64,000 bases of DNA from Solibacillus silvestris. Lineage in GTDB: Bacteria > Bacillota > Bacilli > Bacillales_A > Planococcaceae. The stretch lies in contig CP014609.1 in NCBI GenBank assembly GCA_001586195.1, positions 2,818,501 to 2,882,500 on the forward strand, given 5' to 3'. The translations under genes and the position numbers were made by a program. The notes under the pieces were generated by a model that was given only the letters and a program-made list of their open reading frames with translations, was not told the DNA's origin and searched no databases. Shown piece after piece: positions 1 to 64,000 of the stretch. Numbering within the stretch: position 1 is the first letter of the stretch; every line of letters begins with the position of its first letter.

Positions 1-31
1 TTCCTTCTTCCTTTGGCACCGAATTTGTCAT
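1..31 (-). CDS. Partial CDS cut by the window edge (first 10 codons)
   Basis: An ATG at 29-31 on the minus strand is preceded by a good ribosome site (AAAGGAG, complement of 41-47) and opens MTNSVPKEEG before the window ends. It lies downstream of the dhbB terminator in the same direction, so it may be a separate unit or a read-through member of the siderophore operon. Ten residues are too few to assign a family. The call rests only on the start codon and ribosome site. Confidence 0.4.
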   Translation of the reverse strand, partial: MTNSVPKEEG

Positions 32-110
32 CTACTTCATCTCCTTTTGTCTAAAAACATTGTCGGTAACCAATTCCCTGTTTATTCTTCAAAAAAACTT
101 GCTTCCATTT

Positions 111-150
111 AAACGCAAAAAACAGGCGGTGAAAATTTTCACCACCTGTT
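111..150 (-). terminator. Terminator after dhbB
   Basis: An almost perfect inverted repeat at 121-150 (AACAGGCGGTG / CACCACCTGTT arms) lies six bases past the dhbB stop codon. In the minus direction it is followed by a short T-rich run. It probably ends the dhbA-dhbC-dhbB transcript. Confidence 0.65.
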
Positions 151-155
151 CATTC

Positions 156-821
156 TTATACGAGCTCTGCTTCTGCAGATGCCTCACGCTTTAGCTGGTC
201 CATAATTTGTGCTGTAGAATAAACTGCCCCACAGCGACCTGCTACATAGTTGATCGCCATTTCATGCTCAGGTTGTGTAAAATCAGCTACTGCATCGGCA
301 ATGAAAAACGGCTTAATGTCCGACATGAAAGCTTCTCCAGCAGTCATGAGGCAACCGATATGGGCGTAAACCCCACAAATGATTAACTGATCTCGGCCTT
401 GTTCGTTCATCATTTCCAGTAAATTCGATTTCTTAAATGCACTGTAGCGCCATTTTTTCAATACGATATCGGCCTTGCCTGGCGCCAATTCATCGATTAC
501 TTTTGTAATGTTCGGATCGTCTTTTAGTCCCGTCCCCCAAAAATCAGTCAGTAATGCGCGTTCTTCTGGGTTTTGATTGCCTGATTGTGCCGTATAGACA
601 ACCGGAATGCCAAGTTCATCGCATTGTTTTCTAATTACTTTTATATTGGCGATCATTTCACGAACTAATGACGAATCCTTCTCATAATAATCGATAAAAT
701 ATTGCTGCATATCATGAATGAGTAGGACAGACTTGTTCGGATCGACTTTCCAACCTACTTTATTTTTTGGAAGATTGCTTTCTTTCGGCATTTTATATGA
801 TGAGATCGCTGGAATAGCCAT
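156..821 (-). CDS. dhbB: Isochorismatase (DhbB/EntB type) without aryl carrier domain
   Basis: This cytosolic enzyme hydrolyses isochorismate to 2,3-dihydro-2,3-dihydroxybenzoate and pyruvate, the middle step of catechol siderophore precursor synthesis. Visible motifs are the LLIHDMQ strand with the conserved Asp (about residue 37), the KKWRYSAF segment and the GVYAHIGC loop typical of isochorismatases. The protein has 221 residues and ends just after the hydrolase domain. Bacillus DhbB and EntB usually run on for 70-100 residues as an aryl carrier protein with a phosphopantetheine Ser, which is absent here. The ORF ends cleanly and a terminator follows, so this does not look like a frameshift. 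The start ATG has AAGGAG eight bases upstream. It is the last gene of dhbA-dhbC-dhbB. Confidence 0.9.
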   Translation of the reverse strand: MAIPAISSYKMPKESNLPKNKVGWKVDPNKSVLLIHDMQQYFIDYYEKDSSLVREMIANIKVIRKQCDELGIPVVYTAQSGNQNPEERALLTDFWGTGLKDDPNITKVIDELAPGKADIVLKKWRYSAFKKSNLLEMMNEQGRDQLIICGVYAHIGCLMTAGEAFMSDIKPFFIADAVADFTQPEHEMAINYVAGRCGAVYSTAQIMDQLKREASAEAELV

Positions 822-878
822 CTAAATCACTCCTTTTTCTTTGTTGGTGAACCCTGTTGTATTTCATATAAATAGTCG

Positions 879-2081
879 TTAAATATCCTTCAGCTGCTCT
901 GTATCGATGCCCATTGCGCGAAGCATTGTCTGGAATTTCGCACCCGTCTCAGCCAATTCTTCTTCAGGCTTCGATTCACTCACAACGCCTGCTCCCGCAA
1001 ATAATCGTAATGAATCGCCTTTTGCCTCTGCGCAGCGAATCGTCACAACCCATTCCCCGTCGCCTTCAGCATCACACCAACCGATTGTGCCTGTAAAGAA
1101 GCCTCGGTCAAACGGTTCAATTTCTGTGATTGCCTGTCTTGCCTTTTCCGTTGGTGCGCCACAAACAGCTGGTGTAGGCTGCAGGGCAATGGCTAAATCC
1201 AACGATGAGATATCCGCTTTCAGGAGCTCTCCTTTAATGACAGTCGAAAGATGCATCATCGTTTCCGTATACACGACTGACGGTTTTTCCGGGACTTCGA
1301 TCGTTTTTAGTAATGGACGCAATCCCTTGACGACTGCTTCCACTACGACCGCATGCTCATGTAAATCCTTTGGAGAAGAAAGCAGTTCCTCTTCACGTCT
1401 TTGGTTCTCTACCGGATCTTCACTTCTAGGTCTTGAACCTGCCAATGGATTCGCGATGGCGTACATCCCTTGTCTTGAAACAAGCAGCTCCGGACTAGCC
1501 CCGATGAGCGAAGCCTTTTGATTTCCGTATTCAATCGGTGCTGCAAACGTATATCCATGTTTGTTTTGATACGCAAGATTACGTAACAGTTGCGGGAGGT
1601 CGATCGGCTCATTGAGACTTACTTCCAGTGAACGTGACAGCACAATTTTATCGAGTTCGCCGCTTCTTATTCTTTCAATGCCTTGCATGACACCTAGCTT
1701 ATAGTGCTCTGGTGATGGATTGGATACGAGCCGATTGACAGTAACTGATGCTGAACCGGACACTGCCCTTTCCTCCTGCTGCAATGATGGTGCGATTTGG
1801 ATAGATTCCGGAACAAGTAAACATGCTTTTTTATAGTAATCAAATGGTACCGCGCCCGTTACGACTGATCGTAGATGTCCTTGTTCTTTAGCCTTCTTCA
1901 GCACGCTCGCCACCCTATCGGACAATCCTTCCATCTGGTTTTGATGTGGTTCACCCGTTGGCACATGCATGTATACACCTTTGCCTAATATCGTTCTTTT
2001 TGGTGTTTCAATGAAAAAGTCACCAACTTCATACTCATCTAAAAGTTCATGTTCGATTACTACTTTTTGTTTGCTTACCAT
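879..2081 (-). CDS. dhbC: Isochorismate synthase DhbC
   Basis: This enzyme converts chorismate to isochorismate and commits chorismate to 2,3-dihydroxybenzoate. The 400 residues match the usual length of the chorismate-binding family. Family motifs are present: GASPELLVSR, NPLAGSRPRS, the LHEHAVVVEAV helix, LQPTPAVCGAPTEKA, the EPFDRGFFTGTIGW active-site stretch and the C-terminal FAGAGVVSESKPEEELAET metal/chorismate site. Its ATG follows AAAAGGAGCG. It sits 46 bases after dhbA and 57 before dhbB. In Bacillus a DHB-AMP ligase gene (dhbE) lies between C and B; here it is missing from that position. Confidence 0.93.
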   Translation of the reverse strand: MVSKQKVVIEHELLDEYEVGDFFIETPKRTILGKGVYMHVPTGEPHQNQMEGLSDRVASVLKKAKEQGHLRSVVTGAVPFDYYKKACLLVPESIQIAPSLQQEERAVSGSASVTVNRLVSNPSPEHYKLGVMQGIERIRSGELDKIVLSRSLEVSLNEPIDLPQLLRNLAYQNKHGYTFAAPIEYGNQKASLIGASPELLVSRQGMYAIANPLAGSRPRSEDPVENQRREEELLSSPKDLHEHAVVVEAVVKGLRPLLKTIEVPEKPSVVYTETMMHLSTVIKGELLKADISSLDLAIALQPTPAVCGAPTEKARQAITEIEPFDRGFFTGTIGWCDAEGDGEWVVTIRCAEAKGDSLRLFAGAGVVSESKPEEELAETGAKFQTMLRAMGIDTEQLKDI

Positions 2082-2127
2082 ATTACCGCTCCTTTTCGTT
2101 TCACTATTCTGAATTCAAAAGACAGAC

Positions 2128-2916
2128 TTAGTTGGCTCCCAATGTCGCGCCGCCATCCACGACAAGATTGCTCATCGTAATATGACTTGACTGATTGGAC
2201 AGGAAAAACAGAATAGCGTCGACAATATTGTCCGGTTGTGCAATCTTTTTCAGCGGAATCCCTACTTTATACGTTTCAGTCATTCCTTTAATCATTACTT
2301 CAGCGCCATGATCATCGGACCACATCGAACGTTGCATGTCCGTATCCGTCGACCCTGGTGAAACGATATTGCAGCGTATATTATGCTCTGCCAGCTCTAA
2401 ACCGAGACATTTTGTAAACATGACCGTTGCCGCCTTTGATGCTGCATAGGCCGCCATAAAAATTCTTGGTACACTAGCGGCATTGGATCCTACTGTTACA
2501 ATTGAACCTGCTTTTCTTTGAACCATATAACGGCTTACCGCTCTTGAAACATAAAACACACCTGTCGTATTAATTGAAAAAATCCTTGCCCAGTCACGGT
2601 CAGTACATGATTCGACCGGTCCTGTAGCCAATGCACCTGCTACATTGACGAGCATTTCGATTGGTCCAATTTCGTTTTCCACTTTCTCTACAACTGCATC
2701 AATGGCGTTACTATCTCCGACATCTGCAGGAAAGGCGAAAACTTCGTGGTCCTGCTCTATTAAACCATTCACATGGCTTCTCAATTTTTCCTCGTTATAA
2801 TCGATTACAGCAACTTTTACTCCTAATGTAGCCAAGCTTTTGACAAGGCTTGCGCCAATTCCCTGGGCTCCACCTGTCACAAGTGCCACTTTCCCTCTTA
2901 ACTCCTGAAAGTTCAC
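2128..2916 (-). CDS. dhbA: 2,3-dihydro-2,3-dihydroxybenzoate dehydrogenase DhbA
   Basis: This NAD-dependent SDR oxidises 2,3-dihydro-DHB to 2,3-dihydroxybenzoate. It shows the TGGAQGIG nucleotide loop (residues 14-21), NVAG, a Ser in the GSNAAS strand and the YAASKAA catalytic Tyr-Lys pair. I chose the GTG at 2914-2916, which gives 262 residues (DhbA is about 261) with AAAGGAAG seven bases upstream. The longer frame reaching 2985 would run through the Fur box and adds an unlikely N-terminus. It is the first gene of the operon and lies directly behind the Fur-controlled promoter. Confidence 0.9.
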
Positions 2917-2983
2917 TTCAACACTTCCTTTCTCGTTTACAGTTATGTAAAAACAGCTTGATTTCTTATTAGAATCAACAATC

Positions 2984-3002
2984 AATAATGATAATCATTA
3001 TC
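2984..3002 (-). promoter_or_regulatory. Fur box controlling dhbACB
   Basis: The 19 bases match the classical Fur consensus (GATAATGATAATCATTATC) at 18 positions; only the first base differs. The site lies between the dhbA promoter and the dhbA start. Iron-loaded Fur bound here would block the operon when iron is plentiful. The match is seen in the sequence; the regulation is inferred from known Fur systems. Confidence 0.9.
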
Positions 3003-3019
3003 AATTGATTCTATTAGCA

Positions 3020-3048
3020 ATGATAGGCCTAACATTTTACAACGTCAA
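3020..3048 (-). promoter_or_regulatory. Promoter of the dhb operon
   Basis: On the minus strand there is a -35 TTGACG (complement of 3043-3048) and a -10 TATCAT (complement of 3020-3025), separated by 17 bases. The predicted start of transcription falls just before the Fur box, as expected for an iron-repressed sigma-A promoter. Confidence 0.6.
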
Positions 3049-3424
3049 GAGACATTCAAACTTTCCCATAGAAAGACCTAAGTTTCGGTTTAGTGCTGAT
3101 TTAAAGAAGTAATATTCGGCATTTTTGAAAAATTTATAAGGAAAACTGCGGTAATAAAATCCAAATAAAGGAATAAATATGAACTTCCTCTACTGTAGTA
3201 TGTAGTCTTATCAATTCATTACTGACCAGTAGAGAAGATATCATTGTGTAAATATTTTGCCAGAAATACATTCTTGGAAAAGAGAGCGATAGGAATATTG
3301 AATTACTGTACAAAAGATTATGAAATTCGTTCGATTTTTCCTGCGAATTAAATTATTTTCTGTTAATTTGGAATACCGTTAAAAACCTGCTACTAAAACG
3401 TTCATAAGCCTTTATTTCGATAAA

Positions 3425-3650
3425 AGTTAGGCTTAACCTAACGTTCAACCCGTTAGTGTTAGGCATTAAAAACGCGGATTTCTGTGAAGACCTCGAAGCA
3501 AGATCTTCAATACCAAATACCGTTCCTTCAAAAGGAAAAACGGTCGTTGCGAAGAAAGTCCAAGAGCGTCTGCAACCAGTGCCGAATCCGTTTTCTGAAT
3601 AATTGATAGGCTGACCATTGCTGAATCTTCCGGTTATGGTCAGCTTTTTT
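3425..3650 (+). ncRNA. Candidate structured RNA ending in a terminator
   Basis: This stretch between the divergent dhb operon and the exonuclease gene has no convincing gene on the plus strand but holds several inverted repeats. They are GTTAGG/CCTAAC at 3426-3442, an ACCGTTCCTT-type hairpin at 3519-3544, and a strong terminator with GCTGACCAT/ATGGTCAGC arms at 3610-3644 followed by TTTTTT. The minus strand stays open for about 80 codons but without an obvious start. It could be a small RNA, an orphan leader, or a decayed gene. No known riboswitch motif was recognised. Confidence 0.35.
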
Positions 3651-3684
3651 ATTTATTATTTACTTCATATATGGTTCAATTATA

Positions 3685-3696
3685 GAACAAACGTTC
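3685..3696 (+). promoter_or_regulatory. LexA (SOS) box upstream of the exonuclease gene
   Basis: GAACAAACGTTC is a perfect GAAC-N4-GTTC palindrome, the core of the Bacillus LexA/DinR operator. Its centre lies about 26 bases before the ATG of the DEDDh exonuclease gene, so LexA should repress that gene and DNA damage should induce it. Confidence 0.75.
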
Positions 3697-3715
3697 CAAT
3701 TAAGAGGTGAAGTTT

Positions 3716-4471
3716 ATGAACATCGATCGGCTGCACATCCGAATCATGATTACGTGCTCGATTGTCAGCTTTGCGAAACGGGAAGCATTGGCCGCAAGCT
3801 ATCCGTTAGAGGCAATTGATGAACTGGAACAGCACGGCTATATTGCCCAGACGCGTTATGGCGACTATTACAATACGAAGCTTGCCGCGCAGTATTTGAG
3901 AAAGTTTATGACAACGTACAGTCCGCGCTTAAAGGTTGTGGAGATGGTAGAACTGCTGGATCACGCACCCGAATATGTCGTCGTCGATATTGAAACGACG
4001 GGAGGCTCTGCTGCTAGGGGCGATAAAATCGTAGAAATTGCTGCGTTAAAAATTCGCCATGGTGAAACGGTGGACCTCTTTCACCGGTTTGTGAATCCGG
4101 AAAAACCAATCAAAAATTCGCATATTCATGGGATTACTAATGAACGTGTGAAAAATGAGCAAACGATCTCCCCTGTCATTCATAAGTTTAAAGCTTTTTT
4201 AGGTGATTTGCCGATCGTCAGTCATCATATCGGGTTTGACTGGTACAGCTTTCTCGCACTGGAGTTTTTCCGAAATGGCATTCGCCCAACAAATCCGGCT
4301 GCCTGCACTGTACTGCTTGCGCGGAAATATTTGGACAGCCCGAGGAATAATTTAAATGTCATCGCCGAAACGTATAACATTCCGCTACTAAAGCATCATA
4401 CAGCCGATGCCGATGCGATTTGTGCCAATGAAATACTGCAGCTTATTATGAAAAAAGCGACTGCACAGTAG
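3716..4471 (+). CDS. DEDDh 3'-5' exonuclease (DnaQ/PolC-epsilon type)
   Basis: The protein has an N-terminal segment of about 85 residues that resembles a small winged-helix region, followed by a DnaQ-type exonuclease domain. The acidic quartet is visible: D91 and E93 in VVVDIETTG, D175 in HHIGFDWYSF, and H228 with D233 in HHTADADA, which makes it DEDDh. Such enzymes trim 3' ends in proofreading or repair. I chose ATG 3716 (251 residues), with AAGAGGTGA six bases upstream, rather than the earlier GTG. A LexA box precedes it, which suggests a role in DNA-damage repair. A terminator hairpin overlaps its last codons. Confidence 0.85.
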   Translation: MNIDRLHIRIMITCSIVSFAKREALAASYPLEAIDELEQHGYIAQTRYGDYYNTKLAAQYLRKFMTTYSPRLKVVEMVELLDHAPEYVVVDIETTGGSAARGDKIVEIAALKIRHGETVDLFHRFVNPEKPIKNSHIHGITNERVKNEQTISPVIHKFKAFLGDLPIVSHHIGFDWYSFLALEFFRNGIRPTNPAACTVLLARKYLDSPRNNLNVIAETYNIPLLKHHTADADAICANEILQLIMKKATAQ

Positions 4472-4502
4472 TAGACGGTTATATTGTGCAATCGCTTTTT
4501 TG
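4456..4502 (+). terminator. Terminator of the exonuclease gene
   Basis: Arms AGCGACTGCACA (4456-4467) and TGTGCAATCGCT (4485-4496) pair with one mismatch and are followed by six T. The left arm lies inside the last codons of the gene. Confidence 0.75.
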
Positions 4503-4513
4503 TTTTGGATTTT

Positions 4514-4700
4514 ATTAGAATAGTTGGAGGGGTTATTAGAAAATGTCAGCGGTATATTAGAACATCGGAGTGCTTTATTTGAAGATGTCAGATGGTTTTT
4601 AGAACAACTGAGTGATATATTAGAAAATCGCAATTATATTAGAACATTTTTAGGTTTATTAGACCATTGCCGGTCGTTATTAGAACTAAATACATGCCTC
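4514..4700 (+). repeat. Nine-unit ATTAGAA phased element, copy A
   Basis: Anchors of the form ATTAGAA begin at 4514, 4535, 4556, 4577 (ATTTGAA), 4598 (TTTAGAA), 4619, 4638, 4658 (ATTAGAC) and 4679. The steps are 21, 21, 21, 21, 21, 19, 20 and 21 bases, the same series as in copies B and C. About 11-14 variable, GC-richer bases separate the anchors. A further ATTTGAA lies at 4708. The element fills the gap between the exonuclease terminator and the next plus-strand gene. Read in the frame of 4524 it gives an open frame of L-L-E heptads that ends at 4766, overlapping the next ATG. Confidence 0.9.
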
Positions 4701-4762
4701 CTGTTTTATTTGAAACTATTTCCAGCCAATCGACGTAGAATAGAAGAATTGGAGGTGTACGG

Positions 4763-5563
4763 ATGAGAAACTTATCTTCATATATGATGCTTACCGGGAT
4801 ATTGATCACTGCGATATGCGGGAACTGGATCATCCTTAATTATGATGGGGTCGTGATTTATCCGAAAGCTTCTTATCTTACTTTCGGAATCGGGTTAGTA
4901 CTGGTAGGATGCACTTTTGTAATGAATCAAATCTTCAGTTACCGGGAACAGGAAAAAACACATACAAAAGATAAACGGCATGCTCTAAACGAATGGCTTA
5001 CTGCTAATCAGCCAGTTAATAAATGGTTGTTTGGACTCGTTATTCTCCCACTTGTGATCGCACCGTTTTATAGCTGGACGCTGTTTTTTACGATGCTGGA
5101 ATGGTATTTATTTTCAGGGCTTGTAATAGCCGGTATTATTTACATGCTGAAAGGTGACAGAGTAGAAGAAAATACAGGCTGGGAGTATAAAGGGAAGACA
5201 AAAAAGATGCTTGATCTGATCGATTACCGCAAACATCCGTTTAATATTTCGCTTATTATCTACATCCTGGTCATTGGAAGTTTTGTGTTAAGTAAGAGAT
5301 TGGATATTCCGCTCTATATGGAAACAGGAGGCAACTCGCGCTACGTTACTTCTTTGCCAACAATTTCATTTTTAATGTCTTCCTTAATGGTCGTGAGTAC
5401 GTTTATTTATATTATCAGTCATGGAGATTTCTTTGGTTTTCGTAAAGCCGAGTTAAGTTATGAAAGAGTCATGTTCGTCCACTTTGCAGAAATTATTGTA
5501 TGTGGTGCCACCCTGTTTATTTTAATTTTCACATTAATCAATGCGTTGTATGTGTATTTTTAG
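4763..5563 (+). CDS. Polytopic membrane protein of unknown function
   Basis: This 266-residue protein has about seven hydrophobic segments: residues 8-25, 38-56, 88-105, 108-127, 160-178, 200-217 and 240-262. A charged loop (YREQEKTHTKDKRH) lies near residues 60-75 and a second one near 130-150. No family motif was recognised. The ATG is preceded by GGAGG with good spacing. It lies alone on the plus strand downstream of repeat copy A, so its promoter must lie in or near that element or transcription must pass through it. Confidence 0.75.
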   Translation: MRNLSSYMMLTGILITAICGNWIILNYDGVVIYPKASYLTFGIGLVLVGCTFVMNQIFSYREQEKTHTKDKRHALNEWLTANQPVNKWLFGLVILPLVIAPFYSWTLFFTMLEWYLFSGLVIAGIIYMLKGDRVEENTGWEYKGKTKKMLDLIDYRKHPFNISLIIYILVIGSFVLSKRLDIPLYMETGGNSRYVTSLPTISFLMSSLMVVSTFIYIISHGDFFGFRKAELSYERVMFVHFAEIIVCGATLFILIFTLINALYVYF

Positions 5564-5642
5564 ATGGATGGCTACTATCGACAATAGGCACACACCGGTA
5601 AATTATTGCATACTGTAACTACAATAAAAAAGAGGTGAACTA

Positions 5643-6215
5643 TTGAATCCGAATCAAGATTATACATCAGTGCAACCCCAGTTTACATTCGACCTTAATA
5701 AAAACCCGTTGTTCGTAAAAGACCAGCAAAATTTTATTAATGTAATGGGCGTCAACCAGTTAAATACACTGGATAATATATCGCTGCTTGATATTTATTT
5801 GAGTGCCAATAATGTCATTGAACCGCACTACCATCAAAATGCGGCGGAGCTTGTTTATTGTATTGCGGGAAGTGCGATTGTTTCGATTTTGAATCCATTT
5901 ACGAAACAGCTGATGCATTTTCCGATTACCCCCGGCCAGGTGGCGAACGTTCCTCAAGGGTGGTGGCATTACGAAGTCGCCACGCAAAACAACACGCATC
6001 TGCTCGCCATTTTCAACGCACCGACACCTGAAGTCATTTTAGGTTCCGACCTCCTCAAGCTGACACCAGCAAATATTATGGCCCACACATATGGGATGAA
6101 CGAAAATTTATGGACGCAGGCAGTTGCACCGGTACGTCCGAATACGTTCATCGGTCCACCAAACCCATGGCAGCAAGTCCAGCCTGGCAACTATGGCGGC
6201 GGGTATGAGCAGTAG
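5643..6215 (+). CDS. Cupin-domain protein with Gly/Pro/Tyr-rich tail
   Basis: This 190-residue protein has a single cupin barrel. The first metal motif reads PHYHQNAAELVYCIAGSA (about residues 59-76) and the second PGQVANVPQGWWHYEV (about 99-114). The tail PWQQVQPGNYGGGYEQ is low-complexity and resembles spore-coat-associated cupins. The start is TTG at 5643 with AAGAGGTGAA correctly placed; no better start exists. The function may be structural or an oxalate-decarboxylase-like activity. A second cupin with a Tyr/Pro-rich head lies at 19663-20487. Confidence 0.75.
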   Translation: MNPNQDYTSVQPQFTFDLNKNPLFVKDQQNFINVMGVNQLNTLDNISLLDIYLSANNVIEPHYHQNAAELVYCIAGSAIVSILNPFTKQLMHFPITPGQVANVPQGWWHYEVATQNNTHLLAIFNAPTPEVILGSDLLKLTPANIMAHTYGMNENLWTQAVAPVRPNTFIGPPNPWQQVQPGNYGGGYEQ

Positions 6216-6339
6216 TTTTTCTCGATCAAAGGAATCATATTTCAAAAATGCATTTGCATAATGAAACGGCCGTGTTATGATAACTGTGAAATTAACCTAA
6301 TATTGGAAGCAGATAATCTGCTTATAATTGAATATGAAA

Positions 6340-6425
6340 ACTACTAGGGGCGCCTGTTTGGCTGAGAAGAACCCTTTGCACCTGATCTAGGTAATACTAG
6401 CGTAGGAAAGTAGTGTCGACCCCTG
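6340..6425 (+). ncRNA. TPP riboswitch (THI element)
   Basis: The aptamer shows the conserved THI core: GGCTGAGA, ACCCTTTGCACCTGATCTAG, and AATACTAGCGTAGGAAAG, closed by pairing of CTAGGGGCG with the CGACCCCT end. It senses thiamine pyrophosphate. A terminator follows before thiW, so high TPP should stop transcription. Confidence 0.95.
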
Positions 6426-6452
6426 TTTTTAGTATTTGTTTTAGGCTGCGAT

Positions 6453-6484
6453 ACCACTTTCTTTAGTTGAAAGTGGTTTTTTTG
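6453..6484 (+). terminator. Riboswitch-linked terminator before thiW
   Basis: ACCACTTTC (6453-6461) and GAAAGTGGT (6469-6477) form a nine-base stem followed by seven T. It lies between the TPP aptamer and the thiW start and is the likely expression platform. Confidence 0.85.
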
Positions 6485-6515
6485 TTGCAAAAATTTATTG
6501 TAAAGGATGGTAGAG

Positions 6516-7022
6516 ATGAATAAAACGAGGAAGCTTACGTATTCAGCGATTATCGCTGCACTTACAACGATACTCAGCAGTTTTGTGTACATCCCTTTAG
6601 GTTTTGCCAAAATATTTCCGATTCAGCATTTTGCCAATGTCGTATCGGCGGTGTTGCTCGGTCCTTGGTATGCGGTATTACAGGCATTCCTTACATCGAC
6701 ATTGAGAAACTTAATGGGGACAGGCAGTATATTTGCTTATCCAGGGAGTATGATTGGTGCCTTTTTGGCTGCATTTCTGTTTGCTAAAACGAAGAAGTTA
6801 GCGTTTGCGGCAGTAGGTGAAGTAATCGGGACCGGGTTGCTCGGTGCGATGGCTACTTACCCGATCGCCATTTTATTTTTAGGTCAGGAAGCGGCGCTAT
6901 TCGGTTTTGTCCCGGCATTTATGATGAGTTCTTTTGCGGGGGCGCTTTTAGGCTATGGCTTGCTGAAGATTATGGTGAGAAACCGGGCGTTTGGCGGGAT
7001 GCTTTATCAGAATGCCGGGTGA
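6516..7022 (+). CDS. thiW: ThiW, thiamine-precursor ECF S component
   Basis: ThiW is a small membrane substrate-binding (S) subunit of an energy-coupling-factor transporter, thought to import the thiazole precursor of thiamine. The 168 residues contain about five hydrophobic helices and typical features of the family, including the PLGFAKIFPIQHFANVVSAVLLGPWYA stretch and the GTGSIFAYPGSMIGAFLA segment. The ATG at 6516 is chosen because AAAGGA lies eight bases upstream; an ATG nine bases earlier overlaps the ribosome site. The TPP riboswitch upstream supports the assignment. No ECF ATPase is encoded nearby; the shared EcfAT module would be elsewhere. Confidence 0.9.
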   Translation: MNKTRKLTYSAIIAALTTILSSFVYIPLGFAKIFPIQHFANVVSAVLLGPWYAVLQAFLTSTLRNLMGTGSIFAYPGSMIGAFLAAFLFAKTKKLAFAAVGEVIGTGLLGAMATYPIAILFLGQEAALFGFVPAFMMSSFAGALLGYGLLKIMVRNRAFGGMLYQNAG

Positions 7023-7035
7023 ATGGAAGGTTTTT

Positions 7036-7120
7036 ATTAGAAGTTTTTGTGTCGTTATTAGAACTTCTTGGCGGGATATTAGAACTTTTGCGCATGATAT
7101 TAGAACAGTTTGGGATTTTG
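7036..7120 (+). repeat. ATTAGAA phased element, copy B, upstream four-unit block
   Basis: Anchors begin at 7036, 7057, 7078 and 7099, each 21 bases apart, starting 14 bases past the thiW stop. An 82-base step with no anchor then leads to the nine-unit block at 7181. Copy C has the same arrangement (four units, then an 81-base step). Confidence 0.85.
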
Positions 7121-7180
7121 GTAAAACGGGCTTATTCCTAAATAAGGTGCGCGTCCATTTTGCGTTAGCCTGCCGTTTTT

Positions 7181-7360
7181 ATTAGAAGATTTGTGATGGA
7201 TATTAGAAGATTGCAGGGGGTTATTAGAACTTCTGTGAACGATATTTGAACATATTAAAGACTTATTAGCACAATGTACAATTATATTAGAAAATCTCAC
7301 TTTTATTAGAAGATTTTAAAATATATTAGAACAACTCAGACCTTTATTAGAAAATGAAAC
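7181..7360 (+). repeat. Nine-unit ATTAGAA phased element, copy B
   Basis: Anchors begin at 7181, 7202, 7223, 7244 (ATTTGAA), 7265 (ATTAGCA), 7286, 7305, 7325 and 7346. The steps are 21, 21, 21, 21, 21, 19, 20 and 21 bases. It lies between convergent genes, in thiW orientation. The seventh unit begins ATTAGAAGATTTT and the sixth ATTAGAAAATCTCAC, closely matching the same units in copy C. Confidence 0.92.
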
Positions 7361-7396
7361 GCCGGGTATCCATTCAGACACCCGGCACATTTTATT
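7361..7396. terminator. Hairpin between thiW side and the VOC gene
   Basis: GCCGGGT (7361-7367) pairs with ACCCGGC (7380-7386), followed by a T-rich run in the plus direction. It lies between convergent genes and may serve both. Confidence 0.6.
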
Positions 7397-7790
7397 AAGG
7401 TAAATTAATCTGCCATGACACGCCGTAACGGTCATTTACCCAGCCGAACTTCTTACTGAAACCGTAATTACCGATTGGCATTAGCGGATGCCCGCCTTCA
7501 AGCAATTTTTCATAAAGATGGTCGGTTTCTTCTTCCGTATCACACGTTATAAAAATAGAGAATGACGGTGTGAAGTCAAATTCATGCTTAATATTACTGT
7601 CAATGCACATAAATTCCTGACCTTTTATCGAAAAAGTGGCTTGCATGACTTTTCCTTCGTCTCCGCCTTCATTTGCCCCGTAGCGGACAATGCTTGTAAT
7701 TTCCGCATCATCGATAAGTGATGTATAGAAGTTCATCGCTTCTTCTGCAACGCCGCCTTGAAACATTAAAAATGGTTTTGCGCTTTTCAT
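7395..7790 (-). CDS. VOC-fold (PhnB/glyoxalase-like) protein
   Basis: This 131-residue protein belongs to the PhnB-like branch of the vicinal-oxygen-chelate superfamily. It shows the N-terminal KPFLMFQGGVAEEAMNFYTSLI repeat, the central GQEFMCIDSN strand and the C-terminal FGWVNDRYGVSWQINLP ending typical of the family. These proteins are mostly of unknown activity (glyoxalase- or methyltransferase-like annotations). The ATG at 7790 has AGAGGA eight bases upstream; the longer frame adds an implausible 15-residue head. It stands alone between repeat copy B and a two-unit repeat fragment. Confidence 0.85.
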   Translation of the reverse strand: MKSAKPFLMFQGGVAEEAMNFYTSLIDDAEITSIVRYGANEGGDEGKVMQATFSIKGQEFMCIDSNIKHEFDFTPSFSIFITCDTEEETDHLYEKLLEGGHPLMPIGNYGFSKKFGWVNDRYGVSWQINLP

Positions 7791-7888
7791 CGTTATCTTC
7801 CTCTTTCCCACTAAAATTAAGTTCATTTGCACCACTTCAATGTAGCTTATTTTATCCTTTTACGCGAACTTTTCTCCCTACAGTTTAA

Positions 7889-7916
7889 AAGGCATCTCCA
7901 ACTCGTAGATGCCTGT
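7889..7916. terminator. Small hairpin in the gap before luxS terminator
   Basis: GGCATCT (7891-7897) pairs with AGATGCC (7908-7914), with A-rich sequence on one side and GTTTAA on the other. It may be a weak terminator; its direction is uncertain. Confidence 0.35.
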
Positions 7917-7996
7917 TTAATATTTAAATTCCGCAATAATTAGCTGTAATTCTCTGTGCCAACTCCGTTTAAACTATTGCTGATGATGACAGATCT

Positions 7997-8032
7997 ATTA
8001 GAACATCACAGCACTTTATTAGAAATTCCTTG
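7997..8032 (+). repeat. Two-unit ATTAGAA fragment, copy F
   Basis: Two anchors at 7997 and 8018, 21 bases apart, lie in the gap between the VOC gene and luxS. The first unit resembles the third unit of copy A. It looks like a remnant or a minimal copy of the nine-unit element. Confidence 0.6.
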
Positions 8033-8033
8033 C

Positions 8034-8074
8034 CGAAAAACAAAACACCGGGTGGTCATAATCTCCATCCGGTG
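8034..8074 (-). terminator. Terminator of the tcyABC-luxS transcript
   Basis: CACCGGATGG and CCACCCGGTG (minus strand, 8046-8074) form a stem with one mismatch, followed by TTTTG and a further T run. It lies ten bases past the luxS stop. Confidence 0.75.
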
Positions 8075-8083
8075 ATTCATCAA

Positions 8084-8554
8084 TTATTCCCCAAAAACAA
8101 TATGCCACTCATCGCGGCCAGCTAAAAACTCCTCAGCTAATGCCTTTGCACCTTCTAAGCTATGGCTTGCTGCCCAGCCGCATTGTACTTCATTACATGC
8201 GGGTACCGATTCCGCCTTCAATACATCCTTCAGCGTATTTTCAATAATCGTTAATACGCCGTCATAGTCATTGTAGTTCAGTAATGCCAAGTAAAAGCCT
8301 GTTTGACAGCCCATTGGCGATAAATCTACGACGTCTTCACTATGATTACGGATACGGTCAGCCATTAAATGTTCTAATGAGTGTAGTGACGGCATTTCCA
8401 TATGCGCTTTGTTCGGCTGTTTGAATCGGATATCGTACTTTGTTACGACGTCGCCTTTTGCTCCTGTTTTCGTACCGGCAAGTCGTACGTATGGTGCTAC
8501 TACTTTCGTATGGTCTAAATCAAAGCTCTCTACATTTGTTTTCTCTGTTGTCAT
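8084..8554 (-). CDS. luxS: S-ribosylhomocysteine lyase LuxS
   Basis: LuxS cleaves S-ribosylhomocysteine to homocysteine and the autoinducer-2 precursor DPD, recycling sulfur from the methyl cycle. All key residues are visible: the metal-binding HSLEH (H58, H62), C83 in MGCQTGFY (catalytic) and C125 in [14 protein letters not shown] (metal). The length, 156 residues, is standard. AGGGGGA lies six bases before the ATG. The gap to the upstream ABC ATPase gene is only 16 bases in the same direction, so luxS is probably co-transcribed with the cystine-type transporter. Confidence 0.97.
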
Positions 8555-8570
8555 GTTAAATCCCCCTAGA

Positions 8571-9311
8571 TTAGATAAACTGCATCGATTTTATAAATTG
8601 TTGAATCCGTTCATTATTGTTTGCTGTAAAGAAGTTTTCGGTTACGCCGTCATAGCCGATTTCACCGTTTTCCAGAAATAGAATCCGGTCTGCCACTTCG
8701 CGTGCGAAATTCAGGTTATGCGTCACGATAATCATCGACTTGCCTTCCTCCGCCAAATCCTTCAGCACCTTCAGCACTTCTCCTTCTAGTTCTGGGTCCA
8801 GTGCACTTGTCGGCTCATCGAACAGTAAAAACTGCGGCTCCATTGCCAATGCTCTTGCGATGGCGACACGCTGCTGCTGCCCGCCGGATAATTGCGAAGG
8901 ATACTGGTCTGTTTTATGACTCAGGCCAACCTTCTCCAATAATTGCTGTGCCTTTTGTCTTGCAACCTCTTTGTCTTTCTTTAAAACGGTAACTGGCCCT
9001 TCCATCACATTTTCAAGCACCTTCATATGCGGGAAAAGATTGAAGCTTTGGAATACCATCGCCGTATTTTGACGAATTGAAAGTAAGTTTTTCTGAGAAA
9101 ACGGCTTGTTCAGTTCAATTGTCTGGTTCCCGACAGTCAGAACGCCTTTTTCAGGTCGCTCCAGCAGATTGATACAGCGCAGCAGCGTTGATTTTCCTGA
9201 ACCGGATGGACCTAAAATAACCGTTGTTTCGCCTTCATGAAATGTTAAATTAATATTTTTCAATGCCTCGTTCTCGCCAAAGAACTTCGACATCTGCTGA
9301 AATTGTACGAT
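8571..9311 (-). CDS. tcyC: Polar amino acid (cystine-type) ABC transporter ATPase, ATC start proposed
   Basis: The ATPase shows Walker [10 protein letters not shown] (residues 34-42 from the proposed start), the Q-loop [12 protein letters not shown], signature [15 protein letters not shown], Walker [13 protein letters not shown] and the TH switch. The first ATG (9293) leaves out residues that the family normally has before KFFG and lies 25 bases from the ribosome site. The strong GAAGGGGGGA (complement of 9318-9327) is instead seven bases before an ATC (9309-9311), giving about 246 residues that start [12 protein letters not shown]. The adjacent ATT at 9312-9314 is an alternative. It forms an operon with the permease and binding protein upstream and with luxS. 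Confidence 0.85.
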
Positions 9312-9348
9312 AATAAGTCCCCCCTTCTAGCGCTTCACGATACCCGAC

Positions 9349-10008
9349 TTATATATATTTTGATGCGTATTTTTCCAGTCGGCCTTGAATGACCATCAAC
9401 ACGCTAATAAAGATTAAATATATAACTGCACAAAGTGAATAAATCATAAGCGGCTCATACGTCCTTGCTGTGATTTGCTGCCCGACCATGAATAGATCCG
9501 CAAGTGTAATACTGGCAACTAAAGATGTGCCTTTTACCATATCGATAAAATCATTGGCTACTGGCGGTAATGAAATGCGAACGGTTTGCGGTGCAATGAC
9601 ACGTCGCATCATCTGCCAATACGTCATACCGAGTGATTCTGCTGCCTCCCATTGCCCTTTTGGAATGGCCAAAATTGAAGCTCGGATCGATTCAGAAGCA
9701 TATGCACCCGTATTCAGAGAGAATGTAATAATTGCCGCTGTCCACGCATCAAGGGTAATCCCCAGTTTCGGTAGACCGAAGAACACTATAAATAATTGCA
9801 CTAATAATGGTGTTCCGCGAAACACCCATACGTAAGCACCGAATATCCATCGTAAAACCCGGTAATTCGAGATTCTCGCTAATGCCGTCACAACTGCAAT
9901 GACTAATGCAATGGCAAAAGCAATGAGCGATAGCGGAATGGTAACAAGAAGTCCTGCTTTTAAAATCGGCCAGATCGAGCTAAGTAAAATATCCATTTCT
10001 CTACTCAT
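9349..10008 (-). CDS. tcyB: Polar amino acid (cystine-type) ABC transporter permease
   Basis: This 219-residue inner-membrane permease of the HisM family has about five hydrophobic helices and the EAA loop GQWEAAESLGMTYWQMMRRVIAPQ (about residues 118-141), which contacts the ATPase. The segment VFRGTPLLVQLF is typical of polar amino acid permeases. The ATG follows AAAGGAG by nine bases. It lies between the binding-protein gene (65 bases upstream) and the ATPase gene (37 bases downstream). Cystine is inferred from similarity to TcyABC and from the adjoining luxS; another polar amino acid is possible. Confidence 0.88.
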   Translation of the reverse strand: MSREMDILLSSIWPILKAGLLVTIPLSLIAFAIALVIAVVTALARISNYRVLRWIFGAYVWVFRGTPLLVQLFIVFFGLPKLGITLDAWTAAIITFSLNTGAYASESIRASILAIPKGQWEAAESLGMTYWQMMRRVIAPQTVRISLPPVANDFIDMVKGTSLVASITLADLFMVGQQITARTYEPLMIYSLCAVIYLIFISVLMVIQGRLEKYASKYI

Positions 10009-10073
10009 CCACTAGCACTCCTTTCTGTAGTGTAAGCTATGTAAAAAAGGAGGCCGTCGAAACGACCTTCCCA

Positions 10074-10874
10074 TTAGTTGTTTGAAATAACATTTTCACC
10101 AAAATATTTTTCTGAAATTGCTTCGAATGTACCGTCTTCTGTACGCTCTTTAATAATTTCATTTAACTTCTCACGGAACTCATCGTTTTCTTTATTTAAG
10201 ATTAATGCGATATCAGTTGAATTGATCGCACCGTCCAGCACTTTCAACTTCGTGTCAGGCTGCTCCTGCAAGTATGTCAGGAATGTCACGCGGTCATGGA
10301 TTGTTCCATCTGCACGTCCCTGTACTACTAGCTCAATTGAACTCATTAAATCATTTGTAGCAACAACTTCTGCACCAAGCGCTTCTGCATCGCGGGCAAA
10401 GTTACTTGTAATTGTTTGTGATGATTTTTTGCCTTTCATGTCTGCCGGCTCTTTAATCTCTGTATTATCTGTGTGCACGGCTACTACCGCTTCTGATTTC
10501 ATATATGGAATGGAGAAATCGTACTTTTCTTTACGCTCATCTGTAATCGATACGTTGTTAATAACGAAATCGTATTTATCTGTATCCAATCCTGCGATCA
10601 ATGAATCCCATTTTGTTTCAACATATTCTGCTTCAACACCTAGGTCTTTTGCGATTTGATCGGCAATCTCATATTCAAAGCCTGTTAATGCACCTGATTC
10701 ATCATGGAAGCTGAACGGAGGGAATGTTCCTTCAAGACCGATTTGAATTTTTCCATCTGCCTGGATTTCCTCTAATTTATTCTTTGCCTCGCTTGCATTT
10801 TCATCTGATTTGTCGCCACCACATGCTGCTAAAACGAGCGCCGATAATGTAACGATTGATAATAATTTCTTCAT
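10074..10874 (-). CDS. tcyA: Amino acid-binding lipoprotein (cystine type)
   Basis: This solute-binding protein is membrane-anchored by a lipobox: signal peptide MKKLLSIVTLSALVLAACGG with the modified Cys at residue 18. The mature part is a family-3 binding protein, with FPPFSFHDESGALTGFEYEIADQIAKDLG, the W-D-S-L-I-A-G-L-D segment and VSITDERKEKYDFSIPYM. The ATG 10874 has GGAGG eight bases upstream, so the five-residue longer frame is rejected (266 residues). It is the first gene of the tcyA-tcyB-tcyC-luxS series. The ligand is probably L-cystine, from similarity only. Confidence 0.87.
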   Translation of the reverse strand: MKKLLSIVTLSALVLAACGGDKSDENASEAKNKLEEIQADGKIQIGLEGTFPPFSFHDESGALTGFEYEIADQIAKDLGVEAEYVETKWDSLIAGLDTDKYDFVINNVSITDERKEKYDFSIPYMKSEAVVAVHTDNTEIKEPADMKGKKSSQTITSNFARDAEALGAEVVATNDLMSSIELVVQGRADGTIHDRVTFLTYLQEQPDTKLKVLDGAINSTDIALILNKENDEFREKLNEIIKERTEDGTFEAISEKYFGENVISNN

Positions 10875-10920
10875 TCTAATTGCCTCCATTATTAATTCCT
10901 AGTTTTTTTATAAGCTTTAT

Positions 10921-10948
10921 ATTATAACAGAGTAACAGCAAAAACAAT
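10921..10948 (-). promoter_or_regulatory. Likely promoter of tcyABC-luxS
   Basis: A perfect -10 TATAAT (complement of 10921-10926) lies about 50 bases before the tcyA start. A weak -35 (TTGTTT, complement of 10942-10947) is 15 bases further up, slightly short. No S-box, T-box or clear CymR site was recognised. Confidence 0.45.
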
Positions 10949-11019
10949 CTTTATTTTCTGAACAATAATTAAATTTAGAACTTTTAATTAATACGGACGG
11001 GAAAATGGATTAAATACAT

Positions 11020-11054
11020 AAAAAAGTCCCAATTTCCCTAAATGGAAAATTGAC
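11020..11054 (-). terminator. Terminator of the SDR gene at 11083-11820
   Basis: On the minus strand GTCAATTTTCC pairs with GGGAAATTGGGAC, with a five-base loop, followed by six T. It lies about 30 bases past the stop of the dehydrogenase gene. Confidence 0.7.
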
Positions 11055-11082
11055 ACTTTCATGTAATTTTACTGTCTTACTA

Positions 11083-11820
11083 TTATTCTTCATAAATCAT
11101 TTTCTTCGTCATCCCGCCATCGATTGTTAGATCCGTCCCTGTAATAAAATCATTTTCCGGGTTAGCTAAATACAGACAGGCACGGGCAATATCATCCGGT
11201 TTGCCGACACGGTTTGAAAAATGCTGTGCGTGGTCTGAAGGTCTGAGGGCATCGTAATCTCCTGTTTCAATCCATCCTGGCGAAATGCTGTTTACCGTAA
11301 TATTCAGCTCACTGAAAGAACTTGCCAACGCATGTGTCAGTGCAAGGATACCGCCTTTTGATGCCGCATAGCCTTCAGAATTTGGTTCGGACATGACTGC
11401 ACGGGTTGAAGCAAGATTGATGATCGCCCCGCCGCTTTTCATAAGTTTTGCCGCTTCACGTGAACATAAAAAGACGCTGCGCAAATTCGTCTGGATGATG
11501 TCATCCCAGTCTTCGAGCGATAATTCCAGCGGTGAAATCCATTTCGCTTTCCCCGCATTATTGATCAAAATATGAAGCCCGCCAAAACGGCTTGCTGCCA
11601 TCTCCATTGTTTGGCGAACATTCTCTTCACTGCGCACATCTGTCTCTATAAAAATGGCGGAATACCCTTCTGTTTGAAGCTCCCCTGCCAGCTGGACACC
11701 TAAGTCGTGCTCAATATCCGCGATGACCACATTGGCACCGGCCTTTGCGAAATGAGTTGCGACTGAACGACCGATACCTTGCGCAGCACCTGTAATGACG
11801 ACTGTTTTGTTTTGGAACAT
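11083..11820 (-). CDS. Short-chain dehydrogenase/reductase
   Basis: This 245-residue classical SDR has the nucleotide loop TGAAQGIG (residues 10-17), acidic D35 that favours NAD, NNAG (87-90), the catalytic Ser in NLASTRA and YAASKGG (Tyr-Lys). The ending ITGTDLTIDGGM is typical. The substrate cannot be told. The ATG follows AAAGGAGG by seven bases. It is a single-gene unit with its own terminator, and its promoter region meets repeat copy C, which lies in the gap to the divergent HEAT-repeat gene. Confidence 0.87.
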   Translation of the reverse strand: MFQNKTVVITGAAQGIGRSVATHFAKAGANVVIADIEHDLGVQLAGELQTEGYSAIFIETDVRSEENVRQTMEMAASRFGGLHILINNAGKAKWISPLELSLEDWDDIIQTNLRSVFLCSREAAKLMKSGGAIINLASTRAVMSEPNSEGYAASKGGILALTHALASSFSELNITVNSISPGWIETGDYDALRPSDHAQHFSNRVGKPDDIARACLYLANPENDFITGTDLTIDGGMTKKMIYEE

Positions 11821-11948
11821 CTGATTTCCTCCTTTATAAATTGCTTAGTAAAAGTGTAACTGAAATCGTTTGGAATTTCGTGCTTGGGGTTGTCCTTTTT
11901 GGAATAGGTGTGGAGTTTTTCAGGTTGCTCGGATTTGGTGCGGGATCT

Positions 11949-12030
11949 ATTAGAACGTTTGGGGCGGATATTAGAAGAGTTGCGCAGGATATTAGACATC
12001 GGCGGGATTTATTAGAAAATCTAGGATAGG
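11949..12030 (+). repeat. ATTAGAA phased element, copy C, upstream four-unit block
   Basis: Anchors begin at 11949, 11970, 11991 (ATTAGAC) and 12011, with steps of 21, 21 and 20. The next anchor comes 81 bases later at 12092. The block and its left flank (from about 11916) are similar to the flank and first units of the nine-unit block 142 bases downstream. Confidence 0.85.
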
Positions 12031-12091
12031 TGTGCGCTTTTTTGGGTGGGAGCGTTGTTTTTCAGGTTGCTTGGAAACGGTGCGGGATTTT

Positions 12092-12272
12092 ATTAGAAAG
12101 GTTTGGGGATATATTAGAAGAGTTACGCGGGATATTAGAACATCGGTTAGGTTTATTTGAATAGTTGGAGCACTTATTAGCAAAAATATGATTTATATTA
12201 GAACATCTCACTTTTATTAGAAGATTTTTTGGGATATTAGAACAGTGTAGAGCTTTATTAGAACATCCTCAC
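12092..12272 (+). repeat. Nine-unit ATTAGAA phased element, copy C
   Basis: Anchors begin at 12092, 12113, 12134, 12155 (ATTTGAA), 12176 (ATTAGCA), 12197, 12216, 12236 and 12257, with steps 21, 21, 21, 21, 21, 19, 20 and 21. It lies between divergent genes and reads toward the HEAT-repeat gene, ending about 35 bases before its -35 region. Confidence 0.92.
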
Positions 12273-12319
12273 GGCAATCGAATCTGTACATCTATTGCGA
12301 CGAGTAATTGCCTCACTTT

Positions 12320-12330
12320 CATGCTATAAT
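12320..12330 (+). promoter_or_regulatory. Extended -10 promoter of the HEAT-repeat gene
   Basis: TATAAT at 12325-12330 is preceded by TG one base upstream, an extended -10 element. The -35 position is poor. The gene start is 50 bases downstream. Confidence 0.6.
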
Positions 12331-12379
12331 AGATGGAGCGGATCATTGCTAGTAAGGCAATGACAAAGGAGACAAAATA

Positions 12380-12832
12380 ATGAGTCAACAAAATCAAGAA
12401 TCAACACAACAATTACCTGAAAATTTCAGTGAATTAAAGAAAGCTGTAAACCGTACAGCAGATTGGGAAGCACGTTTAGATGCCGTACAGGAATTAGCGA
12501 AAATTAAAGCCGATGAATCGATCAAAATTTTGCAATATGTAGCAAAAGCTGATCTAGTAAAGAAAGTGCGCGATGCGGCAGCGAAACAATTAAAAAAAAT
12601 GGGTCAGCAAGTGGAACCATCGGAAGCACCTAAAGGCGAATTGTTCAAAGACCTTCGCAAAATTTTCAAACGTATTAAGAAAAGCTTGCCAGCAGATCAC
12701 ACGTATGAAGATTTCAAAGTAAAACTTGAAAAAATGCGTATCGATATTTACAACACATACGAAGGCGAAAAAGGCGCACAATTTGACGCTTGGCTGAAGG
12801 ATATGTGGGAAACTACTGAAACAAGAAAATAA
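12380..12832 (+). CDS. HEAT-repeat-like protein of unknown function
   Basis: This 150-residue soluble protein has an N-terminal helical repeat region (about residues 18-75) with the pattern ADWEARLDAVQELAKIKADESIKILQYVAKADLVKKVRDAAAKQLKKMG, typical of HEAT/PBS-lyase-like repeats. The C-terminal half is basic and helical (KDLRKIFKRIKKSLPADHTYEDFKVKLEKMRIDIYNTYEGEKG). No catalytic motif is visible. It may be an adaptor. The ATG has AAGGAG at good spacing, and a strong terminator follows. The gene stands alone downstream of repeat copy C. Confidence 0.75.
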   Translation: MSQQNQESTQQLPENFSELKKAVNRTADWEARLDAVQELAKIKADESIKILQYVAKADLVKKVRDAAAKQLKKMGQQVEPSEAPKGELFKDLRKIFKRIKKSLPADHTYEDFKVKLEKMRIDIYNTYEGEKGAQFDAWLKDMWETTETRK

Positions 12833-12843
12833 TTAGCAATAGA

Positions 12844-12875
12844 GAACACGAAATGATTTTCGTGTTCTTTTTTTG
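12844..12875 (+). terminator. Terminator of the HEAT-repeat gene
   Basis: GAACACGAAA and TTTCGTGTTC pair perfectly over ten bases with a four-base loop and are followed by seven T. Confidence 0.9.
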
Positions 12876-12918
12876 TAGAAACAGCCGGCCCCTTCTCACG
12901 GCGCCAACTGTATTCAAA

Positions 12919-14022
12919 TTATCCCCAAATCTCTTTTGAAATATCGACAATATACTTCAGTTTCGCCCATTGTTCATCCTCAGTCAGGATATTTCCGTGA
13001 TGAGTTGAAGCGAATCCACATTGTGGACTAATACATAATTGCTCCAACGGCACATATTTTGTTGCCTCTTCAATACGAGCTTTAATATTTTCCTTCACTT
13101 CTAATTCACCATGTTTGGAAGTGAATACGCCTAGTACTACTTGTGGTCCACCATTCGGAATGTAATTCAACGGTCCGAAATCGCCGGAACGATCATCATC
13201 ATATTCCAGGAAAAATCCGTTTACTTTTTCTTTTGCAAACAATGTTGGCGCAATTTTAGCATAGCTTCCCTCGAACGCCCACTTTGAGCGATAGTTGCCA
13301 CGGCAAAGATGAGTCGTGATGATTAAATCTTCCGGCTTATCCTCTAACACTCCATTTGCAACACGAAGAGCTAAATCGATTAACTCTTCACGGGAATACC
13401 CGCTATCATTGAATGGAATTTCCGGAGCATTCAATCCGGCAATGTATACATCATCGAGCTGTAAATAACGGCAACCTGCATCATAAAAGGCTTTAATGGC
13501 ATCACGGTATGTGCTGATAATATCCTTTGAGTATTCTTCAATATCCGGATAAATATCCAAATTGCGAATACCCGCATTAAATAGCTGGTTTGGGCTTGGA
13601 ATGGTTTGTTTGGCAACAGCTCGGTCTCCAACTATTTCTTTAAATTCGATAAAATCTTTAATATGTGGATGATCCGGGTTAAACGAAATTTTACCGATTA
13701 CCCGCACATCATATCTTTCGGTTTCTTCGCCTTTGAATGAGAACCCTGAATCCGGAACATACCCCTCGACTCCATTTAAATGTTCAAGGAAATCTGTATG
13801 CCAAAATCTGCGGCGGAATTCTCCGTCCGTTACTGCTTGAAGGCCTACTTCAATTTGCTTATCAACAATTTTCTTAATTTCCTCTGTCTCGATGGCATGT
13901 AATTCCTGTTCCGAAATATTGCCTCCGTTGAAATCCTTTCTTGCTTTGTGGATTCGCTCCGGTCTTAATAAACTCCCAACATGATCCGCTCTAAATGGTG
14001 CTTTTATTAGTGTTTTCGTCAT
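12919..14022 (-). CDS. MetE C-terminal-like methyltransferase (YxjG/YxjH type)
   Basis: The 367 residues match the cobalamin-independent methionine synthase catalytic barrel without the N-terminal half of MetE, as in B. subtilis YxjG/YxjH. Zinc-site elements are visible: HLCRGN (His and Cys) and the second Cys in SPQCGFAS near the C-terminus. The opening FRADHVGSLLRP and the VTDGEFRR and LQLDDVYIAG stretches are typical. It probably methylates homocysteine or a related thiol, but the methyl donor is not known. The ATG 14022 is chosen (GTGGGAG upstream); an earlier TTG is too close to it. A LysR gene lies directly upstream in the same direction; no S-box was seen. Confidence 0.85.
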   Translation of the reverse strand: MTKTLIKAPFRADHVGSLLRPERIHKARKDFNGGNISEQELHAIETEEIKKIVDKQIEVGLQAVTDGEFRRRFWHTDFLEHLNGVEGYVPDSGFSFKGEETERYDVRVIGKISFNPDHPHIKDFIEFKEIVGDRAVAKQTIPSPNQLFNAGIRNLDIYPDIEEYSKDIISTYRDAIKAFYDAGCRYLQLDDVYIAGLNAPEIPFNDSGYSREELIDLALRVANGVLEDKPEDLIITTHLCRGNYRSKWAFEGSYAKIAPTLFAKEKVNGFFLEYDDDRSGDFGPLNYIPNGGPQVVLGVFTSKHGELEVKENIKARIEEATKYVPLEQLCISPQCGFASTHHGNILTEDEQWAKLKYIVDISKEIWG

Positions 14023-14129
14023 ATACAATCTCCCACTTTCCCTTTGGTTTTCTTAACGTAAAGCTAGTGTAGCATGGGAAAATTGTTATTACGTAACACC
14101 TAAATCCTATTCCTTGTTATAGTCTTAAA

Positions 14130-15047
14130 CTATAAGTGAACGATTTCTTGTTCAACAGATTCTTTTAAATACTGTATATACGTATTCGCCATTGTACTAT
14201 TTGTAACATTTTTATGAGTTATATACCCTACATGAATTTGTTCGTCCACCTTTAAAGGAACGGCTATAATGTCTTTACTGTTTAATTTATGACTGATCAC
14301 CCCTGTGGAAATCGTATAGCCATTTAACCCGATCAGTAAGTTAAATAATGTGGCACGATCGGTAACCTTAATATTTTTCGGTCTGGAAAGCGTGCTTAAA
14401 ATCTCCTCCGAGAAATAGAACGAATTATAATCCCCCTGCTCATATGAAAGGTACGGGTAAGGATCCAGGTCCGATAAAGTGACATACTCCTTTTTGGATA
14501 GCGGGTTTGTCGAGCTAATAAATATGTGCGGCTTTGCTGTAAATAGCTCATGAAACTGTAAATTGCCTTCTCCTAAAAACTTGCTGATTACTTTTTTATT
14601 GAATTCATTGACATATAAAATGCCGATTTCGCTCCGTAAGTTTTTGACATCCTCAATAATTTCATAGGTTTTGGTTTCTCGTAAACTGAACTCGTATTTT
14701 TCGATATCATAGTCTTTTAATAATCGGACAAATGCACTTACCGCAAATGCATAATGCTGGGCAGATACACCAAAAAACTTTTGTGGAGACGTTGTATTCG
14801 TATAGCGACTTTCTAAAAGTTCCGCCTGCTCAACAACTTGCCGGGCATATCCTAAAAACTCCGAGCCTTCAGCTGTAATGATAATCCCCTTGTTCGAACG
14901 CAGAAAAATCGTGATTCCGAGTTCTTCCTCCAGCTCTTTTAGTGCATTGGACAGACTTGGTTGACTAATAAACAGACTTTGTGCCGCTTTATTGATCGAT
15001 TGACTCCTTGCTACTTCGATTACATATTTTAATTGTTGCAATGTCAT
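14130..15047 (-). CDS. LysR-family transcriptional regulator
   Basis: The 305 residues comprise a winged-helix domain (MTLQQLKYVIEVARSQSINKAAQSLFISQPSLSNALKELEEELG, residues 1-44) and a periplasmic-binding-like effector domain. It lies 107 bases upstream of the MetE-like gene in the same direction, which suggests control of sulfur amino acid metabolism, as for LysR-type sulfur regulators in other Bacillota; this is inference. AAGAGG lies eight bases before the ATG. There is no T-tracted terminator between the two genes, so they may be co-transcribed. Confidence 0.88.
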   Translation of the reverse strand: MTLQQLKYVIEVARSQSINKAAQSLFISQPSLSNALKELEEELGITIFLRSNKGIIITAEGSEFLGYARQVVEQAELLESRYTNTTSPQKFFGVSAQHYAFAVSAFVRLLKDYDIEKYEFSLRETKTYEIIEDVKNLRSEIGILYVNEFNKKVISKFLGEGNLQFHELFTAKPHIFISSTNPLSKKEYVTLSDLDPYPYLSYEQGDYNSFYFSEEILSTLSRPKNIKVTDRATLFNLLIGLNGYTISTGVISHKLNSKDIIAVPLKVDEQIHVGYITHKNVTNSTMANTYIQYLKESVEQEIVHL

Positions 15048-15135
15048 GTTTTTAACCTCTTCTTTCTCTTAAAATGTCTCGTATGTTATAAGGTTTACCA
15101 TATAATGCAACTGCGATAAAAACAATCTTTCCAAC

Positions 15136-15170
15136 GCAAAAAAGGCGCTCCTATTAAAAGAATGCGCCTA
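15136..15170 (-). terminator. Terminator of the DUF2512 gene
   Basis: AGGCGC arms at 15143-15148 and 15164-15169 form a hairpin followed by six T in the minus direction, 30 bases past the stop of the 15201-15608 gene. Confidence 0.75.
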
Positions 15171-15200
15171 ATTTCTTCTTTTCGTATATTAAAAACTATA

Positions 15201-15608
15201 TTAATAGTCTCTTTGCGTATTTCTTGGGAGATCTGCCGCTTCAAATACTTGTTTATCAATGTATTTATGGAAGAACCATTCCCCTAAACCGATGACTACT
15301 GCTGAAACAACGGCAGCTGCTACAATACTTTCACTATTTTCAGCAAAGCTTAGTCCCATAAAGTAAATAACAATAGCTGCTAACAGGACATCCGACAATG
15401 TGGCGATAATATTTCTTTTATCCTGCTCTGTACGAGCACCCGTATTTTGGAAAATTCCTAAGTCCCCTACAACATAAGCTAAAAGTGTTAACACTAAACT
15501 GATTACTAACGTGTCGTTAAATGCGAAATCAAAAATCCCTGCAAGAATAATACCTAAAACCGCCGCAATCATCACAAATTTAATAACCAAGGCCTTAACA
15601 TGATTCAT
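15201..15608 (-). CDS. YndM-like membrane protein (DUF2512)
   Basis: This 135-residue protein has four hydrophobic helices (about residues 8-28, 33-52, 70-86 and 94-112) and the family sequence NHVKALVIKF at the start and GLGEWFFHKYI near the end, as in YndM-type DUF2512 proteins. The function is unknown. AGGAGGG lies before the ATG. It is a single gene with its own terminator. Confidence 0.8.
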   Translation of the reverse strand: MNHVKALVIKFVMIAAVLGIILAGIFDFAFNDTLVISLVLTLLAYVVGDLGIFQNTGARTEQDKRNIIATLSDVLLAAIVIYFMGLSFAENSESIVAAAVVSAVVIGLGEWFFHKYIDKQVFEAADLPRNTQRDY

Positions 15609-15838
15609 TTAGAATCCCTCCTTAACTTTGTTATAAAGCTTTAATACCCAATTCTAATATTTTTACGCATTTCGACGGAAAATTACTATATTTTTTTAAT
15701 AGAAAAGTAGCTGCTCTTCTTTCACCAGTCAAAAAGTTTTACTGTTTTGGAATGATTTTATTCGGTGGCAAGTATATCTTTAGAAACAATGTAAAAAATA
15801 GCAGAGATTAGAAAACTAAATGGTTGGGGTGAAACATA

Positions 15839-16219
15839 TTGGGTATTTTTGACGGTTTGATGGGGAATGCCAGTGAGTTGAAGGCAGAAGACGTTCAAAA
15901 GGAAATGGAAGAAATCATCACGAGTAATGAAGTGGTCAAACATGCTTATAAAGTCATAAGAGATACGTTTATCTTTACAAACAAACGCTTGATTCTCGTT
16001 GATAAGCAGGGGATGACTGGTAAGAAAACTGAGTATTTGTCTATTCCCTACAAAAGCATTACAAATTTCTCGATTGAAACGGCCGGAACGTTCGATTTGG
16101 ATGCAGAATTAAAAATCTGGATTTCCGGTAACAGCATTCCTATTCAGAAGAAGTTTAACAAAGCTACAAATATTTATGCGGTTCAACGGGTTTTAGCAGA
16201 AAATATTTTGTCGTCTTGA
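15839..16219 (+). CDS. Bacterial PH-domain protein
   Basis: These 126 residues form a single pleckstrin-homology-like domain, with RDTFIFTNKRLILVDKQGMTGKKTEYLSIPYKSITNFSIETAG as the core strands. This is the bPH_1 family; members are small cytosolic proteins of unknown partner. The start is TTG at 15839 with GGGGTGA upstream. A strong terminator follows, then repeat copy D. Confidence 0.82.
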   Translation: MGIFDGLMGNASELKAEDVQKEMEEIITSNEVVKHAYKVIRDTFIFTNKRLILVDKQGMTGKKTEYLSIPYKSITNFSIETAGTFDLDAELKIWISGNSIPIQKKFNKATNIYAVQRVLAENILSS

Positions 16220-16236
16220 TTATTGGGAAAGACGCA

Positions 16237-16293
16237 AAACGAACGATTTTGTAGGCTCCTTTCGTGGAGAATCAGAATCGTTCGTTTTTTTTT
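16237..16293 (+). terminator. Terminator of the PH-domain gene
   Basis: AAACGAACGATT (16237-16248) and AATCGTTCGTTT (16276-16287) pair perfectly over 12 bases. The 27-base loop is itself partly paired, and a T run follows. Confidence 0.85.
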
Positions 16294-16341
16294 GTTTCTT
16301 TTATCATTTGTGATTTATGATATGGTAGAAGCAAGAAGGAT

Positions 16342-16522
16342 ATTAGAAGATTTTCCGTTATATTAGAATATTTCCGTGCCTTATTAGAACTTTCGCAGCA
16401 CATATTTGAACATTGGGCACACTTATTAGAAGTTCGTACATATATATTAGAAAATCATACTTTTATTAGAACATTTTTTAGTTTATTAGAACATTGAGCG
16501 GTGATATTAGAACTTCTTCCAA
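16342..16522 (+). repeat. Nine-unit ATTAGAA phased element, copy D
   Basis: Anchors begin at 16342, 16362, 16383, 16404 (ATTTGAA), 16425, 16446, 16465, 16485 and 16506, with steps 20, 21, 21, 21, 21, 19, 20 and 21. It is very similar to copy E, which lies on the other strand 9 kb away, especially over units 5, 6, 8 and 9. It ends about 30 bases before the start of the CC-motif gene, whose promoter would have to lie inside it. Confidence 0.93.
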
Positions 16523-16553
16523 CCACACGCTCTACGAAAGCGAGGAACCTTTC

Positions 16554-16835
16554 ATGCAAATCGAACTCGATACAAATACGAAAAAATGGATGCAGTCAAA
16601 AGGCAAGCCGGTTTCCGTAAAAACCATTTCGGTGAACGCCTGCTGCGCCCCGCCTGTCCAGGAATTGATGACCCACTTAGGTAAGCCGAAAGATGCGCAT
16701 AATTATAACGAAATCAAAATCGATAACCTGTCCGTTTTCGTTGAGAAGCATCTATCACATAATGAAAAAATGACGCTGAAGCTTACAGGCATCGGGATTT
16801 TCAAAATGATTTCGGCAAAGTTAGGGAGCAATTAA
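16554..16835 (+). CDS. CC/Se-motif family small protein
   Basis: The 93 residues start MQIELDTNTKKWMQSKGKPVSVKT and contain the adjacent cysteines NACCAPPVQELMTHLGKP at about residues 30-47, the mark of the CC/Se (seleno)protein family, in which the second position can be selenocysteine in other species. The function is unknown; a redox or metal role is plausible. The ATG 16554 has AGCGAGGA upstream; the 20-residue longer frame would be translated from repeat copy D and is rejected. Its stop overlaps by four bases the end of the convergent reductase gene. Confidence 0.75.
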   Translation: MQIELDTNTKKWMQSKGKPVSVKTISVNACCAPPVQELMTHLGKPKDAHNYNEIKIDNLSVFVEKHLSHNEKMTLKLTGIGIFKMISAKLGSN

Positions 16836-17452
16836 TAAGCGATCCCCACACGCGTTTTTTTATAATCGCTGCTTTGCAGTAAGCTGTAGGCAAAATCCGC
16901 TGTATCCGGAACTGAAATTTGGCTGCCGTCTTCCGGTAGAAAATTGCGTTCTGTACGGTATTTCCCGAGCTTTTCTCCATCTGGCAAATAGGTAGGGCAG
17001 ACAATTGTCCAATCAAGGCCGGACTGTTGTAGCATGTCATACACTTTATGGTGTTCTTCTGCAGCTCGGGTTAACTTTCTTTTTGATTCGCTTGACTGAT
17101 AGCGCAGCAGTTCCGGGCTGACCCGACTTTGCAGGATGCCGGCAGTACCGATTGTAATGATTCGTTTAATGCCTTCCTTTTTCATTGCATCGATAACTAG
17201 CGGCATACTTTCGGTTAAAGTCGTTCCCCCATCTGTATTCAGTGCACTTAACACTACATCCACCCCATGCATCGCCCGCTCAATATCTTCTTTCTTCAGC
17301 ACATTCCCCTGAATTACTGTTAAATTTTCATGATGATTTTCAATTTTGTCCGGTGTCCGAACGAGAGCTGTCACATGATGGCCATCCTGAAGCGCATTCA
17401 TTACTAAATGACTTCCAACTCGACCTGTTCCACCTAAAATTAATAAATTCAT
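16832..17452 (-). CDS. NAD(P)-binding oxidoreductase (NmrA/atypical SDR)
   Basis: The 206 residues begin with the Rossmann motif LILGGTGRVGSHLV (G-x-x-G-x-x-G, residues 5-14) and continue with NVLKKEDIERAMHGVDVVLSAL, which marks an atypical SDR of the NAD(P)H-binding, YwnB-like group. The classical YxxxK pair is not clear, so it may be a redox sensor or a flavin/quinone-type reductase. It is transcribed toward the CC-motif gene, with a four-base overlap of the two 3' ends. Confidence 0.82.
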   Translation of the reverse strand: MNLLILGGTGRVGSHLVMNALQDGHHVTALVRTPDKIENHHENLTVIQGNVLKKEDIERAMHGVDVVLSALNTDGGTTLTESMPLVIDAMKKEGIKRIITIGTAGILQSRVSPELLRYQSSESKRKLTRAAEEHHKVYDMLQQSGLDWTIVCPTYLPDGEKLGKYRTERNFLPEDGSQISVPDTADFAYSLLQSSDYKKTRVGIAY

Positions 17453-17591
17453 TTGTAAAACCTTCTTTCTTTCTTATAAAGATACGTCCTTAAACTTACT
17501 TTATTATAATGGACTTCATAAAAAAATGAGAAACTCAATGATTGCCCAGTTTCTCATTTCTGTTTCCCCGTATCGAAATTATATTAACGTC

Positions 17592-19112
17592 TTAAATAAT
17601 GTGCTCCTTTTCTTTTGCTCTTAGCACATGTTTCAAAATTTTCCCTGATGGATTCCGAGGCATCTCTTTTACAATTTCCACCATGTGTGGAACTTTATAT
17701 TTCGCTAATTTACTCCGTGCATGGTCAATAATTTCCTGCTCTGTAATCGCGCCTTCTTCTGCTAGGACAACAATGGCTTTAGGAATTTCACCATAAATCG
17801 GATCTGGTATGCCAATAACAGCCGCATCGATTACTTGTGGGATTTGATACAAAACATTCTCGACCTCAATCGGATAAATGTTTTCCCCGCCCCGGATTAT
17901 TAAATCTTTCTTACGATCTATAATATATAAGTAACCATCTTCATCGAGCCGGCCTAAATCACCTGAATAAAGCCAGCCATTTTTAATTACTTGCATCGTT
18001 TCCTCATCATTTTTTAAATAACCCTTCATAATTTGCTCACCTTTAATGCAAATCTCGCCGATTTCCCCAACAGGCAGGTCTACACCGTTTGCATCCACAA
18101 TTTTCAGCTGTGTATTCGGTAGGGCTTTACCGACTGACCCTGCTTTAGTGAGCACTGCTTCATCTGGCAATTCCGTTGCACCAGGGCTACTTTCGGTTTG
18201 ACCGTATAAATTATGGAACTCCACTTTGGGAAAGGCTTCTTTAAGATTTTTAATAATTTCATGCGGCATTGGTGCTGAACCGTACACCATTTTCCTTACA
18301 TTAGGAAATGCCTGATTCGCAAAATCAAATTTACTTAGTAATAATGCATACATTGTCGGAACACCTGAAAACACGGTAATCTTTTTCTCAAGGATAGTAG
18401 GAATAGTACGATCCGGTATGAACATTTCATCGATTACTAATGTCGCGCCACAATAAATCGTTGATACGGCGATTACATGTAAGCCTGCACAATGGAATAA
18501 TGGAATCGAAATGTAGACACGGTCTGACTTTTGATAGGCGATACGTTCCGACCATTGCTGCACAGCACTGATGACATTACGGTGGGTTAACATGACACCT
18601 TTGGGACGCCCTGTTGTACCAGACGTATAAAGTACCAATGCCGTGTCGTTTGCTTTGTTTTCAACTGGTTGAAGCTCCATGCCACTAGCCTCTGCTTGCA
18701 TTTCAGTCCGTGTTTGTGTCCATTCAAATTCATATTCCACCTGCTGCAACGATCCTTCAAGACGCTCATCATAGATTAATCCTTTTGCTTCTGAATGATT
18801 GAAAATATACGTCAGTTCATCTGGTGCCAACTTCGTATTGATTGGAAGTAATGTACATCCTGCAAGCTGAACACCATAATACACCGCCATAAACAAATCG
18901 GAGTTTAGCAGCATAGAGGCAACGATATCTCCTTTTTTCATGCCTTTACTTTGTAAGAATGCTGCAACAAGTTCAACCTTTTTGTAAAAAGCCTCATATG
19001 AGATTTCATCGTTATTAAATGCCACCGCAATTGCTTCAGGTGTTTGTTCCACTTGTGCTTTCAAATAATCCGTTATGAACATGTTTTCGCTACTAAACTG
19101 ATGTTGATTCAT
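17592..19112 (-). CDS. Acyl-CoA synthetase (AMP-forming, fatty-acid type)
   Basis: The 506-residue ANL-family enzyme activates a carboxylic acid with ATP and joins it to CoA. Motifs: YTSGTTGRPKGVMLTH (P-loop, about residue 168), NLYGQTESSPGAT, YSGDLGRLDEDGYLYIIDRKKDLIIRGGENIYP and PRNPSGKILKHVLR with the catalytic Lys. It resembles LcfB-type long-chain ligases, but chain length cannot be judged. The ATG 19112 (AGGAGG ten bases upstream) and a GTG at 19118 are both possible starts. It is not visibly in an operon. Confidence 0.88.
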   Translation of the reverse strand: MNQHQFSSENMFITDYLKAQVEQTPEAIAVAFNNDEISYEAFYKKVELVAAFLQSKGMKKGDIVASMLLNSDLFMAVYYGVQLAGCTLLPINTKLAPDELTYIFNHSEAKGLIYDERLEGSLQQVEYEFEWTQTRTEMQAEASGMELQPVENKANDTALVLYTSGTTGRPKGVMLTHRNVISAVQQWSERIAYQKSDRVYISIPLFHCAGLHVIAVSTIYCGATLVIDEMFIPDRTIPTILEKKITVFSGVPTMYALLLSKFDFANQAFPNVRKMVYGSAPMPHEIIKNLKEAFPKVEFHNLYGQTESSPGATELPDEAVLTKAGSVGKALPNTQLKIVDANGVDLPVGEIGEICIKGEQIMKGYLKNDEETMQVIKNGWLYSGDLGRLDEDGYLYIIDRKKDLIIRGGENIYPIEVENVLYQIPQVIDAAVIGIPDPIYGEIPKAIVVLAEEGAITEQEIIDHARSKLAKYKVPHMVEIVKEMPRNPSGKILKHVLRAKEKEHII

Positions 19113-19255
19113 TCCCACTCATCCTCCTAATCGGTATTAAAATTCCTATTAGAAACTAATTCTCTTTAATGAAAGTAAATCCTTCTTTCACTCATCCAGT
19201 GTAATCGCCCCAAAAAAATAGGAGATGAGAGAAATAATCTCCCATCCCCTAATAA

Positions 19256-19570
19256 TTATCCTTCAATATAATTCGCTTCCAAGCCGCGCGCTACTTCCTT
19301 CGTTTTATCCATAACTGCCCGATGTGCCGCCGCAACATATAACTCGCTTTCGTAAAAACGGAATGGTATTTCCTGGCCTTCATATTGCCACATGAAGAAG
19401 TGGCCGTTAATTTTCATATTGACACCGTCTTGTGTGACACTATAGAAATCTCGGTATACGAAATCCGATTTTGTCGCAAAGAAGTTTTGGCATTCCTGTA
19501 AGCTGAGCGTAGGATTCCCTTCCTGATCATGACGTGTAATTTTATATCGTGGATTCATTCGTGTATTCAT
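19256..19570 (-). CDS. Conserved hypothetical protein
   Basis: This 104-residue soluble protein is not recognised. It is rich in aromatic and charged residues (YRDFYSVTQDGVNMKINGHFFMWQYEGQEIPFRFYESELYVAA) with an alternating strand pattern in the middle and a C-terminal helix. There is no signal peptide or membrane segment. AAAGGAG lies seven bases before the ATG, which supports translation. Confidence 0.65.
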   Translation of the reverse strand: MNTRMNPRYKITRHDQEGNPTLSLQECQNFFATKSDFVYRDFYSVTQDGVNMKINGHFFMWQYEGQEIPFRFYESELYVAAAHRAVMDKTKEVARGLEANYIEG

Positions 19571-19662
19571 TAAAAATCTCCTTTAATAACCATCTATCGT
19601 TTCATTATAGTTGGTTATGTTAGTTAAGGCAAAAGAGATCATTCAGGTTCCTTAACGCTTCA

Positions 19663-20487
19663 CTACATATTTTTGCTTTGCTGCAGAAGTTTAGACTTCC
19701 CGGATCGTTCCCACTCCTCCACTGTCTCATATGCTTCTTCCGGGGAGTATCCTTTTCCTACTAGAACGCCCATAAGAATAAATTCCTGAAGAATATGAGT
19801 AGTGTTTATCCCTCTTTGAAAATCTTCTAATCCTTCTTTCACTAAATATTCGGTATGCCGTATCCATTCATCCGGCGTCTTCCCAGAAATAACAGGGAAT
19901 TCATTGCTGTGACCTCCGCCTTCTTTCATAGCCATTGCTGCAGCTTTCGTAGGGTGAACCGTTCCGAATGGATGGTTCGGTGGAGCGTAGATAGAATATA
20001 GTTTTAGTGGGACATTACCGGTATTCGTTAAGTTATGCCATGTTCCGGCAGGGATAAAAATGGCAAAGTCATCCTGGACATTTCTTCTAAAGTCTAATTG
20101 ATCTTTATTTTTGCCCATTTGAGTTACCCCTTGCCCTTGCTCTATCCGTAAAAATTGATCGACATTCGGATGCATCTCCAGTCCAACATCTTCTCCCGGC
20201 TCCAGACTCATTAATGTGAGCTGCAAATGTTTGCCAGTCCATAAAGCCGTACGATACGTATTGTTTTGCTTCGATGCCTCGTTAATATTGATGACAAATG
20301 GGGTCGCTCCATAATCCTTTAACATCATTCCATTATTACCACCGGAAACAGGAGAGGGATTTAATTGATTTATAGAAACAGCCCCATATGGGTATGTCCA
20401 GTAAGTCGGGGTTCCAACATAATTATACGGCGAAGAATTCACATAATATGGCGCTTGATATGGATACCCATAAGATTGATAATACAT
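19663..20487 (-). CDS. Cupin protein with Tyr/Pro-rich head (spore-coat-like)
   Basis: The 274 residues have three parts. The head (1-40) is Tyr/Pro-rich (MYYQSYGYPYQAPYY), as in spore-coat proteins. A cupin domain (about 60-170) carries EPGEDVGLEMHPNVDQFLRIEQGQG with one metal-site set and FIPAGTWHNLTNTG with the second. The helical C-terminal region is FPVISGKTPDEWIRHTEYLVKEGLEDFQRG. The enzyme activity is unknown. GAAGGGA precedes the ATG. The aromatic head suggests cross-linking in the spore surface, which is inference. Confidence 0.75.
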   Translation of the reverse strand: MYYQSYGYPYQAPYYVNSSPYNYVGTPTYWTYPYGAVSINQLNPSPVSGGNNGMMLKDYGATPFVININEASKQNNTYRTALWTGKHLQLTLMSLEPGEDVGLEMHPNVDQFLRIEQGQGVTQMGKNKDQLDFRRNVQDDFAIFIPAGTWHNLTNTGNVPLKLYSIYAPPNHPFGTVHPTKAAAMAMKEGGGHSNEFPVISGKTPDEWIRHTEYLVKEGLEDFQRGINTTHILQEFILMGVLVGKGYSPEEAYETVEEWERSGKSKLLQQSKNM

Positions 20488-20573
20488 TTATTTCATTCCC
20501 TTCACAGAATCATCGTATTATCATATGCGACTGTTTTAAAAACGCCTATTATAGAATATAGTTACCTGTCCCT

Positions 20574-20789
20574 TTATTTGCTTGTATCATAATTTATGTT
20601 CATTTTAAGTTCGTTTAAATCTTTATCAATTTTGGATATTACTCTATGTAACTCTTCATTTTCCGAAGGGGTAAATGTTTCGCCGCTGCGTTTCCTTAAA
20701 ACTACTGCTTGATTTATGAGTCTTAAACATGTTTTAATCAGTGCCAAATCCTTTTCGATCGCCTCTTTGCTTATGTCTATTTCGCCCAT
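20574..20789 (-). CDS. Small helical hypothetical protein
   Basis: This 71-residue, strongly helical and charged protein (MGEIDISKEAIEKDLALIK at the start) has no cysteine or membrane segment. It has a very good ribosome site (GAAGGGAGTG, six bases before ATG). It lies 84 bases upstream of the cupin gene in the same direction and could be its partner. No family recognised. Confidence 0.6.
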   Translation of the reverse strand: MGEIDISKEAIEKDLALIKTCLRLINQAVVLRKRSGETFTPSENEELHRVISKIDKDLNELKMNINYDTSK

Positions 20790-20872
20790 TTATAACACTC
20801 CCTTCCATAAATTATATAACAGGAAGCACAAAAATACTCCCCTTTGCTTAAAGGAGAGTATTTTTTCATATT

Positions 20873-22048
20873 TTATTCCCAAATAGCGGATGCCCACTCA
20901 GGATGATCGATAAATGGATTACGGTTATGCTGGTAATCGGTATAAATAATTTCATTTCTTGTACGTTCAAAATTGTCGACCGGGTCTTGTTTATGCCATT
21001 GGAGCAGTACCGAAAGCTTCCCGTGATAAGGAGCTGTGCCGTTGTTGACCTGATTATTTAATTCCAAATCAAGTTCCCCGCTGTCTCCTTCATAGCGAAC
21101 CGCCATATAAAACAGCATACGGGCAACATCACCTTTTACGCTGTCTCTTGGCTCCCATGAATCAGAATCATAGTAGTTGCCGGATGCTTCTGAATGCTCG
21201 TTCCCGCCATTGTCAAAGTCAAGATTGCTTCGCGTACCGTTGACACTGACATCGGTTGGACGCAAATGATGCAAGTCTGTTCCTGCACCCATCGATGTGC
21301 CAAAACCACCGTGCGATTTTGCCCAAACATGCTCACGGTTCCAGTCATTCACGTTCCCGCCGTTTGTAAATTTGCTTTGGGAGCGGCCTGTATAAAGAAG
21401 AATGACGTTATTCGAATTGTTGGGATCTTCATCTGTTTCGCGAAGAGCTGTCCATACATTGGAATACGGAATTTCGGTATGGTCATCTATAATATTATGC
21501 AAAGCCGATTTTAAAGCTGCACCGGTTTTCCCTATAGCTGCATCATAATAGGCACCCGTTGAAGGATTTGGTGTCGGAGTCGGCTCAGGATCGGCAGGAC
21601 TTCCCCCCACTACTTCAAAAGCTGTACTATTTTTTAATCCAGGATGAGAAAAGTATGCTGACAAGGCGCCCGTGATTTTCACGCTTTTCCCCATTAATGA
21701 AGGATTTGATTTTAATCCGTAAGAAGAGCGGAAAGAAGTTGGAATCTGTACATAGATCATGTTAGCGATATTCGTTTCGTTCGCATTGTCCGCTATTGCC
21801 AATGCATAGTCATTCGGAAAACTGCCTGTAAGGACGGTCGTTGTTGATGTAGGTTGTCCCACCACATAACCTTGAACTGTTTTTGTGGAGTTGTTTTGAT
21901 TGCTGATTGCCTGAGATACGGAGTAAGGTGTCGACCACGACCCGTCCCCAGCTGCTGCATTTGTAACAGTAGATTGAAGAGGCTGAATTAAAATGAAAAC
22001 AATAAGTACCCAAGAAAACAGTAGACGTACATTTCGATTTTTAACCAT
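20873..22048 (-). CDS. Secreted endonuclease (endonuclease I/BsnA type) with OB-fold head
   Basis: The 391 residues have a signal peptide (hydrophobic VRLLFSWVLIVFILIQPLQ, cleaved near ATNAAAG). An OB-like domain (about 30-150, KTVQGYVVGQPTST to KSVKITGALSAYF) and a Pro-rich linker (DPEPTPTPNPST) follow. The C-terminal His-Me-finger nuclease domain carries NDWNREHVWAKSHGG with the catalytic His, DLHHLRPTD and the Asn/Glu region NSLDFD-type. It probably degrades extracellular DNA or RNA for nutrients. ATG 22048 is chosen because AGGAGG precedes it by six bases. Confidence 0.88.
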   Translation of the reverse strand: MVKNRNVRLLFSWVLIVFILIQPLQSTVTNAAAGDGSWSTPYSVSQAISNQNNSTKTVQGYVVGQPTSTTTVLTGSFPNDYALAIADNANETNIANMIYVQIPTSFRSSYGLKSNPSLMGKSVKITGALSAYFSHPGLKNSTAFEVVGGSPADPEPTPTPNPSTGAYYDAAIGKTGAALKSALHNIIDDHTEIPYSNVWTALRETDEDPNNSNNVILLYTGRSQSKFTNGGNVNDWNREHVWAKSHGGFGTSMGAGTDLHHLRPTDVSVNGTRSNLDFDNGGNEHSEASGNYYDSDSWEPRDSVKGDVARMLFYMAVRYEGDSGELDLELNNQVNNGTAPYHGKLSVLLQWHKQDPVDNFERTRNEIIYTDYQHNRNPFIDHPEWASAIWE

Positions 22049-22276
22049 TTTTCTCCTCCTAGTTATGCAATTTAAGTTCAATCAGCAAACGCCAACCAAC
22101 TCCTCTTTATATTATCATAAAATTATTAATATTCCGTTAATTTTTGAAGAAAAATCGTTAAATTATTTAATTACTTGTTAAGAATGTGATGGAACTAGTT
22201 TAGGCACGTCAATAAAGCATAAAAAAACTAGAAAATGTAATAATCAACTACTCCACTTTCCAGCGATTAGAAATTT

Positions 22277-22849
22277 TCACTTTAGCGACTGCCGAAACTT
22301 CACAATTTCCACGAGGCGGTTGTTCATCATATCTACAGAGTCTTCAAAGTTGTTCAAATACCATTGAATGAGTAATCCGATGATGGCATTTGCATTATAG
22401 GCATGCAGATATTTATTTAACTGATGTTCATGCTTTAAATAATCGGTCTCATTCATCAGCTTGCAGATTTCATCAAAAAGCATGTAATAATATTTCATCG
22501 ATACATCTTCAGATAATACAATTTTGTAAAAGTCCTCGTATTTTTTTACGTGGTCGAAAATCTTTACTGAATTTGGGTTTAAGTTGAGACCGTTGACGGT
22601 TAATTGCAGTCCTTCTTTAAATGGCTCATCATAAGAAATATGTAAATCCATCATGATTTCCTCGAATAATTCCTCCAGCACATCGTCAACACTTTGATAA
22701 TGGAAATAAAAAGTACCCCGGTTAATCGTTGCTTCTTTACAAAGCTCGGTAATTTTAATTTGAGGCAATGATTTTTTCTTCAATAATAACAGTAATGCTT
22801 TATGTATTGTTTTTTTCGTTTTGATAACACGAAGATCGTTTTTATTCAT
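22277..22849 (-). CDS. TetR/AcrR-family regulator
   Basis: The 190 residues contain a helix-turn-helix near the N-terminus (LPQIKITELCKEATINRGTFYFHYQSVDDVLEELF, about residues 28-62), with a ligand domain after it. It is divergent from the SDR gene at 22997 and the 147-base gap holds TGTACA-type inverted repeats, so it is probably the SDR repressor and self-regulated. AAAGGAGG precedes its ATG. Confidence 0.87.
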   Translation of the reverse strand: MNKNDLRVIKTKKTIHKALLLLLKKKSLPQIKITELCKEATINRGTFYFHYQSVDDVLEELFEEIMMDLHISYDEPFKEGLQLTVNGLNLNPNSVKIFDHVKKYEDFYKIVLSEDVSMKYYYMLFDEICKLMNETDYLKHEHQLNKYLHAYNANAIIGLLIQWYLNNFEDSVDMMNNRLVEIVKFRQSLK

Positions 22850-22883
22850 GATGACCTCCTTTACTGTACAATTCTATCAAATA

Positions 22884-22902
22884 TGTTGGATATCGTACAA
22901 CA
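22884..22902. promoter_or_regulatory. Inverted repeat, candidate TetR operator (tetR side)
   Basis: TGTTG and CAACA arms flank nine bases that include GTACAA. Together with a nearby CTGTACA at 22864 it lies in the region expected for the promoter of the TetR gene. It resembles the better site at 22953-22970. Confidence 0.4.
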
Positions 22903-22919
22903 TGAAGGTTTTTTGCTGA

Positions 22920-22970
22920 TTGAAAACGCTTTATTTTGTGTAATATACTTTTATTGTACAAATGTGCAAT
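22920..22970 (+). promoter_or_regulatory. SDR promoter with overlapping TetR operator
   Basis: A -35 TTGAAA (22920-22925) and -10 TATACT (22944-22949) are 18 bases apart. Directly behind them, 22953-22970 forms the near-perfect palindrome ATTGTACA-AA-TGTGCAAT with one mismatch. A repressor bound there would cover the start of transcription. Confidence 0.6.
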
Positions 22971-22996
22971 ATGATATTTCAGGAGGATGAATTCAA

Positions 22997-23755
22997 ATGA
23001 AATTACAAGGCAAAGTAGCAATCGTAACTGGTGCAGCTTCTGGTATGGGGAAAGCAATCGCTGAACTTTATGCAAAAGAAGGTGCAAAAGTTGTCGTTTC
23101 AGATTATAACGGTGAAGGTGCGAAAACGGTAGCGGATGCAATCGTGGCAGCTGGCGGACAAGCAATCGCCAATCAGGCTAACGTAGCAGAATTAACTGAC
23201 ATCGAGCGTATGTTTGAAGAAACAAAAGCAGCATACGGTCAATTAGATATTTTAGTAAACAACGCTGGAATCATGGACGGCATGGAGCCAGTCGGTGAAA
23301 TTTCAGATGAGAAGTGGGATCGTCTTTTCTCAGTCAATACTATGGGTGTGATGCGTGCAATGCGTATCGCAACAAACATCTTCCTTGAACAAGGTCATGG
23401 TGTTATCGTGAACAACATTTCAGCTGGCGGCTTACGCGGTGCTCGCGCTGGTGCAGCTTATACTGCTTCTAAGCACGCAGTAGCTGGTTTAACGAAAAAC
23501 ACAGGTTATATGTACGCTAATTCTGGTATCCGTTGCAACGGAATTGCACCAGGTGGCGTAATGACAAATATTCAAGCTTCGATGACAGGCATTTCCGAGT
23601 TTGGTGCTGCTCGTCAGCAAACAGGTCTTGGCACAATGCCGCGCGCTGGTCAACCGGAGGAAATCGCTAAGCTAGCATTATTCCTAGGTTCTGATGATTC
23701 AAGCTTCATCAACGGACAAGTCATTGCTGCTGATGCTGGTTGGACTGCATACTAA
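22997..23755 (+). CDS. Short-chain dehydrogenase/reductase under TetR control
   Basis: This 252-residue classical SDR has TGAASGMG (residues 11-18), acidic D37 (NAD preference), NNAG (88-91), the catalytic Ser in NNISAGG and YTASKHA (Tyr-Lys). It resembles 3-oxoacyl or glucose-type dehydrogenases, but the substrate is unknown. AGGAGGATG lies upstream of ATG. The codon choice (many GCA, GGT, CGT, few rare codons) suggests high expression. It has a strong terminator and a divergent TetR gene. Confidence 0.87.
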   Translation: MKLQGKVAIVTGAASGMGKAIAELYAKEGAKVVVSDYNGEGAKTVADAIVAAGGQAIANQANVAELTDIERMFEETKAAYGQLDILVNNAGIMDGMEPVGEISDEKWDRLFSVNTMGVMRAMRIATNIFLEQGHGVIVNNISAGGLRGARAGAAYTASKHAVAGLTKNTGYMYANSGIRCNGIAPGGVMTNIQASMTGISEFGAARQQTGLGTMPRAGQPEEIAKLALFLGSDDSSFINGQVIAADAGWTAY

Positions 23756-23780
23756 TTTTCATGTAGCTGATAGATTAAAT

Positions 23781-23825
23781 AGAGAGACAAAATCTTAGAT
23801 CACTCGGATTTTGTCTCTCTTTTTC
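23781..23825 (+). terminator. Terminator of the TetR-controlled SDR
   Basis: AGAGAGACAAAATC and GATTTTGTCTCTCT pair perfectly over 14 bases with a 12-base loop, followed by T residues. The facing gene is convergent, so it may serve both. Confidence 0.9.
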
Positions 23826-23830
23826 TTGCT

Positions 23831-24319
23831 TTAAACAGACGCCGCTGCATCCTGATCAGCTTTCACACAATCGATTGCAATAACAATAGCAATGATGATT
23901 TTTTCCATGTCATCCTTAAGTACTTCTACCTTGTAGCTATCCCCCCATGTAAACCATTCCTTGCTTACTTGCCCGATGACTTCCCCATGCTGTTTTACTG
24001 CAAATTGCATATCCCACCAGTTCCCCTCAATTTCCACCCCAACTGCATTCACCGAATAGCGTGCCTTGAAAAGCGAGAGCTCCTTCTGGATTGTCAATAC
24101 CTCTTGTCCTTCGACTTCCACATAAAATTTTGGCAGCAAACTGAGCACCTTTTTCGTAATTAGCGCGACTTCATTTCTTGCTGTATCCATAATCGAGTAC
24201 GTTTTCGGTATTTGCATAAAACTTCCTTCTACAAGATATACATCATTTTCGTGCTGATCCTTTACCGTAAATTTTCCGCTAAGACTGAAAACCTTTTGTT
24301 TAATAAATAGCTGTTTCAT
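23831..24319 (-). CDS. LURP-one-related protein (YxjI type)
   Basis: This 162-residue protein has the twisted beta-barrel fold seen in tubby/LURP-one proteins. Typical are the start KQLFIKQKVFSLSGKFTVKDQHENDVYLVEGS, the middle LLPKFYVEV and the closing WFTWGDSYKVEVLKD. Members have unknown function; membrane-lipid binding has been suggested for the fold. AAGGAGG precedes the ATG. Single gene. Confidence 0.8.
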   Translation of the reverse strand: MKQLFIKQKVFSLSGKFTVKDQHENDVYLVEGSFMQIPKTYSIMDTARNEVALITKKVLSLLPKFYVEVEGQEVLTIQKELSLFKARYSVNAVGVEIEGNWWDMQFAVKQHGEVIGQVSKEWFTWGDSYKVEVLKDDMEKIIIAIVIAIDCVKADQDAAASV

Positions 24320-24404
24320 TCAAAATACCTCCTTTAGTTAATACCTTTACGATTAAATGAGAAAAAAAGATTCAATCGCTAAAATGTTGATGCGAATAAT
24401 AAAA

Positions 24405-24446
24405 ATGAACCTTCCATCTCAAACTTGACTGGAAGGTTCATTTTTT
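24405..24446 (-). terminator. Terminator of msrA
   Basis: TGAACCTTCCA and TGGAAGGTTCA pair perfectly over 11 bases, with T runs on both sides, so the hairpin can work in both directions. In the minus direction it closes msrA. Confidence 0.8.
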
Positions 24447-24916
24447 CATTTATATTTCGTTAATAACGCTTCAGGAATATGGCAGTAATCATCCGGACAT
24501 CTTGTTAACCGGTCCTGATGCTCTTCCGCACTTCTCACATAGTTAGTGAGCGGCAGCACTTCCACAACTATCCGGTCAGCATCGGGTCTCGCTGTAATAA
24601 ATGCTTTTGCCTCAATCAAGTGTGCTTCGTTTTTGCTATAGACACCCGTTCGGTATTTCTCGCCTACATCCTCGCCTTGTTTGTTCACACTGTACGGATC
24701 GATGATTTCAAAAAAGTAATCCATTAATTCCCGCATCGATACAACACTTGGATCAAACTCGGTTTTGACACACTCGGCATACCCATCATAATCGCCGTCC
24801 AGAGTGGTTGTCGTTCCATTCGCTCTTCCCGCTTCAGTAAATGTCACACCCGGCAATGTTTTCATAAATGCCTGTACACCCCATAAACAGCCGCCTGCAA
24901 AATATACAGTTTCCAT
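24446..24916 (-). CDS. msrA: Peptide methionine sulfoxide reductase MsrA
   Basis: MsrA reduces methionine S-sulfoxide in proteins. The catalytic motif reads GGCLWG (residues 8-13; the usual form is GCFWG, so Phe is replaced by Leu). Further family features are DPSVVSMRELMDYFFEIIDPYSVNKQGEDVGEKYRTGVY and a C-terminal CPDDYCHIPEALL with resolving cysteines. ATG 24916 has AGGGGAG eight bases upstream; an earlier GTG overlaps the ribosome site. The 156 residues are slightly short but complete. Single gene. Confidence 0.85.
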   Translation of the reverse strand: METVYFAGGCLWGVQAFMKTLPGVTFTEAGRANGTTTTLDGDYDGYAECVKTEFDPSVVSMRELMDYFFEIIDPYSVNKQGEDVGEKYRTGVYSKNEAHLIEAKAFITARPDADRIVVEVLPLTNYVRSAEEHQDRLTRCPDDYCHIPEALLTKYK

Positions 24917-25073
24917 CTCGGTCACTCCCCTATGTAAACTAGTCCTTTGTGCTATGTATGTCGATCTTCATTCTCTCTACTATTAGTATACCATTTCAGG
25001 CTATTTATTTTTAGACTACTCTTTTAAAATTTCCGTACTATACTGATAATACAAAACGAAAGGGGTGTGTCCT

Positions 25074-25490
25074 ATGAAAGATCAAACAGATGTCCTCGAT
25101 CGGGGTCCTTTTTTTCATGGTACGAAAGCAGAACTAAATATCGGGGATTTATTAGAGCCTCTTCACTTATCCAATTATCAGGATAAGAAATCGAACTATA
25201 TTTACTTTACCGCAACATTGGAAGCTGCAAAATGGGGTGCCGAATTGGCAAGATCAACAGCAGAAGAGCGAATTTATATTGTTGAACCATTAGGTGAATT
25301 CGAAAATGACCCGAACGTTACGGACAAAAGATTCCCAGGAAACCCAACACGCTCATATCGTTCGAAATCTCCTTTGAAAATAGTCGCCGAATTAGGTTGT
25401 TGGGAGCGCCATTCCGATGAAGTCATCAATCATATGCTGGCATCTTTAAAGAAGTTAAGCGATGAAGGGAAAAATGTTATATACGATTAA
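25074..25490 (+). CDS. arr: Rifamycin ADP-ribosyltransferase Arr
   Basis: Arr transfers ADP-ribose from NAD to a rifamycin hydroxyl and inactivates the antibiotic. The 138 residues carry all family blocks: GPFFHGTKAELNIGDLL (the H-G-T NAD site), SNYIYFTATLEAAKWGAELA (Y-x-T), RIYIVEPLGEFENDPNVTDKRFPGNPTRSYRS and the closing ELGCWERH. ATG 25074 has AAGGGG eight bases upstream. It is a lone chromosomal gene without mobile-element signs. Resistance is likely from family knowledge but not proven. Confidence 0.92.
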   Translation: MKDQTDVLDRGPFFHGTKAELNIGDLLEPLHLSNYQDKKSNYIYFTATLEAAKWGAELARSTAEERIYIVEPLGEFENDPNVTDKRFPGNPTRSYRSKSPLKIVAELGCWERHSDEVINHMLASLKKLSDEGKNVIYD

Positions 25491-25651
25491 TTTAAGCGCT
25501 ATAAATATTAAATGCCCGGTACACAATATGATTTGTATACCGGGTACCGATTTACCTTACTGTCAGCCGCGCCATATTCTCTTCATCGACAGTCAGTTTC
25601 AAATCTTCATCCTTCATATTTTCAGGATTTCTCGCTTTCGTTAGAGCGCAT

Positions 25652-25832
25652 GAAGAAGTTCTAATATCACTGCTCAATGTTCTAATATATTAAAATTTGT
25701 TCTAATAAAAGTATGATTTTCTAATATATATGTACGATCTTCTAATAAGTCTGTCCGATGTTCAAATATGTGTAGTGGAAGTTCTAATAAAGCACACGGA
25801 TGTTCTAAAATAACGAAAAATCTTCTAATATT
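25652..25832 (-). repeat. Nine-unit ATTAGAA phased element, copy E (minus strand)
   Basis: On the minus strand anchors begin at 25829, 25809 (TTTAGAA), 25788, 25767 (ATTTGAA), 25746, 25725, 25706, 25686 and 25665, with steps 20, 21, 21, 21, 21, 19, 20 and 21, identical to copy D. The first anchor begins four bases past the stop codon of the NERD gene. No separate terminator is visible for that gene, so its transcript may run into the element. Confidence 0.93.
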
Positions 25833-26705
25833 TTATAAATCCCTCGTAAATCGACACTTCGGAAAGCCCTGACAGCCATAAAATGCTCCGCGCTTACCAT
25901 TGCGCATTACCAAGTTACTGCCGCATTTCGGGCAAGTATGATCTGAAGCAATACTAATAGACTCAGCAATAACCGTCCCTGCAGTAACGGGCTCGACTTT
26001 CACTTTACTTACTCTTTTCTTTGCTGGTTTGGCCATCTCTTTCACATGTTCCAGATGCTGCTTTTTAATTTCCTTCTTTTGCTGTTTAGTTTTAGGAACA
26101 AGTGCATGCAGCATCTGCGAAATTCTGCTAAGTTGTTCGCTTGAGATTTCCTGCGAGGTAATTTGGTTAATTGTTCTTTTTAAATGTTTTGTTTGAATAA
26201 CATGCGCTTGTTGAAAAGGTTCTTTAAATTTAAATGTTGCCGCGTTCGAAAAAACGATAATTGAATGCAACGGCACATCCATATTTAAATAGTGCTGCAA
26301 TGCTTTTACATGTGTGTTATTTTGCATGACTGGATTATAGAAACGCGATCTTTTCTTATAAATTGTTTGCGTCCAATTTTTTTGACTTTCACTACCAAAA
26401 ATCCAGCCCGTATAATTTTTCGTTTCGATTACAAAAATACCTTTCGGCGAAAGTAAAACATGATCGACCTGCGTCATTTCCCCATTCTTTTTCGGGACAT
26501 ACAGATCATTGTAAATCTTCACTTCCTCCCCTAGACTTTCCAGCAATTTACGGATACGCTGCTCACCTACATATCCTTTCAGCTGTGGTAAATAGGCTTT
26601 AGCAACAACGGATGTTACAAAGATAAAGCCAAGTGCTACGTACAAATTCACATTTACTAAAATTACTAAAATCATTATGTATGTCAATAAACCGAGAACT
26701 AACAT
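25833..26705 (-). CDS. NERD-domain protein with topoisomerase-type zinc finger
   Basis: The 290 residues contain one or two N-terminal hydrophobic helices (about 3-40). A nuclease-related domain follows (about 45-150: GYVGEQRIRKLLESLGEEVKIYNDLYVPKKNGEMTQVDHVLLSPKGIFVIETKNYTGWIFG) with the D-x-E-x-K-like residues D, E and K of VDHV and IETKN. After it come a Lys-rich linker and a C-terminal C4 zinc finger of the topoisomerase I type (CPKCGSNLVMRNGKRGAFYGCQGFPKC). It may bind or cut DNA at the membrane. AAGGAGG precedes the ATG. Confidence 0.85.
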   Translation of the reverse strand: MLVLGLLTYIMILVILVNVNLYVALGFIFVTSVVAKAYLPQLKGYVGEQRIRKLLESLGEEVKIYNDLYVPKKNGEMTQVDHVLLSPKGIFVIETKNYTGWIFGSESQKNWTQTIYKKRSRFYNPVMQNNTHVKALQHYLNMDVPLHSIIVFSNAATFKFKEPFQQAHVIQTKHLKRTINQITSQEISSEQLSRISQMLHALVPKTKQQKKEIKKQHLEHVKEMAKPAKKRVSKVKVEPVTAGTVIAESISIASDHTCPKCGSNLVMRNGKRGAFYGCQGFPKCRFTRDL

Positions 26706-26826
26706 ATTCTTCCTCCTTAAAAAGTCCTATTCTATGTAATTAGCCATATATGCTGTTCTCTCCTTTTTTTATAACCAATAAAAAAATGAAGCTCCTAATA
26801 AAAGAAGCTTCATTAAATCTATCAAT

Positions 26827-28140
26827 CTATACTTGTACCACACCAATTAATACCGCAATGATCAGTAGGGTAATACTCAATCCCCACATCCAGAAGAATG
26901 AGAACTTTAAGTGTTTGCCCATTTCCAGGCCTGATAGACCTAGTGCCAACCATACTGCTGGTGCAAGTGGTGATACGAATGTGCCGACGATGTTACCGAT
27001 GATCATCGCATATGCTGTCGATAATGAATCGATGCCATATGTTAAACCGATTTGATCAACAACCGGGAACAGCGCGAAGTAGTAGGCGTCCGTACTTAAC
27101 AGCAAGTCAAAAGGTACACCAAGCACCCCGATAATAATATGTAAATACTGAGCTAAAAAGCTTGGCAAAATATTTACGGCATTATTTGCAATGGCCGTCA
27201 ACATGCCTGTCCCGTTTAAAATTCCTAAAAACAGGCCGGCAGCAATAATGATCGAAGCCATCGTCAACGCGTTTGATGCATGTGCCTGAATGCGTCCCAT
27301 TTGTTCTTTCGGTGTTCGGTAGTTTAATGGTAAAGCGATTGCGACACCGATCAGGAACGCTAACCCCGCTGGTAAAAGGCCGGACATTAACACAGCAAGA
27401 ACAACAATTGCTAAAATTGCGTTTGCCCAAATGAGCTTTGGACGTTTCAATGTTTCATCCGTTTCAGCATTTAAAATACTGTTGCTCAAATCAAACTTTA
27501 ATGTTTGTCCTGTTTGCGCTCGTTTCGCAATTAGACGTTTTTCACGGAAGCCCATAAAGATAGCTAGTAGCAGCATGAGCACAACGCCGATCACCTGAAT
27601 TTTAATTAACGGATGCCAGAGCTCTGTTACATCTGTATCAAGTACTGAAGCAACACGTCCTAATGGACCACCCCATGGAATCATATTGATAATCGCCGCA
27701 GAACCGCCGACTAATAGTAAAAGTAAGTACGGGTTCATGCCTAGTCGAACATAAAGCGGCAATAATGCCGTGATTGAAATTAAGAACGTGGAAGCACCGG
27801 AACCGTCCAGCTGCGCGATAACTGCAATAACTACCGTTACGATCGCAACAAGCACGACATTCCCTTTTGACAGCGCTACCATTTTATTGATAATAGGTTC
27901 GAATAACCCGACATCCTGCATAATTCCGAAGAAAATAATCGCGAAAATAAACATGATGGCAACACTGATTACAGAACTAATTCCTTCATCGAAAAATACC
28001 CCTAAATCATCAAACGAATAGCCCGCAACAAACATCGCCACGATTGGCGGAATAACCATCGCGACAATTGGTGAGACACGTCCGCTAATTAACAGTGCGA
28101 CGATAACTAAAATCGTAATAATACCAATGATACTTAACAT
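26827..28140 (-). CDS. Citrate-type (CitMHS) transporter
   Basis: This 437-residue membrane protein has about 11-12 hydrophobic helices and CitMHS features (IAQLDGSGASTFLISITALLPLYVRLGMNP, INMIPWGGPLGRVASVLDTDV, LSTDAYYFALFPVV). CitMHS proteins import citrate or metal-citrate with protons. It lies downstream of a CitS/CitT-like two-component pair that probably induces it. A second, diverged CitMHS gene is at 36541-37830. The exact metal or tricarboxylate is not known. Confidence 0.88.
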   Translation of the reverse strand: MLSIIGIITILVIVALLISGRVSPIVAMVIPPIVAMFVAGYSFDDLGVFFDEGISSVISVAIMFIFAIIFFGIMQDVGLFEPIINKMVALSKGNVVLVAIVTVVIAVIAQLDGSGASTFLISITALLPLYVRLGMNPYLLLLLVGGSAAIINMIPWGGPLGRVASVLDTDVTELWHPLIKIQVIGVVLMLLLAIFMGFREKRLIAKRAQTGQTLKFDLSNSILNAETDETLKRPKLIWANAILAIVVLAVLMSGLLPAGLAFLIGVAIALPLNYRTPKEQMGRIQAHASNALTMASIIIAAGLFLGILNGTGMLTAIANNAVNILPSFLAQYLHIIIGVLGVPFDLLLSTDAYYFALFPVVDQIGLTYGIDSLSTAYAMIIGNIVGTFVSPLAPAVWLALGLSGLEMGKHLKFSFFWMWGLSITLLIIAVLIGVVQV

Positions 28141-28234
28141 TCAACAACCCCCATTACTTAGAATTCTTATAATTTTATGACAATTCTATGTTAGGAGGAA
28201 GAATGTGCTCATTTATTTAATAAATACAATAAAG

Positions 28235-28930
28235 CTAATTTTGTTCATAAGTTCCACGAAGGACATAATTACGTTCCGGACGCCCGACTGTTCCGTAAAG
28301 CAGCTTCGTCTCCAGAATATTCATTTCCACTAAGTATTCCAAATAGCGGCGTGCTGTGGAGCGGCTCGTGCCGATTACTTCACTTAACTGTGTCGCCGTT
28401 AATGTTGTGTACTTTTGCTCCTTAAATAAGTGAATGACCTGTTCAAGTGTAAAGGTATCGATTCCTTTCGGCAGTGCCTTTTCAGTCGTCGTCGAATGAT
28501 TTTGCCGGTAAAACAGCATATCCAGGTCTTGCTGTGTAAAATGTGTTTTCTTTTGTAATGCCGACTGTGTCAGATGAAGCTGCTGAAATGCTTTTTGCAA
28601 TCGCTCTTCATCAAACGGCTTCACAATATAATCGAATACTCCGTATGCATATAAAGCTTCCACATGCGCACGCTCGGCTGCAGCCGTTACCATGATGATG
28701 CGGATTTCCGGAAAATGCGTGCGTACATACGCAACAAGTTCATAGCCTGTGACATCCGGAATATATAAATCCATCAACAGAAAAGCTGGCGGTGTTTTAT
28801 GTAAGAGTGCTTCTTTTAATGAGGCCCCCGTTAAAAATTGCTGTACTTGTGCATCCCGCTGAATTGTTCTTATATAATCGGCATGAATCGCCGCAATCCG
28901 AAAATCGTCTTCCAGTAACCAAATATCCAT
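28235..28930 (-). CDS. Response regulator (CitT/DctR type)
   Basis: The 231 residues have an N-terminal receiver domain, with acidic pair E6-D7 (LLEDDFR), phosphoacceptor D53 in LLMDLYIPDVTG and K103 in IVKPFDEERL. A C-terminal winged-helix domain follows (YTTLTATQLSEVIGTSRSTARRYLEYLVEMNILE). It starts four bases after the kinase stop, so the two genes are coupled. It should activate the CitMHS gene 94 bases downstream. Confidence 0.9.
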   Translation of the reverse strand: MDIWLLEDDFRIAAIHADYIRTIQRDAQVQQFLTGASLKEALLHKTPPAFLLMDLYIPDVTGYELVAYVRTHFPEIRIIMVTAAAERAHVEALYAYGVFDYIVKPFDEERLQKAFQQLHLTQSALQKKTHFTQQDLDMLFYRQNHSTTTEKALPKGIDTFTLEQVIHLFKEQKYTTLTATQLSEVIGTSRSTARRYLEYLVEMNILETKLLYGTVGRPERNYVLRGTYEQN

Positions 28931-28934
28931 TGAA

Positions 28935-30491
28935 TCACTTCCTTTGTAAAATGATTAAAAAGCAGGCCCCGCCTAAGTCACTTTCTTCGATCAGCAGTGA
29001 GCCGCCCACTTTTTCAAGTGCCTGTTCACTGATTGCCAGTCCATAACCGCGATCATAGCCATCCTTTGTCGTAAATCCGAGAGTGAAAATCTTATTTGCC
29101 GTTTCTGCATCGATGCCCGGGCCATTATCATGCACCTCTATGATGAGCTCATTACGATACTGCTGTATAAACAGCTTAATTTGCTTATCCGGTATAGTTG
29201 TTTGATCCAATTCATCTATCGCATTTTGAAGGACATTCCCTAGCGATGTTAATAATGCGTCCACTTCTTCATCATTATAATCGATTAATACATCCTCGGT
29301 TTCAATCGAAATGGTAATACCGCGCTCTTTCGCTTCTGATATTTTCCCTTCAAGTAACGCCTGCAGCAATATTGAGGGCTGTGTTGCAAGTGCCTGTTGC
29401 TGTTTCGTAGAATCCTGCTGCTCCTGCCTGATAAATCCAATCGCTTCTTCAATATGGGATTGCTTCAACAAGCCAAGGATAACGTGCAGCTTATTCGCAA
29501 ATTCATGTGTTTTTGCCCGCTGCATACGCGCCTGCTGCTTCACCAATGTCAGCTCATTAATCACTGTTTCATACTCAAGCTTGGCACGCAAAATATATAA
29601 ATAGCCGAGCTGCTTTTCATGTTTCAATGGCGTTTTCGAAAAAATCATTTCCTGCTGCTGCAACGGAATTTCCAGCGCCTGGATGACTTCTTCTTTAAAT
29701 AGCCGTTCCGGAAGCAGCGTATGTAATGATATCCCTTCTGTCAGGGATGAGATGAGTTCCTTCGCACGTGAATTGGCAATCACCACTTCATTATTCAGTG
29801 TCGTTAAGATCACGCCATCCGTTGTTTCCTCTAGTATTGTATGATAGGCCGAATAAAGCTTCGCAATTTGCGCCGGCTGCATACCGAGCAGCTGTTCCTT
29901 TACATAAAGCGAGATCAGCACCGCACAGACAATCCCGAAAACCGCCAGAAGGAGCGTGATCTGAAGCCATCCGAAAAAGGCAGTATCGATTGTTCCCTGA
30001 AGATCTTTTGTCAAAAATCCAACCGAAACAACCCCGACAACATTGCCGTCAACCAGAACCGGTACTTTCCCGCGAACCGATTCCCCCATTGAACCCGTCG
30101 TTACGGAAACAACGGACTCTTTGTTAATCAGCGCCGAATCATTATCCCCGCCGACCATCGACTTCCCAATCTTTCCGGTGTTAGGATGCGTATAGCGAAT
30201 GCCCTGCTTATTCCCTATCACGACGAAATTCGCTCCGGTCTGCTTTCGTATATCCTCTGCAATCGGCTGAAGAATGGAAGACGGATTTTCCGTAGAAAAT
30301 GCGGCGACGACATCCGGCCGATCAGCAATCAAGTAGGCACTCGTCAACGCCTTTTCCCCCATCTCATCCAGTATCGATTCATCCAAGTAATGATTGATCA
30401 GCAGTAAAAACAGCACACAAATCGTAAAAATGATTCCGCTGATTGTCATGATAAGATGGGCTGTTAGTGATTGTTTTAAGCGATTGATCAT
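28935..30491 (-). CDS. Sensor histidine kinase (CitA/CitS/DcuS type)
   Basis: The 518 residues comprise a first membrane helix (about 12-33), an extracellular PAS-like sensor (about 35-170: IRKQTGANFVVIGNKQGIRYTHPNTGKIGKSMVGGDND, the citrate/C4-acid family signature), a second helix (about 173-195), a cytoplasmic PAS, and the kinase core with phospho-His in RAKTHEFANKLHVILGLL and ATP-binding NAIDEL, DNGPGID and GYGLAI. AAAGGGGGG precedes the ATG. It probably senses external citrate or a related acid. Confidence 0.9.
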   Translation of the reverse strand: MINRLKQSLTAHLIMTISGIIFTICVLFLLLINHYLDESILDEMGEKALTSAYLIADRPDVVAAFSTENPSSILQPIAEDIRKQTGANFVVIGNKQGIRYTHPNTGKIGKSMVGGDNDSALINKESVVSVTTGSMGESVRGKVPVLVDGNVVGVVSVGFLTKDLQGTIDTAFFGWLQITLLLAVFGIVCAVLISLYVKEQLLGMQPAQIAKLYSAYHTILEETTDGVILTTLNNEVVIANSRAKELISSLTEGISLHTLLPERLFKEEVIQALEIPLQQQEMIFSKTPLKHEKQLGYLYILRAKLEYETVINELTLVKQQARMQRAKTHEFANKLHVILGLLKQSHIEEAIGFIRQEQQDSTKQQQALATQPSILLQALLEGKISEAKERGITISIETEDVLIDYNDEEVDALLTSLGNVLQNAIDELDQTTIPDKQIKLFIQQYRNELIIEVHDNGPGIDAETANKIFTLGFTTKDGYDRGYGLAISEQALEKVGGSLLIEESDLGGACFLIILQRK

Positions 30492-30576
30492 GAAAGTCCC
30501 CCCTTTCAGGTCATCATTTTTACTAGTTTACCATGTAGAATGATTTCGTTTAACAATTATCAGAATGAGATTACCT

Positions 30577-30619
30577 CAAAAAAACACGTAAAACCTTTTG
30601 TGAGTAAGGTTTTACGTGT
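30577..30619 (-). terminator. Terminator of the catalase gene
   Basis: ACACGTAAAACCTT and AAGGTTTTACGTGT pair perfectly over 14 bases, followed by seven T in the minus direction. Confidence 0.9.
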
Positions 30620-30628
30620 ATTTAATAC

Positions 30629-32674
30629 TTATGCTAATTCCCGATACCAGAACCGTTGGGCTGCTACCGCTTCAATGAATTGAGTTACGAAATCTTGCAT
30701 ATCTGTTCCTGTTATTACACCCGGCTGCCCTAAAATCTGATTGACGCGCAGCCATTCAATTCCCGCGCCCGTCGCACCAATTGGCTTGTAATGTGAATAG
30801 GCTTCATCTATGAAGTAGGCTGCATCCTTGTTAAACATGACGTTTGTGTTACTTCCTCTAACCATATAAACAGCATCAAACAGCACAGATTTTGCAGTTA
30901 GGAAGGTGTGTTCAGCTTTTACGACCACTCCTTCTGTTCCGTGTACCATCCCAATATGTTCGCTAATAATTTCCGGAATAATGCCTTCGTTAATCAATCG
31001 GTAGAGCACGTAATTAACTTCCGGACCATTGAATCCCTCTGTCAAAATGATTGCGACTTTTCTTGTTTGTACTGATTTCACTGTATTTTCCTGGCTGAGT
31101 GCCGGGGAGGACTTTGTTACAGCTGAACCGCCCCGTGCAGGAGGATGTGCTCCGATATTTATTGCAAAGGCGGTTGCCAATTCCATATCTACATTGGCGA
31201 ACATATCCACCACCTGCTGTTTCACTGACTCACTTTTCACTTTACTTAGTTCAAAACTGAACGCTTCAATGATATGCATTTTTTCAGGTGGGCTCATACT
31301 GTTCCAGAAAAGTGTCGCTTGTGAAAAGTGATCGGCAAAACTTTCGCTTCGAGCTCGGATTTTCACACCGTCCACTCTTTCCTGATAAGTGGCATATCCG
31401 CCTTTGTCCGGACTTACAGGTGACGGAGTGTTCCCGGCTAATGAGTTTCGGTGATAACTCACTTTCCCTAAATTAATCGTCTGGCGGTGGAAGCCTTCCC
31501 GCTGATTGTTATGGAAGGGGACAACCGGTCTGTTAATCGGGATCTCATGGAAGTTAGGTCCGCCCAGACGGAGTAATTGTGTATCTAAATATGAAAATAG
31601 CCGTCCTTGTAATAATGGATCATTTGTAAAATCGATTCCCGGTACGACATTCCCTAAATGGAAAGCAACCTGTTCTGTTTCCGCAAAGAAATTATCTACA
31701 TTCCGATTTAACGTCATCTTTCCAATAATATTTACAGGAATGTCTTCTTCTGGCCAAATCTTTGTCGCGTCCAGGATATCGAACCCGAGGCTGAATTCGT
31801 CCTCTTCAGCAAGAATCTGAACACCTAGTTCGAATTCAGGGAAAAAGCCGTTTTCAATCGCACCCCATAAGTCATTGCGGTGAAAATCCGGATCGATGCC
31901 CGCGAGTTTACGGGCTTCATCCCATACTAAAGAATGTGTTCCCAATAAAGGCTTCCAATGGAATTTTACGAAATGTGCTTTTCCTTCCTCATTGACGAGA
32001 CGAAATGTATGCACACCAAATCCTTCCATCATGCGGAAACTGCGTGGGATAGCGCGGTCTGACATGATCCACATGATCATATGGGCAGATTCCTGGTTAT
32101 TCGCGACAAAATCCCAAAACGTATCATGTGCAGTAGAAGCTTGCGGTATGTCATTATCAGGCTCCGGCTTAAATGCATGTACAAGATCCGGGAATTTGAT
32201 GGCATCTTGAATGAAAAATACCGGAATATTGTTGCCAACTAAATCATAATTCCCTTCCTCGGTATAGAATTTGGTTGCAAATCCTCTCGCATCGCGAACG
32301 GTATCGGCAGAACCACGGGAACCATTGACAGTAGAAAATCGAACAAATACAGGCGTCTTTCTAGAAGTATCCTGAAGGAATTTCGCCCGCGTATACTTTT
32401 CCATGTTTTTGTATAACTGAAATTCACCGTGAACACCGAAACCGCGTGCATGGACAACACGTTCTGGGATTCGCTCATGGTCAAAATGGGTTAGTTTTTC
32501 ACGAAAATGAAAATCCTCGAGTAAAGTTGGCCCTCTCACGCCCGCTTTTAATGAGAATTCATCCTCTGACACTTTCAACCCCTGATTCGTTGTAAGTTCT
32601 TTTCCTCTATCATCTGTTCGAAAAATGTCTAATTGTTCGTCTTTACTGTTCTTTCGGTCATTATGCTCATCCAT
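30629..32674 (-). CDS. Large-subunit (HPII-type) catalase with DJ-1-like C-terminal domain
   Basis: The 681-residue monofunctional haem catalase destroys hydrogen peroxide. Visible are catalytic H75 in RVVHARGFGVHGEF, N148 in DLVGNNIPVFFIQDA, and the haem-ligand Tyr region RLFSYLDTQLLRLG. The last 150 residues (KVAIILTEGFNGPEVNYVLYRLINEGIIPEIISEH onward) form the flavodoxin/DJ-1-like domain that marks clade 2 large catalases. ATG 32674 has GAGGAGGG eight bases upstream; the longer frame is rejected. A clear PerR box was not found. Confidence 0.92.
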   Translation of the reverse strand: MDEHNDRKNSKDEQLDIFRTDDRGKELTTNQGLKVSEDEFSLKAGVRGPTLLEDFHFREKLTHFDHERIPERVVHARGFGVHGEFQLYKNMEKYTRAKFLQDTSRKTPVFVRFSTVNGSRGSADTVRDARGFATKFYTEEGNYDLVGNNIPVFFIQDAIKFPDLVHAFKPEPDNDIPQASTAHDTFWDFVANNQESAHMIMWIMSDRAIPRSFRMMEGFGVHTFRLVNEEGKAHFVKFHWKPLLGTHSLVWDEARKLAGIDPDFHRNDLWGAIENGFFPEFELGVQILAEEDEFSLGFDILDATKIWPEEDIPVNIIGKMTLNRNVDNFFAETEQVAFHLGNVVPGIDFTNDPLLQGRLFSYLDTQLLRLGGPNFHEIPINRPVVPFHNNQREGFHRQTINLGKVSYHRNSLAGNTPSPVSPDKGGYATYQERVDGVKIRARSESFADHFSQATLFWNSMSPPEKMHIIEAFSFELSKVKSESVKQQVVDMFANVDMELATAFAINIGAHPPARGGSAVTKSSPALSQENTVKSVQTRKVAIILTEGFNGPEVNYVLYRLINEGIIPEIISEHIGMVHGTEGVVVKAEHTFLTAKSVLFDAVYMVRGSNTNVMFNKDAAYFIDEAYSHYKPIGATGAGIEWLRVNQILGQPGVITGTDMQDFVTQFIEAVAAQRFWYRELA

Positions 32675-32921
32675 TTTAATATCCCTCCTCAACATTAAAT
32701 GGTATGAGTCCATGGAATAATTTATGTAAAAGTATGCATTTGCAAACAGTATAATAATAAACGTGAGAGAACTTTTAGATTATCCAAATAATTAACTTGT
32801 TTATAATAAGTAAAGGAACTAATAAAATTTGTATTTACCCACCTAAAAGAATAAAATAATACCGATAAGTATTTTAAAGGACGTTTAGATTGCCCTACAA
32901 TAAAACAAGGAGTTGAAAGTG

Positions 32922-33548
32922 GTGAAGATTGCTCAAATTTCAAAGTATAGTCTCTTCAGTTTATTTGGATTAGCAATAATTTTATTCGGTTTTATAACTA
33001 CGCCACAAGCAAGTTATGAAAAGGAAGACAATGATGTCATTCAATCCATAAATCAATACTTACAAACTAATTATGTATCCATGTATGATAATAACAGTGA
33101 ATATAATCTTGAAAATGAATTGTTAAAGGTTCAACAGTTACAAAGTGATTTAGCATATGCGGATTTGGATAGCAAACTGCATCAACAAGCTCAAACCATG
33201 CTTGTACAATTAAGTAGCGCAATTTATAAAAACGAACTAGAAAATGCCGATTTTTACGTAGATGCTTATTTATCGACACTATATGAAACCGACAATGCGC
33301 AAAGCCAATATAGTGACTGGAATCTGTATTCAATGCCCTATAATGACCATCAACAGATGAACACAGAGCTATGGAATCAGCTTACTGAACAAGAGAAAAT
33401 CAGTTTTATTTTATCCATGAAATCGATCTTACTAAAACAACAAGCCGATCCATACATGCCTTCTACATTTTATGTATTGGAAAAACTAGAACAATCATCT
33501 CATAATAACCTTGCTAACTCTGCTGTAAAAACTTTGCTCTACCCATAA
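32922..33548 (+). CDS. Membrane-anchored or secreted hypothetical protein
   Basis: About 208 residues: an N-terminal hydrophobic segment (YSLFSLFGLAIILFGFITTP, likely signal or anchor) is followed by a helical, acidic, Asn/Gln-rich exported part with no recognised domain. The pattern NQYLQTNYVSMYDNNSEYNLENELLKVQQLQSDLAYADLDSKLHQQAQTML suggests helical hairpins. The start is a GTG, with AAGGAG six or nine bases before two alternative GTGs (32919, 32922). Single gene with a terminator. Confidence 0.6.
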   Translation: MKIAQISKYSLFSLFGLAIILFGFITTPQASYEKEDNDVIQSINQYLQTNYVSMYDNNSEYNLENELLKVQQLQSDLAYADLDSKLHQQAQTMLVQLSSAIYKNELENADFYVDAYLSTLYETDNAQSQYSDWNLYSMPYNDHQQMNTELWNQLTEQEKISFILSMKSILLKQQADPYMPSTFYVLEKLEQSSHNNLANSAVKTLLYP

Positions 33549-33578
33549 ACAATATTTTCTAACGAAGCGTCTGTCATG

Positions 33579-33607
33579 CTCCCACTCTTAGAGGTGGGAG
33601 TTCTTTT
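33579..33607 (+). terminator. Terminator of the 32922-33548 gene
   Basis: CTCCCAC and GTGGGAG pair with an eight-base loop and are followed by TTCTTTT. Confidence 0.8.
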
Positions 33608-33611
33608 ATTG

Positions 33612-33905
33612 AAAAAAGAGGTTGGGACAGAAGTGGAAATTTCATTAATTAAGGAAAAAAGTCTTATTAAGAAACGGATATTTTATAAAATTGATTGGAA
33701 TGGAGGGCGAGTGTAGCTGACGGCTACGCCTTTCGCTACAAGCAAAGCTTCCTGCGGGAATAGCGTGACGCCTGAGACTACAGGCTCTGGCCACGCCCGC
33801 GGAAAGCGTCCCGGAATGGAAATCAATTTTTAATGCTCAGCAAAAACATGCTATTTTTCTCTGAGAGAAAAATAGCATTTTTGGGTTATGTCCCGCCCTC
33901 TGAAA
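33612..33905. repeat. GC-rich dispersed repeat-like element with inverted ends
   Basis: This non-coding stretch has imperfect inverted ends (GAGGTTGGGACAGAA at 33619-33633 against GAGGGCGGGACATAA read from the other strand near 33886-33902). Inside is a GC-rich core (about 33705-33825) that differs sharply from the AT-rich surroundings and has nested inverted repeats such as ATTGATT/AATCAAT flanking it. A perfect 14-base hairpin at 33848-33878 follows. Similar GC-rich cores with CTTCCTGCGGGAATAGCG and CGCGGAAAGCGTCC motifs recur in Bacillaceae genomes from memory. It lies between convergent genes. Confidence 0.6.
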
Positions 33906-33918
33906 ATACGCTTATATT

Positions 33919-35400
33919 TTATTTAACTTTTTGGGCATGTTGTGAAGCTGCTGCACCAGCCAGTTTACCAAATACTGAACCAGACATTAACCCTGATCCA
34001 CCTGGGTAATTTTCATAGAAAATTCCACCAATCATTTCACCGGCAGCATATAAGCCTTCAATTGGTTCATTTTTCGTATTTAATACTTCACCTTCTGGAG
34101 TTGTCGCTAATCCCCAGAATGAGAATGTAATACCACAAGTAACTGGATAAGCATAGAAAGGCCCTTCACTTATTGTTTGTGCCCAGTTAGACTTCGGAGG
34201 CGTAATCCCTTTTGTACATTTTCCGTCTTTGTCAGAAGGATTAAATTCCCCTTCTTGAACAGCTGCATTAAACTCATTAATTGTTTGTAAGAATTGCTCC
34301 TTATTAATATCCAGCTGGTCTGCAAGCGCTTCTAGTGAAGATGCTTCAACGACTGTCGCCTCTTCTAAATTATACTCCGCGCGTAATATTGGACGAACCT
34401 TTGCATCATAAATTTGATAAGCAATATTATTTGGTTGCTTCAAAATTTCTTTCCCGTATTTTGCATATGTGTAGTTACGGAAATCCGCCCCTTCATCTAC
34501 AAAACGGTTCCCTTCCACGTTCACCATCACACTATACGGATAAGAGTGTTTCTTGAAGATATCACCTGGTTTTTGGAAATCTCCAACTCGTGGTGCATTG
34601 GCATCTGTCCCAATCGCATGACAGCCATTTACTTGACCGAATGTTTGCGCACCGATTGATACCGCCATATCGATTCCATCACCAGTGTTAAATTCAGTAC
34701 CTCGAACTAACGCCTCGTTCCACTCTTTTCCTAACGCTTCCGCACGTTTCTTTTTGTTCGCTTCAATACTGCCACATGCCAGCACAACACTTTCACATTT
34801 AACCGTTTTAAGTCCATCTTTTGTTTGAACTTCGATTCCCGCAACTGTACTGTTCTCCGTTACGATCTTCGTTGCTGCACTTTCATACCATACATCAATC
34901 CCTAATTCTTCACAGCGATTGAATAAACTTCTCATTAAGCCGATCCCTTTTTCCACCGTTTTAACTGGCAGACCGCCCCAGAATTGAATCTTCCCTTCTT
35001 TTTCAAAAGACTGATTCGCATAGTTCAATTCAAATTCTACGCCTTGTTTTTTCATCCATTCAATCGTTGGTAATGACTGATCCACTAGCTGACGAATCAG
35101 TTCCGGTTTACTTTGATTTTTTGAAACACGCATAATGTCATCATAAAAGTCTTGCGCCGAATAAACGGGCATATCGATTTTATTAATCGTTTCCTGATCT
35201 AAATCAACTACTTTTGTAACAGCTTCTAAATTTTGATAGGCTACGCGAATGGCACCGTCTGTAAAGAATGAATTCCCTCCGCGTTTCTCGAACGGTCCTT
35301 TTTCCAATACAAGTACTGAACTTCCTTGTTCTTTTGCAGAAATCGCTGCACATAACGCTGCATTTCCTGCACCTACAATTACTACATCATATTTTGACAT
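33919..35400 (-). CDS. tcuA: FAD-dependent tricarballylate dehydrogenase-like (TcuA)
   Basis: This 493-residue fumarate-reductase/succinate-dehydrogenase-type flavoprotein has the FAD motif VVIVGAGNAALCAAISAKEQG (residues 6-26), LEKGPFEKRGGNSFFTDGAIR and the C-terminal YAAGEMIGGIFYENYPGGSGLMSGSVFGKLAG. Its length and sequence fit TcuA, which oxidises tricarballylate to cis-aconitate. AAGGGGA precedes the ATG. Upstream in the same direction lie an AbrB-type membrane protein and a CitMHS transporter, and then a divergent LysR gene. No TcuB-type electron-transfer gene is present here. Confidence 0.8.
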   Translation of the reverse strand: MSKYDVVIVGAGNAALCAAISAKEQGSSVLVLEKGPFEKRGGNSFFTDGAIRVAYQNLEAVTKVVDLDQETINKIDMPVYSAQDFYDDIMRVSKNQSKPELIRQLVDQSLPTIEWMKKQGVEFELNYANQSFEKEGKIQFWGGLPVKTVEKGIGLMRSLFNRCEELGIDVWYESAATKIVTENSTVAGIEVQTKDGLKTVKCESVVLACGSIEANKKKRAEALGKEWNEALVRGTEFNTGDGIDMAVSIGAQTFGQVNGCHAIGTDANAPRVGDFQKPGDIFKKHSYPYSVMVNVEGNRFVDEGADFRNYTYAKYGKEILKQPNNIAYQIYDAKVRPILRAEYNLEEATVVEASSLEALADQLDINKEQFLQTINEFNAAVQEGEFNPSDKDGKCTKGITPPKSNWAQTISEGPFYAYPVTCGITFSFWGLATTPEGEVLNTKNEPIEGLYAAGEMIGGIFYENYPGGSGLMSGSVFGKLAGAAASQHAQKVK

Positions 35401-35495
35401 CTGACATATCCCCTTTTCTATTTGTTAGCTTTACTATAAAAAATATATTGAAATAAATGAAATATTCATTTTTTAGAAATAACCATAAAATTTTT

Positions 35496-36548
35496 TTATC
35501 TCTTTAGTAATCTCCATTTTAATAGCGGCAAAATGATTATATAAATAAACAACATTCGAAATAACTGAAATATGGTCACCTGGGTTGCATCGGCCTGTAA
35601 AGCAGTTGCGATTAGTCCCATTTGATCCATACCACCCGGAGCAGTACTTAAGTAGCTTGTCGCAAAATCCATTTCAAAAAGCAGCACCATCCCTTCAGCA
35701 ATAAAAAAGGTAATGATTAATAATAATACTGCGCTACTTATCCCACCAATTAATACACGTCTAGGTAAACGTAAAGATTTCGGATGTAACAGTAACCCAA
35801 TATACGCACCGATACAAAGCTGTGCGATATGTAACAAATTACTGTCCATTGGAGCTATTTCTACCTTAAATAGACTTAAGAGTAATCCAATAATGACAGG
35901 TGTTAAAAAATGCGGTACAGGCAACTTTAATTTCTTTCCAATCGGCAACAATATAAAACCCAGTAAAATTAAGAAGCCGTTATGCAATATATTTGTTGAG
36001 CCTGTTTCAATGGCTTCCGGAACTTTCCCTGTTAAGGAAACAATAATCGGTATTAACCCGACTACGAAAAGTACACGAATGACATGAAAGAATGTTACAA
36101 CTGCCACGTCAATATCTTCCTGCTCTTCTGCAAATACAACTAATTGAGACAAACCACCTGGAATACTTGCTGTTAAAGCTGTTGCAAGTGGTATATGCGC
36201 CCACTTTTGCAATGCATATGCCAATGCAAGGCAAAATGCACTTAACACGATGTTAAGGAACAACATAAAAAGCAGTGTATCTTGCATAGACACTAAAATA
36301 TCAAAAGTGAAAAGTTGGCCAATCGCAGTTCCTACTATAAGTAATCCGAAATTTCGCATGAAGACCGGCCACTTCATCGGAAGTTTCCAAAGCAGTTGTG
36401 TGAACAATACACCAAATAAAGAACCTAACATCCAGGGCATCGGGAAGTTGATTAATTGAAAAATGGTGACACCAACAATTGCGACCATTATTACTGTAAC
36501 AATAGGGGAAATTGTGCGTATAAAATTCTTTTCCTTCAGTTTAAACAC
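35496..36548 (-). CDS. AbrB-duplication family membrane protein
   Basis: This 350-residue protein has about 10-11 hydrophobic helices in two similar halves (FPMPWMLGSLFGVL and LPVPHFLTPVIIGLL; ASIPGGLSQLVVFAEE and STAPGGMDQMGLIATAL), the mark of the AbrB duplication (PF05145) family. Its role may be transport; some members are annotated as regulators or ammonia-monooxygenase-like without proof. I chose GTG 36548, with GGAG six bases upstream, which overlaps the stop of the CitMHS gene by eight bases, so the two are coupled. Confidence 0.8.
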   Translation of the reverse strand: MFKLKEKNFIRTISPIVTVIMVAIVGVTIFQLINFPMPWMLGSLFGVLFTQLLWKLPMKWPVFMRNFGLLIVGTAIGQLFTFDILVSMQDTLLFMLFLNIVLSAFCLALAYALQKWAHIPLATALTASIPGGLSQLVVFAEEQEDIDVAVVTFFHVIRVLFVVGLIPIIVSLTGKVPEAIETGSTNILHNGFLILLGFILLPIGKKLKLPVPHFLTPVIIGLLLSLFKVEIAPMDSNLLHIAQLCIGAYIGLLLHPKSLRLPRRVLIGGISSAVLLLIITFFIAEGMVLLFEMDFATSYLSTAPGGMDQMGLIATALQADATQVTIFQLFRMLFIYIIILPLLKWRLLKR

Positions 36549-37830
36549 TGATTGCTCCTGTAATGACCGCAGCGATAATAAGGACAACAGAAGTTAAAAA
36601 GCACCATAGAAACGCATATTTTTGATATTCCCCTAACTCTTTTGAAATCATCCCGACTAACAAAAAGGTCGAAGCCACTAATGGACTTAATAGATGCACT
36701 GGTTGACCGAGTACAGAGGCACGTGCTATTTCAATTGGATCAACCCCGAATGATGTAGCTGTTTCTGCCAAGACCGGTAGAACACCAAAATAATAAGCAT
36801 CATTTGACATGACAAACGTGAAGGCCATGCTCGTAATCCCGACAATCAATGGTAATTGTGAGCCTAAAGAATCCGGAATCAAGGAGATCAGTGCATTGGA
36901 CATGGCTGTTACCATTCCTGTTCCTGATAAGATACCCGTAAAAATCCCTGCCGCAAATACAAGTGCTGTTACGATTAATGCATTTCCTGCATGCTTCATA
37001 ATAATCTCTTTTTGTACCGTATTTTTAGGGAAGTTAATCATCAATGCAATGGCAAAGCCAAGGATAAAAATAGCAGATGGCGGCCAAATCCCTTTTACGA
37101 GGATGACCATCACAGCAACCGTTAGCAACAGGTTTGTCCACCAGCGAATCGGTGAAGGCTTGCCTGCACTTTCTACACCTGTTTGCATAACATGGTCGCT
37201 TGAAAGCTCATGAACTCCCACACGTTTGCGTTCCTTTTTCCCTAACAAATAAGCTACGAGCAGTACCCATATCGCCCCTATTACCATTAAAGGAATGAGA
37301 GGCACAAAAAATTCAGACGGATCTACACCAGTTGCAACAATTGCTCTCGTTGCTGGTCCTCCCCATGGCGTCATCCCACTCATTACACTTAAAGAGAGCA
37401 TTGCGATAGTTGCCAATATTAAAGGATTCATTCCAATTTTTATATACAGTGTCAGTAATGCAGAAACTGTAATCATGTAAGTTGTCGTACCGTCTCCATC
37501 TAATGCAACAGCCAGCGCTAATACAGCTGTTCCCATTGCAATTTTTACCGGGTCCCCTTTGACTACCGTTAAAAGACGACGAATAAACGGATCAAATAAA
37601 CCAGCATCAATCATTACCCCAAAATACAAAATAGCGAATAATAATAACGCAGCCGTTGACGAAACTTGCTTCATACCATCTAACATCATGTCGCCAAGCG
37701 TTGAAGCAAATCCTGCAAATATTGCAAATAGAATCGGAACTGTTATTAATGCTACGATTGGTGATAAACGATTGCTCATAATGAGATAGGTAAATAGAAT
37801 TATCATTATAAAGCCTAAGCTAGCTATCAT
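36541..37830 (-). CDS. CitMHS-family tricarboxylate transporter
   Basis: The 429 residues have about 12 helices with family motifs (VALDGDGTTTYMITVSALLTLYIKIGMNP, SGMTPWGGPATRAIVATGVDP, MSNDAYYFGVLPVLAE). It is a paralogue of the protein encoded at 26827-28140. As first gene of the TcuA-like operon it is the likely importer of tricarballylate or a similar tricarboxylate. GGGGGAGG precedes its ATG. The LysR palindrome at 37883-37899 lies just upstream. Confidence 0.87.
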   Translation of the reverse strand: MIASLGFIMIILFTYLIMSNRLSPIVALITVPILFAIFAGFASTLGDMMLDGMKQVSSTAALLLFAILYFGVMIDAGLFDPFIRRLLTVVKGDPVKIAMGTAVLALAVALDGDGTTTYMITVSALLTLYIKIGMNPLILATIAMLSLSVMSGMTPWGGPATRAIVATGVDPSEFFVPLIPLMVIGAIWVLLVAYLLGKKERKRVGVHELSSDHVMQTGVESAGKPSPIRWWTNLLLTVAVMVILVKGIWPPSAIFILGFAIALMINFPKNTVQKEIIMKHAGNALIVTALVFAAGIFTGILSGTGMVTAMSNALISLIPDSLGSQLPLIVGITSMAFTFVMSNDAYYFGVLPVLAETATSFGVDPIEIARASVLGQPVHLLSPLVASTFLLVGMISKELGEYQKYAFLWCFLTSVVLIIAAVITGAISV

Positions 37831-37882
37831 ATACCTCCCCCGTTCTTATTAGTTTGTAAGCGTTTTACTGTTCCTGTTTTCA

Positions 37883-37899
37883 GAATATATGATATATTC
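37883..37899. promoter_or_regulatory. Palindrome between the divergent LysR and CitMHS genes
   Basis: GAATATAT-G-ATATATTC is a perfect inverted repeat around one central base in the 143-base divergent gap. Its form (T-N11-A inside the repeat) fits a LysR-type binding site. Confidence 0.6.
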
Positions 37900-37973
37900 A
37901 AATAAATAAAATAGAGAGTTTTAAGCGATACCGATAAAATTTTTTTATTGCACCGAAGAAGGAGGAGTTGCCT

Positions 37974-38834
37974 ATGAATATAAATGACGCCCAATTATTA
38001 ATAGATTTATACAAAACAAAAAACATTACACATACCGCTAGCAATCTTTATACATCTCAACCCGCCCTCACTTACCGTATTAAACAACTCGAAAAGAAAT
38101 ATAAGATTGAATTAATTGTGCGGGGTTCAAAAGGGATCGATTTCACTGAAGAAGGTCAAATTTTATATGAATATGCGAAACAGGTCATATATAATGAAAG
38201 ATTATTAGTAGATCAGTTAGCCAACCTAACTGTAGATACAAGAGGTACCATTTCTATTGGTGCTTCCGGTTTATTCTCCTTATATCACCTACCCAAAATA
38301 TTGGATGAATTTAAACAACTTTATCCGAATATCTATATTCAACTAAAAACCGGATGGAGCAGTGAAATCAAAGAGTCACTGAATGCGGAGGAGATACATT
38401 TAGCAATTATTCGCGGTGATTATGCATTGAATGCCAAAAAGCATACACTTTTTACAGAAGAATTATTTGTCGTATCGAAAACACCATTTATAAAAGAGGA
38501 TATTCCAAACTTACCGTTTATCACTTATAAAACGGATATTTCGTTAAGTCTTATGATTGATAAATGGTGGCGTACTTATTTTCAGCAACCTATCCGTCCC
38601 AGTATTGAAACCGACCAGGCTGCGACATGTAAAGAGATGGTGAAATATAATCTCGGAATTGCCGTATTGCCCGAAATCAGTATAGAAGGAGAAGAATTCT
38701 TTAAAATTTCATTGAACGATTTTGGAGAAGATATTTATTATAGAGAGACGAGTTTATTTTATAACCCGTATGTCGAGAAATTAAGACATGTTAAATTATT
38801 TTTGGATTTTTTAAAGGGACATTATAATAAATAG
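37974..38834 (+). CDS. LysR-family regulator of the tricarballylate-like cluster
   Basis: The 286 residues carry a winged helix (NDAQLLIDLYKTKNITHTASNLYTSQPALTYRIKQLEKKYK, about residues 4-44) and an effector domain. It is divergent from the CitMHS-AbrB-TcuA operon, as TcuR is in Salmonella tcuRABC. GGAGGAG precedes ATG 37974 by six bases; an upstream TTG is rejected. It probably senses the tricarboxylate substrate. Confidence 0.87.
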   Translation: MNINDAQLLIDLYKTKNITHTASNLYTSQPALTYRIKQLEKKYKIELIVRGSKGIDFTEEGQILYEYAKQVIYNERLLVDQLANLTVDTRGTISIGASGLFSLYHLPKILDEFKQLYPNIYIQLKTGWSSEIKESLNAEEIHLAIIRGDYALNAKKHTLFTEELFVVSKTPFIKEDIPNLPFITYKTDISLSLMIDKWWRTYFQQPIRPSIETDQAATCKEMVKYNLGIAVLPEISIEGEEFFKISLNDFGEDIYYRETSLFYNPYVEKLRHVKLFLDFLKGHYNK

Positions 38835-38875
38835 AATGGCTATGACAATGCCAAAAGTAAAAAGGGGGATCTCCA

Positions 38876-39202
38876 ATGCCTGTTTACAACAAACTAGTAC
38901 GCGACTTAATACCACAAATCATTGAAAAGTCTGGTAGTAAATTCACTACACGTATCCTACACTCTTCTGAACATTTGATAGAAATTAAGAAGAAACTTGA
39001 AGAGGAGGTGCATGAATATCAAGAGACTACTAATAGTCAAGAAGCCTTAGAGGAACTAGCTGACATTTTGGAACTAATCCATGCTGCCCTCCCTATTCAT
39101 GAAGCCACTTTTGAAGATCTTGAAAAAATTCGAGTTGCGAAGAAAGAAAAGCGTGGTGGATTTGAGCAAGGGATTTATTTGGTAGAGGTTGATGATGAGT
39201 AA
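38876..39202 (+). CDS. MazG-like nucleotide pyrophosphohydrolase
   Basis: The 108 residues start MPVYNKLVRDLIPQIIEKSG and carry the helical all-alpha NTP-PPase motif KKKLEEEVHEYQETTNSQEALEELADILELIHA (E-E-x-x-E ... E-x-x-D), as in small phosphoribosyl-ATP-pyrophosphohydrolase-like proteins. It probably hydrolyses a non-canonical or alarmone nucleotide. AAAGGGGGA precedes the ATG. The stop codon TAA (39200-39202) is followed directly and in the same frame by a remnant of an Mrr-type restriction gene. Confidence 0.85.
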   Translation: MPVYNKLVRDLIPQIIEKSGSKFTTRILHSSEHLIEIKKKLEEEVHEYQETTNSQEALEELADILELIHAALPIHEATFEDLEKIRVAKKEKRGGFEQGIYLVEVDDE

Positions 39203-39325
39203 TCGCTAATCTTAATTGATGGCCAGCGATTAACAGATTTATTATTTGAATTTAACGTTGGTGTATCTAACGAACAAACTTTTACTATTAAACGAATTGA
39301 TTTGGATTATTTTGAGGAAATGTAA
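39203..39325 (+). pseudogene. C-terminal remnant of an Mrr-type restriction endonuclease
   Basis: In the same frame as the preceding gene, right after its stop codon, 40 codons read SLILIDGQRLTDLLFEFN, then VGVSNEQTFTIKRIDLDYFEEM and stop. The LIDG-Q-x-L-x-x-L, N-VGVS and IKRID-x-DYFEE pieces are the usual C-terminal end of Mrr restriction proteins. The catalytic Mrr core (D-x21-QxK) is absent. It appears to be a deletion remnant and has no start codon of its own. Confidence 0.75.
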
Positions 39326-39385
39326 CGTTAGAAAATAAAACTTATTAACAATTGAAGAGCAACAATCTTTACGAAAACAGCCTAA

Positions 39386-39427
39386 CAAAAAGTAATGCTG
39401 CCCAGTAATAATTTACTGAGCAGCATT
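39386..39427 (-). terminator. Terminator of the CoA-transferase/MFS operon
   Basis: AATGCTGC-CAGTAA and TTACTG-GCAGCATT form an almost perfect 15-base stem (39394-39427), followed in the minus direction by five T. Confidence 0.8.
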
Positions 39428-39468
39428 TCGTACTTCGAAGACAGAATAATCAGTCTTTAGAAATTATA

Positions 39469-40794
39469 CTAAGTTAATCGTTTCCCCGATGTTGTTACAC
39501 GTACTTCTTTATTGCCTTCTGCTTCAATTTCGATATTCGCTTTCGGCATTGTTAATAAAATCAGGATACCGACAACTAAAATAATTGCTAATGCAAACAT
39601 ACCTGTTTCTAAAACAAACATACCTAAAATTGTTGGACCTACGAATCCACCAAGTGCTGCAAATGAGTTAACAAGTGCAATTCCTACTGGTGCTGTTGAC
39701 TCGGTGAAGAAGAATGTTAAATAAGCAAAGAAACTGCCCGTGAAGCCGTATAGTCCTGCTGAAGCTAGTGACAACATGGCAACCATTGGCCATAGAGTCG
39801 TAGCGAGTGCACAACCTACGAAACCAACTGTAGCAATAAGCAAACATACTACTAGATGCTGTTTATGCTTTCCTGTCCGGTCAGCGTTAAGCCCGGTAAA
39901 GATAATGGCAGGAATACCGACTAACGATGGTAACATAGCCATCCAACCAATTTCCATATTCGTTGTAGTGACTGCAGAGAGTGATTTAATGATAGTTGGT
40001 ACCCAGAACGATAGACCGTATACACCTGTATAGCCGGCAAAATAGAAAAGTGCTAATTTCCAAACCGTTGCATCCTTTAACATTGCTAGTTTAGACGGCT
40101 TATTGAGCCTTAATGCCTTTTGTCGCTCTACATTTAATTCGCCTTCCAACCAATTTATTTCTTCCTGTGTCAGCCATTTCGCTTTACTTGGACGATCTGT
40201 TAAATAAACTAATGTAATCACACCTAAAACTAATGCTGGAATCCCTTCCAAAATAAACATCCAGCGCCAGCCTTCTAAACTTGCCCAAGCAACGTTATCA
40301 ATAATCCAGGCTGATAATGGAGCACCGATTAATCCTCCAATCGGCAAGGCTAATAATAAAACTGCTGTTGCTTTACCACGCTCGCGTTCGCGGAACCAAT
40401 AGGTTAAATATAAAATAATACCAGGAAAGAATCCGGCTTCCGCAACACCTAGTAAAAAGCGTAAAATGTAAAGATGTGTAGCTGATTGCGCAAATCCAGT
40501 CAGAATAACAATGATTCCCCAAGAAAGCATTATACGCGCAATCCAAATTCTTGCCCCTACTTTATGCATAATCATATTACTAGGAACTTCAAAGAAGAAG
40601 TAACCGATAAAGAAGATACCCGATAATAACCCAAAGACTTCAGCAGTTAATGCTAAATCAGCGTTCATTTCTAACGCAGCAAACCCTAAATTTACACGAT
40701 CTAAGTAGGCAATGATATACAGGATTAAAATAAACGGTAAAATACGAGTCATCGTTTTCTTCGTCGTCTGTTTCGCTAAAGCGCTTTCATTCAT
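39469..40794 (-). CDS. MFS transporter, anion:cation symporter (ACS) family
   Basis: The 441-residue permease has 12 helices and ACS motifs (YIIAYLDRVNLGFAALEMN, RFLLGVAEAGFFPGIILYLTYWFRERERGKA, GWRWMFILEG). ACS members import organic anions such as tartrate, glucarate or hydroxyphenylacetate. Its ATG overlaps the stop of the CoA-transferase B gene (ATGA), so the permease probably imports the acid that the CoA transferase activates. Confidence 0.85.
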   Translation of the reverse strand: MNESALAKQTTKKTMTRILPFILILYIIAYLDRVNLGFAALEMNADLALTAEVFGLLSGIFFIGYFFFEVPSNMIMHKVGARIWIARIMLSWGIIVILTGFAQSATHLYILRFLLGVAEAGFFPGIILYLTYWFRERERGKATAVLLLALPIGGLIGAPLSAWIIDNVAWASLEGWRWMFILEGIPALVLGVITLVYLTDRPSKAKWLTQEEINWLEGELNVERQKALRLNKPSKLAMLKDATVWKLALFYFAGYTGVYGLSFWVPTIIKSLSAVTTTNMEIGWMAMLPSLVGIPAIIFTGLNADRTGKHKQHLVVCLLIATVGFVGCALATTLWPMVAMLSLASAGLYGFTGSFFAYLTFFFTESTAPVGIALVNSFAALGGFVGPTILGMFVLETGMFALAIILVVGILILLTMPKANIEIEAEGNKEVRVTTSGKRLT

Positions 40795-41435
40795 AGCTTT
40801 ACCCCCATATCTAATTGAATTTTTAACCGGTCTTGCAATTGTTCAATCGTAAGGTCACCTAACAATTCCTTTACAATTACTTTTTCGTCCTCAAATTCAA
40901 ATACCGCGTATTCAGTTACAAGCATCTCTATCCTGCGTATACCGCTTCTCGGATAAGTTAAGCTTTCTACAATTTTTGGATCGCCATCTTTTGTAAAAAA
41001 AGTTGCGGCTGCAATTACCTTTTTGGCCCCTACTACTAAATCCATTGCTCCACCTACACCTAAAATCGGTTGCCCCGGTACAGACCAATTGGCAATTTCA
41101 CCAAAACGATTCACCTGTAAAATTCCTAATACAGCTACATCGATATGGCCCCCTCGGATCATCGCAAAAGAATCGGCACTACTGAAAAACGATGCATCTT
41201 TTGTAATCGTAACAGGTTCTTTTCCTGCAGATATTAAATCTGCATCAATCTGATTTTCTGATGGTGGTGGTCCCATTCCTAATAAACCATTCTCTGATTG
41301 TAGATAGACATCTTTTCCTTCAATGTAAGAAGTCACTAACGTAGGAATTCCGATGCCCAAATTCACGATTTGACCATCTTGCAACTCCTGCGCAATACGT
41401 TTAGCGATAACTGTACGTGGATCAAACGCTGACAT
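40791..41435 (-). CDS. scoB: 3-oxoacid CoA-transferase subunit B
   Basis: The 214-residue subunit carries the catalytic Glu in the LQSENGLLGMGPPP motif (about residue 47) and GIGIPTLV near the start. Together with subunit A it moves CoA between acyl donors such as succinyl-CoA and acetoacetate or 3-oxoadipate. The ORF starts 14 bases before the subunit A stop, so the two are coupled. Which acid is used cannot be told. Confidence 0.87.
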   Translation of the reverse strand: MSAFDPRTVIAKRIAQELQDGQIVNLGIGIPTLVTSYIEGKDVYLQSENGLLGMGPPPSENQIDADLISAGKEPVTITKDASFFSSADSFAMIRGGHIDVAVLGILQVNRFGEIANWSVPGQPILGVGGAMDLVVGAKKVIAAATFFTKDGDPKIVESLTYPRSGIRRIEMLVTEYAVFEFEDEKVIVKELLGDLTIEQLQDRLKIQLDMGVKL

Positions 41436-42111
41436 AGCGATCCCCCTCTTTCACATAGTTAGACTGCACAATATAATCTACATAAACATGTGGTGTAACA
41501 ATTGCTTCAGGATCTAATTCGCCTACCTCTAAAATTTCATCAACCTCCACGATGACCGTTTCAGCAGCAGTTGCCATCATAGGATTAAAGTTTCTGGCAG
41601 TTGTATGATAAATTAGATTTCCTAATCGATCGGCTGCTTTTGCACGAATTATTGCCACATCGCCCTTGATTGCTTTTTCAAAAATATACGTTTCTCCATC
41701 TATAACTCGCTCTTCTTTATTGATTGCCAACTCGGTGCCTACAGCCGTTTTCGTATAGAAGCCACCAATTCCCGCGCCTCCACAACGAATGGCCTCCGCT
41801 AATGTACCCTGTGGTAAAAGTTCAATATCTAGCTTACCTTCCGACCAAGCAATAACTGCCTCTCTGTTCATTGTAAAAAATGAACCAATTGCCTTTTCAA
41901 TCTTCCCTTGTAAAAACAGTTTGTGTAAACCGATCCCATGATCCCCTAAATTATTGCTAACTACATGCAATCCCTTCACATCGGTTTCAGCCATTTGATC
42001 AATAATTGTTAATGGTGCGCCTGACAATCCGAATCCCCCTGCTAAAATAACCTGATTGTCCTTGAATAACCCACTTAGTTCTGAAAGATTTTGGATGACT
42101 TTGTTTTTCAA
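41422..42111 (-). CDS. scoA: 3-oxoacid CoA-transferase subunit A
   Basis: The 229-residue subunit shows the family motif ILAGGFGLSGAPLTIIDQM (CoA-transferase signature DGSxxxxGGFG-like) and GAGIGGFYTKTAVGTELA. It is the first gene of scoA-scoB-MFS. A TetR gene is divergent, with a perfect 14-base palindrome in the gap. The GGGGG ribosome site is near the ATG. Confidence 0.87.
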   Translation of the reverse strand: MKNKVIQNLSELSGLFKDNQVILAGGFGLSGAPLTIIDQMAETDVKGLHVVSNNLGDHGIGLHKLFLQGKIEKAIGSFFTMNREAVIAWSEGKLDIELLPQGTLAEAIRCGGAGIGGFYTKTAVGTELAINKEERVIDGETYIFEKAIKGDVAIIRAKAADRLGNLIYHTTARNFNPMMATAAETVIVEVDEILEVGELDPEAIVTPHVYVDYIVQSNYVKEGDRYVSV

Positions 42112-42136
42112 TTTTAACCCCCCTCATCTTATTAAC

Positions 42137-42150
42137 TAGACTGCAGTCTA
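42137..42150. promoter_or_regulatory. Perfect palindrome, likely TetR operator
   Basis: TAGACTGCAGTCTA is a perfect 14-base inverted repeat in the 87-base gap between the divergent TetR gene and scoA. Sites of this TAGACnG form are common for TetR/AcrR repressors. Confidence 0.8.
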
Positions 42151-42198
42151 ATTTTACAATAGAATAAAAGAGAAGTAAATGTATAAAGGATGATTTAA

Positions 42199-42795
42199 TT
42201 GATTAAAAGAGAAAATAAAATACATAAAACAGAAAATAAAAGGGAATTCATCATAAGGATTGCCATGCAGTTGTTTAAAGAAAAAGGATATAAAAATGTC
42301 AGTGTCGATGAAATTGTACAAGCCTGTAATTCATCCAAAGGTTCGTTTTACCATCACTTTAAGTCAAAGGCTGAAATTTTAAATGAGCACTTTGCCTTGG
42401 CAGATAAGTATTATGAACAATTGTATAATGATCTACCAATACAATTATCACCAAAAAGGCGATTACAGCTCTTTTTAGAGAACGTATTTATTTATTTAGA
42501 AGAAACGTTTGGGCGTGAGTTTTTATCCGTAGTTTACTCTACTTCTTTAGAATCTGAAGCTCATTTATATTTCAGGAATCCTAACCGTAAATTATTTATG
42601 TTATTTGAAGCATTAATTACCGAGGTTATTGAAGCAAGCCCATCAAAACCTGCGTTATCACTTAAACAATTAAAACTCGCCTTTACCCAGCTCGCAATGG
42701 GCGTCATTTATCATTGGTGTACCTTCCCAGAAGATCAGTCTCTCCAAGAAAGTGGTGCGAGTGCATTACAGCATTATTTAAATGGCTTTTCGTAA
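42199..42795 (+). CDS. TetR/AcrR-family regulator of the CoA-transferase operon
   Basis: The 198 residues have an HTH (FIIRIAMQLFKEKGYKNVSVDEIVQACNSSKGSFYHHFKSKAEIL, about residues 15-59) and a ligand domain with no recognised signature. The start is TTG 42199 behind AAAGGA. It is divergent from scoA and the palindrome in the gap is its probable operator. Confidence 0.87.
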   Translation: MIKRENKIHKTENKREFIIRIAMQLFKEKGYKNVSVDEIVQACNSSKGSFYHHFKSKAEILNEHFALADKYYEQLYNDLPIQLSPKRRLQLFLENVFIYLEETFGREFLSVVYSTSLESEAHLYFRNPNRKLFMLFEALITEVIEASPSKPALSLKQLKLAFTQLAMGVIYHWCTFPEDQSLQESGASALQHYLNGFS

Positions 42796-42808
42796 AGATT
42801 TAAAAATA

Positions 42809-42850
42809 AACAAAGGACAACCCAAACTCCTTGGATTGTCCTTTGTTATT
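42809..42850. terminator. Bidirectional terminator between convergent genes
   Basis: AACAAAGGACAA and TTGTCCTTTGTT pair perfectly over 12 bases with inner pairing CC/GG. It lies between the TetR gene and the convergent secreted protein gene. Confidence 0.8.
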
Positions 42851-42876
42851 TGTTGTATGGCACTCTATCTCAAATA

Positions 42877-43719
42877 CTACTCTCTCAACCCCTGCCAGCT
42901 TTGCACATAGTGTATTCCTACCCCACTAAAATAACGGTTTTTAGCATAATGGCTCGCCACTTGATCGAGCACTTGGTTCATCTGGATTTCACCTTCATCG
43001 GCAAATGTTATATATGGCTCATATGGGAAAGGCATTGTTTCAACACCCATAACAACCGGAGTTTGATACTTCTTTGCATAACTCATTTCATTTTTTGTAA
43101 TGCTCTTTAATGCGGCAACTGTATTGCGATAGGCCATGATGGAGACGCCGTCTGTATTCGCAATCATCCACTCTGCCAAGTTCCCTTCACCAAATTGGTT
43201 ATAATATAGCACTTCATCATACCAGAATGGGATATCCGCCTCTAACCTTAGTTCTGTACAGCGTACTTTATAGAGGGCGTGTTGTATTAATTCTTGATAC
43301 TGACTGACTGCAAGGTTTCGATTCTGTTCCCATAATGCAGATAAATAAGGCTCTACATCTAAATGGACTGCTGTAAATTTCGATGCAGGATATTCCTGAT
43401 GGTATTGACTGATCCATGCCCATAACGCATCAAAATTTGCTGTATTCCAATAAGAACCACCATCCAGTGCCTGCACTTCAATATTTGCTTCGCGCATCCT
43501 GTTAATAAAGGCTGCGTACATATCATTCGGTATTTCTGGATCAATCTGCAAATAAACGGTCGTTACTTCTTTTTCTATTAGAAACTGGATTGTTTGCTCA
43601 TCTGTAATCGTATGGGTATGCCAAAGCCAAGTTGATTTTGTATTATTTTGCTGTGCCTGTGCATCATTCATTATAAAAATGACTCCTAACATCATAAAAG
43701 CAGCGATTATTTTTTTCAT
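42877..43719 (-). CDS. Secreted TIM-barrel-like (glycoside hydrolase-like) protein
   Basis: The 280 residues begin with a signal peptide (MKKIIAAFMMLGVIFIMNDAQAQ). The mature part alternates strands and helices as a TIM barrel: TWLWHTHTITDEQTIQFLIEKEVTTVYLQIDP, FTAVHLDVEPYL (D-x-E, possible catalytic acids), LRLEADIPFWYDEVLYY, DGVSIMAYRNT and VVMGVETM. It resembles uncharacterised hydrolase-like proteins. The substrate is unknown. Confidence 0.7.
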   Translation of the reverse strand: MKKIIAAFMMLGVIFIMNDAQAQQNNTKSTWLWHTHTITDEQTIQFLIEKEVTTVYLQIDPEIPNDMYAAFINRMREANIEVQALDGGSYWNTANFDALWAWISQYHQEYPASKFTAVHLDVEPYLSALWEQNRNLAVSQYQELIQHALYKVRCTELRLEADIPFWYDEVLYYNQFGEGNLAEWMIANTDGVSIMAYRNTVAALKSITKNEMSYAKKYQTPVVMGVETMPFPYEPYITFADEGEIQMNQVLDQVASHYAKNRYFSGVGIHYVQSWQGLRE

Positions 43720-43828
43720 TTACATTCCCCATGTTCATTCGTAGTTGTTATTTTTAGTATAAATCATTGCACTTGTCAGAAGAAAGTATATTTCAATAAT
43801 TCCGTAAACTCTTGATCTCATGCAACGT

Positions 43829-43868
43829 TAAAAAAGTAAGCTCGCTGCGTTTTCGTCGCAGCGAGCTT
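43829..43868 (-). terminator. Terminator of the S-layer-anchored protein gene
   Basis: AAGCTCGCTGCG and CGCAGCGAGCTT pair perfectly over 12 bases; a T run follows in the minus direction. Confidence 0.9.
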
Positions 43869-43891
43869 GATAGATCGAATGAAACTTAATT

Positions 43892-45955
43892 TTATTTCAG
43901 CAATTTATCCAAAACAACAGCCGCCTGTGCACGTGTCAACGATTGCTTCGGGTGAAACTCATTGTTTGTTCCTGTCATAATGCCGGCAGCTTTCAGTGAG
44001 GCAACGGCTTCCTTCGCATGAGCGGAAATATCCACATCGTCCGTATAGACAGGCGCTTCAGCTGCTGTGATCTGTCCTGCCGCCTTCAACGCATTGTAGA
44101 CCGCTACGGCGAATTCTTCACGCGTAATTGGTTTTGCTGCGCCGAATACTTTGTTGTTTAATGGACTGATGAACTGATTTGCCACTGCCCATGAAACAGC
44201 ATCTTCTGTTGCAGATGCTGTTATGTCATTGAAGTTCGTAGTGTTACTTGCCGGTGTACCCGCCAAACGGTGCAGCACCAATGCGGCATGTGAACGGCTA
44301 AACGGCTTGTTCGGTGCAAATGTTTTATCATTTACCCCGTTGAATAACCCGCGCTTTGTCACATTCGCAATCGCTTCTTTATCAGGGTGGTTTTCAATAT
44401 CCTTAAATGCGGGCGGCTCTTCTTTTACATTTAACACCGTCACCGTACCGCTCACTTCATGGCCAACAATTAGCTGCGGCTTGTCTTCCTTCGTAATGAC
44501 GGCCATTCCTTCTGGTGAAACATCACCTTTAATATCATCCGAGAAGTCCCGTAAGTTCAAATAGTCTACAAATTTTGCGCTTGCTGGATTTGTGATGTTG
44601 TACATCATGACACCACCGATGCGCTCCAGTCCAATGTATGCAAAGATTTCATCACCTACTTTGCCGATCTTTACATCTTCCGGCTCGGGTCCTTTTTTAC
44701 CGCTGCGATTATCAAGTTTCACGTTCGTATTACTTGCGTTGAAATGTTCGGGATGGTGCTGTGCTGTCATTGTTTCAAAATCACTGCCGCTATCGAACAC
44801 GACATCCATTGTCTCAGCATCAAAGATAGCAAATGAACGTGCACCGAAAATATAGTCCTGCCCTTCTACAAAACCGTCGTAGCCGGACGTATCATATGTC
44901 ACAATTTCTTCGTCTGTTTCGATTTCATTCAAATGGAAGTTTTCCCTGTCTTCCTCACCCCATTCGCGTCCATCGCCTTCATTGGCCGTGACGAGATAAT
45001 CTTTGCCGTTAATCGTCACTGTTGCCATTCCATCGGGCATATAGATACCGAAGTAGTTTTCATTTTTAATCTCGATTTTGCCGTCTTTCAATAAGTCGAT
45101 TTCATTGCCGGGCTTGCTGTGGTCTTTGAAGCCAAGCCCTTTCACAGATACCACTTCATTTGATGTTAAGTCAATTGTGGCAACGGCATTGTTTTCCTGT
45201 AACGCGACATACGCCATTGTGCTCGCTTCATTAACTGCTATGTATTCCGGCTCCAGATCTTCAGAAGGATTTGTATTTTTCTTTAAAATGACATTGTCCG
45301 CAACGAGCTCAGCACGTTTTTCTGCTGTATCGAATGCTTCGAAGTAAAGCGTTTCTGCTGTTAATGCGGAAAAGCCGTTTGCTGTATTAATAACAGAAAT
45401 GCTGCCTTTCGGGTCAACAATTTCCGAACCATAGCCTTCACGCGGCTCCCCCTCATTTGCTGTTAAAAGCTTCGTCCCGTCCGTTGTGAATGTAATATTG
45501 TCCGGCTGAATGCCTACTTTTGTCGCGCCAAGAAGCTTGCCATCCCCCGTTAGTACAACAGCATAACCGGCAGTATTGTAGCCTTTTGCCTGTACCGACA
45601 CCGCAATTACATTTTCTTTCGGGTGTACCGTAATGCTTGTTAAATCACCGTATTCAAATGTTTGGTCGAATGTGGCAATTGTTTTGGCGATATCGATCGA
45701 AAGGAAAGGCTTTAACGTCATGGCCTCATCTTTTGTATAGTTGAGTGAGATTGCTTCGATTTTCTTCGTTTCGCCATTTACGATATACGTTGCATGGGTG
45801 TGCGGGTTATACTCAACAATTTCGGTGGTACCACCGTCTTCATTTTGAACACCGGAATCATAACGTGCATCTAAACTTAACGTAGCTTCTGCGACAATAG
45901 CAGGCGTAGTGACCGCCGCTCCAATAAGAGCCGCAGCTAGTAATTTCTTAGACAT
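43892..45955 (-). CDS. Choice-of-anchor I family protein with SLH domains
   Basis: The 687-residue exported protein has a signal peptide (MSKKLLAAALIGAAVTTPAIVAEA). A seven-bladed-propeller-like region of the choice-of-anchor I family follows (about 40-500: LLTANEGEPREGYGSEIVDPKGSIS, PDGMATVTINGKDYLVTANEGDGREWGEEDRENFHLNE, GPEPEDVKIGKVGDEIFAYIGLERIGGVMMYN). Three SLH repeats (about 515-687) bind it to cell-wall polymer. Such proteins resemble surface phosphatases. ATG 45955 is chosen (AAAGGTGG ten bases upstream); the long frame upstream passes into another repeat array and is rejected. Confidence 0.85.
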   Translation of the reverse strand: MSKKLLAAALIGAAVTTPAIVAEATLSLDARYDSGVQNEDGGTTEIVEYNPHTHATYIVNGETKKIEAISLNYTKDEAMTLKPFLSIDIAKTIATFDQTFEYGDLTSITVHPKENVIAVSVQAKGYNTAGYAVVLTGDGKLLGATKVGIQPDNITFTTDGTKLLTANEGEPREGYGSEIVDPKGSISVINTANGFSALTAETLYFEAFDTAEKRAELVADNVILKKNTNPSEDLEPEYIAVNEASTMAYVALQENNAVATIDLTSNEVVSVKGLGFKDHSKPGNEIDLLKDGKIEIKNENYFGIYMPDGMATVTINGKDYLVTANEGDGREWGEEDRENFHLNEIETDEEIVTYDTSGYDGFVEGQDYIFGARSFAIFDAETMDVVFDSGSDFETMTAQHHPEHFNASNTNVKLDNRSGKKGPEPEDVKIGKVGDEIFAYIGLERIGGVMMYNITNPASAKFVDYLNLRDFSDDIKGDVSPEGMAVITKEDKPQLIVGHEVSGTVTVLNVKEEPPAFKDIENHPDKEAIANVTKRGLFNGVNDKTFAPNKPFSRSHAALVLHRLAGTPASNTTNFNDITASATEDAVSWAVANQFISPLNNKVFGAAKPITREEFAVAVYNALKAAGQITAAEAPVYTDDVDISAHAKEAVASLKAAGIMTGTNNEFHPKQSLTRAQAAVVLDKLLK

Positions 45956-46066
45956 AGACAACATTCCACCTTTACATTTTTTCTTAGTGTAAGGGTGGAA
46001 TATTAAGTTCATATGAATTAATTGTAAGAGATTGTAAGTATTATTATCACCGCATGTAATTAAAGG

Positions 46067-46276
46067 CCGGGAAAGTAGAAAGTTCCGGCTTAAAAGTAGA
46101 AAGGACTGACGCAAAAGTAGAACTCTGCGTCATGAATATAGAACGAGGACTGGTGAAAGTGGAACAAAACGGCTCTAAAGTAGAAGGCTTCGGGATAAGT
46201 AGAAGATACAAGCTTGAAAGTTGAACAGTTCGCTCCGAAAGTAGAACTTAGTACCTTATTGTAGAAAGTAAATTGA
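46067..46276 (+). repeat. Ten-unit AAAGTAGAA phased array (copy G, second family)
   Basis: TAGAA-type anchors (mostly preceded by AAAG) begin at 46076, 46097, 46118, 46139 (ATATAGAAC), 46160 (GTGGAAC), 46181, 46200, 46221 (GTTGAAC), 46242 and 46262. The steps are 21, 21, 21, 21, 21, 19, 21, 21 and 20. The first six steps equal those of the ATTAGAA element, but the anchor differs. It lies in the divergent gap between the S-layer gene and yunC, reading toward yunC. Confidence 0.85.
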
Positions 46277-46387
46277 GAAAAGCGTAACAAAGCAGTCGCT
46301 CTTTTGAAGTAAGCTGCATAATTTCCCCAAAAACAAGTACCAATTTCTAATTGTTTCATATGATTTATATGAAAGGGGGAGAAGGTT

Positions 46388-46690
46388 ATCGTCTATACGG
46401 AAACGATTGATCTTCAGGGTCATTTATTTACTGCGGTAACGGTTCAATTACCTAAAACAACATTGCTGACAATTTCGAATGAGCATGGCTACATTATGTG
46501 CGGTGCACTCGATGTTGGTCTGTTAAATGAAAAGTTGTCCGATCGCAAAATCATTGCGGGTCGTGCAGTAGGTGTTCGAACGATCGATGACTTACTTAAA
46601 GCGCCACTAGAATCCGTGACATACGAAGCAAGAGCGTACGGTATTGAAGAAGGTATGATTGGCGAAGAAGCATTATTAAAAATGATTTAG
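46388..46690 (+). CDS. yunC: YunC-like DUF1805 protein, ATC start proposed
   Basis: The conserved core ISNEHGYIMCGALDVGLLNEKL and RIIAGRAVGVRTIDDLL-type motif mark the YunC/DUF1805 family (about 100 residues, function unknown). No ATG, GTG or TTG gives the full N-terminus: the first is a TTG at 46463 that would remove about 25 conserved residues. The frame upstream is open and reads VYTETIDLQGHLFTAVTVQL, in line with YunC. It begins at an ATC (46388-46390) eight bases after AAAGGGGG. An in-frame TGA lies at 46370, so no other start is possible upstream. Confidence 0.75.
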   Translation: MVYTETIDLQGHLFTAVTVQLPKTTLLTISNEHGYIMCGALDVGLLNEKLSDRKIIAGRAVGVRTIDDLLKAPLESVTYEARAYGIEEGMIGEEALLKMI

Positions 46691-46742
46691 TTACATTGTA
46701 AGCTCTCAGGTGATGAGTTCCACCCCAAAAAAAGTTCCATGC

Positions 46743-46779
46743 AAAAAACCGCTCTTTCAATTTCTTGAAAAAGCGGTCT
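46743..46779 (-). terminator. Terminator of the 46810-47121 gene
   Basis: ACCGCT-TTTTCAA and TTGAAA-AGCGGT form a stem; the minus direction continues with six T. Confidence 0.7.
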
Positions 46780-46809
46780 ATCTATTTTTATTGACGTGAT
46801 TACGTACAA

Positions 46810-47121
46810 TTAGATTGCTTTATTATAATAGGAAGCTTTTGACCCTTTACTTCTTTTCACGGCTAGAAGCTCTTCTAATTTTTGAATATATTCACGGTCT
46901 GCCGATATTCTTGTAAGGCTTGTTAATAAATATGGTCTTAATCCGGAATTGATTTTTTGGCAACGCGCAAGATTGATCAAATACTTGGCCATCTTAAATG
47001 ACTTTAAGTGCGTATGTCCATTTTTAAATTCCTTCTTCGTATTGACGACCATAAATTCCTGCTTGCGCCCTTTATAAAAAGGAATAATAATAAACTCATC
47101 TTTTTTGAAAATTTGATTCAT
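46810..47121 (-). CDS. Hypothetical basic protein
   Basis: The 103 residues start MNQIFKKDEFIIIPFYKGRKQEFMVVNTKKEFKNGHTHLK. It is basic and mostly helical in the second half (YLLTSLTRISADREYIQKLEELLAVKRSKG). There are no Cys motifs or membrane segments. ATG 47121 with GAGG five bases upstream is preferred over the ten-residue longer frame. Family not recognised. Confidence 0.6.
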   Translation of the reverse strand: MNQIFKKDEFIIIPFYKGRKQEFMVVNTKKEFKNGHTHLKSFKMAKYLINLARCQKINSGLRPYLLTSLTRISADREYIQKLEELLAVKRSKGSKASYYNKAI

Positions 47122-47535
47122 ATTATCCTCATCCTTTTCGAATATATTCAAAAACGACCTTTCACATACGGAGAAATAGTGATCACCCCGTTTCTCTTAA
47201 TGCCCCTCCCGCCTCTCCTTTTTATTGGCCTTACTTTTCCTTACCCTATTTACCGGTTACTTTATTCCAAGTTTCATTCAAAAAGCACTTTTTTAGTTAT
47301 TATTAACAATTCGAATACGTTTTTACATTTAGTTAATATAGGATATTACGGAGGGAATGCAAATGACAGGACAATTGCTTGCATTTCACTGAATTTTCTG
47401 TAAAATTAAATCAAGTTCTATTCATTCCCCGAATGTTTTGGTCGCACATAACATTTTCAGCGGATTGGATAGGGCTTTTCTTTATGATTTCTTTACTTAC
47501 TCAATAAAACAGAATTTCATGTCTTGAAGATTTTT
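47122..47535. other. Gap with no recognised feature
   Basis: About 410 bases between the hypothetical gene and cobT hold no ORF with a ribosome site, no strong hairpin and none of the repeat anchors. AT-rich sequence upstream of 47121 probably contains the promoter of the hypothetical gene. Nothing else can be supported. Confidence 0.5.
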
Positions 47536-48594
47536 CTACTTGGTTACTAAAAGCGCTGCCGCTTCCTCCAACGTCACCATATTTGTAATCATCGAACATG
47601 CTGCATCTAGAATCGGGAATGCTAGTGCAGCACCCGAACCTTCTCCAAGTCTCATATTCATATGCAGCATTGGCTCTAATCCTAGAAGCTCAGCTGCAAT
47701 TTTTGCACCCGGCTCTTCCGATAAATGTGACGGAATCAAATACGCTTTCACATTCGGATTTAACTTAGAGGCGATTAATGCGGAAACCGTTGAAATGTAC
47801 CCGTCAACAACGACCGGTACACGATTTGCTGCAGCTGCAAGGAAGATTCCGGCCATCCCGCAAATTTCCAGTCCGCCTACTTTTGCTACAACATCAATCG
47901 GATCTTCGGCGTTTGGCTCGTTCAAGGCAATCACTTTTCGAATGACTTCGGCTTTATATTCGATACCGCCAGCTCCGACACCAGCTCCAAAGCCCGTTAC
48001 TGCCAGCGGATCACAGCCGTGAAGCACTGAAAGCACCGCAGCACTCGGTGTCGTATTCCCGATACCCATTTCCCCGGTACCAATGAGATTGATACCGTTT
48101 TGGATCGATTCTGTTGCGACTTCAATTCCTACTTCAATCGCTTGAATCGCTTCTTCTCGGGTCATTGCTGGACCTTTCGCCATATTGTCTGTCCCGTATT
48201 TGACCTTTTTAATGATTACCCCAGCATCTTGAGGTAAATCTTCTTTTACACCGATATCTACCGGAATGACTTGTGCATTCGAAATTTTCGCAATCGTACA
48301 CATCCCTGTCGTCCCTTTTGGAAATGATAATGTTTGGAAAACCGTTGTACTTTGCGGATTTGGCGTTACGCCCTCCTCATACACCCCGTGATCCGCAGCC
48401 ATGACGATCACCGCTTTATTATCGATTTTAGGCGCAAGGTCACCCGTAATTGTGGCGATTTGCAGAGCTAGTGATTCGAGCTTCCCTAGGCTTTGTGGTG
48501 GTTTGGCTAAAGAGTTTATGTACGTGCGTGCTTTTTCTTCCATTTGTCGGTCGATTCCTTGAATTCGATCAATTGTTTGCTGTAATAATTGCAT
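47536..48594 (-). CDS. cobT: Nicotinate-nucleotide-dimethylbenzimidazole phosphoribosyltransferase CobT
   Basis: CobT makes alpha-ribazole phosphate from dimethylbenzimidazole and nicotinate mononucleotide for the lower ligand of cobalamin. The 352 residues match the family length and show LAKPPQSLGKLESLALQIA, VIVMAADHGVYEEGVTPNPQS, GEMGIGNTTPSAAV and the catalytic Glu region MRLGEGSGAALAFPILDAA at the C-terminus. A cobalamin riboswitch and terminator precede it. No other cobalamin genes lie in the window, so this may be salvage or part of a scattered pathway. Confidence 0.95.
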   Translation of the reverse strand: MQLLQQTIDRIQGIDRQMEEKARTYINSLAKPPQSLGKLESLALQIATITGDLAPKIDNKAVIVMAADHGVYEEGVTPNPQSTTVFQTLSFPKGTTGMCTIAKISNAQVIPVDIGVKEDLPQDAGVIIKKVKYGTDNMAKGPAMTREEAIQAIEVGIEVATESIQNGINLIGTGEMGIGNTTPSAAVLSVLHGCDPLAVTGFGAGVGAGGIEYKAEVIRKVIALNEPNAEDPIDVVAKVGGLEICGMAGIFLAAAANRVPVVVDGYISTVSALIASKLNPNVKAYLIPSHLSEEPGAKIAAELLGLEPMLHMNMRLGEGSGAALAFPILDAACSMITNMVTLEEAAALLVTK

Positions 48595-48630
48595 GTTTCG
48601 TTTCCCCTATCTAAATGTATTTTTGACAAT

Positions 48631-48672
48631 AAAAAAGCCTGCAGTTTATTCGTTAACAAATAAACTACAGAC
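48631..48672 (-). terminator. Riboswitch terminator before cobT
   Basis: GTCTGTAGTTTATT and AATAAACTGCAGGC (minus strand) form a 14-base stem with two mismatches, followed by six T. It stands between the B12 aptamer and cobT and is the probable expression platform. Confidence 0.8.
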
Positions 48673-48692
48673 ATATCCAGTGTCTATAAACA

Positions 48693-48858
48693 GTAAGCGT
48701 ATTAGGCAGGTCTCCTGGCTCAGATTCACAATTTCATAGCCCCTTCCCAGATGTAAATCCAGTGGGTTTTGCTATGCAACTCCTCTATACAGTGTTGGGA
48801 TTACGCTAAAGCTTTTCACTTTATTCCCTATTCTCCCTTAACGGGCACCTAATGCTTG
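48693..48858 (-). ncRNA. Adenosylcobalamin riboswitch
   Basis: On the minus strand the element shows the B12 box GCCAGGAGACCTGCC (complement of 48704-48718), the core AGGTGCC, TTAAGGGAGAATAGGGAA, GCGTAATCCCAACACTGT and CTGGGAAGG. This order matches the cobalamin aptamer. It controls cobT, most likely by transcription termination. Confidence 0.92.
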
Positions 48859-48991
48859 ATGAATTTAACATTACTTTATGACGAATGGCTACTTTCGTCA
48901 AGGGCCGTTTTTTAGTAATCTGCCATGTTGATCTACTCGGGAGCATATAAATTTATTTCTATATTTTCCTTAATAGACAAAAGGTAACGTG

Positions 48992-50239
48992 TTAAAATTT
49001 CCCTGCCCGCTCTAGAGAATTAGGTTGTTTATATGCAAAATAATAAGATAAAAACCCTAATAACAACTGCATGAAGATTGTTAATAATATATTATTCGAC
49101 ATATAGTAAAGACCCTGCCCGAATATTACTAAACTGATAAAATACAAATAAATATTTTTTGGAAGCTTCAGGCTAGTAAATAGGAACATTACAAACAACG
49201 GCATCAACGCTACGTAAATTAACCCGAAATATATGATGATGTCCAGCAAGTGAATGGACTTCACAAAAATAATACTGAATAAAATACCGATTAGAAAAAG
49301 AATCGTTAGTCCGTTAGAATCTCCATTATTTAGATTCTGCATGGATTTCACGCTGACTAAAAGAGGCGCTAAAATCGACATCAAACAAAATGCCGCAAAT
49401 AAATAATTTAACGCATTTGATTCTTCAATATGTAAATACGATAATAATAGCATTTCAATATTTTCAAAAGGTCCTTGATAAATAGCGATCAACAGAATGG
49501 CGGTTAACGAAAAGCTTATCAATATTTTAATAACTCCAGTAATTAACAGTGCGATGGACCTTTTAGACTTTTCGATTAAAGATATCGTATACCACGTAGG
49601 CAAATCAACTAGAACATGGCAGCATGCGATAATGAACAGTGCGATGTAGAACGGCACATAGCTGCTGTCTTTGAAATACAGTAAATAAGGGTGATATAAG
49701 CGGATTCCTTCATACACCTCTGTTGAACCGTTTAATATAAAATAATAGATTGGGATAATGGTCAGTGTGACAAACAGCAAAATCGAATACATCAGTGCAA
49801 TCGACTGGGTAGCTTTTATAGAAGCTATATAGCAAATAACTACCATTATCCCGATTGTAATAAACGTCCAATAAATCCCGTTTGACCCGAAAAATATTTG
49901 GTAAAAGGTAGACAGCACGACGATTTGCACAATCCAAAGTTCTAATTGGACAAAATAGCAAACAATTTTTATAAATCGTTTATTCGCAACACCACTTAAC
50001 TTGCTATAGCTTTCCTCGAAAAAGTTTTTCATATTGCTACGATTGATTTTTTTCATGAAGAATGACAGAAAGATCAGTGCTGTACCATACGCGCAGTTTA
50101 ATATAATCGCAAATAAAATACCAAACTTTACAAGTGACTGTTCCGAAGATAATAAAGCATTCCCTGTAATCCACCGCACTAATAATAAAATCGTACCCAT
50201 CGAAGTACCTATCCATATTACATTGCTAGCTATTTTCAT
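48992..50239 (-). CDS. Polytopic membrane protein overlapping the response regulator
   Basis: The 415 residues form about 11-12 hydrophobic helices with few loops, like an amino-acid/sodium symporter or YkvI-type permease, but no decisive motif was found. Its ATG lies inside the end of the response regulator gene (14-base overlap), so the two are translated together. It may carry the substrate or serve as the missing membrane sensor of the kinase at 50914-51690. Both roles are inference. Confidence 0.7.
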   Translation of the reverse strand: MKIASNVIWIGTSMGTILLLVRWITGNALLSSEQSLVKFGILFAIILNCAYGTALIFLSFFMKKINRSNMKNFFEESYSKLSGVANKRFIKIVCYFVQLELWIVQIVVLSTFYQIFFGSNGIYWTFITIGIMVVICYIASIKATQSIALMYSILLFVTLTIIPIYYFILNGSTEVYEGIRLYHPYLLYFKDSSYVPFYIALFIIACCHVLVDLPTWYTISLIEKSKRSIALLITGVIKILISFSLTAILLIAIYQGPFENIEMLLLSYLHIEESNALNYLFAAFCLMSILAPLLVSVKSMQNLNNGDSNGLTILFLIGILFSIIFVKSIHLLDIIIYFGLIYVALMPLFVMFLFTSLKLPKNIYLYFISLVIFGQGLYYMSNNILLTIFMQLLLGFLSYYFAYKQPNSLERAGKF

Positions 50240-50936
50240 GCTGCATACCTAGCCGAGATCTTAATCTGTACTCTCTCGGTGTTATACCAAACTTCTTTTT
50301 AAAAGCGACACTTAAATAATGCTGGCTATTAAATCCGCACTTTTCTGCAACTTCCGAAATACTGTGTTCTTTTTCGCTTGCCAGAAGCTGCGTAACTTTC
50401 TCAAGGCGATACCGATTCAAATATTCATTTAAACCGATTTTTTGCGTCTCTAAAAACTTGCGGCTTAAATAGCTTGGGTTTATAAAGATTTTTTTGGCGA
50501 TATCATTCACAGTTAGTTTTTCGCTGTAGTTTTCGTGAATAATGTCCAAGGCGCTTTGAATTGTAGAATCTTTTGAGTTCCAATGATCATATTTATTGAT
50601 GACCCGCATCAAGTCGTCTTCGATAATCGGTTTTGTCAAATAATCTTCTACTCCGATGCGAATAGCCTTCTGGGCAAACTCAAAACTTTGGTAGGCTGTG
50701 ACCATAACAATTCGGGTCTTATATAGTGCTTTTAAATCCTTTGCCAATTCCAATCCGGATTTCCCTGGCATATGGATATCCAAAAAAATGAGCTCGATTT
50801 TAATTTTTTTAGCAATTTGTAGTGCTTGTGAGGCATCGTATGCTTTAAAAATCGTCCAATTGGGGAAATGAGGGGATATTAAATATTCCAGCTGCTCTAC
50901 TTCTAAATGTTCATCATCTATTAATAAAATATTCAT
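50226..50936 (-). CDS. Response regulator with AraC-type DNA-binding domain
   Basis: The 236 residues include a receiver domain (acidic D7-D8 in LLIDDEHLE, phospho-Asp in LIFLDIHMPGKSG at about residue 54, Lys in YLTKPIIEDD). A C-terminal double HTH of AraC type follows (YSEKLTVNDIAKKIFINPSYLSRKFLE, then ISEVAEKCGFNSQHYLSVAFKKKFGITPREYRL), as in YesN-like regulators. It overlaps the kinase gene by 23 bases. It probably controls the adjacent ABC and amidohydrolase genes. Confidence 0.9.
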   Translation of the reverse strand: MNILLIDDEHLEVEQLEYLISPHFPNWTIFKAYDASQALQIAKKIKIELIFLDIHMPGKSGLELAKDLKALYKTRIVMVTAYQSFEFAQKAIRIGVEDYLTKPIIEDDLMRVINKYDHWNSKDSTIQSALDIIHENYSEKLTVNDIAKKIFINPSYLSRKFLETQKIGLNEYLNRYRLEKVTQLLASEKEHSISEVAEKCGFNSQHYLSVAFKKKFGITPREYRLRSRLGMQHENS

Positions 50937-51690
50937 CTTCCACCTCGTGTCTAATCGTATCTGGAATCGTTATTTCAATACTGTAATAGGACGCTGTTTC
51001 GTCAATATGAACACGATAATTGTTGCGCCCGTAAAGATGCTCTAATCTTGAATAAATATTTTGAAGCCCGTGACCGCTTCGTTCGATTTGTTTTTCATAT
51101 TGTACGGGTTGCTTGGAGTTTTTCACACGAATTTCCAACTGATTTTCTAATTTTTGAATCGTAATATCAAGCTGGTGTTGGCCCGGATTCACTTCAAATT
51201 CATGCTTATACGCGTTTTCGATAATCGTCTGCAAAATAAATGGTGGCACGAGCCGATCCTTCACTAGATCGTCAATGTTCCGCTCAATGAGCACTCTGTC
51301 ACGGAATCGGTAATTTTGTATTGTTAAATAATGTTCAATCAATTCAATTTCCGTTTCGATTGGTGTGACGACATCATGCTCTTTAAAATGAAACTTCAAA
51401 AATTGCGAAAGACTTTCAATCGCCAATATCAAGTCTTTTTTTCTGTCCAGCCTCGCTAAACTTAATACCGTATTCAATGTGTTAAAAAAGAAATGTGGCT
51501 TAATCCGCTGAGTCAATTTTATATAGTTTACTGTATGTAAATCTTTTTCGAGTTCGAGCGCACGCTTTGCTTCCTTTAAAACATTGATTTGCTTTTCAAA
51601 AATTGAAATAAACCCCAATAGCATTGAAGCTATAATTGGGGCTAATACACAAATAAAAATAAAAATATTGAACGTATCTAGTTGAAACAT
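50914..51690 (-). CDS. LytS/YesM-type histidine kinase without an extracellular sensor
   Basis: The 258 residues have one N-terminal membrane helix (about 8-28), a short coiled segment (about 33-55), and the His-kinase domain with phospho-His in QRIKPHFFFNTLNTVLSLARLD (about residue 65), NAYKHEF and GHGLQNIYSRLEHLYG for ATP. No extracellular domain exists, so it must sense through the membrane, the cytosol or a partner protein. It lies 31 bases after the oligopeptide-type ATPase gene, in the same direction. Confidence 0.88.
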   Translation of the reverse strand: MFQLDTFNIFIFICVLAPIIASMLLGFISIFEKQINVLKEAKRALELEKDLHTVNYIKLTQRIKPHFFFNTLNTVLSLARLDRKKDLILAIESLSQFLKFHFKEHDVVTPIETEIELIEHYLTIQNYRFRDRVLIERNIDDLVKDRLVPPFILQTIIENAYKHEFEVNPGQHQLDITIQKLENQLEIRVKNSKQPVQYEKQIERSGHGLQNIYSRLEHLYGRNNYRVHIDETASYYSIEITIPDTIRHEVEDEYFINR

Positions 51691-51721
51691 TGCCGTGTGC
51701 TCCTAAAATGAATTACTACCA

Positions 51722-52708
51722 TTAAATCAATTTTTCCCAATGGTGACAAGTTACTTCTTGATTATTTTGAACATTCTGCATAGCAGGCTCTTCTTTTTTG
51801 CATTGTTCTGTAGCAAACGGGCAACGAGTATGGAAACGGCATCCTGAAGGTGGCGATAGTGGAGACGGAACATCGCCTTTCAATAAAATTCGTTCTTTCC
51901 GGTTCACTTTTTCAAACGTAGGAATCGCAGAAAATAAAGCTTTCGTATAAGGATGTTTCGGTGTATTGAATAAATTGTCCTTCGAAGCAATTTCTACAAT
52001 TTTACCTAAATACATCACAATTACGCGGTCCGATATATGTCTCACAACACTTAAATCATGGGAGATGAAAAGCAGTGTCAAGCCTAATTCCCGTTGCAGC
52101 TTTTTCAATAGGTTTAATATTTGCGCCTGAATCGAGACGTCCAATGCAGATACGGATTCATCACAAATAATAATTTTCGGATTAACCGAAAGCGCTCTTG
52201 CAATCCCTATACGCTGTCTTTGTCCACCGGAAAACTCATGCGGATACCGATCCAAATACTCCGGACGTAAACCGACCAATTGCATCAGTTCGACCATTCT
52301 ACCTTCCTGCAAATCTTTCGGCACTACCTTTTGAATGGTCATCGCTTCTGACAGCATTTGACGGATCGTTCTTCGCGGGTTTAAAGAAGCAAAGGGATCC
52401 TGGAAAATAATTTGAATGTCCTTGCGCATAACATTCAATTGTTTAGTCGATTTGCTTAATAGATCTTCGCCAAATAATTTAATCGAACCGCTTGTTGGCT
52501 CGTCCAATCGTAAAATAGATCGTCCGGTTGTCGATTTTCCGCAGCCTGATTCACCGACAATACTTAATGTCTCCCCTTCGTACAACTCAAAAGAAATATT
52601 ATCGACCGCTTTTACTACTTGTTTTTCTCCAAATAATTTATCGCGCTTCACATTAAAGTATTGCTTCAATTCTTTTACTTCCAAAATGGGCTCTTTCATC
52701 GTCTTCAT
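51722..52708 (-). CDS. Oligopeptide/nickel-type ABC ATPase (DppF/OppF)
   Basis: The 328-residue ATPase has Walker [15 protein letters not shown], signature FSGGQRQRIGIARAL, Walker B IICDESVSALDVSIQAQ, and the C-terminal cysteine-rich oligopeptide ABC tail GCRFHTRCPFATEQCKKEEP (often an iron-sulfur site). ATG 52708 overlaps the stop of the preceding ATPase (ATGA); GGGGTGG is six bases upstream. It is the second ATPase of the importer. Confidence 0.92.
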   Translation of the reverse strand: MKTMKEPILEVKELKQYFNVKRDKLFGEKQVVKAVDNISFELYEGETLSIVGESGCGKSTTGRSILRLDEPTSGSIKLFGEDLLSKSTKQLNVMRKDIQIIFQDPFASLNPRRTIRQMLSEAMTIQKVVPKDLQEGRMVELMQLVGLRPEYLDRYPHEFSGGQRQRIGIARALSVNPKIIICDESVSALDVSIQAQILNLLKKLQRELGLTLLFISHDLSVVRHISDRVIVMYLGKIVEIASKDNLFNTPKHPYTKALFSAIPTFEKVNRKERILLKGDVPSPLSPPSGCRFHTRCPFATEQCKKEEPAMQNVQNNQEVTCHHWEKLI

Positions 52709-53700
52709 GCATTGCCACCCCATTCACTTGTATATTTAAAGCAACGAACTGTTCTGCCTTCCCCCATTTGAACTAAATCCGGTTGTTTCGTTCTGCAAAT
52801 CGCCGCAGCAAATTGGCAGCGTTCCGCAAACCTGCAGCCAATAGGGTAGTGATACGGGCTAGGCACACTTCCTTCAATCGTTGCCAGATCTTCCTGGTCG
52901 CCATGCAATTTAGGAATGGAATCAATCAACCCGTTTGTGTAAGGATGAAGCGGCTCCTCGAAAATGCTATCTGCCGCCCCTTCTTCAATAATTTGCCCTG
53001 CGTACATGACCGCTACTTTATCACACATTTCAGCCACTACTCCCAAGTCATGGGTAATAAAAATAATACTCATGCCAAGCTTTTGCTGCAGTTCTTTTAA
53101 AATTTCTAAAATTTGTGCCTGTATCGTTACGTCCAGTGCAGTTGTCGGCTCATCCGCGATTAAAACTTCGGGATTGCAAGCTAACGCCATCGCAATCATG
53201 ACACGTTGTCTCATACCACCACTCAATTGAAACGGTTCTTGTTTAGCCCGTTTTTCAGGTGCGGGAATTCCGACAAGCTCCAGCATTTCCACTGCTTTAC
53301 GCCATGCCTCTTTTCTAGAAAGATTCTGATGTAATCGCAGCGACTCCGCTATTTGTTCGCCGACAGTTAGTACTGGATTTAAACTTGTCATCGGCTCCTG
53401 AAAAATCATGGAAATCTTATTGCCGCGCACTTTGCGTAACTGTTCATTATCCATTGCAATTATGTTCTCATTGTTCAGTAAAATTTCGCCATCAACGATT
53501 TTCCCCGGGGGTGTCGGTATTAACCTTAAAATAGAAAGAGATGTCATGGATTTGCCGCAACCCGATTCACCTACAATGCCTAAAGTCTCCCCTTTTTTCA
53601 GATGGAAAGATACTCCATCAACAGCTTTTGCTATGCCTTCTTCCGTAAAAAAATGCGTCTTTAAGTTTTTAACTTCCAATACTGTTGTTTCCATTGTCAT
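52705..53700 (-). CDS. Oligopeptide/nickel-type ABC ATPase (DppD/OppD)
   Basis: The 331-residue ATPase has Walker [16 protein letters not shown]-loop [12 protein letters not shown], signature [15 protein letters not shown], Walker [13 protein letters not shown], and the tail [21 protein letters not shown] chose ATG 53700 with AGGGAGG seven bases upstream, because the ATG two codons earlier touches the ribosome site. It follows the permease gene dppB-like at 53713. Confidence 0.92.
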
Positions 53701-53712
53701 TTCCATCCCTCC

Positions 53713-54633
53713 CTAATTCAGATCAATCCGTTTATTAAAGACTTTATATAAAATATCTACAAATAAATTTACGAAAACGAAAATCATGGAAGCAACTAAA
53801 ACCCCGCCCTGAACCATTGGTAAATCACGTGTTCGAATCGCATCCACAATCATCCGGCCTAATCCATTTACAGCAAACACTGATTCTATCAAAACCGTTC
53901 CACCTAACAGACTACCAAATTGTAAACCAACTACTGTAATCACCGGGATTAACGCATTTCGTAATGCATGTTTGAAAATAATCATATAACCTTTCAATCC
54001 TTTAGCTTTCGCCGTACGGATAAAGTCCTGATTGATTACTTCCAACATGCTAGATCTTGTCATACGCGCAACAATAGCAGCTCCCCCGGCTCCCAACGTA
54101 ATTGCGGGTAAAATAATATGCATCGGACTATCCCAACCGGCTACTGGTAGCCACCCTAAATTAATCGAGAACGAGTACATTAGTAAAATCCCTAAGAAAA
54201 AGCTCGGTAGTGAAATTCCTAATAAAGCAATAATCGTTACACCGAAATCCATCCATGAATACGGTCGAATCGCAGAAATGATTCCTGCCCCCAGACCGAG
54301 TACAATGGTAATTAAAATACTGTATACGGCCAGCTCAATCGTAATAGGTAAACGAACGATTATTTCATCCAGCACTTGATTGCCGTTTTTGATGGAGTGA
54401 CCTAAGTCGCCTTGTACTACACCTTTAATATATTCCCAATATTGAATATGCAAAGGCAGATTTAAACCTAAGTTTTCACGAAGCTCTTCAATTGTTTCCT
54501 GTGAGGCCCCTTCACCAGCCAATACGATAGCGGAATCCCCCGGCACCATCTGCATAATTAAAAATACCACGAGTGTCACGCCGAAAATGACAGGCACAAT
54601 CTGAACAAGTCTTTTTAAAATAAATAACGTCAT
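53713..54633 (-). CDS. Dipeptide-type ABC permease (DppB)
   Basis: The 306-residue permease has six helices with typical starts (MTLFILKRLVQIVPVIFGVTLVVFLIMQMVPGDSA) and EAA loop (FIRTAKAKGLKGYMIIFKHALRNALIPVITVVGLQFG). It follows the DppC-like gene by nine bases. Members carry di- or oligopeptides, nickel or other small molecules; the cargo here is probably the amidohydrolase substrate. Confidence 0.92.
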   Translation of the reverse strand: MTLFILKRLVQIVPVIFGVTLVVFLIMQMVPGDSAIVLAGEGASQETIEELRENLGLNLPLHIQYWEYIKGVVQGDLGHSIKNGNQVLDEIIVRLPITIELAVYSILITIVLGLGAGIISAIRPYSWMDFGVTIIALLGISLPSFFLGILLMYSFSINLGWLPVAGWDSPMHIILPAITLGAGGAAIVARMTRSSMLEVINQDFIRTAKAKGLKGYMIIFKHALRNALIPVITVVGLQFGSLLGGTVLIESVFAVNGLGRMIVDAIRTRDLPMVQGGVLVASMIFVFVNLFVDILYKVFNKRIDLN

Positions 54634-54642
54634 TGAAATCCC

Positions 54643-55536
54643 CTACCCTTTCATCCGTGGATCAAGTGCGTCTCTTAACCCATCGCCCAATAGATTCAAA
54701 CCTAACACCAGCATGGAGATCATTAAGCCCGGAAATAGCGCAATATGCGGCGCATTAAATAGGAAATCCCGCCCTGTCGATAACATCGCCCCCCACTCAG
54801 GTGACGGTGGCTGTGCACCTAAACCTAAGAAAGAAAGACCCGCAGCCGATAAAATCGCTGTTGCCAATCTCATAGACGCCTGAATAATAATCGGGGATAA
54901 AATATTCGGCAAAATGTGCCTTACTATAATGATCAAGTCATTTGCACCCAATGTTCTAACTGCATCAATATATTCCAGCTTTTTTACTTCCATTGTGGAT
55001 CCGCGCACAATTCGCGCAAACATCGGTACAGAGAAAAAACCTACAGCTAGCGTTACATTAATGAGGCTTGTCCCTAAAGCACTCACAATCGCCAGAGCCA
55101 ATAAAATACCCGGGAAGGCAAGCATCACATCAATAATACGGCTAATAATCGAATCAATTATGCCGCCATAATACCCTGCAACTAATCCTAGAATAATTCC
55201 TACAGACCCTCCGAACACTACCGCGAAAATACCAACACCCATTGTTAAATACGCACCGGATAAAATCCTGCTTAATATATCCCTTCCTTTATCATCCGTT
55301 CCCATGAGATGGTCCATGCTTGGTGACTGCAATTTATTTGCCAAATCTATCTCATATGGATCATAGGGGGCCAGCCACGGTCCCAAAAGTAATATGATAG
55401 CGTAGACGATTAAAATCCCTAACCCTACCATTGCAGTTTTGTTCTTTTTCAGTTTGCTCCATAATTTTCTGCTTTTATTTTTTTGGGCTTTAATAACCGG
55501 TTCATTCAGTTTAACCGTATTAACATTATTCTCCAT
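54643..55536 (-). CDS. Dipeptide-type ABC permease (DppC)
   Basis: The 297-residue permease has N-terminal RKLWSKLKKNKTAMVGLGILIVYAIILLLGPWLAPYDPYEIDLANKLQSPSMDHLMGTDDKGRDILSRI, the DppC signature, and EAA loop YIDAVRTLGANDLIIIVRHILPNILSPIIIQ. AGGAGAG precedes the ATG. It is the first gene of the minus-strand operon (DppC-B-D-F, kinase, regulator, membrane protein); a binding-protein gene is divergent. Confidence 0.92.
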   Translation of the reverse strand: MENNVNTVKLNEPVIKAQKNKSRKLWSKLKKNKTAMVGLGILIVYAIILLLGPWLAPYDPYEIDLANKLQSPSMDHLMGTDDKGRDILSRILSGAYLTMGVGIFAVVFGGSVGIILGLVAGYYGGIIDSIISRIIDVMLAFPGILLALAIVSALGTSLINVTLAVGFFSVPMFARIVRGSTMEVKKLEYIDAVRTLGANDLIIIVRHILPNILSPIIIQASMRLATAILSAAGLSFLGLGAQPPSPEWGAMLSTGRDFLFNAPHIALFPGLMISMLVLGLNLLGDGLRDALDPRMKG

Positions 55537-55725
55537 TTAATCTCTCCTACAACTTTATTTTGAATGTGTTCCAAATGTAAAAAATAAAGAGGGCAAAGTA
55601 AATATGAAAAAACAAACTTATCAGAAAATTTAAAATACAAGTAATAGAATTGAAAATATCTCTTGTTATTGTTTTATATAATGCATAATAGGTTAACCGA
55701 AATAATTATTGGAGGGATCAAACAT

Positions 55726-57282
55726 ATGAAGAAAATGAAGTATATGTTTACACTATTATTATTTGTACTCGTATTACAAGCCTGTTCAACAACGGATAAT
55801 ACGAATACAAGCAAGGGAGAAAACAACAATTCAAAAGCCGGAGAAGAACTGATTATATTACGGGCATCTGATGCGACAAGCTTAGATCCGCATTTCATTA
55901 CAGATATTCCATCAGCGAATATCATTCACGGTAAAGTTTACGAAACACTTATCGCTTTCGACAAAGACCGGAATTTCCAGCCTTTACTAGCAAAATCGTG
56001 GGAGCAGGTAGACGATACGACATGGACTTTCGAATTAAACGAAGGAATTAAATTCCATGATGGCACTGATTTTAATGCAGAAGCTGTGAAAACAACATTT
56101 GACCGATTATTTGATCCTGCAACAGGTTCACCACAAAAAGATAAGTTAAGCATGATTACGGAAGTTATTGTAAATGATACGTATTCAGTTTCTATGAAGT
56201 TAGCATCACCATATGCCGGATTACTATCAATTTTAGCAAGTAATGAAGGCAGTATTATTAGTCCAAAAGCGATAGCTGAAAGTGGCGATAAATTAAAAAC
56301 AGCACCTGTTGGAACTGGACCATTTGTCTTTAAAAGCTGGACTTCTGGCCAATCGATCGAGCTTGAAACAAATCAGGACTTTTGGGGCAATGTGCCGGCA
56401 TTCAACAAGCTGACATTTAAAATCGTACCTGAGGATGCAACACGTATCGCTATGGTTGAAAACGGCGAAGCGCATATTTCTGATCAGATTCCTGTAACAG
56501 ATTTAGCCCGCATTGAAAGCTCAGACTCCATTTCTTTATACCGTACAGAAGGTCTGGCTGTAGAATATATCGGCTTCAATGTCCAAGATCCATTCCTATC
56601 GGATGTGAAAGTACGTCAAGCTATCAGCTATGCTGTTGACCGTGAGTCCATTATCAGCGGTATTTATGAAAATGTGGGGACATTAGCCAACTCTGCAATG
56701 AGCCCGATGGTAATCGGCTATTCTGAAAATGTAAAAGGCTACGATTACAATTTGGGAGAAGCGAAAAAACTATTGGCTGAAGCTGGTGTAAAAGAAGGAA
56801 CGACTGTAAAAATTTTAACGAGCGACCGTAAAGAGCGTATTAATATGGCCGAGGTTATTCAATCCCAATTAAAAGGTATTGGCTTGAAGGCGGAAATTCA
56901 AGTGATGGAGTACGGTGCATACATTCAGGAAATTTCCAATAAACAACATCAAATGTTTATCGGCGGCTGGGGGAATGCAACTGGTGATGGCGACTATAAC
57001 CAGTACAATCTATTCCATACTGCTTCACAAGGTGCGCCTGGCAACCATTTCTACTATTCTAATCCGACTGTCGATCAATTAATTGAAGATGCACGTGCAG
57101 AAAGTGATTTGGAAACACGTGAGAAGATTTATGAAGAGGCACTAAAAATAGAATTAGAAGAAGCAGTTTACATTCCCGTTCGTAACTACGAACATTTAGC
57201 GGTAGTAAGCGATAAAGTCAAAGGATTTTGGTTAGATGCATCGAACTACGCTATGGTCCGTGATGTAAAGGTATCACAATAA
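55726..57282 (+). CDS. Oligopeptide-type solute-binding lipoprotein
   Basis: The 518-residue family-5 binding protein has a signal and lipobox (MKKMKYMFTLLLFVLVLQAC, modified Cys at 20). The mature part shows LILRASDATSLDPHFITDIPSANIIHGKVYETLIAFDKD and WTFELNEGIKFHDGTDFNAEAVKTTFDRL. ATG 55726 has GGAGGG upstream; the longer frame is rejected. It delivers cargo to the divergent DppBCDF importer and is followed by the amidohydrolase genes. Confidence 0.92.
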   Translation: MKKMKYMFTLLLFVLVLQACSTTDNTNTSKGENNNSKAGEELIILRASDATSLDPHFITDIPSANIIHGKVYETLIAFDKDRNFQPLLAKSWEQVDDTTWTFELNEGIKFHDGTDFNAEAVKTTFDRLFDPATGSPQKDKLSMITEVIVNDTYSVSMKLASPYAGLLSILASNEGSIISPKAIAESGDKLKTAPVGTGPFVFKSWTSGQSIELETNQDFWGNVPAFNKLTFKIVPEDATRIAMVENGEAHISDQIPVTDLARIESSDSISLYRTEGLAVEYIGFNVQDPFLSDVKVRQAISYAVDRESIISGIYENVGTLANSAMSPMVIGYSENVKGYDYNLGEAKKLLAEAGVKEGTTVKILTSDRKERINMAEVIQSQLKGIGLKAEIQVMEYGAYIQEISNKQHQMFIGGWGNATGDGDYNQYNLFHTASQGAPGNHFYYSNPTVDQLIEDARAESDLETREKIYEEALKIELEEAVYIPVRNYEHLAVVSDKVKGFWLDASNYAMVRDVKVSQ

Positions 57283-57307
57283 ACCCGAAAGGAAGGAATC
57301 CTTTAAC

Positions 57308-58549
57308 ATGAATCTATTAATTAAAAACGCAAAATTAGAAACCGGTTATATTTTCGAAGCCGATATAGTAACAGGTACGAAAACAGAGAATTTCGACATC
57401 CTCATTAAGGATGGTCAAATCACAGCGATTGAAAAGGAAATTTCAGAACCATTTATAGAGACGATCCAAGCAAATGGGCAGCTTCTGTTGCCTTCTTTTA
57501 GAGAAATGCATATTCATATCGACAAAACTTACTTTGGCGGTGAATGGATTGCCCCAACACCTATTACAGAAGGCATCTTTACACGCATTAAAGAAGAAAT
57601 TGCGCTATTGCCTTTACAATTGCCAGTAGCAAAAGAACGCGCAGTCAAAATGGTTGAGCATTTGATTGCACAAGGTCATACACATATTCGCAGCCATTGT
57701 AATGTCGACCCTCAAATTGGGGTTGAGCATATTAAAATCACAAAAGAAGTTCTTGACTCTTTTGCAGACAAAATCACGTATGATATCGTCGCTTTCCCGC
57801 AACATGGATTATTGCGCTCAAATGTAGAACCTTTAATGAGAGAAGCGATGGAACTTGGAGCAACACATGTCGGTGGTGTAGACCCTGCAATTGTGGATCG
57901 TGAAACGCGCCGTTCTTTGGAGTTGATCGTTGAAATTGCGCAAACTTACGACAAGCATATTGATATTCATTTACATGACCGCGATTTGCTCGGCGCGTTG
58001 GAAATCCATACATTAATCGATATTATCGAAGAACACAACTTTAAAAATGAAGTTACAATCAGCCATGCGATTGCGCTGTCGGATTTGGATGAAGGACAAT
58101 TAGCACCACTTGTCACTCGAATGGCTGCTTTGGGCATCGATGTTACTTCCACGATTCCGATTGGGCAAAACCGTTCCACTATCCCGGTCAAGTATTTATA
58201 TGATAACGGAGTTAAAGTGTCAGTCGGTCATGATAGTCTGACAGATCACTGGTCGCCTTTTGGTTCTGGTGATACGATTCATAAACTGAATACACTGGCT
58301 GAGCGCTTTAAATATATTGATGAGCGTTCATTAGGACAAACCTGGAAATATGCCGCAAACGGACTGACACCTTTAGATTGGGACGGCCAACAAATCTGGC
58401 CGAAGCTCGGGGACTCAGCAAACTTCCTTTTAGTAGATGGCTCCAGCAGTGCGCACGTTGTAGCTAGACGCTGTACTATTACAAACGTTATTTCCAAAGG
58501 AAAAATAATCCACAGCAACACAACTGTTTTGGAAGGAGAATTCCGATGA
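57308..58549 (+). CDS. CodA-like amidohydrolase/deaminase, paralogue 1
   Basis: The 413-residue metal-dependent amidohydrolase has a metal site with FREMHIHIDKTYF (H-x-H), DIHLHDRDLLGA (third His), SHAIALSD (fourth His) and VGHDSLTDHWSPFGSGD (catalytic Asp). It resembles cytosine deaminase. Near the third His, CodA has H-C-D-E, whereas this protein has H-L-H-D, which points to another substrate. It starts 25 bases after the binding-protein gene; its stop overlaps the next ATG (ATGA). Confidence 0.88.
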   Translation: MNLLIKNAKLETGYIFEADIVTGTKTENFDILIKDGQITAIEKEISEPFIETIQANGQLLLPSFREMHIHIDKTYFGGEWIAPTPITEGIFTRIKEEIALLPLQLPVAKERAVKMVEHLIAQGHTHIRSHCNVDPQIGVEHIKITKEVLDSFADKITYDIVAFPQHGLLRSNVEPLMREAMELGATHVGGVDPAIVDRETRRSLELIVEIAQTYDKHIDIHLHDRDLLGALEIHTLIDIIEEHNFKNEVTISHAIALSDLDEGQLAPLVTRMAALGIDVTSTIPIGQNRSTIPVKYLYDNGVKVSVGHDSLTDHWSPFGSGDTIHKLNTLAERFKYIDERSLGQTWKYAANGLTPLDWDGQQIWPKLGDSANFLLVDGSSSAHVVARRCTITNVISKGKIIHSNTTVLEGEFR

Positions 58550-59772
58550 ATCAATGGCTTAAAAATGTACGCTTAGAAACCGGCGAAATTGTCCACAGTA
58601 ACAACCGTATTGAAACGACTACAGAATTATTCCATCTTGAGATTTCTCACGATGGGCATATTGTCGATATTGTCCAAGCAACAGCGCCAGTCAATGCCTC
58701 GAATAGTATCGATTTAGAAGGCCAATTAGCGCTTCCTATTTTTAAAGAAATGCATAACCATTTGGATAAGACGTACTTATCTTTAGACTGGAAAGCTTGC
58801 CGACCAGTAAAAAACTTGAAAGAACGCCTTCACTATGAAGCACAAGAACTTGAATTGCTAAGCGAATCAATTGAACAGCGCGCTTCTGCAATGATCGAAA
58901 AAATTATCGCAAATGGCGTGAACCATATTCGTACACATATTAATGTAGACCCTTATATTGGCTTAAAAAATCTGGAGGGGGTCGTAAAGGCATTAAAAAA
59001 ATACAAAGACTTCGTTACTGCTGATATCATTGCATTTCCCCAACACGGATTGATGCGGGATGACGTTCCAGATCTTCTGCGAAAAGCGCTTGAAAATGGC
59101 GCGACAATGCTTGGTGGATTGGATCCGGGCGGCATTGATGGAGACATCGAAAACTCCCTTCGCTTAACAATGCAAATCGCTGAAGAATACGGGGTAGATG
59201 TAGACATTCATCTACATGACAGCGGGTATTTAGGCTATTATACAATTGATAAATGGATCGATCTAATCGAGGAACATAACTTTGGACACCGTACCGATTT
59301 CAGCCACGCTTTCAGTTTAGGCGATGTGAGTGTACCTGAACAGATTGCGATTGCTAAACGATTAAAGAAACACGATATTCGCATTATGTCTACGGTGCCA
59401 TTTAATTTAGGCCGAGTGATCCCGCCAATTGACTTATTAACAGAACACGGAGTGGAAGTGCACTTTGGCTTCGATGGCTTCTACGATTCATGGAGCCCAT
59501 ACGGATCTGGTGATATTTTGGAGAAGGCAAATATTTTTGCGGATGTAACGCGAAAAATTGATGAGCGCGGACTACGCAAATCATTAGGATATATTACAAA
59601 CCATATCACGCCTTTAAATGCACAAGGTCAACAACAGTGGCCAAAAATCGGCGATGAGGCAAGCTTTGTTTTTGTCCCTGTAAGCTGCAGCGCGGAGGCA
59701 GTAGCCCGTTTACCAAAACAACGCACCGTCATGAATAAAGGTAAGCTCTTTAACTCACTCATCACCACATGA
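58546..59772 (+). CDS. CodA-like amidohydrolase/deaminase, paralogue 2
   Basis: The 408-residue paralogue of the previous gene has KEMHNHLDKTYL (H-x-H), DIHLHDSGYLGY, SHAFSLGD and FGFDGFYDSWSPYGSGD. Thus the residue before the catalytic Asp is Phe where paralogue 1 has His. Its stop overlaps the next gene's ATG (ATGA). Two different but related hydrolases in one operon suggest two steps on one cyclic amide or two related substrates, or a mixed oligomer. Confidence 0.88.
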   Translation: MNQWLKNVRLETGEIVHSNNRIETTTELFHLEISHDGHIVDIVQATAPVNASNSIDLEGQLALPIFKEMHNHLDKTYLSLDWKACRPVKNLKERLHYEAQELELLSESIEQRASAMIEKIIANGVNHIRTHINVDPYIGLKNLEGVVKALKKYKDFVTADIIAFPQHGLMRDDVPDLLRKALENGATMLGGLDPGGIDGDIENSLRLTMQIAEEYGVDVDIHLHDSGYLGYYTIDKWIDLIEEHNFGHRTDFSHAFSLGDVSVPEQIAIAKRLKKHDIRIMSTVPFNLGRVIPPIDLLTEHGVEVHFGFDGFYDSWSPYGSGDILEKANIFADVTRKIDERGLRKSLGYITNHITPLNAQGQQQWPKIGDEASFVFVPVSCSAEAVARLPKQRTVMNKGKLFNSLITT

Positions 59773-60662
59773 TCAGAACATACTTTATCCTGTTAATTTG
59801 CGTTAGTTTATGGGCTTCTAACTTTATTATTGCGAGCGTTCTAGTTGAGTACGTAAATTCTTTGACGATTACTATAATCCGGCTCGTTTGCATCGTACTT
59901 TTTTTAGTGCTCATAGGCTTTCGGCAAATAAAATTGAAACTGCCTACCGTAAAATTATGGCTGCTCTTAATGTTTGCAGCCTTGCTGGGCGTCAGTATTA
60001 ACCATTATTCTTTTTTCAAAAGCATGGAAACTACTACTCCGATTGTCGCAGCATATATTTTAGCGCTGACGCCTATTACGACAGGTATCTTGAATAAGAT
60101 GCTCTTTAAAGAAAAGAAACCGCGCTCCTTTTGGTTGGGCTCTGTACTCTCTTTCATCGGTGTCATCATTATCGTTTCTTTTAAGGGAGAGATTCATTTC
60201 ACCTTTGGTACCGGTGAACTTTTTAGTGTTTTAACGATGATGAGCTTTGCAGGATTTCTAGTATGCCTGCAAGTATTGAGCAAAGATATGAACAGTCTCA
60301 CCCTTACGTTCAGCACAGTTTTTTTCGGGCTGCTCTTTCTTCTTCCATTTTCGTCCATTCTGCAATTAACCGAAATCCGGAATGTTGAATCGCCCATCCT
60401 TGTCTTACTGGTCGTATCGGCTATTTTAATACATGGGCTAAGTAATTTAGTGTGGAATAAAGAAATGCCGAAAGTCGGGGCATCTGTTGGGGCACTTTTC
60501 TTAAATCTGGAACCGTTAATTACGATAGCCTTGTCTTTCATTTTCCTTGGCGATGGCATTTCGGCTGTACAGATTATCGGTAGTGTCTTTGTATTATGCG
60601 GCATTGCTGTTTCGTTGAACTTTTTTAACATGCAGCGCTCTTTCAGTAACAGTATGAATTGA
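59769..60662 (+). CDS. EamA/DMT-family transporter
   Basis: The 297-residue protein has ten helices in two EamA halves (ICVSLWASNFIIASVLVEYVNSLTITIIRLVCIVLF and VGASVGALFLNLEPLITIALSFIFLGDGISAVQIIGS). DMT proteins usually export metabolites. It overlaps the second amidohydrolase by four bases, so it is translationally coupled and probably exports the product or a toxic by-product. Confidence 0.88.
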   Translation: MIRTYFILLICVSLWASNFIIASVLVEYVNSLTITIIRLVCIVLFLVLIGFRQIKLKLPTVKLWLLLMFAALLGVSINHYSFFKSMETTTPIVAAYILALTPITTGILNKMLFKEKKPRSFWLGSVLSFIGVIIIVSFKGEIHFTFGTGELFSVLTMMSFAGFLVCLQVLSKDMNSLTLTFSTVFFGLLFLLPFSSILQLTEIRNVESPILVLLVVSAILIHGLSNLVWNKEMPKVGASVGALFLNLEPLITIALSFIFLGDGISAVQIIGSVFVLCGIAVSLNFFNMQRSFSNSMN

Positions 60663-60730
60663 GGAGGAGGCGTCTGCCTTAATAACCGCGTTCAATAAAA
60701 GCCTTAGCTAAAATCCCCCTAGATACTTGG

Positions 60731-60767
60731 GAAAATCCACCTCTACTTAAAGTAAAGGTGGATTTTC
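60731..60767 (+). terminator. Hairpin after the amidohydrolase operon
   Basis: GAAAATCCACCT and AGGTGGATTTTC pair perfectly over 12 bases. No clear T run follows, so termination strength is uncertain. Confidence 0.5.
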
Positions 60768-60899
60768 AAGGTTTATGAAGAATATATATGAGTTATAGGT
60801 ATCCTTATGCACTTGTATCAATACAAGTGGAAATCCTATTTTTTGTCCATTTCCAGTTCATTCGAATTTGCATATTCCAACCGCTTTATTACTTCTCCT

Positions 60900-61823
60900 T
60901 CAGCCTCTATACGTCTCCCCAATCGCCATCGTTTTCAACTCCACATTTGCCAAAGCCGCCTGCTGCCAATGAAAATGTAGCCGGTCAATCGCTTCCTTTG
61001 GCGTCTCATCTGCCAGCATATACGCACCGTAATGCATCGGGATAAACACTTGCGCCCCTACATCACAAAATGCCTGGATCGCTTCTTCCGGTGTTACGTG
61101 GGAGGCATGCATAAACCATTCCGGCTCGTATGCACCGATTGGCATTAGCGCTGTATGTATGTGGAAGCGTTCGCCAATATCTTTGAACCCTCGAAAATAC
61201 CCGCTGTCTCCGGCGTAATAAATGCTTTGCGCATCTGACGCTTTTTGCAGTACAAATCCGCCCCAATGCGATGTATTCGTATCCCAAAGCATGCGTCTCG
61301 TCCAATGCTGAGCGGGAACGAAATGAATTTCAAGCGGGCCTGCCTCATGCTTTTCGTACCATGAAAGTTCGATAAAATGGTGCAGCTTGTGACGCTTCAT
61401 TAAATAACCGAGCCCTTCCGGAATGAGAAACAATACATTCGGGTTTCGTTTCTTCAACAACTTTAACGTCGGTACGTGCAGGTGATCGTAATGCGCATGC
61501 GAGATAAGTACGATATCAATTTCCGGCAGCTCATCTAACCGTAATCCCGGCTCGGTTAACCGTTTCGCCACACCCATCCAATATGCCCAAACCGGGTCTG
61601 TTAAAATATTGAGCCCTTCTTTTTGAATCAAAAAAGTCGAGTGGCCAATCCAAGTAACGGACTGCTCTGTACGGTTACTTTTTAGGAACGCAATCTGCTT
61701 TTCTTCACACTGCGGCACTTCGTAATCGATCAATTTCTTTTGCTTTGACCGCTGCCATTTCAGCACATCTTTAAATGTCCCGAGCCGATCAATTTGATCT
61801 AAATTGGAAAAGCGTTTTCTCAT
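60900..61823 (-). CDS. Metallo-beta-lactamase-fold hydrolase (NAPE-PLD/UlaG-like)
   Basis: The 307 residues contain the MBL motif SHAHYDHLHVPTLK (about residue 108), WIGHSTFLIQKEGLNILTDPVWAYWMG, IYYAGDSGYFRGFKDIG and MHYGAYMLADETP, as in phospholipase-D-like N-acyl-phosphatidylethanolamine family members. Zinc or iron ligands are complete. The substrate is unknown. AGGAGAG precedes the ATG. It is downstream of three small membrane protein genes in the same direction. Confidence 0.85.
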   Translation of the reverse strand: MRKRFSNLDQIDRLGTFKDVLKWQRSKQKKLIDYEVPQCEEKQIAFLKSNRTEQSVTWIGHSTFLIQKEGLNILTDPVWAYWMGVAKRLTEPGLRLDELPEIDIVLISHAHYDHLHVPTLKLLKKRNPNVLFLIPEGLGYLMKRHKLHHFIELSWYEKHEAGPLEIHFVPAQHWTRRMLWDTNTSHWGGFVLQKASDAQSIYYAGDSGYFRGFKDIGERFHIHTALMPIGAYEPEWFMHASHVTPEEAIQAFCDVGAQVFIPMHYGAYMLADETPKEAIDRLHFHWQQAALANVELKTMAIGETYRG

Positions 61824-61850
61824 CGCAGCACTCTCCTACTTCTTAAAAGC

Positions 61851-62189
61851 TTAATGATACAAATTCCTACGCAAATTGCCCTGCTTTGGTTTCATTGCAA
61901 ACTTTGCAAAAAAGTAAACAAAAAAACTAATCAAAGTTGCGAGGTTAGTGAAGCTGTTAGATAAAGTTGAAGTGATATATAAACCGCTCACAATATTTAA
62001 AGTAAAAAATACGAGAATTCCAAATAACGCAGCTGTCATCACAATATTTTTTCTTGCCATTTGTTTTCGAAACATCGGACTGCCCACAATGTGTTCGCTG
62101 CTCCTTGTTTCTTTAACTTGTTTGACTAAAGCATAAAATAAACCTGCAATAATAATACAAACTACTGCATATCCAATTATTTCATCCAT
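61851..62189 (-). CDS. Small membrane protein of unknown function (1)
   Basis: The 112 residues have three hydrophobic segments (about 3-20, 47-68 and 78-97), with a short charged loop KQVKETRSSEHIVGSPMFRKQMARK between the first two. GGAGG precedes the ATG. It is the last of three adjacent small membrane protein genes. Confidence 0.7.
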   Translation of the reverse strand: MDEIIGYAVVCIIIAGLFYALVKQVKETRSSEHIVGSPMFRKQMARKNIVMTAALFGILVFFTLNIVSGLYITSTLSNSFTNLATLISFFVYFFAKFAMKPKQGNLRRNLYH

Positions 62190-62215
62190 TTGCTACCTCC
62201 GACTCTTTGCTCCTA

Positions 62216-62515
62216 TCACGAGTAAAACTCTTTTAGCTTTTCAGGCAATGTTTTATGCATAATATATCCTGCTAAACCCAATCCAATCAAAATCAATACA
62301 ATTTCTAATATGTTAGCTATCCAATCGATCTGTATGGCGTCTGTAAAATGGGAACCACCCATAATGACGAATATCGCTACAGCCCATGCTACTAAAAATC
62401 CGCCGCCACCCTTTAACCACTCTTTTTTTGATAGCTGTTTAAAAATCTCTCTGTTTTTATAAAATTTCACAATTAAAAATAACCATAGTAAGCCACTTAA
62501 GATCCATCCTACCAT
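62216..62515 (-). CDS. Small membrane protein of unknown function (2)
   Basis: The 99 residues have three hydrophobic segments (about 3-18, 38-53 and 65-87), with basic loop KFYKNREIFKQLSKKEWLKGG. It starts MVGWILSGLLW with GAGGG upstream. It lies 26 bases from gene (1) and nine from gene (3), which suggests a transcript of all three. Confidence 0.7.
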   Translation of the reverse strand: MVGWILSGLLWLFLIVKFYKNREIFKQLSKKEWLKGGGGFLVAWAVAIFVIMGGSHFTDAIQIDWIANILEIVLILIGLGLAGYIMHKTLPEKLKEFYS

Positions 62516-62524
62516 GCCAATCCC

Positions 62525-62767
62525 TCACTTTTGGAAAGTTGATTTTGATTCTTTCATTTTCCTAAACTTTAAAATCGATATTAAATTTACGGTGAATAAA
62601 AACAAAAATAGGATAAAGGAAATGCCCGCAAGCCATTTAGCAACGATTGATGGTGGGTTCATAATAAGCTGTATATTTTTAACTAAGAAACCTGCACATA
62701 TGATTTGAACTAAGATTAAGCTCATTCTTATAGAAATCAGCTTTGAATGTCCATGGACCATATCCAA
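62525..62767 (-). CDS. Small membrane protein of unknown function (3)
   Basis: The 80 residues have two hydrophobic segments (about 12-35 and 44-68). GGGAGG precedes its ATG. No domain was recognised. It is the first of the three small membrane protein genes. Confidence 0.65.
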   Translation of the reverse strand: MDMVHGHSKLISIRMSLILVQIICAGFLVKNIQLIMNPPSIVAKWLAGISFILFLFLFTVNLISILKFRKMKESKSTFQK

Positions 62768-62870
62768 CCTCCCATAAAACGTATAGCTATTATTTTACTA
62801 TGCTAACATATTCTCCTAAGTCTAGGTAGTATGGACCCAAGCTCATAAATCGCGCACGTCCCACCAATAT

Positions 62871-62902
62871 AAAAAACCGGCATGAACTTTTCCATGCCGG
62901 TT
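62871..62902 (-). terminator. Terminator of the GGDEF gene
   Basis: AACCGGCATG and CATGCCGGTT pair perfectly over ten bases and are followed by six T in the minus direction. Confidence 0.9.
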
Positions 62903-62910
62903 CAAACTCA

Positions 62911-64000
62911 TCATTTAACTACTCCCTCACTCGACACATACACTTTCACACGGTTGCGTCCTTCTTCCTTCGCCGCATATAAAGCGGTATCTGCTTTATG
63001 CAACAGCTTATACAGTGTCTCTTCTGTCCAGTCTTTCACTTCCGCAACACCGATACTTAACGTAGCCGAAAGATTACCCGCTTCCGTCATGAGTGGTGCC
63101 TTTTCAACGGCACCCCGAAGTCGGTCGGCTATTGTTATACCCTCCGCTTCTTTATATCCCTTCAGTGCAATGACGAATTCTTCCCCGCCATAACGAGCAA
63201 AGAAATGCCCTTCCTGCAATTGTGTTTGGCAAACCTTCACGACATGTACGAGCAGTTGGTCCCCAACATGATGCCCATACGTATCATTCACTCGTTTAAA
63301 ATAATCGATATCCATCAAGAGAACCGTAAATGGCAAACCTGTTTCTCTAGCTGCCTCAAAATCCTGTTCACATTGCTGTATAAATGCGCGCCGGTTATAA
63401 ATCTTAGTCAGCTCATCATTATATGCCTGCTGCTCCAATTTTTCCTGCAGCCTTTTGATCTCGGTAATATCCGTAAAAACTAACAACAACCCTTTTCTAT
63501 TTCTTGCTTGATCTAATGAAGTAATCCTGACTTGATAAATCCGTTCCATCCCTTCAGAACATAACTTTATTTCTTGGGTGGCGATTCCATCGGTAACTAA
63601 TTTGAATGGCAGAGCCTCCCCAGTCTGCTCCTTCCAAAACTTCACAAAGTTATTGCCGAACATCGATTTGTTCAAATTCGGCATCATCGCTTTTGATGCT
63701 TGATTGAACTCGATGAGACGGTATGATTCATCCAGTACGATGGCTCCATCATTGATACTATTATAGATCGTATCTTTCGCAATCGGCATAATCCGAAACA
63801 GCCGAGATGAGTTAATCGCCCATAAATATAATAATGAAGAAAGCCATAAAATCATCGGTACCGGATCAACTCCTGCCGGTGTGAGTCCGTTCAAATAAAG
63901 AAAAGCCGTCAGCGTCGGAACTAGCTGACCAAACATTAACGCGATCAATTGTGGACGGTATGCCTTCCCCGTTTCCTTCCAATGAGAGAGCAACAGTAAA
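62911..64000 (-). CDS. Diguanylate cyclase with PAS and membrane segment, 5' end missing
   Basis: The frame is open to the window edge; the true start lies outside. The visible 362 or so residues comprise membrane helices (about 1-60, including LIALMFGQLVPTLTAFLYLNG, probably the last part of a histidine-kinase-type multi-helix sensor). A PAS domain (about 75-180) and a GGDEF domain (about 190-355) with active site RYGGEEF and DIDYFKRVNDTYGHHVGD follow. It should make cyclic di-GMP. An inhibitory RxxD site is not clear. No EAL domain is present. Confidence 0.9.
   Translation of the reverse strand, partial: LLLLSHWKETGKAYRPQLIALMFGQLVPTLTAFLYLNGLTPAGVDPVPMILWLSSLLYLWAINSSRLFRIMPIAKDTIYNSINDGAIVLDESYRLIEFNQASKAMMPNLNKSMFGNNFVKFWKEQTGEALPFKLVTDGIATQEIKLCSEGMERIYQVRITSLDQARNRKGLLLVFTDITEIKRLQEKLEQQAYNDELTKIYNRRAFIQQCEQDFEAARETGLPFTVLLMDIDYFKRVNDTYGHHVGDQLLVHVVKVCQTQLQEGHFFARYGGEEFVIALKGYKEAEGITIADRLRGAVEKAPLMTEAGNLSATLSIGVAEVKDWTEETLYKLLHKADTALYAAKEEGRNRVKVYVSSEGVVK

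Follow-up and report, generated by a model that had tools for sequence, protein, structure and literature searches.

Helically phased repeat arrays at conserved intergenic sites in Solibacillus

Arrays in the 64-kb window

The window, the 64-kb stretch of the Solibacillus silvestris chromosome analysed here, contains five intergenic arrays of nine short anchors related to ATTAGAA (Table 1). These copies had been described in an earlier note, and their positions, steps and spans (165 or 164 bp) were all verified, including a first step of 21 bp at 4514, 7181 and 12092 and of 20 bp at 16342 and 25829 (minus strand). The anchors are not all exact matches to ATTAGAA; TTTAGAA, ATTAGAC and ATTAGCA are also present. 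The window further contains two four-anchor arrays, absent from the earlier note, which are located upstream of nine-anchor arrays. In 20 order-1 Markov copies of the window, no nine-array score exceeds 0, as against 110 to 115 for the five real arrays. A coding repeat (21 bp being 7 codons) was rejected: ATTTGAA gives a stop in one frame and there are stops in the other frames, as judged by eye without scoring.

Table 1. Anchor arrays in the window. Linker length is counted from the last anchor start of one array to the first anchor start of the next.
Feature	Position	Strand	Steps (bp)	Remarks
Nine-anchor array	4513..4685	+	21,21,21,21,21,19,20,21	
Four-anchor array	7035..7105	+	21,21,21	Linker to next (nine-anchor) array, 82 bp
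Nine-anchor array	7180..7352	+	21,21,21,21,21,19,20,21	
Four-anchor array	11948..12017	+	21,21,20	Linker to next nine-anchor array, 81 bp
Nine-anchor array	12091..12263	+	21,21,21,21,21,19,20,21	
Nine-anchor array	16341..16512	+	20,21,21,21,21,19,20,21	Also at matching locus in 6 other Solibacillus genomes
Nine-anchor array	25659..25830	-	20,21,21,21,21,19,20,21	88% identity to 16342 copy

Array architecture across the genome

The genome, a single contig of 3.99 Mb, encodes about 50 nine-anchor arrays, at least 50 by the present count, which is a lower bound from scoring 150 of 3520 first-look candidates. Genome-wide figures refer to the 50 arrays with scores above 65; a cutoff of 55 gave 51, one of them a false composite (3008267). 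The sequences scored for this genome included one extraneous piece of 115 bases, which could not accommodate a nine-anchor array, and the five window arrays were counted by way of other loci. The steps follow the pattern (20|21),21,21,21,21,19,20,(20|21), and the sixth step is 19 bp in 49 of these 50 arrays and in 100 of 102 arrays from other Solibacillus loci; the score mildly favours the expected steps, and freer chaining returned 19 and 20 as well. The 21/19/20 pattern is thus kept genome-wide, and the defined phase break that had been proposed for the 19 + 20 pair is supported in both sets. In contrast, the fourth anchor, ATTTGAA in all five window copies as previously claimed, has this sequence in only 23 of the 50 arrays genome-wide and is therefore no fixed feature.

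Arrays come in two main sizes, with 9 and 4 anchors, and the 19-bp break is found in 120 of 122 nine-anchor arrays versus 0 of 68 four-anchor arrays. In the S. silvestris genome, the short array is the upstream partner of a nine-anchor array. At some loci of the genomes G101 and G126, several nine-anchor arrays follow each other in tandem.

Conservation of anchors and filler

The anchor is an asymmetric 8-mer with an essentially invariant (~100%) G, and the conserved motif reaches about 13 bp, KWTATTAGAAVAT. Comparison of 35 pairs of orthologous arrays from two species shows a divergence of 0.042 (4.2%) in the anchors versus 0.334 (33%) in the outer filler, so that anchors are about 8 times (about 10 times after correction for multiple hits) more conserved. 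These figures cover 35 of the 36 listed pairs and describe surviving arrays, since the remaining pair, E93332/L187, was dropped because its array is decayed and scores 41, below the threshold of 45. The G101 and G126 loci entered the comparison through array matches, and in the pairs E3008001 and E3011163 the filler fits better crosswise than by the flanks used for pairing. Filler length is altered in 15 of 280 cases in the 35 pairs, and indels are about 7-fold rarer in arrays than in the adjoining 75 bp (0.65 versus 4.66 per 100 aligned bases).

The rigid steps, the anchor conservation and the scarcity of indels support the earlier suggestion of selection on position, and the contrast between anchors and filler does not bear out an ordinary decaying repeat. 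The filler, which had been described as widely variable, does diverge widely in its outer part; it is not wholly free, since the motif takes up about 13 bp.

Linkers and helical phase

The linkers that separate neighbouring arrays have lengths close to 28, 38, 50, 60, 71, 81 or 91 bp, one helical turn apart, in 107 of 109 cases; the set includes 30 G101 loci and 50 G126 loci, a part of the arrays of these two genomes. One linker of 105 bp among the 109 is out of phase. Linkers were grouped by their flanking DNA against relatedness; with one value per locus per class, quantisation at 10.5 bp has R = 0.874 (n = 51), and R = 0.852 (n = 29) without the modal class. None of 3000 random sets reaches the observed R at 10.5 bp, and at the 21-bp repeat period R is only 0.209, against 0.87 at 10.5 bp. 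Clustering of linkers by their own sequence was set aside, its thresholds being within noise and giving 1 and 2 clusters; with 10 class values it yielded R = 0.72, and when 9 of these were used 334 of 3000 random sets were equally good.

Linker lengths, which amount to whole turns plus a constant of about 7.7 bp, also differ between genomes at the same locus. Thus, the linker before the nine-anchor array is 72 bp in G000 versus 82 bp in G101 and G126 at one locus, 71 bp in G000 and G101 versus 81 bp in G126 at a second, and 82 bp in G000 and G126 versus 71 bp in G062 at a third. This quantisation points to helical phase being under selection in duplex DNA. The earlier reading of the 21-bp step, binding of a putative protein along one face, gains new support from the one-turn quantisation of linkers between separate arrays.

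AT-rich anchors at two-turn steps, together with phased linkers, might also produce intrinsic curvature, with the DNA bent and no specific protein needed. Such an explanation appears highly improbable: for bending alone, an asymmetric 8-mer with a nearly invariant G and only a single AT-rich block in every two turns would be needlessly specific.

Distribution and inheritance

Among 16 Solibacillus genomes, nine-anchor arrays are found in 8 and simpler arrays in 3 more; within the genomes searched, the arrays are limited to part of this one genus. They are inherited at fixed intergenic sites. An array is found at the same place between rpmE and tdk in 8 of the 16 species, and the 16342 locus carries one in 7 genomes (S. 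silvestris and 6 others), with the 20-bp first step retained. Decayed copies are found at locus 16342 of G132 (score 90) and in G126 at L187 (score 41). In the empty-site comparison for target-site duplication, the array-free species proved highly diverged at rpmE-tdk.

Copies that are dispersed, intergenic and genus-limited, with 88% identity between two of those in the window, several nine-anchor arrays in a row at some G101 and G126 loci and the decayed examples in G132 and G126, could be functionless relics of a repeat that was mobile or amplified, either MITE-like or a decaying tandem repeat, with spacing that comes from the founding copy. However, outer filler has diverged by 33% while the anchors have diverged by 4%, indels are depleted, and linker length changes by whole turns. 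Several species have copies at matching positions, an indication that the spread is old. Moreover, the one copy examined for terminal inverted repeats, that at 16342, has none at its ends; the region 15800-17000 holds two inverted pairs, neither at the array ends. We therefore regard the remnant explanation as very unlikely.

Gene context and candidate binders

On an open reading frame basis, 47 of the 50 arrays border the 3' end of one or more genes. Only 3 of 50 lie between divergent genes, and there is therefore no sign of regulation of neighbours. Array strand is mixed relative to neighbouring genes. A scan of 10 ORFs next to the window arrays revealed no common function, and one of ten ORFs at the G108 and G114 arrays suggested no shared DNA-binding gene. 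The rpmE array directly follows a terminator-like hairpin.

Owing to this position, read-through transcripts could include the array, and an RNA-level element (a transcribed spacer, small RNA or terminator-associated RNA) comes into consideration. It is the least credible of the alternatives, in our estimate next to negligible. No consensus pairing is predicted over anchors 4 to 9 (0 pairs in 19 sequences), and in an Rfam covariance-model search of the window only TPP and cobalamin riboswitches, not the arrays, reach gathering scores. Strand relative to neighbours is mixed, and quantisation at 10.5 bp is of no known significance in single-stranded RNA.

Operators of LytTR-type (HdrR-like) regulators, as described in PMC6193735, are asymmetric direct repeats of 9 bp beside the -35 site, mostly separated by 12 bp. 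They share with the arrays a distance of 21 bp from start to start, that is, two helical turns, so a LytTR-like or iteron-like transcription factor might regulate the adjacent genes from operator arrays. Those operators, however, are pairs next to the -35 site, whereas the arrays are far longer, mostly with 4 or 9 anchors, have another motif and are located mostly at gene 3' ends, with few divergent gene pairs and no common function among the neighbours. Nor does any LytTR protein track the arrays: the LytTR candidate was rejected on finding 4 to 6 matches in each of 16 genomes, array-bearing or array-free alike, and inspection of the 16-genome table by eye found no matches confined to array-bearing genomes. 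Taken together, regulation through operator arrays seems quite unlikely.

The NERD gene beside the 25829 copy was likewise rejected as a partner, its presence failing to track arrays. Close orthologues (71 to 100% identity) are limited to 5 of the 16 genomes, each of them one of the 8 nine-array species. At a G114 array, the neighbouring NERD protein has only distant similarity to the one at 25829 (25 of 117 residues identical). No binding protein was identified among these candidates.

Comparison with known systems

REP/BIME-type interspersed repeats are intergenic, located mostly at 3' ends, present in dozens of copies and lineage-limited. The arrays resemble them in all these respects but lack conserved pairing (anchors 4-9), and have conserved spacing with variable filler and turn-quantised linkers. 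CRISPR loci consist of identical repeats of more than 20 bp plus spacers; in the arrays, the word is about 13 bp, and the filler diverges by substitution in orthologues. DnaA-box clusters and parS-like sites are dispersed multi-site regions for one protein, with helically phased asymmetric boxes. The arrays differ from these in their motif TATTAGAA, which is unlike either consensus, in their fixed modules of 4 and 9 and, among the genomes searched, in their confinement to a part of a single genus.

Iterons of plasmids and phages are Rep-binding direct repeats about 21 bp apart, on one face of the DNA. The arrays similarly have direct repeats spaced by about two helical turns, and handcuffing between arrays is conceivable, but they occupy about 50 chromosomal intergenic loci, conserve about 13 of 21 bp and show the fixed 19/20 break and the 4/9 modules.

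Direct repeats, helical spacing, chromosome-wide dispersal and the succession of several arrays at some loci would also suit iteron-like titration or handcuffing sites that bind an initiator of replication or a cell-cycle factor, where number rather than position matters. This is unlikely, although it is the strongest of the alternatives. One array, searched against plasmid and phage records, including 72,556 plasmid records by blastn, gave no match; only about 13 bp of the unit, not the whole, is conserved; the motif is unlike the DnaA-box consensus; and titration alone would not need phased linkers.

Proposed nucleoprotein assembly

The sequences directly support conservation of sites and spacing, turn-quantised linkers, 4/9 modularity and inheritance at fixed places. 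The arrays are probably bound, as duplex DNA, by one sequence-specific Solibacillus protein; both the protein and its being a single one are inferred. Each site of about 13 bp (KWTATTAGAAVAT) would be occupied by one protein unit, and the 21-bp step of two helical turns would place successive units on one face of the DNA, so that a unidirectional head-to-tail assembly could form. Through the 19/20 steps, the last three sites of a nine-anchor array would be rotated by 2 to 4 bp, and linkers measuring whole turns plus a constant of about 7.7 bp would connect separate arrays; a similar fixed rotational offset may therefore be built in twice. The assembly might bridge arrays.

As to its role, our guess is a fixed intergenic nucleoprotein structure serving chromosome organisation, insulation or factor titration. 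A tentative and more specific possibility, which we would not favour as it stands, is a genus-specific chromosome-organising system, in which one protein polymerises directionally on the arrays, site count (4, 6 or 9) and rotational register form a structural code, and bridging across whole-turn linkers creates nodes at about 50 conserved places.

Linkers that vary by whole turns at many loci in several species amount to a natural helical-phasing experiment, and sequence alone here provides strong evidence for face-specific multi-subunit assembly on bacterial chromosomes. No family was found that accounts for such an assembly, and searches of CC-licensed PMC papers turned up no description of this element. 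With the sites known, the protein can be fished out directly, and the array-free and simple-array species of the genus offer natural controls for the function of the system.

Array strands are mixed on both chromosome arms, with no replication polarity. By plain count, few arrays (1 of the 50) fall in the interval from about 1.84 to 2.68 Mb.

Occurrence and anatomy of the arrays

The window contains all five nine-anchor elements that the earlier note had described, with steps (anchor start to anchor start) of 21 (or 20), 21, 21, 21, 21, 19, 20, and 21 bp. Their nine-anchor step scores are 110 to 115, and none of 20 Markov copies of the window scores above 0. The complete genome (G000; 3,991,226 bases in a single contig that includes the window) yields 68+39 matches to TATTAGAA-N12-TATTAGAA with at most 2 mismatches, versus 5+10 for the reversed control, and 132+71 matches to three anchors at 21-bp steps with at most 2 mismatches, versus 0. 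A sequence-only model built from anchors 4 to 9 of 19 sequences yields 127 hits with E<=0.01, including 48 with E<1e-10 (tallied from the table), and a scan of fetched stretches of this genome finds 50 arrays with a score of >65. Seven of the 50 lie at 2.765 to 2.845 Mb; the 0.84-Mb stretch at ~1.84 to 2.68 Mb contains one.

The 19-bp sixth step, part of the fixed spacing claimed from the window, is retained genome-wide (49 of 50 arrays) and in 100 of 102 arrays at other Solibacillus loci. The seventh step is 20 bp in 44 of the 50 own-genome arrays, while the first (21 bp in 34, 20 bp in 16) and the last (20 bp in 26, 21 bp in 23, 19 bp in 1) are variable. The site consensus pooled across the anchors of 48 own-genome arrays is KWTATTAGAAVAT, with its G at ~100%.

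After removal of duplicates, most arrays in G000 and two other Solibacillus genomes, G101 and G126, have either 4 (68) or 9 (122) anchors; the remainder have 3 (15), 5 (13), 6 (4), 7 (2), 10 (4), 11 (2), 12 (1), or 16 (1). The 19-bp break is found in 120/122 nine-arrays, 0/68 four-arrays, 1/13 five-arrays, 1/4 six-arrays, and 8/8 arrays longer than nine. Locus signatures in G000 are 9 (23 loci), 4-9 (16), 3-9 (4), 3-4-9 (3), 5-9 (1), and singles of 6, 7, 10, and 11, so the short array is upstream in this genome; G101 and G126 also show series such as 9-4-9. Arrays with 21-bp steps only are found in three further species, with 4 and 6 anchors in G108 and 6 and 7 in both G114 and G120. A six-anchor array of this kind matches the first six sites of the nine-array, suggesting that the latter may be composed of 6+3 sites.

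Conservation and inheritance

Comparison of G000 with G126 covers 35 orthologous nine-array pairs, paired by flanking DNA (36 were listed; one decayed-array pair was excluded). As the earlier note's reading implied, anchors are more conserved than filler: 107 of 2520 sites (4.2%) differ in the 8-bp anchors, which were located by motif score and are thus biased toward conserved ones, versus 667 of 1998 (33.4%) in the remaining filler, with 291 of 1575 (18.5%) at the five near positions. Filler length is altered in 15 of 280 cases. Blind alignment places 39 gaps in 6041 aligned bases of the arrays and 111 in 2384 of the next 75 bp downstream; longer flanks are mostly 85 to 95% identical.

Between two flanking genes that we take to be rpmE and tdk from our own reading of the sequence, a nine-array occupies the same place, 3' of a terminator-like hairpin, in 8 of 16 Solibacillus genomes. 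G108 has a 4-array instead, and none was seen on reading the sequence of the other 7. The array at window position 16342 is common to 7 species, with a 20-bp first step in all 7 and partial decay in G132. It was not found in G138, where the locus match covers the downstream part only, nor in six other species; two species gave no locus match. Both loci were searched with DNA that included long flanks. By table count, 37 of the 50 own-genome arrays have an array-matching G126 locus sharing at least one flank, with 3 more in G101. Such matching loci across species show that the arrays are old and inherited in place. Several consecutive nine-arrays at some G101 and G126 loci show copy number to be still changing.

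The rpmE-tdk spacer of G048 (locus L200) carries a second, different insert of ~250 bp downstream of its nine-array, with ends resembling CTGGGACATAA and TTTTGTCCCA; it was read in a single occurrence.

Phyletic distribution

When a sequence collection was scanned for the 19/20 triple, 18 stretches matched. Thirteen of them belong to Solibacillus faecavium or S. merdavium, so the genus is taken to be Solibacillus; the other 5 are in unrelated taxa, and the nine-array is absent from these five loci. In an order sample of 261 genomes (16 from the genus, 245 outside), the triple with at most 3 mismatches has 18 to 58 matches in 8 of the 16 and is matched in 10 of the 245, once each except for 9 matches in G260, mostly within a different tandem repeat. 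In a phylum sample of 398 genomes, the signal is strong in the own genome only, with one 2-mismatch match each in 3 of 397 others. Plasmid and phage records show no blastn match to one array used as the query, and viral contigs no match to the triple.

Helical phase and possible function

Linkers, the same-strand distances between the last anchor of an array and the first anchor of the array that follows it, were collected from 24 to 159 bp with no phase constraint. Of 109, 107 fall at 28-29 (2), 38-39 (5), 49-50 (7), 58-61 (8), 69-72 (21), 80-83 (63), and 91 (1) bp; the two exceptions measure 132 bp and 105 bp, the latter being out of phase. When each locus, defined by its flanking DNA (30 groups), contributes a single value for each class, 51 values remain, with a 10.5-bp periodicity of R=0.874. 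Exclusion of the 80-83 class reduces the set to 29 values and R to 0.852, which 0 of 3000 random sets reach even with the period scanned from 8 to 14 bp. At 21 bp, R is only 0.209 (0.380 when the modal class is excluded), which contradicts loss or gain of repeat units; the linker quantum is thus the helical turn. Linkers preceding the nine-array differ by one turn between species at several loci: 72 bp in G000 versus 82 in G101 and G126; 71 in G000 and G101 versus 81 in G126; and 82 in G000 and G126 versus 71 in G062. The mean linker phase of 7.7 bp is a constant offset of ~-2.8 bp from whole turns, and anchors 7, 8, and 9 are shifted by -2.4, -3.3, and -3.9 bp off the 21-bp lattice (48 nine-arrays), suggesting that the internal break and the linkers may impose a similar rotation.

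Phased sites on one DNA face are a known physical principle. The turn-quantized linkers, the strongly asymmetric site with its invariant G, the two-turn steps, and a filler that tolerates substitution but not length change are as expected for a putative multi-subunit protein lying along one face of the duplex, the most likely mechanism. Readings as RNA, coding sequence, mobile remnants, or pure curvature each contradict at least one of these features. LytTR regulators, according to PMC6193735, have the same layout, their operators resembling the arrays in being two-turn direct repeats; as the array binder they are rejected, since their presence does not track the arrays. Candidate roles for the arrays are chromosome nodes, insulation, and titration.

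Rfam (for the window), CC-licensed PMC papers, and the sequence collections gave no description of the family, which is undescribed to the extent of these sources, and we know of no chromosome-wide family of modular, phase-locked arrays.

Genomic context

Gene directions upstream and downstream relative to the array, taken from ORFs 70 aa or longer, are >> in 19, >< in 15, << in 13, and <> in 3 of 50 cases; placement seems to be intergenic, but not between divergent promoters. No common function is found among ten ORFs near the window arrays or among ten near the G108 and G114 arrays. The NERD and zinc ribbon protein of the window has close orthologues in 5 of the 16 Solibacillus genomes.

Arrays and other features of the window
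Feature	Position	Strand	Remark
Nine-arrays	4514, 7181, 12092, 16342 (starts)
Nine-array	25829 (start)	-
4-anchor array	82 bp upstream of nine-array at 7181
4-anchor array	81 bp upstream of nine-array at 12092
TPP riboswitch	6336-6425	+	just upstream of thiW-like ORF 6507-7022
ORF matching rifampin ADP-ribosyl transferase (Arr-ms, PF12120)	25065-25490	+
NERD + topoisomerase-type zinc ribbon protein	25833-26705	-	ends with its stop codon 2 bases short of an array
64-bp AT-rich direct repeat	35436-35499 and 37885-37948		78% identical; unlike the arrays
Cobalamin riboswitch	48688-48865	-
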